From Nostoc sp. CCCryo 231-06 (GTDB taxonomy: Bacteria; Cyanobacteriota; Cyanobacteriia; Cyanobacteriales; Nostocaceae): DNA of 34,168 nucleotides. Shown here one piece after another: positions 1 through 34,168 of this stretch (position 1 is its first letter; each line of letters begins with the position of its first letter). Where the stretch lies: contig JAHCSU010000569.1 of assembly GCA_023522315.1 (NCBI GenBank), positions 1-34,168 of the forward strand, written 5' to 3'. The notes below the pieces were generated by a model. The model searched no databases and was not told the origin of the DNA. It saw only the letters and a list, made by a program, of their open reading frames with translations. The translations under genes were made by a program, and so were the position numbers.

Positions 1-1
1 C

Positions 2-391
2 AAACCTCCGTTCTACCATTTTTTTGTACCTAAGATTATATTTAGGACTGGTCTAAACAAGGGTGAGGCGAAACATACTCTGAAAAGAGCAGTGTTTTTT
101 AATCGCCTGGGAGAATTGCGCGATCGCTCTTATGAAGATCAGTTTTATCGGGCCAGTGGTTTGAATTTGGTGATTGCTGCGATCGTTCTTTGGAATACGG
201 TGTACTTAGAAAAAGCCGTTGATTATTTGAAACAAGAAGGAATGGATATTCCTGAAGAATACTTACAACATTTGTCGCCCTTGGGGTGGGAGCATATCAA
301 TCTTACTGGCGATTATGTTTGGAATTTGAAACAAGCGACCAGTTTTGACAAGTTGCGTCCTTTGCGGGTGAAGGAAAATAAGTATCGCTGA
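2..391 (+). pseudogene. tnpA: Tn3-family transposase, C-terminal part (5' end outside window or lost)
   Basis: The frame is open from base 2 and ends at 391. The conserved tail of Tn3-family TnpA is clear: an NKGEA motif (from base 56), then [33 protein letters not shown] and [15 protein letters not shown]. This is the catalytic C-terminal end of a protein usually near 950-1000 aa. The first ~18 codons do not look like the usual sequence before NKGEA, so the gene may already be rearranged there, but the window starts too late to decide. A Tn3-type terminal inverted repeat follows 27 bp after the stop, as expected for the tnpA end of such a transposon. I see the family with confidence; whether the whole element is intact is unknown. 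Confidence 0.85.
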
Positions 392-417
392 AACGCTTAT
401 TTGATAATGGTTTCAGC

Positions 418-456
418 CTTAGCGTACAATTTTCCCGTTTTGGCACGGTGATGCCC
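418..456. repeat. Tn3-family terminal inverted repeat (right end)
   Basis: Read on the minus strand this ~38-39 bp stretch begins GGGCATCACC and ends GTACGCTAAG. The TACGCTAAG inner end and a G-rich outer end are hallmarks of Tn3-family inverted repeats. It lies 27 bp after the transposase stop. The matching left repeat and the 5-bp target duplication would be outside the window, so the exact outer boundary is approximate. Confidence 0.75.
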
Positions 457-865
457 AGAGGTGATTGGTCAAACACCTTGTGGTCGAGCAACGGTTGAAG
501 CTTTACGTTTGAATCGGTCTGGTGTTGATGTGGGTAATGAACAAATTTCCGAAGTGATATGTGATTCATCACTGCCCTGGCAGGAAAAATTGTGCGTCTT
601 AGTAGCAGATAGCGCCTATAGTCAGCGTTCATTTCTGTTTGACCAATCCAAACACAAAAATGTGGTAGTGATAGCCAGAGTTCGTAGTAATCGAATTTTC
701 TACCAATCTCCACCCGTTGACGAGTCAAAGAAAAAACGTGGTTGTCCAAAAAAATACGGTGAACGGTTTAATTTAGCTGATGTTGAAACTTGGCACTCTC
801 CCGACGAGAGAACACAAATTCAGCAGACAACCTGTAAGGGTCGTCTTTTAAACTTAAACTTTTAG
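457..865 (+). pseudogene. Truncated DDE transposase fragment (cyanobacterial IS, IS4/IS701-like)
   Basis: The fragment encodes a stretch typical of large cyanobacterial DDE transposases: LPWQEKLCVLVADSAYSQ (carrying the DS of the catalytic core), VVVIARVRSNRIFYQ, a KKRGCPKKYGERFNLAD basic/aromatic stretch, and a WHSPDE motif. It starts abruptly at the outer edge of the Tn3 inverted repeat and ends early at a stop near residue 135, so both N- and C-terminal parts are missing. The natural reading is a transposase gene broken by the Tn3-family insertion and then decayed. Exact IS family assignment is from memory of the motifs, so it is tentative. The antisense frame over 303-749 is a shadow. Confidence 0.7.
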
Positions 866-936
866 TTATTGGCGATCGCAATTCTGAAAAAACTTTGTGA
901 TCTACTGATTTTCAGGTAAATAAGCTACATATATTA

Positions 937-1072
937 CAATACGGTTCAGTTAACGCCGAAAACCTTGAAATGTGTAGGTTGGGTTAAGGAACGAAACCCA
1001 ACATTTTCGGAGCTTTGTTGGGTTGCGCTTTGCTTAACCCAACCTACAATTTTCCTTAACCCAAGCGTATTG
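937..1072. mobile_element. 136-bp MITE-like element with TIRs and 10-bp target duplication
   Basis: The ends are CAATACGGTTCAGTTAA (937-953) and TTAACCCAAGCGTATTG (1056-1072), which pair at 14 of 17 positions as inverted repeats. The element is flanked on both sides by the identical 10-mer ACATATATTA (927-936 and 1073-1082), as expected from a target-site duplication. It carries no coding capacity. Inside is a perfect 16-bp inverted repeat (973-988 with 1033-1048) and an inner 8-bp pair (995-1002 with 1017-1024), so the transcript would fold into a strong hairpin. It lies just downstream of the last minus-strand transporter gene and could act as its 3' hairpin. Confidence 0.75.
973..1048. repeat. 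Strong palindromic stem-loop inside the MITE
   Basis: TGTAGGTTGGGTTAAG at 973-988 is perfectly complementary to 1033-1048, and AACCCAAC (995-1002) pairs with GTTGGGTT (1017-1024). There is no T-run typical of an intrinsic terminator, so terminator activity for the leftward operon is only possible. The TAGGTTGGGTTAAG sequence is of the kind often dispersed in cyanobacterial genomes. Confidence 0.75.
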
Positions 1073-1093
1073 ACATATATTAAGGTATAGATT

Positions 1094-2836
1094 TCAACTG
1101 AGCTTGCTCACAACCTTCCAACTCTTTGCTTGCTGCCGTGATTCCCAAAGTCGTTGATAGACTCCATTCATGGACAACAAATGTTCATGCTTGCCTCTCT
1201 CAACAATTTGTCCCTGATTAATCACTAAAATTTGATCAGCTGAAGTGATTGTAGAGAGGCTGTGAGCGATGATGATCAGGGTTTTAGACTGCACCAACGA
1301 GTTAATGGCCTTCTGAATTGCTATCTCGTTTTCTGGATCAACTGAGGCAGTTGCTTCATCCAGTAAGACGATAGGAGCATCTTTTAAAATGGCACGAGCA
1401 ATGGAAATTCGCTGTTTTTCTCCACCTGAAAGGGTTGCTCCACCTTCACCAATAATAGTGTCATAGCCATGAGGCAACTGCTGGATAAATTCATGACATT
1501 GTGAAGTTTTGGCAGATGCGATCGCTTCTTCTCTAGTAGCATCTTTTTTGCCAAATTTGATATTATTTAGAATTGTATCATTAAATAAATATACATCTTG
1601 AAATACTATGCTCATATGCGAAAGTAAATCATCTATTGGCAAGTCTTTAATGTTTACCCCACCTACCAAAATTTCACCATCATTGACATCCCAAAAACGA
1701 GCAATTAGGTTAGTAATTGTAGTTTTGCCAGAACCAGAAACACCAACTAAAGCAGTAGTGCTGCCTTCGGTAACTTGAAAGCTGATATTTTGCAAAATGG
1801 GAGTATTTTCATAACTAAAACAAACATCCAGAAACTCGATGTCAAAATTTTTTAACTCCTTGTATTCAGCAGGTTCAGGTAATGGTTTTATACGTAAAAC
1901 ATCTGTGATTCTATCTAGAGCAGCATCCATCATCCGCATCATGGCAGAATACTCTACCAACTGATGCATAGGTGCATATAATCTTAAACTTAACACTAGG
2001 AATAGTAAAAAAGTTGGCACTGTCATCTGTCCACCAAACAGTAAGTAAGAACCTACAAATAGAATAACCGCAGCACCTAAATCTAAAATTCCAGCAAAAG
2101 CCAGTACGGGTATTGTTAGCCGCGTAACCATTGCTAAATTTGCTTGCCTGTATTCATTCAGTGCCTTTTCTAACTTGTTAAAACGTTTTCCTGTCTGGTT
2201 GAATGCTTTGATAACTGCTAATCCTTGGATATATTCGATCATGCGAGAATTAGCTGAGACAATTGCCTGTTTTTGCACTTGTGCCACTTGCTTTTGTATG
2301 CGCTGAGTGCCAAAGTAGATTGCTACAGCAACCGGAACACCCGTCAGAGTTGCTAATGTCATTCGCCAGTCAACAAAGAACAGAAAGGTAGCAATTAAAA
2401 TAGGCAGGGCGATCGCACTCACAATTTTGGGATAAACCCAAGAAGGAATCGGCTCAATTTTCCGCATATCATCACTTACAAGGGAGTTTAAATCACCCAC
2501 TTGAGTTTGACTAAAGAACCCCATTGGTAATTTACGAATGTGATCGCCTAAGCGTAAACGCAAATCCCCCATCATCCGATAACTGGTGAGATAAGTAACG
2601 CGATTTGCCGTGTATAAACTCAACCCCTGGATGATTAAGCAAAGAATAATTAACCCAATCCAAATAGCTACTTTTTGGTTTTCCAAGGATTGTTTAAACA
2701 GAGCATCAAGAATCAGGTATAGAAAAGCATATGGTGCGGCTGCGAACAACGAAGAAATGATATATAGTATCGTCCCTTGAATAAGTTGCGATTTCCGTTC
2801 ACCGGCAAGATTAAATAATTCCTTAATCATTTTCAC
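1094..2836 (-). CDS. ABC half-transporter, YbtQ/IrtB-like (siderophore transport), subunit 2
   Basis: A 580-aa protein with an exporter-type transmembrane domain (about residues 1-320, six hydrophobic spans) fused to an ATPase domain. Walker A is GVSGSGKTT (365-373), the signature LSGGEKQR (469-476), Walker B IVLLDEA (489-495), and the switch histidine is H525, in AHSLST rather than the usual AHRLST. The start codon overlaps the stop of the upstream half-transporter by 4 bp, so the two are translationally coupled and probably form a heterodimer in the inner membrane. In yersiniabactin (YbtP/YbtQ) and mycobactin (IrtA/IrtB) loci, exporter-fold pairs like this import the ferric siderophore; PchH/PchI are the pyochelin counterparts. 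Direction of transport here is inferred from context only. Whether it is the P- or Q-like subunit cannot be decided by eye. Confidence 0.88.
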   Translation of the reverse strand: MKMIKELFNLAGERKSQLIQGTILYIISSLFAAAPYAFLYLILDALFKQSLENQKVAIWIGLIILCLIIQGLSLYTANRVTYLTSYRMMGDLRLRLGDHIRKLPMGFFSQTQVGDLNSLVSDDMRKIEPIPSWVYPKIVSAIALPILIATFLFFVDWRMTLATLTGVPVAVAIYFGTQRIQKQVAQVQKQAIVSANSRMIEYIQGLAVIKAFNQTGKRFNKLEKALNEYRQANLAMVTRLTIPVLAFAGILDLGAAVILFVGSYLLFGGQMTVPTFLLFLVLSLRLYAPMHQLVEYSAMMRMMDAALDRITDVLRIKPLPEPAEYKELKNFDIEFLDVCFSYENTPILQNISFQVTEGSTTALVGVSGSGKTTITNLIARFWDVNDGEILVGGVNIKDLPIDDLLSHMSIVFQDVYLFNDTILNNIKFGKKDATREEAIASAKTSQCHEFIQQLPHGYDTIIGEGGATLSGGEKQRISIARAILKDAPIVLLDEATASVDPENEIAIQKAINSLVQSKTLIIIAHSLSTITSADQILVINQGQIVERGKHEHLLSMNGVYQRLWESRQQAKSWKVVSKLS

Positions 2837-4593
2837 CGCACTCCTACAAACTGATTTTCTTCAAATGTCCAACCTTGAGCAGCAAGATGCGCCTGCCACA
2901 TTTGACTGTATAAATCAGAACTTTTCAGTAATTCTTCATGTCGTCCCTTGCCAACAATTTGCCCCTTGTTCATCACAATAATTTGATCAACTTCTATTAT
3001 TGTTGATAAGCGATGGGCAATAATTAACAGTGTTTTATTCTGAATTAACTCGCCAATTGCAGCTTGAATTTGTGCCTCATTTTCGGGATCAATAAAGGCA
3101 GTTGCTTCATCAAGAATAATAATTGGAGCATCTTTAAGAATTGCTCTGGCAATGGAAATTCGCTGCTTTTGCCCACCACTGAGTTTTGCTCCCCGTTCAC
3201 CAATTAGGGTTTCATATCCATCCACTAAGGCACTAATGAATTCATGGCAGCGAGCAGCTTTTGCTGCTGATATTACCTCGTCGATAGTGGCGTCTGGTTT
3301 GCCCATGCGGATGTTTTCAACAATGGTGTCATTGAAAAGCACAACATCTTGAAACACAAAAGCAAATGTTGTCATCAATTCTTCGAGTTTTAGGTTTTTA
3401 ATATTCACATCGCCAAGGGTAATTTCCCCTTGATTGACATCCCAAAACCGAGCAATAAGTCGGGCAATAGTCGTTTTCCCCGAACCAGAATGTCCCACTA
3501 GCGCCATAATGCTATTAGGTGGCATGACAAAGCTGATTTTGTGGAGAACTTCTTTATCCTGATATGCAAAACTAACATCCCGAAATTCAATGGTTAAATT
3601 TTGAGGAATACTAACAATTTCTCCTTCACTTAAGGGCGGTTCATTCATAATCCTATGAATGCGCTGTGCGGCTTGTTGTAATTGAACGTAATTATGAATT
3701 GCCTCAACAAATTTTAGAAAAGGCACACCAATTCCCACGCCCAATAAAATAAATAAAATAAATGTGGCTACGCTTATTTGTTCTTGATTTAAAAGCCAAA
3801 TACCAACAGGTAAAACAACGGCAATATTGGCACTAATCATGACTGTAAAAAGCGTCCAAGGAAGCAGCGATCGCAGACTCCATTTTTCTTCAAGAATCTG
3901 ATATTCTTCAACAGAGTTTTTATATTTAGCAAATGACTCTGTGGTTTGAGTAAATGCCTTAATTACTGCTATTCCTTGAACATACTCTATGATAGTGCTG
4001 TTCATTCTGTCTAAGGATGCATAGTATGCCTTTAGCAAAGGCTCTATGCCACTGAACATAAAACTTTGAGCAAGAATAGCTATTGGTATAAGTGCGATCG
4101 CCGCCAATGTCATCCGCCAATCAACAGTGAATAAATAAATTACAGTCAGCAGGAAAGTAGAAATCAGACCGACAATTTCTGGGATACCGTGGGCAATGAA
4201 CGTTTCTAAACATTCCACGTCCTCGTTCATTACTTTTTTAAGCTCACCCGTTTGATGATTATTGAAATATCCCAAAGGCAAAGTGCCTAGTTTTTGCGAT
4301 AGGGTAATACGGATATCGTAGAGAATGTTATATGCAGCAATGTGAGACAGTGAGGCTCCAATTCCTAATATTACCCAACGACCAATGATGGCAATAACGC
4401 TGATGATGGCAAGTTTCCAGATGTAGGTTTGCTCAACGGGTGGGTTAAACAATTCCAAAACAATTAAATAAGTGAGAATGAAAGGAACTAAACCTAGTGC
4501 TGTGGAAAGGAATGCAAGCACACTAGACGCAATCAGTTTGCCTTTTTGCGATCGCGCTAAGTAAAAAATATCTGTCAGTGAACCTGATGTCAT
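2833..4593 (-). CDS. ABC half-transporter, YbtP/IrtA-like (siderophore transport), subunit 1
   Basis: A 586-aa half-transporter: exporter-type membrane domain (about 1-310) then ATPase domain (about 335-570). Walker A is GHSGSGKTT (367-375), the signature LSGGQKQR (471-478), Walker B IIILDEA (491-497) and the switch histidine H527 in AHRLST, so all catalytic elements are present. The D-loop reads FIDPENE in place of the common SALD/SVDPENE. It lacks the siderophore-interacting domain found at the N-terminus of mycobacterial IrtA. It is first of the coupled ABC pair and lies downstream of the receptor and methyltransferase genes on the same strand, so all four probably serve uptake or export of the metallophore made by the divergent genes. 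A 286-bp repeat-containing gap separates it from the methyltransferase, so it may have its own promoter. Confidence 0.88.
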   Translation of the reverse strand: MTSGSLTDIFYLARSQKGKLIASSVLAFLSTALGLVPFILTYLIVLELFNPPVEQTYIWKLAIISVIAIIGRWVILGIGASLSHIAAYNILYDIRITLSQKLGTLPLGYFNNHQTGELKKVMNEDVECLETFIAHGIPEIVGLISTFLLTVIYLFTVDWRMTLAAIALIPIAILAQSFMFSGIEPLLKAYYASLDRMNSTIIEYVQGIAVIKAFTQTTESFAKYKNSVEEYQILEEKWSLRSLLPWTLFTVMISANIAVVLPVGIWLLNQEQISVATFILFILLGVGIGVPFLKFVEAIHNYVQLQQAAQRIHRIMNEPPLSEGEIVSIPQNLTIEFRDVSFAYQDKEVLHKISFVMPPNSIMALVGHSGSGKTTIARLIARFWDVNQGEITLGDVNIKNLKLEELMTTFAFVFQDVVLFNDTIVENIRMGKPDATIDEVISAAKAARCHEFISALVDGYETLIGERGAKLSGGQKQRISIARAILKDAPIIILDEATAFIDPENEAQIQAAIGELIQNKTLLIIAHRLSTIIEVDQIIVMNKGQIVGKGRHEELLKSSDLYSQMWQAHLAAQGWTFEENQFVGVR

Positions 4594-4879
4594 ACGTTTG
4601 CTTCAGTAAAAATAGTTTTGCTAAAAGTCTTCCTGTTTGTTGTAAGTAGGTGGGCGCTAAAAAATACAACTACATTAAGAAATATAAATCGCTTAAAAGC
4701 TTATATTCAAAGCGTTTCTGGCACTTTACATAAGTTTATACAGTTTGGTTTAATTGTGCCTACCTACTTAGATGCGATCGTTAACATGTATAACCTTGGA
4801 AATGTGCTAAATAGTACAAAATATTGCTCAAAAGTCAGGATAAAACTACCTCCATATCTGACTTGTATTTCAACTACCA
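4594..4879. other. Intergenic region between ABC pair and methyltransferase
   Basis: 286 bp with no convincing gene. A 105-codon plus-strand frame from 4618 runs through it into the antisense of the methyltransferase, and has no recognisable domain. It holds an imperfect inverted repeat (listed separately). No clear promoter was recognised. Confidence 0.6.
4643..4770. repeat. Imperfect inverted repeat, possible second MITE
   Basis: TAAGTAGGTGGGCGC (4643-4657) and GTGCCTACCTACTTA (4756-4770) are inverted copies matching at 13 of 15 positions, bracketing 98 AT-rich bases with no coding sequence. The flanks do not show an evident target duplication, so this could be an old insertion or another kind of dispersed repeat. 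Confidence 0.5.
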
Positions 4880-5686
4880 CTAGTTTTCTATTGGCTGTAT
4901 CTTGGTTTCGAGTATCAGGCAACTGTTACGGATAAAAGGAAGCCAAGAAAGCGATCGCAGCAGCAACGGCCAACGTTCTGGATAAAGTTGAAATAAAGAC
5001 CAGACGTTGACAAGTGATAATCCTAAAGCAGCAACCTCTTGTTCATCTTTGGGGAACCATAAAAAAGGCGCTCCTAGTTGAGCATACTTACTCCCAGTTG
5101 CTTTAGAGATCTTTCCGACCACATCCATAATCAAGGTAGCACCAGGAAAGCGCCGGCGCATCTGGTTAATTATCTCCTGTACTTGATGCGCCTCAAAGTA
5201 CATCAGTAAGCCTTCAGCGATAAACAAAATACTTGCTGGCGGTTTTGAAGCTAAAGCATCCATCCACCCAAAATCTATGACTGAACTGCTGATAAATTGA
5301 TGTTGGTCAGTTTCACTATCTAGCTGACGCCTAAAGTTTGTTACTTCAGGTAAGTCCAATTCAATCCAGTTTAGTTTTTCATGTTTGACCCGATAGTAAC
5401 GAGTGGACAAACCAGCGCCTAATTCGACAATTAGGGGATTGTTATGGCTGGCAATATGGCGAATGGCTACTTGATCAAACTGATAAGCTCGCAATGCCCA
5501 GGCGATCTGAGAAAACGGGTTATATAATGCCTCAAGTTGATCGTCCCAAGGCAGAGATTGGCTCCATTCGACAGCACGCTCATCTTGGAACAAAAAATTT
5601 GGTTGTTTTTGTTCGTCTGCTCGTCCGCGAAGAGTTAATAACATAGTGCGAGGAACACCAGTCAATTGAGATTTGAATTGTGACAT
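4880..5686 (-). CDS. SAM-dependent methyltransferase, TcmP/leucine carboxyl methyltransferase (LCM) type
   Basis: A 268-aa protein. The SAM-binding glycine motif VELGAGLSTRYYR starts near residue 87, followed by an acidic ribose-binding stretch (WIELDLPEV) and FIAEGLLMYF, all typical of the LCM family that includes the polyketide O-methyltransferase TcmP. This family methylates carboxylates or hydroxyls of small molecules. It sits between the TonB receptor and the ABC pair on the minus strand, separate from the synthetases. A tailoring role on the metallophore (carboxyl or phenol O-methylation) is a reasonable inference, but nothing in the sequence names the substrate. The length is normal for the family. 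No strong Shine-Dalgarno precedes the ATG. Confidence 0.75.
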   Translation of the reverse strand: MSQFKSQLTGVPRTMLLTLRGRADEQKQPNFLFQDERAVEWSQSLPWDDQLEALYNPFSQIAWALRAYQFDQVAIRHIASHNNPLIVELGAGLSTRYYRVKHEKLNWIELDLPEVTNFRRQLDSETDQHQFISSSVIDFGWMDALASKPPASILFIAEGLLMYFEAHQVQEIINQMRRRFPGATLIMDVVGKISKATGSKYAQLGAPFLWFPKDEQEVAALGLSLVNVWSLFQLYPERWPLLLRSLSWLPFIRNSCLILETKIQPIEN

Positions 5687-5823
5687 AAGTCAGGGTTCCA
5701 TTTCAGATATTGAATTTACGAGTGCTCTGTAAAATTTTAGCTGAGGTAGATGTCATTGAAATAACTCTTTTGAGAATATCTAAATATGATAAACAGTATA
5801 TTTAAAAGCAAAGTTTTCCTATC

Positions 5824-8823
5824 TTAGAATTTAGCTCTTACTTGCACCCCCAAAGTTCTACCATCACCGGGTGTTCCAAAGGGTTGACCTGGAATAATAA
5901 AACTCTCAAAAGCTTCAGTAAAATACTTTTTATCCAATAAATTGTTCACAAAAAGATAAATTCCAAATTTATCTAATTCATATCCAATTCGAGCATTAAC
6001 TAGTGCAAACTGCTCTTGTTTTAGTTGATTATTTTCCTCAAAAAAATATGAACCAAATCCCTGCAATTCCACTCTACCCAAATATCCTCCAGGACTGCGG
6101 TACTGGGCAGCCAAAAAATAAGTATATTCAGGAGTTTTGGGAATTTTGTTCCCTCTGTAGTTTTCACCCGTTACAGCATCAGTAAAATTAGTGAACTCAG
6201 CATTAATATAGCCAACACTAGCAATCAAATCAAGCCCTGTTAAAGGTTTTGCTCTTGTTTCCAGTTCAATTCCCCAAATATCTACAGCGTTAGCATTAAC
6301 TATTGTCGATATATTTGGTGGTACAAAACCAATCAATTGGTAATCTTTGACAGAAGTTAAAAACAGAGATGCATTGGCTAACAAGCTGTTATTCAACCAC
6401 GAAGACTTCGCACCCAACTCATAACTCCAACTCGTTTCTTTATCGAATTGAGTTTCTTCTGGAACACTAGGAAGGGTACTAAAGCCTCCATTTTTGTATC
6501 CACGAGAAATGCTACCATAAGCCAAAAAATTGGGATTAAATTGATATTCTAGTACAAATTTTGGCAATAAGATATTATCACTATCTTGAAGATTGATATC
6601 ATTAGCTGCTGGTGCGGTCACTCCCCCCCCCCCCTCAATCAAAGAGCGCCGATTAATACTATAGTTACGAGTTTCATACCTCAAACCAGCAGTTAAACTT
6701 AACTGCTGTGTAGCTTTATAGGTTACTTGGGAGAAAAGAGCATAGGTTGTGTCTTTAAGATCGCTTGGTGTTGATTGTGTAAACCCAGAAGGAAAACCCC
6801 GTGATGCTGCATCAGCACCGAAACTAGTAGTGACGTTAATCTCTGTATCTTTATCTTCAAAATAAGCACCAACTAGCCACCGCCAAGGTTGAGAATCTGC
6901 TAGGGATTGCAAGCGAAATTCTTGGCTCCAATTTAATGTTTTGACATCAATAGAAGCATTAGCTATATCTAAGGTAGTACTGTCACCATCACCCGAACCT
7001 GGAGTGTTTGCCCACTGTCGCCTTGAGGTAATGGAAGTGAACTCAAAATCATCTCCTTTGTAAGAGGCAGCTAAGGATTGATTGTTACTATAAATAACAC
7101 TTTCACCTAAGAAGTCTGTTTGAATTTCTCTGGGGTTTGAAGTATTCAAGGGCACAGATATTAATGAGCCATCGTTATACTCTTCGTAGTTCGTATTTAG
7201 TCTGACATCCCAGTTTTTGTCGGCGGAAAGCCAACGCACTTGACCACGATAACTTGAATTTTGGCGATAATCGGCTCGCCGATCTAAGAAGGTGTTATTT
7301 ACGAAGCCATCTAGTTCAGAATAATAACCAGATAAATTAAAAAATAAATTTTCTTCTAATGGCCCTTTAACAGAGAGTTGATTCTCGCGCAGACCTGGAG
7401 AGCCATAGCTTACAGAACCTTTTGCTTCCCAGAAATTTTCGGGTGGTGCTGTGATGATATTGATTACGCCCCCCTGAGTATTTTGGCCGTAGAGCGTACC
7501 TTGTGGCCCCCGCAGCACTTCAATACGCTCGATATCATATAGAGCACTCTCGTAGCTGAACCAGTCAGAATAGGGAACACCATCCACATAAAGTCCAACA
7601 GCAGAACCGCCACTGGTATTACTGCTACTAGTATTACCCAAACCACGAATGTTGTAGTTTGCCCTCGTGCGACCGCCATTGCTGCGTAAAGTACTAAAGT
7701 TGGGGGTAAATTTGGCAATATCACGAGGGGAACTGATACCAGAGTCTTCGACCTCTTGACCAGTGATCACAGTTATACTAGCGGGTACTTCCTGAAGATT
7801 TTCTTCAAATTTTCCAGCAATTACCTGTAGTTCAATTCCCGGTGAATTCTCTTCGGTAGCAGCAACAGATTCGGGGATAGTAATTAAGTTGAGTCCCAAT
7901 CCCTCATTACTCGCAACAACTTCAAGCTTGGGTGCTTGTTTTTTACCAACTATTGTCACCTGAATAATGTTGGATTTCTGCTGTGTGACTGTGACAGAAT
8001 CTATTTCCTCAATAGGGTTGTCTTGACGGAAGGCTTGGTTGTTAGGTAGACGCAGTTGGGTATTGGGGATTTCAGCAATCAAGGTATTATTCTTGATTGT
8101 GGTTGAAATTTGTAGTTTTTGTCCTGGGGCAGTTACTAAAAGAACTTCCAGTCCATCGGTGGTTGAGAACAGCCTAATCCCTGTGACTTCGACGATTTGT
8201 GATGAATCTCCTGCTGATGAGTTCGCCCTGGCGATCGCAGTAGTTGTAATCCCAAAAATTAAACCCTCGTCACTATCAAATAACTCCGCCTTGGGTATAC
8301 TAGTCTCTCCTGTTATCGTTACCCGGATAGTCTTGGCATCAATGTTAGTTACCGTTACTGCGCTAATCCCCTTAACTGGCATTTCTTGGCGGAATGTATT
8401 ACCGCTCGGTAAAAGCAGTTGAGCATTGGGAATATCAGCAATATATGCCTTGCCATCCTGAAGCGGCAATATCTGTAACTGTTCTCCTTTGCTAGTCTCT
8501 AAAATTACTTCTAATCCTTTGTCGGTGGGACTAATTTTAACTCCCGTCACTTGCACTACTTCTTGGGAATCTGCTTCTCTTGGTGTTGGTGCAATCACCA
8601 ACATTTTTGCACTCCTTAGCGGATGCTGTAGATCACCCACTCGCCCAATATCTCTAGTCCGCACAGATACTGACCGATCAGAATTGAACTCTGTATCAAT
8701 AAAAGTGCCAAAACGCTCTATTCGTTTAGCTTGTTGCACCTGTTCACTTTTGGCAGGATTGGTTAACAAAATAACAAATGAACTTGCCAGCAATAAGCTG
8801 TTCAACAATTTTTCCAGTTTCAT
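5824..8823 (-). CDS. TonB-dependent outer-membrane receptor with tandem AMIN domains (siderophore uptake)
   Basis: A 999-aa outer-membrane protein. A hydrophobic signal peptide covers residues 1-26 (ending near PAKSEQ). Two AMIN-like repeats follow, about 88-175 and 212-300, each with a VxVTGxxxxxxxxGLEV opening and an IADIPNAQL/IAEIPNTQL core. The plug domain (about 345-460) shows VPASITVITGQEV, YNIRGLG, VDGVPY and IERIEVLRGPQGTLYG. A beta-barrel fills the rest and ends in a C-terminal phenylalanine, as outer-membrane barrels usually do. The family takes up ferric siderophores using TonB energy; the neighbours suggest the cognate ligand is the product of the divergent synthetases. Upstream Fur-like sites suggest iron repression. 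An uninterrupted G12 tract in the coding strand (plus-strand C run 6623-6634) encodes a Gly4 stretch near residue 731 in the barrel. Confidence 0.93.
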   Translation of the reverse strand: MKLEKLLNSLLLASSFVILLTNPAKSEQVQQAKRIERFGTFIDTEFNSDRSVSVRTRDIGRVGDLQHPLRSAKMLVIAPTPREADSQEVVQVTGVKISPTDKGLEVILETSKGEQLQILPLQDGKAYIADIPNAQLLLPSGNTFRQEMPVKGISAVTVTNIDAKTIRVTITGETSIPKAELFDSDEGLIFGITTTAIARANSSAGDSSQIVEVTGIRLFSTTDGLEVLLVTAPGQKLQISTTIKNNTLIAEIPNTQLRLPNNQAFRQDNPIEEIDSVTVTQQKSNIIQVTIVGKKQAPKLEVVASNEGLGLNLITIPESVAATEENSPGIELQVIAGKFEENLQEVPASITVITGQEVEDSGISSPRDIAKFTPNFSTLRSNGGRTRANYNIRGLGNTSSSNTSGGSAVGLYVDGVPYSDWFSYESALYDIERIEVLRGPQGTLYGQNTQGGVINIITAPPENFWEAKGSVSYGSPGLRENQLSVKGPLEENLFFNLSGYYSELDGFVNNTFLDRRADYRQNSSYRGQVRWLSADKNWDVRLNTNYEEYNDGSLISVPLNTSNPREIQTDFLGESVIYSNNQSLAASYKGDDFEFTSITSRRQWANTPGSGDGDSTTLDIANASIDVKTLNWSQEFRLQSLADSQPWRWLVGAYFEDKDTEINVTTSFGADAASRGFPSGFTQSTPSDLKDTTYALFSQVTYKATQQLSLTAGLRYETRNYSINRRSLIEGGGGVTAPAANDINLQDSDNILLPKFVLEYQFNPNFLAYGSISRGYKNGGFSTLPSVPEETQFDKETSWSYELGAKSSWLNNSLLANASLFLTSVKDYQLIGFVPPNISTIVNANAVDIWGIELETRAKPLTGLDLIASVGYINAEFTNFTDAVTGENYRGNKIPKTPEYTYFLAAQYRSPGGYLGRVELQGFGSYFFEENNQLKQEQFALVNARIGYELDKFGIYLFVNNLLDKKYFTEAFESFIIPGQPFGTPGDGRTLGVQVRAKF
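6623..6634. repeat. C12/G12 homopolymer in the receptor gene
   Basis: Twelve uninterrupted C on the plus strand (G on the coding strand) encode most of a Gly4 run in the barrel domain. The reading frame is intact at this length. Tracts of this length are prone to slipped-strand mispairing. Confidence 0.9.
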
Positions 8824-8879
8824 TTTTTATTCATACATCACAGCATCTGCTGCATCATTATCTATAAATAGCACATTCA

Positions 8880-8902
8880 TTATTGAAAATTACTTTCAAT
8901 AA
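8880..8902. promoter_or_regulatory. 9-bp perfect inverted repeat, Fur-like site upstream of receptor
   Basis: TTATTGAAA (8880-8888) and TTTCAATAA (8894-8902) are perfect inverted arms around 5 bases. The core TGAAAATTACTTTCA (8884-8898) matches the 7-1-7 Fur consensus at 11 of 14 positions. The near arm is 57 bp upstream of the receptor ATG. It could equally be the operator of an AraC-type siderophore regulator. Confidence 0.5.
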
Positions 8903-8966
8903 CTTAGTAGATTAGAGTGATTTTTCAAAGTTGCCATTCCGATGAAAAATTCATCTTAAAGACGTA

Positions 8967-8987
8967 TGATAATAATTATCATAATCA
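8967..8987. promoter_or_regulatory. Fur box (perfect 7-1-7 match)
   Basis: TGATAATAATTATCA (8967-8981) is an exact match to the 7-1-7 Fur consensus TGATAATnATTATCA. A second overlapping 7-1-7 unit shifted by 6 bp (8973-8987) matches 11 of 14, and the 19-bp form 8968-8986 matches the classical Fur box at 16 of 19. It lies ~145 bp upstream of the receptor and ~520 bp upstream of the ACP gene, so it can serve either or both operons. Confidence 0.8.
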
Positions 8988-9136
8988 CTAAGACTTGGCA
9001 AGTATTTTATACAACACAAAAATGACTAACTAGACTTTTTTGGACGAATAGCCTTGTATACAAGGATTACAGTTCATTTAGCAACGCTTATGTCAAAAAA
9101 ATGTCACAAATAATTTACAGAGCAATTAATAAATTA

Positions 9137-9150
9137 GTAATAATTATTAC
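9137..9150. promoter_or_regulatory. 14-bp perfect palindrome, possible operator
   Basis: GTAATAATTATTAC is a perfect palindrome ~360 bp upstream of the ACP start. It is Fur-box-like in composition but not in 7-1-7 phase, so its role is uncertain; AT-rich DNA produces such palindromes by chance. Confidence 0.35.
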
Positions 9151-9508
9151 CGCATCTATCTCAAGGCTGAGAAAATCAAAGGAAGTGATTAGTCAATGAT
9201 TTTTGTGATCAAGATAACATTTTTTTATGTAACTGGTATTGCTAACTGCATTTAATTGCATTAAGCTATTAGAGTTGTTGAAAGTAAGCTTTATAACTCT
9301 GCTGTTGTGGAATTTTGCGGTTAATTGACGCCGACAGGACGCTACAATCCCAAACTAATACAATTTGACAAGCTTAAGATAGCGGCTGTTTCCAGATACC
9401 GAGTACCACATTTCAAGAATTTCGGAGATTTTAATAGATATTCAAGCATTAATGCTTGATGACAACTTTTTATGCGCTCAAGGTAAACCTTTTGAGGTAC
9501 TTTACTTC

Positions 9509-9766
9509 ATGGATACTTTTAAGGCGATGGATATTCTCAAGGCAATACTTGTAGATTTAGGTATTCCTGAAGAATTACTTAATCCAGACTCCTTACTGCA
9601 CAAGGATCTACACATTGACTCTACTGAGACGGTAGAAATTTCCTTAGCACTCAAACGTCAACTGGGAATTAACGTCAAGTTGGAAACCCGTCAAGATAAG
9701 ACACTAACAGAAGTCTGCAATCTGCTTGAAGCAGCCATGTTTACGAGTGCTAAAGGTGTCCCCTGA
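9509..9766 (+). CDS. Free-standing acyl (aryl) carrier protein
   Basis: Starting at ATG 9509 this is an 85-aa carrier protein with the 4'-phosphopantetheine site at S38 in HIDSTETVEI (DST rather than the usual DSL). A TGAGGT Shine-Dalgarno (9493-9498) lies ~10 bp before this ATG, while the earlier ATG at 9452 has none, so the shorter start is preferred. Length and helical pattern (LKAILVDLGIP...) fit the ACP fold. It heads the rightward operon, next to a phosphopantetheinyl transferase, an aryl-activating ligase and salicylate synthase, so it most likely carries salicylate as a thioester for halogenation and delivery to the first Cy domain. In pyochelin and yersiniabactin this role is played by an aryl carrier domain fused to the NRPS; here the NRPS lacks one. 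Confidence 0.85.
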   Translation: MDTFKAMDILKAILVDLGIPEELLNPDSLLHKDLHIDSTETVEISLALKRQLGINVKLETRQDKTLTEVCNLLEAAMFTSAKGVP

Positions 9767-9784
9767 ACAAGGAAAACAACTCGT

Positions 9785-10150
9785 ATGAAGGGGATGGGTA
9801 TTGACATCATACAAATTGATAAAATTGCCAAATTAATCGAGCGAAACGATTGTCAAACCTTGAGTTTGTTATTTAACCACAGCGAGATAAATCGTTGCCA
9901 GTCAGCTAGTAACCCCTATCAATCTTATGCATTATGCTTTGCTACTAAAGAAGCCGTAGGGAAGGCTCTGGGTATAGGATTGGTTGGCATTGATTGGAAT
10001 GAAATTGAAGCAAACATCACTCATGGTAAGTTGAGCATTGATTTACATGGAAAAGCCAGTATCGAGGCAAGAAAACTTGGTATAAGGCAATGGCTGGCTA
10101 CTTGGTCTGATTGGGATGGACACATAATAGTTCACGTTTTTGCTTTATAG
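9785..10150 (+). CDS. AcpS-type phosphopantetheinyl transferase
   Basis: A 121-aa protein of typical AcpS length. It has the N-terminal GIDIIQIDKI motif (D7, Mg2+ ligand) and FATKEAVGKALG (K55, E56, K60), the two signature motifs of the family. AcpS transfers 4'-phosphopantetheine from CoA to carrier-protein serines and works as a trimer with active sites between subunits. Its ATG is 18 bp after the ACP stop with an AAGGAA ribosome site, so it is co-transcribed and probably activates the adjacent ACP and/or the synthetases. Cyanobacteria usually rely on one broad Sfp-type enzyme, so a dedicated AcpS-like enzyme in the cluster is unusual. The C-terminus (WSDWDGHIIVHVFAL) diverges from the common form. 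Confidence 0.85.
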   Translation: MKGMGIDIIQIDKIAKLIERNDCQTLSLLFNHSEINRCQSASNPYQSYALCFATKEAVGKALGIGLVGIDWNEIEANITHGKLSIDLHGKASIEARKLGIRQWLATWSDWDGHIIVHVFAL

Positions 10151-10162
10151 AAGGAAAATTAG

Positions 10163-11701
10163 ATGGCAAATATTGTAGAACAGATCCCCGATATATTTAA
10201 TGTTGCAGCTTATTTCTGGGAAAGTAACTTCACCCAGATATTTAGTGAAAAAGTAGCTTTTTATTATCAAGATAAGACATACACTTACGCTCAAGTCAAA
10301 AGCTTTATCCAGCGCACCGCTAAACTATTAGCCGATTTAGGGCTGGATAGAGAAAATCGCCTAGCTATTCTTTTGCCAGATTCTCCAGAGTTTGTATTCG
10401 TTTTTTGGGCTGCTATCTGGATAGGTGCTGTACCAGTTCCAATTAATACTGCTTGTAGTGTTGACGAAATCCAATATATTCTGCAAGATTCTCGCACCAA
10501 AGTCTTGTTAACTAACCAGGAATTAGAGCAAAGACTAACACCCATCCAATCTCAATTCTTGCGTCAGGTTCTGCTTACTGATGGAGAACACCCATTTCTG
10601 TCGCTACTAAGTCAACATACAGACGAACCACAACCTTATGTCCAAACCTGTCGTGATGAACCAGCTTTCTGGCTTTACACTTCTGGTAGCACAGGTAAGC
10701 CCAAAGGTGTGATTCACCCACATCAAAGTATGGTGGTTTGTGCAGAGCAATATGGTAAAGCTACTCTTGGGTTAGACACAAATGATATTACCTATTCAGT
10801 AGCTAAAATGCCCTTTGCCTATGGTTTGGGGAATACCTTATATATGCCTATGGCAGTTGGTGCTGCTACCGTGCTTTCTGATGCCAAGAATGCTTTTGAT
10901 ATCATCGCTGACATCCAGCGTTATCAACCGACGGTGTTTTTTGGCATCCCCAGTGCCTATGCAAGTATTCTCTCTGTACATAATATTTCTCCTCTAGACG
11001 TATCCTCCCTACGTTTATGTGTATCTGCTGCCGAACAACTACCAAAGAGTATTTGGCACAACTGGTTCCAGACTTACAAACAAGAAATTTGCGAAGGTAT
11101 TGGTACCACAGAGTTTTTGCACATTTTTCTTTCCAACCGCGTTGGAGAGTGTAAACCAGGGACTTCTGGTTATCCTGTTCCTAGTTATCAGGTTGAGATT
11201 GTTGACGACAATGGCTTTCCTTGTCCTCCTGGCCAGATTGGCGATCTCCGAGTAAGTGGAGAGAGTCTGATGCTGGGGTATTGGAATCGACTCCAAAAGA
11301 CGCGAGAAGCTATTTATGGGAAGACTATGCGAACTGGTGATAAATATGTGTGTGATGCTGACGGCTACTTCCGGTTTATGGGCCGTAAAGACGATCTTTT
11401 TAAAGTCAATGGTCAGTGGATATCGCCTTTAGAAATAGAAGATGTCTTACATCAGCATCCTCAGATTTTGGAAGTCGCAGTAGTTCCAGAATCAAATCAG
11501 GGTGAACAGTTAACTCAGATAGTTGCTTATGTAAGTCTCCAGCCGGGACAAGTTCCATCACCTGAATTAGAGAATAGCATTCGGAGATTTACGATACAGA
11601 GATTACCTCATTTTAAAACTCCAAAAACTGTGAAATTTGTGGAGAATTTACCACGAACATCGACTGAGAAAATTCACCGCAAATTATTAGGTAAGAATTA
11701 A
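10163..11701 (+). CDS. Aryl-acid activating enzyme, benzoate-CoA ligase-like (salicylate loading)
   Basis: A 512-aa ANL-superfamily adenylating enzyme. The AMP-binding P-loop YTSGSTGKPKG is at 172-182, and GIGTTEFLHIFLSN at 312-325 is the A5 region in the form typical of benzoate/4-hydroxybenzoate-CoA ligases. RTGDKYV..DGYFRFMGRKDD (hinge) follows, and a C-terminal lysine (K503 in TEKIHR) matches the catalytic A10 lysine. A good AAGGAAA ribosome site precedes the ATG. Directly upstream of salicylate synthase and downstream of an ACP and AcpS, it most likely adenylates salicylate and loads the free ACP. By motif it is closer to benzoate-CoA ligases than to the DhbE/YbtE/PchD salicyl-AMP ligases, so CoA ligase activity or a different benzoic acid is possible. 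Confidence 0.82.
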   Translation: MANIVEQIPDIFNVAAYFWESNFTQIFSEKVAFYYQDKTYTYAQVKSFIQRTAKLLADLGLDRENRLAILLPDSPEFVFVFWAAIWIGAVPVPINTACSVDEIQYILQDSRTKVLLTNQELEQRLTPIQSQFLRQVLLTDGEHPFLSLLSQHTDEPQPYVQTCRDEPAFWLYTSGSTGKPKGVIHPHQSMVVCAEQYGKATLGLDTNDITYSVAKMPFAYGLGNTLYMPMAVGAATVLSDAKNAFDIIADIQRYQPTVFFGIPSAYASILSVHNISPLDVSSLRLCVSAAEQLPKSIWHNWFQTYKQEICEGIGTTEFLHIFLSNRVGECKPGTSGYPVPSYQVEIVDDNGFPCPPGQIGDLRVSGESLMLGYWNRLQKTREAIYGKTMRTGDKYVCDADGYFRFMGRKDDLFKVNGQWISPLEIEDVLHQHPQILEVAVVPESNQGEQLTQIVAYVSLQPGQVPSPELENSIRRFTIQRLPHFKTPKTVKFVENLPRTSTEKIHRKLLGKN

Positions 11702-11752
11702 GCTATGGCTGCTTATATCGACTGTTATAAATGATTATTCAGAGCAAAATAA

Positions 11753-13075
11753 ATGGTAATATCCTTGAAGACTTCCATCAAATATCAAGAAATATTTATA
11801 CCTGGAGAAAGGAATCCCAGTGTTGTTTTACAGAATCTTTTACAAGCTGGGATCTTTTCCCAATATGTAATGTATGGAGGAGAAAATGAAGTACGTATTG
11901 CTGGGAATGAAATAGCAAAAATATCAATAAAGCAAGATTTGATATCATTCAACAGTGTTGGAAAATCACACTCTGAGCCAGTCAGCGATCCCTTTAAACA
12001 AGTAGGTGATTTGTTGGGGTCTTTGTCAATTGAAAATTGGACAGCATATGGTTATATTGGTTTCGACATAGTTCGCTTCTACTCTGCATACTCAAAAGCA
12101 ATTGAGCAGCCATTGTTATATTTCTTGATTCCAGAAACCGAACTGCGTTTAACAGAGGAGGGAGTCTATATCAAAAGTACCAAATCATTAGATCGTATCC
12201 AAAAACTATTGTCTATTGATAGCCAATTGCCAAATTATGTACCAGCCTCCTTAGAAGTTAATTTTGCAGATCGAGAAATTTATCAAAATCGTATTCGTAC
12301 TTTAATTGAGGCGATTCAAAGAGACGAGTTGAATAAAGCGATTATTGCTCGTTCTCTCAAACTGACTGGTGATTTAGATGTATTAGGTACTTATGTAGTT
12401 GGCTGTAAGGCTAATAATTCAGCGCGTTCTTATTGTCTGAGTATTGGAGATGTGCGTGCAGTTGGTTTTAGTCCCGAAATTCTCATGCAAGTATCTGGCG
12501 ATGGGTCGGTTGTGACTAACCCCCTAGCAGGAACCCGACCCCGTAGCGACAGTTTAGAAGAGGATATGCGCCTCAATCATGAACTATTTACTGATGCTAA
12601 AGAGGTGAAAGAGCATTCTCTATCTGTGTGGCTGGCACAAACTGAGATTGCCTCACTTTGTTTACCAGGAAGCGTTCAGGTTTTTAATTTTATGGAGGTT
12701 AAAAAGTATCGGTGTGTACAACACTTATCATCTCGTGTTGGCGGTCAGATTAAGCCAGGGAATACTCTGTGGGATGCTTTAAAAGTATTGTTCCCAGGGA
12801 TTACTGTTTCTGGGATTGATAAAGAAAAAGCCTTAGAATGGATTGACCGTCTAGAAGACGAGCCAAGAGGAATTTATGCTGGTGGTATTGGTTGGGTAGA
12901 CAGCTGTGGTAGAGCAGATTTAGCGATCGCCATTCGCTCAGTTTACCAATACGGTAACGATATATACTTAAATGCCGGTGCTGGCATAGTTGCAGAATCA
13001 GTTCCTGAAAAAGAGTATATGGAATCGGTCAATAAGATGAACACCATGTTGACCAATTTAGTTTTGAACTCTTAG
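11753..13075 (+). CDS. Salicylate synthase (MbtI/Irp9-type chorismate-utilising enzyme)
   Basis: A 440-aa single-domain enzyme of the chorismate-binding family, the size of Irp9/YbtS/MbtI. Visible family motifs: a conserved lysine in LNKAIIARSL, VGFSPEIL, NPLAGTRPR, EVKEHSLSVW, VQHLSSRVGG, LFPGITVSGI, EPRGIYAGGIGW, IRSVYQ and AGAGIVAES with PEKEY. The TVSGI segment follows the salicylate synthase pattern (TASGI) rather than the isochorismate synthase pattern; the usual P of GIPK is D here. Salicylate synthases convert chorismate through isochorismate to salicylate and pyruvate without a separate lyase, and no lyase gene is visible. Its place after an aryl ligase and ACP supports this. Anthranilate synthase is unlikely because there is no glutaminase partner. 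Confidence 0.87.
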   Translation: MVISLKTSIKYQEIFIPGERNPSVVLQNLLQAGIFSQYVMYGGENEVRIAGNEIAKISIKQDLISFNSVGKSHSEPVSDPFKQVGDLLGSLSIENWTAYGYIGFDIVRFYSAYSKAIEQPLLYFLIPETELRLTEEGVYIKSTKSLDRIQKLLSIDSQLPNYVPASLEVNFADREIYQNRIRTLIEAIQRDELNKAIIARSLKLTGDLDVLGTYVVGCKANNSARSYCLSIGDVRAVGFSPEILMQVSGDGSVVTNPLAGTRPRSDSLEEDMRLNHELFTDAKEVKEHSLSVWLAQTEIASLCLPGSVQVFNFMEVKKYRCVQHLSSRVGGQIKPGNTLWDALKVLFPGITVSGIDKEKALEWIDRLEDEPRGIYAGGIGWVDSCGRADLAIAIRSVYQYGNDIYLNAGAGIVAESVPEKEYMESVNKMNTMLTNLVLNS

Positions 13076-13085
13076 GGAAGTCTAA

Positions 13086-13541
13086 ATGTCTCTTAATCAA
13101 GATGGGGGTTTAAAGATTGATCGTAACCCGCCCCAGGAATTACTTACCTCTGAATCAGACAACCCAACTATTATTGGTCATGGGATCGAAATTGTGGAAA
13201 TTAGTTACATCAAAGAACTTGTAGAACAATCACCAAAGCCTTTTGAAATGCAGTATTTTACACTTCGTGAGTGCGACACTGCTAGGTTTGCTGCTCACCG
13301 GATTCAGTACCTCGCCGGTCGTTTTGTCGCTAAAAAAGCAGTATTCACAGCCCTTGGTCAAGGATGGAGTCAAGGTATTTCCTTCATAGATATTGAGGTT
13401 CAACGGCTACCTAGTGGTGCGCCATCAGTAGTACTGTATGGCAAATGCCAAAAAATTGCAGTCACCTTGGGTATTAGTAAGTGGTTACTGAGCATCAGCC
13501 ATACACCTTTCTATGCAATCGCAAGTGCGATCGCCATTTAG
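13086..13541 (+). CDS. AcpS-like protein with substituted active-site residues
   Basis: A 151-aa AcpS-family protein with a ~28-residue N-terminal extension. The fold markers are present: GHGIEIVEISYI (32-42), LAGRFVAKKAVFTALGQG (76-93) and a C-terminal LLSISHTPFYAIASA. Compared with E. coli AcpS, the Mg2+ ligand D9 is E (E35), the key glutamate of the KEA motif (E58) is K (K84) and the following lysine (K62) is T (T88). So catalysis may be lost or altered. It begins 10 bp after the salicylate synthase stop, in the same operon. Possible roles are a regulatory or heterotrimer partner of the intact AcpS encoded upstream, or a decayed paralog; the intact frame and operon position argue against simple decay. 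Confidence 0.75.
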   Translation: MSLNQDGGLKIDRNPPQELLTSESDNPTIIGHGIEIVEISYIKELVEQSPKPFEMQYFTLRECDTARFAAHRIQYLAGRFVAKKAVFTALGQGWSQGISFIDIEVQRLPSGAPSVVLYGKCQKIAVTLGISKWLLSISHTPFYAIASAIAI

Positions 13542-13562
13542 ACATCAAGCAAAATAATTCTC

Positions 13563-15224
13563 ATGAATTACAAAAATAATCAGCAATTTGATGTGATTGT
13601 CCTGGGTTCTGGACTTGCCGGCTCGATTTTAGCAACGATTTTAGCAAAACATAATCTTCGAGTTTTGATGATAGATAAAGGTACTCACCCTCGATTTGCC
13701 ATCGGCGAAGCAATGACTCCTGATACAGATTTGATGATGAGTATTCTCAGCTATCAATATTCTGTTCCAGAAATCGGCCATCTGAGTTCCTTTGACAATA
13801 TTTGTGATCATATATCTCCTTCTGCTTGTGGATTAAAACGCTCTTTTAACTTCATTTACCATCGAGAAGGTAAAAAACAGACTCTACAAGAATGTAACAA
13901 AGTTGGTGTTCATCCTAGCAGCCACTTATTTCGACAAGATATAGACCAATATATGGTAGATGTGGCTGTAAAATATGGAGTTAAACTTTTAGAAAACACG
14001 CAAATTAAAGAATTAAATATCGAAAAATCAGGAGTTAAAATCCACATAGAAACTGGTGAGCATTTTACTGCTAATTATTTAGTTGATGGCAGTGGTTATA
14101 ATTCTCTGCTTAGTAGTAAATTAAATTTGCGAGACAATCCAATCAAGTTTAAAACTCATTCCAGAAGTATTTTTACCCACATGATTGGGGTAAAAAGGTA
14201 TGATGATTGTATTCAAGCAGATAAAAATAGCCCAGAAGAACTCCTCTGGTATCAAGGAACTCTTCATCACGTATTTGATGGCGGTTGGATGTGGGTTATC
14301 CCCTTTAATAATCATCAAAGATCCCATAATCCAATTTGTAGTATAGGAGTCAACTTCGACTGCCGACGCTTCCCTAAAACTGATATATCTCCAGAACAAG
14401 AGTTTCAAGATTTACTTTTCCGTTTCCCTGGTGTTGCTGTTCAGTTTGAAAATGCTAAACCTGTTCGCAATTGGATATCCACGGAACGCCTGCAATATTC
14501 GTCTCATTCATGTATGGGAGAAAGATTTTACCTACTTCCTCATGCTGCGGGATTTATCGATCCGCTTTATTCCTTTGGCTTAGTAAATACTTGTACTATC
14601 ATCATTCCCTTAGCTGCTAGAATCATGAAAGCTATTGGCAAGAATAATTATGCAAAAGAGCATTTCGCTGATATAGAAAGTTTACAACATCAGCTTTTTG
14701 ACTATAATGATAATCTAGTTAACTGTTCGTATATCTCTTTTACTAATTTTAATCTTTGGGATGCCTGGAGACGTGTTTGGTTATTAGGAAGCTTTACACG
14801 TCAGATGAAAGCTGGAATCAAAAAAAGACTCAAGATTGCAGCAGGTAAAGGTGAAGAATTAGCTAACCTAGAAGAGAATAGTTTAGATAGTTTAACTCCT
14901 AGTTATCAAGGATTAGGTGATAATTTTTTCTCAAAAGCAACTGCAACAATTGAAAATGTCCAGGCAGGTTTACTATCTGCGGACGAGGCTGCAATTCAGA
15001 TAATGTCTTTGATTAAGTCGATTGATTTTCTCCCGCCGAATTTTTGGAATTTGGCAGATAGCTCCCAAAAACATATAGATACTGAATCTGATTTTTGTAG
15101 AACCGAATACTCACGTTTTTTATCTTGGATTAAAAAATCTCACAAACCAGAAGTGAAAAAGTATTTTGACTACGACGTACAAGATTTGGTAGCTGCCATC
15201 GGGTTAGCTACAGCTAATAAGTAA
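13563..15224 (+). CDS. Flavin-dependent halogenase 1 (tryptophan-halogenase superfamily)
   Basis: A 553-aa FAD-dependent protein. The nucleotide-binding GSGLAG (15-20) fits GxGxxG. WMWVIP (242-247) is the WxWxIP signature of flavin-dependent halogenases, and FIDPLYSFG (331-339) is the Fx.Px.Sx.G motif. K92 (CGLKRSF) is a candidate for the lysine that forms the active halogenating species. The family uses reduced FAD from a separate reductase, O2 and halide to halogenate electron-rich aromatic rings. The likely substrate is the phenol ring of salicylate, free or on the ACP. The gene is between the AcpS-like gene and the KSIII-ACP gene and has a diverged copy on the other side of the latter (halogenase 2). 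It is ~60 aa longer than that copy at the C-terminus. Halide identity and ring position cannot be read from sequence by eye. Confidence 0.85.
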   Translation: MNYKNNQQFDVIVLGSGLAGSILATILAKHNLRVLMIDKGTHPRFAIGEAMTPDTDLMMSILSYQYSVPEIGHLSSFDNICDHISPSACGLKRSFNFIYHREGKKQTLQECNKVGVHPSSHLFRQDIDQYMVDVAVKYGVKLLENTQIKELNIEKSGVKIHIETGEHFTANYLVDGSGYNSLLSSKLNLRDNPIKFKTHSRSIFTHMIGVKRYDDCIQADKNSPEELLWYQGTLHHVFDGGWMWVIPFNNHQRSHNPICSIGVNFDCRRFPKTDISPEQEFQDLLFRFPGVAVQFENAKPVRNWISTERLQYSSHSCMGERFYLLPHAAGFIDPLYSFGLVNTCTIIIPLAARIMKAIGKNNYAKEHFADIESLQHQLFDYNDNLVNCSYISFTNFNLWDAWRRVWLLGSFTRQMKAGIKKRLKIAAGKGEELANLEENSLDSLTPSYQGLGDNFFSKATATIENVQAGLLSADEAAIQIMSLIKSIDFLPPNFWNLADSSQKHIDTESDFCRTEYSRFLSWIKKSHKPEVKKYFDYDVQDLVAAIGLATANK

Positions 15225-15241
15225 GGAAATTCAAAAAAGTA

Positions 15242-16726
15242 GTGATTACGATTAGTCATCCGATAGGGATTCGCTCACTGGGAGTAAGCTTTCCCAGCAT
15301 CATACGGACAAACAATCCTGATTTGATTGCTCAGACTCCCCCTAGACGAGCAAGGTTATCTCACTCTCATGAACTTGACATCTGGTCACAGGAAGTAGCA
15401 CCGTATCTATCAGATCCTTTTCGGGGTAATGTAGAGCGGCGGGTACTTGGCCCGGACGAATCATCGCTGATGCTAGAGTATCAAGCTGCTCAGGATGCCC
15501 TTGATGCTGCAAAACTTTCACCTGAGGAAATCGATTTAGCGATCGTGGCATCGCTCTTTCCTGAACAAATCATACATGGCAATGCTGTTGATCTTGCACG
15601 TGAACTAAAACTGCTTTGTCCCGCCTGGAATTTGGAATCGACCTGCTCAAGTGCTTTGATAGCACTGCAAAACGCCTGTGCGCTAATCCAGGCTGGAATA
15701 TATCGCAGGATACTAGTTATTACCTCGCACATTGGGTCTAACTCAGTCGATGAAGAAGATACTCTCTCTCGGTCTATGGGTGATGCAGCAGGAGCCTTTG
15801 TGGTCGATTCTCTGAAAGCGAATCAGGGTATTCTTGGGATGAAAATCATTAATACTGCCGTTACGGCTGGTGCTTACTTACATGAATTAGTAACAGACGA
15901 CCAGGGTAAACCTCGAATGTCCACTCGGACGGGGGAAAATGCTAGTATGCTCGCCGAAACAGCTGTAGATTTCGTCCGTACCTGCTGCAAAGAAGCTGTT
16001 GCATCTGCTGGTGTAACCCTGGATAAAATTGATTTTTTTGGCTTCAATACTCCTACACCTTGGTATGCCAACGTCTGTACCAGAGCATTGGGTATTAACC
16101 CTGAACGCACCATTAATCTCTACCCTCGATACGCTAACATCGGCCCAGTATTTCCCATTGCCAATTTGTACCATGCAGCCCTTGCAGGACAAATTCGTGA
16201 AAATGATTTAGTCCTCATTTATACCAACGGAGCAGGAGCTACTGCTGGGGCAATGGTCATGCGCTGGGGTGATGTAGCCATCGGGTCAGTTCCTACCGCA
16301 CCGATTAGCGTAACTCCAGAGCAAGAGAAAGTTTATTTAGATACACAAGCAAGTGTAAGACCCATTTCTATCTCAAAAGAGGGTTTCTCACAAATAGAAC
16401 TCCTTGCTGTCCAAGCAGAAAAACGACGGCAGATATTAGAAACTTATTTGATGCAAATACTTAGTGAATTACTAAAACTTCCTAGCAGTAAAATCAATAA
16501 TCAGCAATCGTTTACCTACTTAATTGATTCATTAATAGCCTTGGAACTCAGAAGAAGAATTGATTCTGACTTAGAGTTATTAGTGCCAATGGAAAAATTT
16601 TTCAAAAATAGCAGCATTGCTAAAATGGCTGATTTATTGATGGAGAAGTTAGCGATCGCATCACTAAATATACCCCAATCTTTGTCTCCTGAAATAGGGG
16701 AAAATATCGAAGAAATTACACTTTAA
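15242..16726 (+). CDS. Ketosynthase III-like protein fused to a C-terminal carrier domain
   Basis: A 494-aa fusion starting at GTG, with AAGGAA overlapping the previous stop. Residues 1-345 form a KAS III (FabH-like) thiolase fold: active-site Cys C135 in LESTCSSALIAL, and the GAGATAGAMVMRW end. The position of the FabH catalytic histidine (HQAN) reads FNTPTPW, so His is N269, while the second Asn appears kept (N299 in YANIG). Residues ~390-475 are a carrier domain with the phosphopantetheine serine S430 in YLIDSLIALEL. KSIII-like proteins in secondary metabolism start chains or act as acyltransferases. Between two halogenases and before the NRPS, it could move a (halogenated) salicyl group between carriers or add a unit to it. 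The His change argues against ordinary malonyl decarboxylation. Confident on architecture, not on reaction. Confidence 0.82.
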   Translation: MITISHPIGIRSLGVSFPSIIRTNNPDLIAQTPPRRARLSHSHELDIWSQEVAPYLSDPFRGNVERRVLGPDESSLMLEYQAAQDALDAAKLSPEEIDLAIVASLFPEQIIHGNAVDLARELKLLCPAWNLESTCSSALIALQNACALIQAGIYRRILVITSHIGSNSVDEEDTLSRSMGDAAGAFVVDSLKANQGILGMKIINTAVTAGAYLHELVTDDQGKPRMSTRTGENASMLAETAVDFVRTCCKEAVASAGVTLDKIDFFGFNTPTPWYANVCTRALGINPERTINLYPRYANIGPVFPIANLYHAALAGQIRENDLVLIYTNGAGATAGAMVMRWGDVAIGSVPTAPISVTPEQEKVYLDTQASVRPISISKEGFSQIELLAVQAEKRRQILETYLMQILSELLKLPSSKINNQQSFTYLIDSLIALELRRRIDSDLELLVPMEKFFKNSSIAKMADLLMEKLAIASLNIPQSLSPEIGENIEEITL

Positions 16727-16730
16727 AACT

Positions 16731-18209
16731 ATGGAAAATTCCACCAAGCAATTCGATGTTATCATTTTAGGCTCTGGGATTAGCGGCTCTACTTTAGCTA
16801 CCATTTTAGCAAAACACCAAGTTAGAGTTTTGATTATCGATAAAGGAACTCATCCTAGATTTGCCATTGGTGAGGCACTTACTTCTCATACAGAGAAATT
16901 ATTTTCACTTTTGAGTCATCAATATGGCATTCCTGAATTCGATCACCTAAGTTCCTTCCACAAAATAAATAAACATCTTAAAAATTGTGGTTGTGGCTAT
17001 AAGCGATCTTTCGGATTCCTTTATCATCAAGAAGGAAAAGAACAATTACCACAAGAAAGGATTCAATGGGGAACTGGTCATGACAGCCATTTATTTCGTC
17101 AAGAAATAGATCATTATCTTCTGAAAACAGCGAACAATTATGGAGCTAAATTCCTATGTGAAACAACTGTTAGCGATATAAAGATAGATGCAAGCAAAGT
17201 TGAGGTTAAGCTCGAAAGTGGTGAACAATTTACTGCTGATTATTTGGTTGATGCTAGCGGCTACAATTCTATCCTCGCTGAAAAACTTAATTTAAGAGAA
17301 AAACCAACTCGCTTTAAGACTCATTCTAGAAGTATTTTTACTCACATGATCGGAGTAAAAAATACTGATGATTGTCTCAAAGAAACTAATGCGAATATAA
17401 TGCCTTTTTATCAAGGAACTGTTCATCATATTTTTGATGGCGGTTGGATGTGGGTTATTCCGTTTAATAATCATGAAAACTCAAGCAATCCCATTTGCAG
17501 CGTCGGACTAAATCTCGATCCTCGGCGTTTTCCTAAAAATAATAATCTGTCTCCCGATCAGGAGTTTAAACATTTTATCTCACTATTTCCAAGCATTCCC
17601 CTTCAGTTTGAAAATGCAAAACCTGTTCGTAACTGGGTAGCAACAGATCGGCTGCAATATTCATCTTCTTCATGTGTGGGAGAAAGATTTTATATTCTTC
17701 CTCATGCTACAGGAGCTATTGATGCTATTTTTTCTGTGGGAGTAGCACAGACTTTTATAACTATTAGTCCGCTAGCAGCATTGATTTTGAAAGCTATTGC
17801 TAACAAAGACTTTACGACCAAAAACTTTGCTTCTCTTGGGCGTTTACAACAAGACATTTTTGACTACAACGACAAAATAGCAAATTGTACCTACATTTCT
17901 TTTAGGAACTTTAATTTAATGAATGCATGGCTACGGGTTTGGCTATTGCAACACATGATGAGTGTTGCCAAACTGTCATCTACAAGGCTTCTTGGGTTAG
18001 CTCTAGAAACCCACAAGGGATACAAGGATAGGGATTGGTCGAGATTTACTAATATTGATTATTTAAAAGACATAGATCCTCGCACTGAAGGATGGGGCAA
18101 CAGTTACGTACAAAAAGCTATTTTAGAAGTTGAAAAAGTAGAACAAAACTTGCTCTCTGCCGATGAAGCAGCTATTAACATTATTTCATTGCTCAATTCA
18201 ACTAGTTAG
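16731..18209 (+). CDS. Flavin-dependent halogenase-like protein 2, diverged motif
   Basis: A 492-aa paralog of the halogenase encoded upstream, similar over its length. GSGISG (14-19), the candidate catalytic lysine K91 (CGYKRSF) and WMWVIP (239-244) are all kept. The Fx.Px.Sx.G position reads AIDAIFSVG (329-337): F and P are both replaced by Ala, while S and G remain. That motif lines the tunnel between FAD and the substrate site in this family, so the enzyme may work on another substrate or position, have monooxygenase-like behaviour, or be a non-halogenating partner. Its ATG is 4 bp after the KSIII-ACP stop, so co-expression is near certain. The shared sequence points to a duplication that left the KSIII gene between the two copies. 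Confidence 0.8.
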   Translation: MENSTKQFDVIILGSGISGSTLATILAKHQVRVLIIDKGTHPRFAIGEALTSHTEKLFSLLSHQYGIPEFDHLSSFHKINKHLKNCGCGYKRSFGFLYHQEGKEQLPQERIQWGTGHDSHLFRQEIDHYLLKTANNYGAKFLCETTVSDIKIDASKVEVKLESGEQFTADYLVDASGYNSILAEKLNLREKPTRFKTHSRSIFTHMIGVKNTDDCLKETNANIMPFYQGTVHHIFDGGWMWVIPFNNHENSSNPICSVGLNLDPRRFPKNNNLSPDQEFKHFISLFPSIPLQFENAKPVRNWVATDRLQYSSSSCVGERFYILPHATGAIDAIFSVGVAQTFITISPLAALILKAIANKDFTTKNFASLGRLQQDIFDYNDKIANCTYISFRNFNLMNAWLRVWLLQHMMSVAKLSSTRLLGLALETHKGYKDRDWSRFTNIDYLKDIDPRTEGWGNSYVQKAILEVEKVEQNLLSADEAAINIISLLNSTS

Positions 18210-18531
18210 CTATTTAGATCATGTGGATTGCTAGATACTGAACAACGGTTTATGGATATATTAAACTCGAAAAAATTCAGTATGAGCTTTATGGCTTTTT
18301 CATTTTGGAGCCAAATATTCTTGAAAAAGGAAGTAAGACCTTATTATTTTAAATTCAAGGATTTTGTAGATGCAACTCGTTGGAAAGTTGAGATTTAATA
18401 AATTAGCTTAAATATTTTGCCCTTAAACATTACAAATATGATGATGTAGATGAATATCTAGGGGCAATAGAGGGAAAAAGTTGTGGGAATAGTTGACACA
18501 AAAATCCTACTAAATTTGAGGAACATATATT
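18210..18531 (+). other. Gap between halogenase 2 and first NRPS
   Basis: 322 AT-rich bases inside the operon, the longest gap on this strand. A 48-codon frame (18252-18398, ATG, no clear ribosome site) encodes a basic/aromatic peptide with no recognised domain, and a second short open stretch (about 18402-18496) ends KYDDVDEYLG...GNS. Both look like remnants rather than genes. The end carries the GAGGA ribosome site (18518-18522) that supports the GTG start of the NRPS. No promoter recognised. Confidence 0.5.
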
Positions 18532-21500
18532 GTGAATTTAAGTGAGCTTTTAACTGAACTGTGTCTTGCCAATGTTAAGTTGTGGGTTGATGATCATGAT
18601 AGTAATCAACTACGCATTCGTGCCCCAAAAGGAGTAATAACGCCAGAGTTACAAAAATTACTCAGTGAACAAAAAGCGGAGATTCTCTTACTACTGCGGG
18701 AAAATAGTGCTGGTGTAAAAACTGCAAATTTACCATATATAAATCCTTGCTCAGAACAGCGTTACGCACCTTTTCCCCTCACTGATATACAACATGCTTT
18801 CTGGATTGGTCGCAGTGGGATATTAGAGTTAGGTAATGTTGCTAATCATGGTTACTACGAAATTGAAAGTAACAACTTAGACCTAGAAGGATTAAGCTGG
18901 TCACTACAACAATTAATTGAACGTCACGATATGCTCCGGGCTATAGTGTTACCAGATGGTCAGCAGCAAATTCTCGAAAAAGTACCTCCCTATCAAATTG
19001 AAATATTGGATTTGAGGGGACAGGAGGAAAAAGCAGTAGTTGCTCAAATTGAGGCTATTCGTCAGCGGATGTCTCATCAAGTACTACCAACAGACAAATG
19101 GCCTTTGTTTGAATTTCGAGTAACACGTTTAGACGAAGAGCGTTTTCGATTGCATGTCAGCTATGATTTGCAAATATTTGACGCTTGGAGCTTGTTTCGT
19201 TTATTTGATGAATGGTATCAACTTTACCAAAATCCTCAGAAGCAATTGACTCCACTAGAATTAACATTTCGAGACTATGTTTTAGCAGAACAGGCTTTGC
19301 AAGATACGGAATTGTACAAGCGATCGCAACAGTATTGGTTCAATCGCTTAGACACCTTACCTCCACCTCCCGACTTACCTCTAGCTAAAAATCCCAAGGA
19401 ACTTAAGCAGCATCGGTGTCAGCGTTATGAAGGGCGATTAGAACAAACTGAATGGCAAAAACTCAAGCAGCGGGCTGCTGATGCTGGTTTAACGCCCTCT
19501 GGTGTTTTACTTGCCGCTTTTGCCGAAATTTTGACTGTTTGGAGTCATAATACTCAATTTACCATCAATTTAGCCCTGTTTAATCGTCTGCCACTGCACG
19601 ACCAAGTAAACGATATTCTAGGAGATTTCACTTCTATCACTCTCTTAGCTGTAGATAATTCAACATCTGAAGCATTTAGCGATCGCGCTGTTCGCCTACA
19701 GCAGCAACTGTGGCAAGATTTAGAACACCGCTATATTAGTGGAGTGCGCGTAGTCCGGGAACTTGCACGCAGGAAAGGAATAGTTCCTAGTGCTATGCCG
19801 GTTGTATTCACCAGCACTATAGGTTTTAGTTCACTGGGACAAGAAACCTCAACTTTTAGTCATTTTGGAGAATTGGTATATGGTATTAGCCAAGCTTCGC
19901 AAGCTTGGATGGATGTTCAAGTCTGGGAAGAAAAGGGGGAATTGACATTTAACTGGGATGTAGTCGCAGAACTTTTCCCTGAAGGTTTAATTAAAGATAT
20001 GTTCGCGGCTTATTGTCGCTTTCTTCAACAACTAGCTACTTCCACCTCAGTCTGGCTAGAGACTAACAGACAAATGGTGCCTTTTAACCAATTAGCGCTG
20101 CGTGATGCTGTCAATTCCACTGCTGCACCAATTCCCGATGAAATGCTGCATACTTTGTTTGCCAAGCAAGTACAAATTAGGAAAAATGAGTGTGCAGTCG
20201 TTTCTTCTCAACGCAGTCTCACTTACCAGGAGTTATCCGAACTATCGAATCAAGTTGGTCATAGGCTGCGTGATTTAGGGACTCGTCCTAACCAACTGGT
20301 AGCAGTAGTTATGGAAAAGGGATGGGAGCAAATTGTGGCTGTATTGGGCATTTTAGCTGCTGGTGCGGCCTATGTGCCAATTGATCCTGGACTTCCACAA
20401 GAACGCAGGCAATATCTGTTAGAAAATAGTCAAGCTAGTATCGTTCTCACTCAATCTTGGCTGAATGAGAAATTGGCTTGGAGTGAAGAAGTTATTAGAC
20501 TGTGTATAGATAACGCAGAGTTAGCAGATGAAAGTATCTTACCTTTAGAACCAGTCCAGACATCCGCCGATTTAGCTTACCTGATTTACACATCTGGTTC
20601 TACAGGTTTTCCTAAAGGAGTAAAGATTAACCATTGTGGTGCAGTGAATACCATTGGAGATATTAATCAACGCTTTGGTGTTAACTCTGGCGATCGCATC
20701 TTAGCTTTATCTTCCCTCAGTTTTGACCTTTCAGTTTATGACGTTTTCGGGACTTTAGCAGCAGGTGGAACAATTATTATCCCTGATGCATCTAGCGATC
20801 GCGAACCAGCCCACTGGGTCGAGTTGATAGTGCAGCACCATGTCACCGTCTGGAACTCAGTACCAGCTTTAATGCAGATGCTAGTAGACTATGCTAGCGA
20901 TCGCCCTCAAGTTTTAGCAAATCTGCGGTTGATCTTACTCAGTGGAGATTGGCTACCACTAACCTTACCCGACCAAATTAAAGACCTGATTCCCAACCCC
21001 GATATTCAAGTAATCAGCTTAGGGGGCGCAACAGAAGCATCTATCTGGTCTATTCTTTACCCAATTCAAGCAGTTGACCCTGCTTGGAAAAGCATTCCTT
21101 ACGGTCAGCCGATGGCAAATCAGCGCTTTTATATACTCAATAAATTGCTAGAACCCTCTCCTGTGTGGGTTTCAGGGGAACTTTTTATCGGCGGAATTGG
21201 ACTAGCTGAGGGTTACTGGGGCGACGAAAGCAAGACCACGGCTAGTTTTATTACCCATCCTCTTAACAACGAACGACTGTACCGTACAGGCGATTTAGGT
21301 CGTTATCTTCCCGATGGTAATATCGAATTTCTGGGTCGAGAAGACTGCCAAATTAAGATCGGTGGTTATCGAATTGAATTAGGTGAAATTGAAGCAGTAT
21401 TAATGCAACATTCTGCTGTGCGTCAAGGGGTAGTAACTGTAGTAGGTGAGGTGAAATCCAAGCGACTAGTAGCTTATGTAGTGCCCCATCAAGAAATATC

Positions 21501-22011
21501 AACAGATGCCCTGCACTGTTTTCTACAAGATAAATTGCCAGAGTATATGCTGCCATCAGCCTTCCTTTTTCTAGACACTCTACCACTTTCAGCAAATGGG
21601 AAAGTAGACCGTCGGGCGCTCCCTAATCCAGAAGGTTTGCTACCAGATTTGAAGATTGCTTATGTAGCGCCCAAAAATAATATTGAACAAACCATTGCTA
21701 GTGTTTGGCAAGTAGTATTAAAAGTAGAAAAGGTGGGAGTACTTCATAAATTCTTTGAATTAGGTGGAAATTCGTTACTTCTCATAGAAATTTATGGAAA
21801 ACTCAAAAAGGAATTACCAGAAGAAACGTTGTCTCTATCAATAGCTGACTTGTTTAACTACTCAACTATTCGGGCTTTATCCGACCATTTAAATGGTAAT
21901 CCAAAAATAGCATTTTTAAAAGATAAAATGACTGACTCAGATTTGAACAAAGAATTAAATGATGGTAAAAATCGCCTAAAACAGAGATATGAAAAATCTG
22001 TCAAAACTTAA
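18532..22011 (+). CDS. NRPS: TubC docking - Cy - A(Cys) - PCP
   Basis: 1159 aa, GTG start with GAGGA 9 bp before it. Residues 1-55 match the TubC N-terminal docking domain (NLSELLTEL...GVITPELQ), used to accept a chain from a separate partner. A heterocyclisation domain (about 75-500) carries DLQIFDAWS (D212, D217, S220), the DxxxxDxxS Cy signature replacing HHxxxDG. The adenylation domain (about 540-1040) has YTSGSTGFPKG and catalytic K1024; aligning its pocket with GrsA gives D732, L733, Y736, N775, L802, S804, L830, I838, W839, i.e. DLYNLSLIW, the cysteine code known from bacitracin- and pyochelin-type systems. PCP serine is S1081 (LGGNSLL). A ~40-residue polar tail may dock to the PKS. 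Expected product: salicyl-thiazoline on the PCP. There is no aryl carrier domain at the front, consistent with the free ACP. Confidence 0.92.
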   Translation: MNLSELLTELCLANVKLWVDDHDSNQLRIRAPKGVITPELQKLLSEQKAEILLLLRENSAGVKTANLPYINPCSEQRYAPFPLTDIQHAFWIGRSGILELGNVANHGYYEIESNNLDLEGLSWSLQQLIERHDMLRAIVLPDGQQQILEKVPPYQIEILDLRGQEEKAVVAQIEAIRQRMSHQVLPTDKWPLFEFRVTRLDEERFRLHVSYDLQIFDAWSLFRLFDEWYQLYQNPQKQLTPLELTFRDYVLAEQALQDTELYKRSQQYWFNRLDTLPPPPDLPLAKNPKELKQHRCQRYEGRLEQTEWQKLKQRAADAGLTPSGVLLAAFAEILTVWSHNTQFTINLALFNRLPLHDQVNDILGDFTSITLLAVDNSTSEAFSDRAVRLQQQLWQDLEHRYISGVRVVRELARRKGIVPSAMPVVFTSTIGFSSLGQETSTFSHFGELVYGISQASQAWMDVQVWEEKGELTFNWDVVAELFPEGLIKDMFAAYCRFLQQLATSTSVWLETNRQMVPFNQLALRDAVNSTAAPIPDEMLHTLFAKQVQIRKNECAVVSSQRSLTYQELSELSNQVGHRLRDLGTRPNQLVAVVMEKGWEQIVAVLGILAAGAAYVPIDPGLPQERRQYLLENSQASIVLTQSWLNEKLAWSEEVIRLCIDNAELADESILPLEPVQTSADLAYLIYTSGSTGFPKGVKINHCGAVNTIGDINQRFGVNSGDRILALSSLSFDLSVYDVFGTLAAGGTIIIPDASSDREPAHWVELIVQHHVTVWNSVPALMQMLVDYASDRPQVLANLRLILLSGDWLPLTLPDQIKDLIPNPDIQVISLGGATEASIWSILYPIQAVDPAWKSIPYGQPMANQRFYILNKLLEPSPVWVSGELFIGGIGLAEGYWGDESKTTASFITHPLNNERLYRTGDLGRYLPDGNIEFLGREDCQIKIGGYRIELGEIEAVLMQHSAVRQGVVTVVGEVKSKRLVAYVVPHQEISTDALHCFLQDKLPEYMLPSAFLFLDTLPLSANGKVDRRALPNPEGLLPDLKIAYVAPKNNIEQTIASVWQVVLKVEKVGVLHKFFELGGNSLLLIEIYGKLKKELPEETLSLSIADLFNYSTIRALSDHLNGNPKIAFLKDKMTDSDLNKELNDGKNRLKQRYEKSVKT

Positions 22012-22097
22012 ATCTAGCTTGATCTTGGAGGCGAAACCAGCACAGATTAAATAGGATTTCTATACATAGAAACTAATAAAATTACAGAAAAAAAGCT

Positions 22098-25000
22098 ATG
22101 AATTCAGTAATAAATGGCTTAGAAGTAGCAGTTATCGGCATTTCAGGAAGGTTCCCTGGTAGTAAAAGTGTTGATGAATTTTGGCAAAATTTAATCAACG
22201 GAGTAGAACTTGTTTCAGCTTTTAGCGATCCGGCTGCAAAAAATAGAAAAAATACTTCAAATAAAACAATTAAAGCTGGTTCAATTCTGGAAAATGTAGA
22301 ACTATTCGATGCTGCTTTTTTTGGTTTCAACCCCAGAGAAGCTGAAATTATGGACCCACAACACCGACTCTTTTTAGAATGTGCTTGGGAAGCTCTTGAA
22401 AATGCTGGTTATGACTCTGAAAGAGTAGAAAAAGCAATAGGAGTGTATGCTGGCATCGGTATGGGTTATTACTTATACCATAACCTTTTTCCTCACCAGG
22501 AGTTGATGAAATCAATTGGAGGTTTACAAGCTCTAATTGCAGTTGATAAAGATTATGTCCCTAGCCGCGTCTCTTACAAACTAAATCTTAAAGGGCCAAG
22601 TGTCAGCGTTGGTACAGCTTGTTCTAGTTCATTAGTTGCAGTTCATTTAGCTTGTCAAAGTTTGCTCAGTGGCGAATGTCATATGGCTTTAGCTGCTGGT
22701 GTTGCAGTCAAAGTTCCTCAAAATGAACTAACTTTATCTCCAGATGGAATTATTTCTCCCGATGGTCATTGTCGAGCTTTTGATGCTGGAGCAAATGGGA
22801 CACTCGGAGGTAACGGTATTGGGGTTGTGGTACTCAAGCGGCTAGAAGATGCTATAGCAGATCAAGATTATATATATGCAGTTATTAAAGGTTCAGCTAT
22901 TAATAATGATGGTGCTGCCAAAATTGGTTACACAGCACCCAGTGAAGAAGGTCAAGCAAGGGTAATTCGTGCTGCCCAAGTGATGGCGGAAGTAAATCCT
23001 GAGACAATTACATATATGGAAGCTCATGGAACTGGGACGCCTTTGGGCGACCCGATTGAAATTGCCGCCATGACACGAGCTTTTAGAATTAGTACCGATA
23101 AAAAAGGTTATTGTGCTATCGGTTCGGTGAAAACAAATGTTGGGCATTTAGATGCAGCAGCAGGAATTACAGGTTTAATTAAGACATCTTTGGCATTCAA
23201 GCACCAGCTTTTACCACCCAGTATTAATTTTGAGACATCCAATCCGCAAATAGATTTTGAGAATAGCCCGTTTTACGTCAACAATCAGCTTTCTGAATGG
23301 CTATCTAACGGTATACCTCGGCGTGCGGGGGTGAGTTCTTTTGGTATTGGTGGGACTAATGCCCACATAATTTTGGAAGAAACTCCTGTTATTCCAGCTT
23401 CTAGCTCTTCTCGTTCTCAGCAATTGTTGGTAATTTCTGCAAAAACTGCTTCAGCGCTACAAACTGCTACAACTAATCTGGCCGATCACTTAAAACAACA
23501 CCCAGGCTTGGATCTTGCTAATGTAGCTTATACCTTGCAAGTTGGTCGCAGAGAGTTTAATCATCGTCGGATGGTTGTGGTAGAAGACCTAAAAGATGCT
23601 GTGAAAGTTCTAGAATCAGCAAATTCACAACGAGTTTTCACCCAGTCACAGGAAACAGACACACCTCTGATCGTATTTATGTTTACTGGGCAAGGAGCGC
23701 AATATGTAAACATGGCGCAGGATCTTTACCAAAATGAAGCAATATTTCGGCAAGAGTGCGATCGCTGTTGTGAATTACTCAAGCCTCATCTAAGTATAGA
23801 TTTACGCTCTTGTCTCTATCCTACAACCGTCGAAAAAGTAACCGATCAACTCCGCCAAACTGCAATTACCCAACCAGCATTATTTGTGATTGAGTACGCC
23901 CTAGCTAAGTTGTGGATGTCTTGGGGTGTGCAACCTGCGGCGATGATTGGTCACAGTATTGGCGAATATGTAGCTGCTTATTTTGCTGGTGTATTTTCCC
24001 TAGAAGATGCTTTGTTATTGGTAGCGACTCGTGGACGACTAATGCAGCAATTACCACCGGGGGCAATGCTTTCGGTAAATTTATCTGCCCAAGAAGTGCA
24101 ATCATATTTGGGGGATGGACTTTCTCTCGCCGCAAGTAATGGGGCTGCTTTGAGTGTTGTTTCGGGAACAGTAGCAGCAGTAGAGCAACTCGAACATCAA
24201 CTCAATCAACAGGGAATAGAGTATCGCCGTCTACATACTTCCCATGCCTTCCATTCTCAGATGATGGATGCGATCGCCGAGCCTTTTACTATTGCAGTCA
24301 AAAAAGTTAACCTCAATTCTCCCCAAATACCTTTTATATCTAATGTCACAGGCACTTGGATTACCCCAACCCAAGCCACAGATCCCAATTACTGGACACA
24401 ACATCTGCGTCAAAGAGTGCGCTTTTTTGAAGGAATTAACGAGTTATTACCTGATACCAAGCGAATTTTCTTAGAAATTGGGCCAGGGAGGACATTAAAA
24501 ACTTTAGTTAAACAACAAGCTGCTAAAAGAATTGTACTTTCTTCAATTCGCCATCCCACAGAGCAACAGTCAGATGTAGCATTTATTCTCAACACTTTGG
24601 GTAAACTTTGGCTGGCTGGAGTTCAAGTGAATTGGTCAGGATTCTATACTAATGAACAACGCAGTCGTTTGCCTTTACCCACTTACCCATTTGAGCGCCA
24701 ACGCTATTGGATTGATCCACCTGGTTCGCTTGCTGTAAACAATGGCGATGGTAAAAAGACTGCTTTAAATCGTCAAGTCACTCCAGACAAAAAGCGCGAC
24801 ATTGCAAACTGGTTGTATCTTCCTAAATGGGAACCAGTGAACATCTCAGATGATCGATCAAATAGTAACTTGGTGCTGTCGCGTACTCTTGTGTTTGTAG
24901 ATCAGTGTGGCTTAGGTAGGCAACTGATCGAGGAATTGCAGCAACAAGCCAAAGAAGCGATCGCTATAGAAATCGGCTCAGAATTTGTTCAGTTAAACGA

Positions 25001-27059
25001 GTTTACCTACAGTCTTAATCCCCAAAACGGCAAAGATTACGAGCTTTTATTTCAAGAACTGCGATCGCACAACAAGCTACCAACAACAATAGTTCATTTG
25101 TGGAGTGTTACATCCCAAGGGTATGCAGAATCCGGACTTGTAGGGGTTAACCAAGCTCAATACTTAGGATTTTACAGTCTGCTTTTTCTCGCCCAGGCTA
25201 TAGGAAAACAGAACATTACTCAGAAATTGCATATAGCCGCTATTTCCAATAATATGCAGCCAGTTACCAAAGCAGAAATTTTGCATCCAGAGAAAGCGCC
25301 TGTTTTGGGATCTGTAAGGGTAATTCCTGTGGAATTTGAAAATATCACCTGTCGCAGTATTGATGTATCAATTCCTACTTCTGGAAACTGGCAAGATCGT
25401 CAACTTGTAAACCAACTCCTCACAGAACTAACCAATCCTACTGCCGAGCAAATCAGCGCTTATCGGGGAAATCAACGCTGGGTGCAAACCTTTGAGCCAG
25501 CCCGATTAGATGAATCTTCAGAAAAGACACCAAGATTGCGAAAAGAAGGAGTCTATTTGATTACAGGTGGATTGGGGGGGATTGGACTTGTTCTAGCAGA
25601 ACATTTAGCCAGAACTGTCAAAGCCAAACTATTGTTGACAGGACGTTCAGTGTTTCCCGCAAGAGTTGATTGGGAAAAGTGGTTAGCGACTAGCAACGAG
25701 TCAGATCCTATCAGTTGCAAGATTCGGAAATTGCAGGAACTAGAAGCATTAGGTGCAGAGGTAATTGCTGTGACAGCAGATGTTACCAGTTTAGAACAAA
25801 TGCAAAAGGCGATCGCTCACGCCACAAAGCAATTTGGACAGTTCAACGGCATCATTCACGCAGCTGGAGTTCCTGGTGGTGGAGTAATCCAGCGTAAAAC
25901 CTTTGAGGAGGCACAAAGCATACTTGCACCCAAAGTCCAAGGGACATTAGTTCTCGATAGTCTACTCAAAAACACTCATCTGGATTTCTTTGTGCTTTGC
26001 TCATCACTAGCTTCAGCCTTAGGTGGATTTGGACAAGTAGATTATGTTGCAGCCAATGCCTTTCTTGATGCTTTTGCTCACTATAAAACTTCTATAGATA
26101 GCACATTCACTGTAGCGATTAACTGGGATGCATGGCAAGAAGTGGGAATGGCAGCAAAGCAATCAAATCCAATCTCAGCTATTCCCCAACCTCAATTACA
26201 ATCAGTCAACCATCCTTTATTTAACCACTGCCTAGTTGAAGATGCACAACCAGAGATTTATATCTCCAATTTTAGCGTTAGTAAACATTGGATTTTGCAA
26301 GAACATAAATTGATGGGAAAAGCCATGATTCCAGGGACAGCTTACCTAGAAATGGCTCTAGCAGCTTGGAAAAATTACACTCATCAGCCAGATACTAATA
26401 TTACTGAAATCAGGAAAGTTTATTTACCAATGCCTTTGATAGTAGAAGATGATGAAGAAAAAGAAGTGCGGACAATTTTGAAGAAAAAGGGAGATTGCTT
26501 TGAATTCAGGATTGTTAGCCAATCAACATCAAATTCCTCTCAATGGCTAGAACACGCTATTGGTGAAATAGCTGTGAGTAATTCTAGTTTGTCTCCAAAA
26601 TTAGACTTTCAAGAAATCGCCTTAAAATGCAATGAACGTGAAATAATTGTTAACCATAAAGAATATAAACCTCTGAAGGGATTTGCTGAATTTGGCCCCA
26701 GATGGGATAACTTAAAACACATAAAAATTGGCAATGGTCAAGGATTAGCATTTTTAGAACTGCCCGAATTATTTGTTGATGACATTAATTCATATCAATT
26801 CCATCCCGCCCTTATGGATTTGGCGTTGCATTTTCTCCTTGGACAAATCAAGGATGAAAATTATTACCTTCCCTTTGCTTATAAGCAACTGAAGGTTAAA
26901 GGCTCATTGCCGCATAAAATATATAGTTACATCCGATTAATTGAAAAAAATCTCCAAAAAGGAACTTACAAGTTTGACATAACGATTGCAGATGAACAGG
27001 GTACTAAATTAGTAGAAATCAAAGAATATACTTTGAGGAAGTTCAATGAAAACAAATAA
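22098..27059 (+). CDS. Type I PKS: KS - AT(malonyl) - KR - DH (no ACP)
   Basis: 1653 aa. KS (1-425) has the full triad C175 (GTACSSS), H310 (EAHGTGTPLGDP) and H350 (TNVGH). AT (about 525-830) has S620 in GHSIGEY and HAFH at 716-719, the malonyl-CoA pattern. A KR follows (about 905-1330) with TGGLGGIG at 1156 and S1303/Y1316/N1320. A DH lies last (about 1370-1650) with H1403 in HKLMGKAMIP and D1574/H1578 in DLALH. The order KR then DH is reversed from the usual DH-(ER)-KR, and there is no carrier domain: the ER and ACP of this module are on the next protein, whose ATG overlaps this stop by 14 bp. It should extend the thiazoline-bound chain by one malonyl unit and, with the ER, reduce it fully. 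No methyltransferase domain is present, unlike yersiniabactin HMWP1. Confidence 0.92.
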   Translation: MNSVINGLEVAVIGISGRFPGSKSVDEFWQNLINGVELVSAFSDPAAKNRKNTSNKTIKAGSILENVELFDAAFFGFNPREAEIMDPQHRLFLECAWEALENAGYDSERVEKAIGVYAGIGMGYYLYHNLFPHQELMKSIGGLQALIAVDKDYVPSRVSYKLNLKGPSVSVGTACSSSLVAVHLACQSLLSGECHMALAAGVAVKVPQNELTLSPDGIISPDGHCRAFDAGANGTLGGNGIGVVVLKRLEDAIADQDYIYAVIKGSAINNDGAAKIGYTAPSEEGQARVIRAAQVMAEVNPETITYMEAHGTGTPLGDPIEIAAMTRAFRISTDKKGYCAIGSVKTNVGHLDAAAGITGLIKTSLAFKHQLLPPSINFETSNPQIDFENSPFYVNNQLSEWLSNGIPRRAGVSSFGIGGTNAHIILEETPVIPASSSSRSQQLLVISAKTASALQTATTNLADHLKQHPGLDLANVAYTLQVGRREFNHRRMVVVEDLKDAVKVLESANSQRVFTQSQETDTPLIVFMFTGQGAQYVNMAQDLYQNEAIFRQECDRCCELLKPHLSIDLRSCLYPTTVEKVTDQLRQTAITQPALFVIEYALAKLWMSWGVQPAAMIGHSIGEYVAAYFAGVFSLEDALLLVATRGRLMQQLPPGAMLSVNLSAQEVQSYLGDGLSLAASNGAALSVVSGTVAAVEQLEHQLNQQGIEYRRLHTSHAFHSQMMDAIAEPFTIAVKKVNLNSPQIPFISNVTGTWITPTQATDPNYWTQHLRQRVRFFEGINELLPDTKRIFLEIGPGRTLKTLVKQQAAKRIVLSSIRHPTEQQSDVAFILNTLGKLWLAGVQVNWSGFYTNEQRSRLPLPTYPFERQRYWIDPPGSLAVNNGDGKKTALNRQVTPDKKRDIANWLYLPKWEPVNISDDRSNSNLVLSRTLVFVDQCGLGRQLIEELQQQAKEAIAIEIGSEFVQLNEFTYSLNPQNGKDYELLFQELRSHNKLPTTIVHLWSVTSQGYAESGLVGVNQAQYLGFYSLLFLAQAIGKQNITQKLHIAAISNNMQPVTKAEILHPEKAPVLGSVRVIPVEFENITCRSIDVSIPTSGNWQDRQLVNQLLTELTNPTAEQISAYRGNQRWVQTFEPARLDESSEKTPRLRKEGVYLITGGLGGIGLVLAEHLARTVKAKLLLTGRSVFPARVDWEKWLATSNESDPISCKIRKLQELEALGAEVIAVTADVTSLEQMQKAIAHATKQFGQFNGIIHAAGVPGGGVIQRKTFEEAQSILAPKVQGTLVLDSLLKNTHLDFFVLCSSLASALGGFGQVDYVAANAFLDAFAHYKTSIDSTFTVAINWDAWQEVGMAAKQSNPISAIPQPQLQSVNHPLFNHCLVEDAQPEIYISNFSVSKHWILQEHKLMGKAMIPGTAYLEMALAAWKNYTHQPDTNITEIRKVYLPMPLIVEDDEEKEVRTILKKKGDCFEFRIVSQSTSNSSQWLEHAIGEIAVSNSSLSPKLDFQEIALKCNEREIIVNHKEYKPLKGFAEFGPRWDNLKHIKIGNGQGLAFLELPELFVDDINSYQFHPALMDLALHFLLGQIKDENYYLPFAYKQLKVKGSLPHKIYSYIRLIEKNLQKGTYKFDITIADEQGTKLVEIKEYTLRKFNENK

Positions 27060-30000
27060 TAGTCAAGTTCAGGATGTCGTCTCTAATTCTCAAAGTGAAA
27101 ACTTTTATTTAAGTATTTCTCAGCCTGGTACATTAGATAATCTAGAATTAAAATCAACGAATCGCCGAAATCCAGATGTAGGCGAAGTAGAAATTGCAGT
27201 TGGCGCTACTGGACTTAACTTTAAAGAAGTGCTGATTGCACTAGGGTTAATTCCTTTGCCACCTAATTTAAATGTAAAATTTGGGTTAGAGTGTGCAGGA
27301 AAAATAGTAGCTATTGGTGAAGGCGTTGGCAATTTTAAAATAGGAGATGAAGTTATTGTTTTTGGCAATTCCTGTTTAAGCAAATTCATTACAACCTCTG
27401 TGAATTTAGTAACACTAAAACCAGAACATCTCAGTTTAGAGGAGTCGGCGACAATTCCAGTTGCTTTTATGACAGCTTATTATGCTTTAGTAAAATTGGG
27501 TAGACTGAGTAAAGGCGAAAAAATTCTGATTCATTCAGCCTCTGGTGGTGTGGGGTTGGCTGCTGTGCAAATTGCCCAATGGATAGGAGCAGAAATTTTA
27601 GCTACTGCTGGCAATTCAGAAAAGCAGGAATTTTTGCGATCGCTGGGTATTAAACACGTCATGAATTCTCGGTCGTTAGAGTTTGCCAAAGAGGTGATGA
27701 AACACACTGAAGGTAGAGGTGTAGATGTAGTTTTAAACTCATTAGGAGGAGAATTTATCCCTAAAAGTTTAGCAACTCTAGCTCCATATGGACGCTTTTT
27801 AGAACTAGGTCGACGAGATATTCTTAATAACAACCAATTGGCTTTACTACCTTTTGAAAAAAACTTATCATTCTTTGCTGTTAATGTAGAAGCAGAACAT
27901 CCTCATTTTAGAGAAATATGGCAGGAAATATTACTACATTTTCAAGAGTGTAATTTTAGTCCTCTGCCTCATAAAGTATTTCCTGTTGAGTCTGTATTCA
28001 GTGCTTTTGAATATATGTCAGAAGCCAAACATATTGGCAAAATAGTCATATCTTTACAAGATAAAGAGACAATAGCTCAAAAACCAACTTTCCCTAGAAA
28101 TATCAGTCAACCAGACTTTTTACAAGCAGGATTATTACCCTCAGAAGGTGTAGATATCTTTAGCCAAATTTTGGGGAGTACCTTATCGCAAGTTTTGGTA
28201 TCAACCCGTGATTTTCTGACCCAGTATGTGCCAAAAAATCCATCTATAGGCATAGTTGCTGATGAGGTTACATCAAAACAAATACATCCACGACCTGAAC
28301 TGGATAATCCTTATGTTCCTTCGAGAAATGCTGTGGAGCAAAAGATTATCAACATCTGGCAAGAATATTTGGGGATAGAATCTATAGGTATTAATGATGA
28401 TTTCTTTGAATTAGGAGGACATTCTCTACTAGCTACTCGACTGGTATCTAAACTAAGTGCTGTTTTTGGCGTGGAATTACTTTTAGGGCAATTATTTGAG
28501 TTTTCCACTGTGGCTAGTTTAGCCGAAGTAATCAGCACACAAGCAACTCAAAATACATCTCTACCTGCGATCTTATCGGATCGAGAACAGCGTTATCAAC
28601 CCTTTCCCTTAACTGATGTTCAACAAGCTTATTGGATTGGTCGTAGTAGTGATTTAGAGTTAGGAAATGTTTCAACTCACTTCTATGGAGAAATTGATAG
28701 TTTTGATCTAGATATTGAGCGATACAATCTAGCTTGGCAACGGGTAATTGAGCGCCATGAAATGCTACGAGCAATTGTACGTCCTGATGGACAGCAACAA
28801 ATTCTACAGCAAGTACCTGCTTTTGAAATCAAAGTTCAAGACCTCCGAGGAAAAAATCAAGAAGAAGTATCTGGTGAATTAGAGAAAATACGCTTACGCT
28901 TGTCTCACCAAGTTATACCTAGCGACCAATGGCCCTTGTATGAAATTTGTGCATCTTTGTTAGATCGAGGACGGGTGCGAATTCACATCAGTTTCGATGC
29001 TTTGATTGCAGATTTGCAGAGTATTGAAGTTATCTTACAAGAGCTTTTTGATTTTTATCAAAATCCTGATATTGTCCTGAAAAAAACGGAAATTTCCTTC
29101 CGAGACTATGTTTTAGCCTTAGATACTCTGCCAAACTATGAAATATACCAACGTTCTTTAGATTATTGGCTAAGTCGGATTCCCCAGCTACCACCTGCGC
29201 CAGAATTACCACTGGCGAAGAATTTAGCTTCCCTCAGCCAATCTCGGTTCAAACGTCGCACTTACAAACTAGCGCCAGAAATTTGGGGGCAACTAAAGCA
29301 TCGGGTTAGCCGTGCTAATTTGACTCCTTCGGGACTGTTGATAGCCGCTTTTGCCGAAATCCTGACCATTTGGAGCAAGCGATCGCAATTTATCCTGAAT
29401 TTAACACTGTTCAATCGTCTACCTCTGCATTCTGAAGTTGACGAAATAGTAGGAGATTTCACTTCCTTAACTCTGTTAGCAGTCGATAACTCACAACCTC
29501 AACCCTTTGAAGTTCGCGCCCAACGTCTGCAAAAGCAGCTATGGGAAGATTTAGATCATAGTTATGTGAGTGGAGTACAAGTACTGCGAGAGTGGAGCAA
29601 AATCCAAGGGGGTGATACCATACTGATGCCCGTGGTATTCACCAGCAACCTGGGACAAAAAGAAATAACGTCATCATCAGCACTTAGCAAGTTTGGTGAG
29701 TTGGTTTATAGTGTCAGCCAGACTCCCCAAGTTGTATTAGACCATCAAGTTTATGAGGATGGCGGAACGCTAATTTTAACCTGGGATACTGTAGATGAGG
29801 TTTTCCCTGAAGGGATGCTTGATGATATGTTTGAGGCTTACTGCGATTTCCTCAAATGTCTGGCTACCGAAGAAGAAAGTTGGCAGAACACTAAACGGCA
29901 AATTACTATTCCAGCACAAACAACTTATGCAACTGAAGCTTCAATCCCCGAAGGATTGCTTCATACTAAGTTTGCCACCCAGGTGCGTCAACAACCAAAT

Positions 30001-32556
30001 CAACTTGCTTTAGTAACTTCTCAGCGCACCCTCAGTTACCAAGATTTATCTCGTCTCGTCAATCAAGTTGGTCATAGGCTGCGAAATTTCGGAGCAATTC
30101 CTAATCAGTTAATCGCTGTGGTGATGGAAAAAGGCTGGGAACAAGTTGTAGCAGTTTTGGGGATTCTCGCTGCTGGAGCCGCATATTTACCCATTGACCC
30201 AGATTTACCACCAGAACGGATTGCTTATCTGTTAACAAATAGTCAAGCCTCTGTGGTACTTACTCAGTCTTGGTTGAGTGAGACATTGGAGTTACCCACA
30301 GGGATTGAAAAAATTTGCGTTGATACCACAGAACTAGCAAATGAGTGTGACGAGGCTTTAGAGTCTGTGCAAAATCCAGAAGATTTGGCTTACGTCATTT
30401 ATACCTCTGGTTCAACTGGCTTACCCAAAGGTGTGATGATTGACCATCAGGGCGCACTTAACACAATTATTGATATTAACCAGCGTTTCCAAATTGGTGC
30501 TGAAGACAGAGTATTAGCGGTTTCATCTTTAAGTTTTGACCTTTCTGTTTATGACATTTTTGGTACATTAGCGGCGGGAGGTACAATTGTTATTCCCGAT
30601 GCGATCGCTGCTAAAGATCCCGCACATTGGGCAGAATTAATTGTGCGCGATCGCATTACTATTTGGAACTCTGTACCCGCTTTGATGCAGCTATTCCTTA
30701 ACTATGTTGCAGAGAAACCAGAACTTCATCCCCAAACTTTGCGGTTAGTGCTGTTGAGTGGTGATTGGCTACCCCTTGATTTACCTCCTCGCATGAAGGC
30801 TTTAGTAACAGGTATTGAGGTCATAAGTTTGGGTGGTGCAACAGAAGCATCTATCTGGTCAATTCTTTATCCCATTGCAGACATCAACCCAGAATGGAAA
30901 AGCATTCCCTACGGACGCGCGATGCAAAACCAGCGTTTTTACGTCTTCAATGAGATGTTGGAACCTTGTCCGGTGTGGGTGACGGGACAATTATATATTG
31001 CTGGCATAGGGCTGGCTCAAGGCTATTGGCGAAATGAAGAAAAAACTAATGCTAGCTTTTTTACCCATCCAGAAACAGGCGATCGCCTTTATCGTACAGG
31101 CGACTTGGGGCGCTATCTTCCTGACGGCAATATTGAATTTTTGGGGCGAGAGGATTTTCAACTCAAAATTCGGGGATATCGCATTGAAGCTGGGGAAATT
31201 GAAGCCGCTTTAATCCAACATCCCCAAGTCCGTACCGCCGTTGTAGCAGATTGGGAACAAGAGCCAGGAAATCAACAGTTAGTTGCTTATGTAGTTCCTG
31301 AAAATTCCTTGAATTCCGTCAAACAAATTGATTGTTTAGCTGCTAAACAATCAGAAAATTTAATATTTGACCCCGTAGAAAGGTTGGAATTTAGACTTAA
31401 GCAATCAGGATTAAGAAAGGTAGAATCAGAGCAAGCTTTCGTCCAACTACCACTACCATATTTTGATAAAAATCGTTTAAAAGCATATATTAAACGCCAA
31501 AGTTATCGACAATTTGTTTTTGAGACTATTTCTTTAGAAAATTTCGTTGCGCTTTTAAACTGTTTGTTACCAGTTAAGCTAGATAGTTCTCCTTTACCAA
31601 AATACCGCTATGCTTCAGCCGGACATCTCTATCCAGTTCAAACATATTTGTATATCAAAACAGGAAGAATTGCTGGATTAGAAGCTGGCACTTATTATTA
31701 TGATTCTGCCAACCACCGTTTGATATTACTTTCAGCCGATGCTCAGATTGAAAGTAGCCTTTATAGTGAAACCAATCAACAGATTTTTGAGCAATCAGCC
31801 TTCGCTCTGTTTTTAATTGGTCAACTAAATGCTATTACTCCCATGTATGGAGAATTAGCTAAAGAATTTTGCTTTTTGGAAGCTGGTTACATCAGCCAAC
31901 TGCTGATGACTGAAGCTCCTGAACATAAAATAGGGTTGTGTCCTATCGGCGGCGATATGGATTTTACAGCCATACAAAATTTATTTTTGTTGGAATCAAG
32001 TCATATCTTGTTACACAGTTTTCTCGGTGGTCAAGTCAATGAAAACCAAACACTTCAATGGCTGCAAACAGAATTAAATGGTGGGGCAGAAAATATTGAG
32101 CAGCAGTTACGTAGTTTCTTAAAACAAAAGTTGCCTGAGTATATGCAGCCTGCTGTTTATTTGACTTTAGAACATCTTCCATTAACAGCTAATGGTAAAA
32201 TCAACCGCAAGGCACTTCCCACACCTAATTTCATCAAAATCAAGCCAGAAAAAAGTTATATTGCCCCACGTACCGAACAAGAGCAAATGTTAGCTAAAAT
32301 CTGGGCAGATATTTTCAAGTTGGACAAAATTGGCATTTACGATAACTTTTTTGAGCTAGGGGGAAACTCTTTACAAGCAACTCAAATTTTGACCCAAATA
32401 CGCCAAAAGCTACCAATATTAGAACTTAGTCTGCGCCAGCTTTTAGCAGCAGCAACAATTGCAGACTTAGCTGTAATTGTTGAAAATAACTTAATAGAAA
32501 AAATAGCAGATTTGAATGAAGAAGAGACTCAATACCTGCTGGGAAATATCAACTAA
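27046..32556 (+). CDS. Hybrid PKS/NRPS: ER - ACP - Cy - A(Cys)[Ox inserted] - PCP
   Basis: 1836 aa. ER (about 20-335) shows the NADPH motif LIHSASGGVG (161-170). Carrier 1 has S460 (ELGGHSLLAT). Cy (about 515-945) has D651, D656, S659 (DxxxxDxxS). The A domain (from ~970) has YTSGSTGLPKG and pocket residues D1165, L1166, Y1169, N1208, L1236, S1238, L1262, I1270, W1271 = DLYNLSLIW, cysteine. Between A8 (RGYRIEAGEIE, 1376) and A9 (LPEYMQP, 1696) sits a ~245-residue oxidase domain (about 1435-1680) of the McbC/SagB FMN type (RYASAGHLYPVQTYLY), placed as in EpoB, which oxidises thiazoline to thiazole. A10 is NGKINRKALP. PCP 2 has S1775. The acidic tail DLNEEETQYLL looks like a docking element. 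A GAGGAAG ribosome site lies within the PKS end. Expected step: complete reduction of the ketide, then a second Cys as thiazole. Confidence 0.92.
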   Translation: MKTNNSQVQDVVSNSQSENFYLSISQPGTLDNLELKSTNRRNPDVGEVEIAVGATGLNFKEVLIALGLIPLPPNLNVKFGLECAGKIVAIGEGVGNFKIGDEVIVFGNSCLSKFITTSVNLVTLKPEHLSLEESATIPVAFMTAYYALVKLGRLSKGEKILIHSASGGVGLAAVQIAQWIGAEILATAGNSEKQEFLRSLGIKHVMNSRSLEFAKEVMKHTEGRGVDVVLNSLGGEFIPKSLATLAPYGRFLELGRRDILNNNQLALLPFEKNLSFFAVNVEAEHPHFREIWQEILLHFQECNFSPLPHKVFPVESVFSAFEYMSEAKHIGKIVISLQDKETIAQKPTFPRNISQPDFLQAGLLPSEGVDIFSQILGSTLSQVLVSTRDFLTQYVPKNPSIGIVADEVTSKQIHPRPELDNPYVPSRNAVEQKIINIWQEYLGIESIGINDDFFELGGHSLLATRLVSKLSAVFGVELLLGQLFEFSTVASLAEVISTQATQNTSLPAILSDREQRYQPFPLTDVQQAYWIGRSSDLELGNVSTHFYGEIDSFDLDIERYNLAWQRVIERHEMLRAIVRPDGQQQILQQVPAFEIKVQDLRGKNQEEVSGELEKIRLRLSHQVIPSDQWPLYEICASLLDRGRVRIHISFDALIADLQSIEVILQELFDFYQNPDIVLKKTEISFRDYVLALDTLPNYEIYQRSLDYWLSRIPQLPPAPELPLAKNLASLSQSRFKRRTYKLAPEIWGQLKHRVSRANLTPSGLLIAAFAEILTIWSKRSQFILNLTLFNRLPLHSEVDEIVGDFTSLTLLAVDNSQPQPFEVRAQRLQKQLWEDLDHSYVSGVQVLREWSKIQGGDTILMPVVFTSNLGQKEITSSSALSKFGELVYSVSQTPQVVLDHQVYEDGGTLILTWDTVDEVFPEGMLDDMFEAYCDFLKCLATEEESWQNTKRQITIPAQTTYATEASIPEGLLHTKFATQVRQQPNQLALVTSQRTLSYQDLSRLVNQVGHRLRNFGAIPNQLIAVVMEKGWEQVVAVLGILAAGAAYLPIDPDLPPERIAYLLTNSQASVVLTQSWLSETLELPTGIEKICVDTTELANECDEALESVQNPEDLAYVIYTSGSTGLPKGVMIDHQGALNTIIDINQRFQIGAEDRVLAVSSLSFDLSVYDIFGTLAAGGTIVIPDAIAAKDPAHWAELIVRDRITIWNSVPALMQLFLNYVAEKPELHPQTLRLVLLSGDWLPLDLPPRMKALVTGIEVISLGGATEASIWSILYPIADINPEWKSIPYGRAMQNQRFYVFNEMLEPCPVWVTGQLYIAGIGLAQGYWRNEEKTNASFFTHPETGDRLYRTGDLGRYLPDGNIEFLGREDFQLKIRGYRIEAGEIEAALIQHPQVRTAVVADWEQEPGNQQLVAYVVPENSLNSVKQIDCLAAKQSENLIFDPVERLEFRLKQSGLRKVESEQAFVQLPLPYFDKNRLKAYIKRQSYRQFVFETISLENFVALLNCLLPVKLDSSPLPKYRYASAGHLYPVQTYLYIKTGRIAGLEAGTYYYDSANHRLILLSADAQIESSLYSETNQQIFEQSAFALFLIGQLNAITPMYGELAKEFCFLEAGYISQLLMTEAPEHKIGLCPIGGDMDFTAIQNLFLLESSHILLHSFLGGQVNENQTLQWLQTELNGGAENIEQQLRSFLKQKLPEYMQPAVYLTLEHLPLTANGKINRKALPTPNFIKIKPEKSYIAPRTEQEQMLAKIWADIFKLDKIGIYDNFFELGGNSLQATQILTQIRQKLPILELSLRQLLAAATIADLAVIVENNLIEKIADLNEEETQYLLGNIN

Positions 32557-32578
32557 TTATTAATATGGAAGGATCAAA

Positions 32579-34168
32579 ATGATAGAAGAAAATAGAATTT
32601 CTGCTCTACGTTCCCAACTTTCCCCATCAAAACAGCAGCTACTAGCAAAGCTGTTACAGGGTAAAACTCAGCAAACATCAGAATCAGATACCCTGCATTC
32701 CCTACCGAAAATTGTCCCCAACCCAGAAGGGCGCTATCAACCTTTTCCTCTCACCGAGATGCAACAGGCTTATTGGCTCGGTAGAAATGATGTGTTTGAT
32801 TTGGGTAATGTGTCCATGCACCATTATCTAGAACTGGATGCCGCCGATTTAGACATAGAACAATTTAATCGCGCCTGGAATCGACTCATTCAGCATCATG
32901 ACATGATGCGTGCCATTGTGCTGCCAAATGGTCAACAGCAGATTTTGGCAGAAGTACCGCTTTATGAAATTCAAGTATTGGATCTGCAGGAGCAACACGA
33001 ACGGACTATTAGTTCTAAATTGCAAGTTATTCGCGATCGCCTTTCCCATCAAGTTTTACCTCTAGACCAGTGGCCGCAGTTTGAGATTGTCGCTACACAA
33101 TTTAGCGATCGCCATTTCCGACTACATATCAGTTTAGATGGCTGGTGCATCGACTATTGGAGTAGTGTCAAGCTGTTTCAAGACTTATCTCAACTCTACA
33201 ACGAGCCTAACCAGCCCTTACCTAATTTAGAAATTTCATTCCGAGATTATGTTCTCGCCACACTCGCCCTCAAAGATAGCCCCAGCTATCAGAGTTCTCT
33301 AGATTACTGGCTACGCCGTATCCCCACACTGCCGCCAGCACCAGAATTGCCCTTAGCAAACAATCCTAATTCCATCATCAACCCTCACTTTAAACGCTTA
33401 CAATCCACATTAGAGCCGCAAACTTGGCAACAACTTAAGCAGCGAGGTTCTCAAGTCAATTTGACCGCCACAGGTATCTTACTTGCTGCCTATGCCGAGA
33501 TTCTCACCCTTTGGAGTAAGCACCCCAAATTTACTATCAATGTACCTTCCTTCAACCGTCTGCCTTTTCATCCTCAAGTCAACGAAATCATCGGGGAATG
33601 CGCTTCATTTACCCTGCTAGAAATAGATAATTCCCGACAGGAATCTTTTGCAGTCCGCGCCCAGCAGATGCAAACACAGCTATGGAACGACTTAGAACAT
33701 GAATTGGTGAGTGGAGTGCGAGTACTGCGCGAATGGACTAAAGCTCAAGAAAAAGCTTCCAGAGCAGGTACTATGCCCATCGTATTTACTCACGGGCCAC
33801 AAGCAGATGAGAACAATCCTTTATCGATAAATTTTATTGAACAGCAGACAGAAATTGTTTATGGCATTTCTCAAACACCGCAAGTTTGGATAGACAATCA
33901 ATACGCTGTGAAATCTGATGGCACTTTGGCATTCAATTGGGACTTTGTAGCAGAACTCTTTCCCCAAGACATGGTAGAAGATATGTTTGACACCTACTGT
34001 CATCTGCTCACACGTCTGGCACATGAAGAAAAAGCATGGCAACAGACAACACTAGAATTATTGCCACCCGCACAATTAGCACAAAGAACAAGCATTAACG
34101 CCACCACTGGCCCGATTTCAACTGAGTTACTACACACTTTATTTATTAACCAAGTACCACAGCGACCA
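32579..34168 (+). CDS. NRPS starting with Cy domain, truncated by window end
   Basis: The frame is open from ATG 32579 (AAGGA ribosome site, 22 bp after the previous stop) to the last base, 530 codons. A short helical N-terminus (SPSKQQLLAKLL) precedes a heterocyclisation domain from ~residue 58 (RYQPFPLTEMQQAYWLGR) with DGWCIDYWS as the DxxxxDxxS signature. The last visible residues (LLHTLFINQVPQRP) are the beginning of an adenylation domain. So at least one more Cys, Ser or Thr is expected to be added and cyclised. Amino-acid specificity, later domains and chain release are beyond the window. Confidence 0.88.
   Translation, partial: MIEENRISALRSQLSPSKQQLLAKLLQGKTQQTSESDTLHSLPKIVPNPEGRYQPFPLTEMQQAYWLGRNDVFDLGNVSMHHYLELDAADLDIEQFNRAWNRLIQHHDMMRAIVLPNGQQQILAEVPLYEIQVLDLQEQHERTISSKLQVIRDRLSHQVLPLDQWPQFEIVATQFSDRHFRLHISLDGWCIDYWSSVKLFQDLSQLYNEPNQPLPNLEISFRDYVLATLALKDSPSYQSSLDYWLRRIPTLPPAPELPLANNPNSIINPHFKRLQSTLEPQTWQQLKQRGSQVNLTATGILLAAYAEILTLWSKHPKFTINVPSFNRLPFHPQVNEIIGECASFTLLEIDNSRQESFAVRAQQMQTQLWNDLEHELVSGVRVLREWTKAQEKASRAGTMPIVFTHGPQADENNPLSINFIEQQTEIVYGISQTPQVWIDNQYAVKSDGTLAFNWDFVAELFPQDMVEDMFDTYCHLLTRLAHEEKAWQQTTLELLPPAQLAQRTSINATTGPISTELLHTLFINQVPQRP

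Follow-up and report, generated by a model that had tools for sequence, protein, structure and literature searches.

Phenolate metallophores of cyanobacteria have been described only recently, and the fatuamide paper places its compound third among the phenolate types reported for these organisms (PMC11877528). As listed in the main text of that paper, the fatuamide A cluster (fat) of a Leptolyngbya sp. runs from FatB (ACP), FatC (PPTase), FatD (benzoate-CoA-ligase or BCL type), FatE (salicylate synthase), FatF (AcpS) and FatG (KSIII, 1524 nt) to FatH, a Cy-A(Cys)-P module, and the cluster also has TonB and ABC genes. Its later modules are PKSs, some with a cMT, and Phe/Gly NRPSs; the table contains no oxidase module, the KSIII appears with no role given, and the word 'halogen' does not occur in the main text (PMC11877528). 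The main text on the lusichelin cluster (lus) of Lusitaniella coriacea describes a Cy-A-T module, a reducing PKS, a Cys module with an oxidase and further Cys/Cy modules, accompanied by a salicylate synthase, an AMP ligase, TonB and ABC genes, an AraC regulator and LusM, an LCM-type methyltransferase proposed to form the terminal methyl ester; it is likewise free of 'halogen', and 'chlor' appears in one reference title only (PMC12210259).

The stretch of DNA analysed here (the window) is one complete contig of 34,168 bp whose right edge is the contig end; transposase remnants lie at its left edge. Genes, domains, motifs, codes, the operator-like site and the neighbour genes of relatives were read from the sequence, and from these we infer all of the chemistry, the acyl shuttle, the identity and position of the halogen, and the metal. 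We conclude that the window very probably covers the left-hand portion of a cluster for a halogenated, salicyl-capped thiazoline/thiazole metallophore under Fur control, a relative of the lusichelin and fatuamide clusters, in a Nostoc-type cyanobacterium. The system appears to be related to the recently described cyanobacterial metallophores, hitherto unreported but not new in kind. Novelty was judged against the main-text descriptions of the fat and lus clusters only, and a literature search for halogenated cyanobacterial salicyl metallophore clusters returned nothing on target beyond those two papers.

The salicylate synthase, AMP ligase and carrier protein expected of a fatuamide/lusichelin-type cluster are all present on the + strand. 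The cassette opens with a free ACP (9452..9766; PF00550, E 1.2e-4), the counterpart of FatB; the initial annotation had started it at 9509, a later in-frame ATG that gives a size near that of FatB (249 nt). It is followed by an AcpS-type phosphopantetheinyl transferase (9785..10150; PF01648, E 1.3e-11), a BCL-type AMP ligase predicted to activate salicylate (10163..11701; TIGR02262, 472 bits against a cut-off of 375), whose nearest structures are anthranilate- and benzoate-CoA ligases, a salicylate synthase (11753..13075; nearest solved structures MbtI and Irp9), and a second AcpS-type transferase (13086..13541; PF01648, E 8e-9; TIGR00516 above cut-off). The salicylate synthase matches TIGR03494 with an E of 6e-95, though its 318.6 bits fall just under the curated cut-off of 325.15. 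Salicylate would be made from chorismate by this enzyme, activated by the ligase and loaded onto the free ACP. In the published gene list the order FatB-FatH equals that of the window cassette minus two halogenases, and the size of FatG fits an ACP-fused form like that of the window (PMC11877528). The proposal that the free ACP, the BCL-like loader and the KSIII-ACP distinguish this locus is therefore not supported: the same order is found in the fat cluster, and similar cassettes, some lacking a halogenase and others holding one or two, recur in other cyanobacteria.

The assembly line, also on the + strand, consists of NRPS1 (18532..22011), with TubC docking, Cy, A and PCP domains, a PKS (22098..27059) with KS-AT-KR-DH and the AT motifs GHSIG and HAFH, NRPS2 (27046..32556), with ER-ACP-Cy-A-oxidase-PCP, and NRPS3 (32579..34168; PF00668, E 3e-33), a third Cy domain inside which the contig ends, so that the cluster is incomplete. 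All three Cy domains carry DxxxxDxxS, and the A domains of NRPS1 and NRPS2 both read DLYNLSLIW, which we take to be a cysteine code; the first module is thus the Cy-A(Cys)-PCP expected for a salicyl-thiazoline. NRPS1 would add cysteine and close the first thiazoline, the PKS and the ER-ACP (GGVG motif at the start of NRPS2) would provide a fully reduced two-carbon link, NRPS2, through its nitroreductase-fold oxidase insert, would add, cyclise and oxidise a second cysteine to a thiazole, and NRPS3 would begin a third ring. The window agrees with the lus order given in the main text (Cy-A-T / PKS / Cys+oxidase / Cy+cMT / PKS / Cy-A-cMT-TE) up to the third Cy; however, the first lus PKS (LusR) has KR and DH, no ER, and an olefin link, whereas the window adds an ER-ACP (PMC12210259). 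The two cMT-bearing reducing PKS modules that follow the first thiazoline in fatuamide were not found; here a single PKS without cMT is followed by a Cys-oxidase module. A lusichelin-like line in the genome UBA2566 (Cy-A-PCP, KS-AT-KR-ACP-Cy-A-Ox-PCP, Cy-A-cMT-PCP, KS-AT-KR-DH-ER-ACP, Cy-A-cMT-PCP-TE, with LCM and AraC genes) resembles the window in order, and its third Cy shares 63% identity with that of NRPS3, the top value among the stretches compared. The reducing PKS module is split, KS-AT-KR-DH lying in one protein and ER-ACP opening the next. DH and ER are in a single frame in UBA11371, UBA2566 and two further relatives (G189 and G483); Argonema antarcticum shares the DH/ER gene boundary of the window, which makes a frameshift an unlikely origin of the split.

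The metal-uptake genes expected of this cluster type lie on the - strand. A TonB-dependent receptor with N-terminal AMIN domains (5824..8823; PF11741, PF07715, PF00593) matches the pesticin receptor, presumably FyuA, with an E of 3.4e-43 over residues 347-998, the next best match having 3e-20. Two ABC half-transporters are YbtQ-like (1094..2836; YbtQ 345 bits, MsbA 320, YbtQ partner chain 319) and YbtP-like (2833..4593; YbtQ partner chain 349 bits, YbtQ 307, mycobactin importer IrtA 297); the partner chain in the solved structure is presumably YbtP. YbtQ is the best match of the former among half-transporters, and full-length eukaryotic exporters score higher with both (B-family, up to 431 bits, and up to 434 bits, respectively). 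The receptor and this pair may re-import the metal complex. An LCM-type methyltransferase of the kind proposed for LusM (4880..5686, -; PF04072, E 1.5e-11), 63-64% identical to its counterparts in UBA11371 and 53% to that in UBA2566, may give a terminal methyl ester. No AraC regulator was found among the window proteins scanned, whereas the lus cluster has one according to the main text (PMC12210259). The divergent promoter region holds a Fur-type operator, the perfect 7-1-7 palindrome TGATAATAATTATCA (8967..8981, unstranded), which shows 0 mismatches to TGATAATNATTATCA and is the sole such site in the window. Fur-type sites with 1-2 mismatches occur near the ACP, TonB or LCM starts of some relatives, and many of the relatives searched have none within 2 mismatches.

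The gene content given in the initial annotation, namely a salicylate synthase, a free ACP, two halogenase-like genes, a KSIII-ACP, three Cy-containing NRPS parts, a fully reducing PKS module and a perfect Fur box, was thus recovered throughout. The receptor and the YbtPQ-like pair it had named are present as well, but left of position 9509, outside the interval it had assigned to the cluster. The oxidase insert of NRPS2, the two AcpS-type transferases, the methyltransferase and a premature stop in the second halogenase had escaped it. Its reading as a cyanobacterial metallophore locus with a salicylate start, cysteine heterocyclisation, probable halogenation, a Fur-type site and yersiniabactin-type import genes is supported. 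Yersiniabactin shares the Cy-A(Cys) chemistry, and by sequence the two systems are alike in the salicylate synthase (Irp9), the importer pair (YbtPQ) and the pesticin receptor; the window differs from yersiniabactin in the BCL-type loader with free ACP and KSIII-ACP, the halogenases, the oxidase domain and the PKS.

Two PltM/CtcP-type halogenases inside the salicyl cassette are the special feature here, combined with an assembly line that follows the lusichelin order as far as it goes but carries an additional enoyl reductase, and the product is probably halogenated, judging from these genes. FAD-dependent phenol halogenases of the PltM or tetracycline 7-halogenase type are marked by GxGxxG, WxWxIP and an active-site lysine. 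Hal1 (13563..15224, +; tetracycline 7-halogenase E 3.5e-124, PltM 2e-104, PltA only 2e-18) and Hal2 (16731..18209, +; tetracycline 7-halogenase E 2.8e-111) both carry GxGxxG, WxWxI and the lysine motif. On their sequences they are two separate subfamilies, A and B: they share only 54% identity, fall apart in the tree and have orthologs elsewhere at 67-73% (Hal1) and 59-67% (Hal2), and a recent tandem duplication is ruled out. An in-frame TAG (18207-18209) ends Hal2 early, at the cost of about 60 C-terminal residues; the 62-aa stretch past the stop, searched alone, is 56-58% identical to the C-termini of two longer homologs (E about 1e-24), with weaker matches to others. Double halogenation is therefore doubtful. 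However, Symploca SIO2E9 also has a short Hal2 (481-aa frame), so that the C-terminus is perhaps dispensable. One or both enzymes would place Cl or Br on the ring, with the free acid or a carrier-bound form as substrate.

A phenol halogenase and a salicylate synthase occur on the same stretch in 6 of the 44 named KSIII relatives. Nostocales LEGE 11386 and Nodularia LCM1.Bin15 have the same cassette with one halogenase only, of the Hal2 type; their salicylate synthases are 84%, ABC pairs 64-69% and receptor homologs 42-43% identical to those of the window, and DLYNLSLIW is found in three of the four A domains of each. In LEGE 11386, the one of the two whose domains were scanned, the first PKS contains a cMT and the line closes with a reductase domain. 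The window locus points to a salicyl cassette with built-in halogenation in a Nostoc-type host; cassettes with 0, 1 or 2 halogenases form a natural series for the effect of ring halogenation on metal choice.

The same halogenase genes could act elsewhere in the pathway. It is conceivable, albeit doubtful, that the finished phenolic chain is halogenated late, or that the product is mainly cytotoxic or antibiotic rather than a metal scavenger. Tetracycline 7-halogenase and PltM, the nearest solved structures for both enzymes, use free substrates, and PltA, which uses a carrier-bound one, is a far weaker match, as is ChlB4; leptochelin, moreover, is described as cytotoxic in the passages that name it. 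Against this, the halogenase genes sit within the starter cassette in all three double-halogenase clusters seen (the window, Acaryochloris and Symploca), and the Fur-type site with the metallophore-type transport genes points to metal uptake. That the window holds the leptochelin cluster itself, or an allele in another host, with a product already published, seems unlikely. The fatuamide paper counts the leptochelins of Leptothoe among the complex phenolate-type metallophores and describes a salicylate-derived unit attached to either a thiazoline or an oxazoline (PMC11877528), and passages naming them report a matched ion at m/z 895.08 with a Cl and/or Br isotope pattern, its partner at 851.13 being tentatively assigned to Cl-Br exchange. 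The host, however, groups with Nostoc (Desmonostoc geniculatum HA4340-LM1, Nostoc LEGE 12450) and not with Leptothoe, and no Leptothoe locus is among the 44 named KSIII relatives, a set outside which the producer genomes may lie. This grouping was made on genome kinship; the 16S fragment on contig C223 had matches in 9 of 28 named genomes, at 93% in Nostoc CHAB 5844 and at 88-91% in the other eight. The literature passages naming leptochelin gave no description of its gene cluster, and the main text of the Leptothoe genome paper mentions no siderophore, halogenase, thiazol or yersiniabactin (PMC8225149).

A further module of the cluster type was not found in the own genome assembly with the first A domain of the window and the terminal module of UBA2566 as queries. 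A domains outside the window reached at best 45% identity to that first A domain over full length or 49% over half, and short pieces 60-66%. Contig C215, tried as the right-hand continuation for its low-scoring condensation domains, appears to be an unrelated PKS/NRPS locus. Incompleteness, together with the lack of a matching A domain elsewhere, opens the way to a truncated remnant: a decaying cluster that yields no finished product in this strain and has intact versions in relatives. The in-frame TAG in Hal2, the missing downstream module in an assembly rated 99% complete and the transposase remnants would all agree with decay. Yet the frames of all other cluster genes are open, the short Hal2 recurs in Symploca, and the break near an A-domain start is a likely assembly stop; in UBA11371 the contigs C330 and C246 likewise start within an A domain of this kind. 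We regard decay as very unlikely.

Attention is drawn, finally, to the KSIII with a fused C-terminal ACP (15242..16726, +; PF08545/PF08541/PF00550), which may be a salicyl transacylase. A Cys-His-Asn triad is the mark of a condensing KSIII of the FabH type. This triad was not found in an alignment of 34 sequences: Cys135 and Asn299 are present in 34/34, no His is invariant, and the FabH His column is occupied by Asn in 33. The active-site argument was made from the sequence alignment; the structure model (mean pLDDT 81) gave the KSIII fold only, with PqsBC, FabH and PqsD as near ties. The enzyme would receive the (halo)salicyl unit of the free ACP on its fused carrier and then deliver it to NRPS1. 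More tentatively, it could be a new starter gate that carries out no condensation and, by this transfer, lets halogenation on the first carrier finish before feeding the line, the two halogenase subfamilies setting different ring positions; if true, the halogenase content of each cluster would decide whether the cap is mono- or dihalogenated and would thereby adjust metal binding. The salicylate synthase gene adjoins that of the KSIII-ACP in 28 of the 44 named relatives.

At 34,168 bp and a G+C content of 40%, the window is the complete contig C523 of a 7.08-Mb assembly. This assembly has 720 contigs, with completeness rated at 99% and contamination at 2%. In the left part of the window, the minus strand encodes a pair of ABC half-transporters, an LCM-type methyltransferase and a TonB receptor. 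Between this transport arm and the plus-strand biosynthetic arm lies a divergent control region; the biosynthetic arm reads ACP, AcpS1, BCL-type ligase, salicylate synthase, AcpS2, Hal1, KSIII-ACP, Hal2, NRPS1, PKS, NRPS2 and NRPS3. Of NRPS3 the first 530 residues are present, the rest being cut off by the contig end. Every gene named in the initial annotation was found, but the range proposed for the cluster (9509..34168) leaves out the transport genes and a Fur-type site, which lie to its left. From its gene content we conclude that: i) the locus is a real, partly sequenced member of the cyanobacterial salicyl-thiazoline metallophore clusters, ii) its product is probably halogenated, and iii) set beside the fatuamide and lusichelin clusters as published, it is not a new class. 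The host is Nostoc-like and not Leptothoe: by kinship labels it shares a genus with Desmonostoc geniculatum HA4340-LM1 and Nostoc LEGE 12450, and a family with Nostocales LEGE 11386 and Nodularia LCM1.Bin15. The sole 16S matches in the genome lie in split pieces on contig C223 and reach at most 93% to the named relatives giving a match; a 16S so divergent and fragmented is odd for the assigned genus, and is possibly a contaminant or chimera. Positions 2-865, at the left margin of the window, hold remnants of two transposases (Tn3-type and DDE_5).

In the fatuamide A cluster, the published order is FatB (ACP), FatC (PPTase), FatD (benzoate-CoA-ligase type), FatE (salicylate synthase), FatF (AcpS), FatG (KSIII, 1524 nt) and FatH (Cy-A(Cys)-P) (PMC11877528). 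The cassette of the window repeats this order, except that a halogenase gene flanks KSIII-ACP on each side (Hal1 before it, Hal2 after it). Scanning the KSIII-ACP alignment against named genomes gave 44 loci, some from one genome; a salicylate synthase lay inside the fetched stretch in 28, and together with a Hal-type halogenase in 6. Both halogenase types were present in Acaryochloris IP29b_bin.176 and Symploca SIO2E9, the Hal1 type in UBA11371 and, in pieces, in Pleurocapsales LEGE 06147, and the Hal2 type in Nostocales LEGE 11386 and Nodularia LCM1.Bin15. In a class-wide draw of 291 genomes, 59 matched KSIII-ACP at 1e-20; 16 of them, own genome not counted, were of the cluster type, with at least 52% identity, and in 10 of these 16 the fetched neighbourhood contained a salicylate synthase. 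Given the fatuamide order and these counts, the free ACP, BCL-like loader and KSIII-ACP, initially held to be unusual, are not distinctive and, as judged by gene order, are part of a recurring cyanobacterial cassette. In the Acaryochloris cluster (L107), the intact KSIII and both halogenases are accompanied by an additional, incomplete KSIII copy that contains stops.

Hal1 (13563..15224) matched the tetracycline 7-halogenase most closely among solved structures (3.5e-124), followed by PltM (2e-104) and PltA (2e-18), and Hal2 (16731..18209) resembles it in structure matches over the first 410 residues. In a 19-row tree the cluster halogenases formed one group (13 rows; support 100/99), with Hal1 in clade A (5 rows; 100/99) and Hal2 in clade B (8 rows; 100/100). 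Ten genomes supply these 13 rows. In nine of them the fetched stretch includes a salicylate synthase, that of G350 being about 40 kb from the halogenase and on the opposite strand; in the tenth, G003, the halogenase lies on a 5-kb contig. A family-wide search of 217 genomes found 16 that match Hal1 at 1e-60, own genome among them, and none besides it exceeded 52% identity. The Hal2 frame stops at an in-frame TAG (18207-18209), past which a recognisable halogenase C-terminus of 62 residues is still encoded; stop and C-terminal stretch together span 18207-18395. Alone, these residues matched the homolog C-termini of LEGE 11386 and Nodularia at 56-58% (E about 1e-24), and those in G003, G350, G483 and Acaryochloris at 39-53% (E 3e-14 to 3e-9). 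The Symploca Hal2 frame is likewise short (481 aa). With Hal2 ending early, Hal1 may be the only halogenase on which the strain relies, and double halogenation is weakly predicted. Elsewhere in the genome, contig C365 (L261) carries a third halogenase of the superfamily at about 35.5-37.0 kb (40% to Hal1), and about 11 kb from it a stretch 27% similar to salicylate synthase.

In the alignment of KSIII-ACP (15242..16726), all 34 relatives have Cys135 and Asn299. Where FabH has its histidine, 33 of the 34 have Asn, with Thr-Pro next in all 34, and the most His-rich column, His311, reaches 28. The predicted structure (mean pLDDT 81) is a plain KSIII fold that PqsBC, FabH and PqsD match almost equally well; the title of one PqsD entry names a covalent complex with anthranilate. 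In the chlorothricin system, the KSIII-like acyltransferase ChlB3, with active residues Cys-His-Asp, passes the 6-methylsalicyl group of one carrier on to the free ACP ChlB2 (PMC9573744). The active site of KSIII-ACP is not that of ChlB3, since its family has no invariant His. By analogy, the residue pattern, the fold and the PqsD and ChlB3 parallels suggest that KSIII-ACP would shuttle salicyl between carriers. In the fatuamide main text, FatG appears once, within the table (PMC11877528). Seven loci from Nostoc, Hydrococcus and myxobacteria (L130, L132-L134, L136, L141 and L144) hold KSIII relatives whose match stops short of the ACP, six of them with a weakly BCL-like ligase (25-32%) in the same stretch.

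The domain search gave docking-Cy-A-PCP for NRPS1 (18532..22011), KS-AT-KR-DH for PKS (22098..27059), ER-ACP-Cy-A-oxidase-PCP for NRPS2 (27046..32556), and Cy, then the contig end, for NRPS3 (32579..34168). A motif scan found DxxxxDxxS in all three Cy domains of the window. The AT motifs GHSIG and HAFH are presumably of the malonyl type, and KR, DH and ER motifs were all detected in the PKS/NRPS2 unit. This single PKS module is split over two genes at the DH/ER boundary, as in Argonema antarcticum; DH and ER share one frame in the 4 other relatives compared. Both A domains (NRPS1 and NRPS2) carry DLYNLSLIW, which we take to be a cysteine code, and the oxidase insert downstream of the NRPS2 A-domain core (PF00881, E 1.8e-11) predicts a thiazole. 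The product would thus begin as (halo)salicyl-thiazoline-CH2CH2-thiazole-ring. The published lusichelin line comprises salicylate, Cy-A-T, a PKS containing KR and DH, a Cys module with oxidase, a Cy module with cMT, a reducing PKS, and a Cy-A unit bearing cMT and TE; an LCM methyltransferase is proposed to form the methyl ester (PMC12210259). The UBA2566 cluster is laid out in the same way and also has an AraC gene; its first PKS has KR and no DH, and DMYNTGVLW is the code of its first A domain. The window agrees with this layout up to its last Cy, the third, which shares 63% identity with the third Cy of UBA2566, but its first PKS unit has an ER added relative to lusichelin. When the own genome was searched with the condensation family, the first A domain of the window and the terminal module of UBA2566, no further piece of this assembly-line kind was found. 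Contig C215 (L010-L011) holds a PKS/NRPS hybrid locus whose first genes look PUFA-synthase-like by eye.

The TonB receptor matched the pesticin receptor, presumably FyuA, best among solved structures, at 3.4e-43 across most of the barrel, against 3e-20 for the runner-up. For both ABC proteins, YbtQ and its partner chain, which we assume to be YbtP, were the best matches among half-transporters, and full-length eukaryotic exporters outscored them. A perfect Fur-type site, TGATAATNATTATCA, lies between the two divergent arms. With up to 3 mismatches the window has 10 sites against 3.9 expected, a number reached in 0 of 100 shuffles, and the control region holds 6 of them. Near the ACP, TonB or LCM genes, many relatives have no site at 2 mismatches or fewer, and sites with 1-2 mismatches occur in LEGE 06147, LEGE 11386, Nodularia, UBA11371, Hyella, UBA11370 and others.
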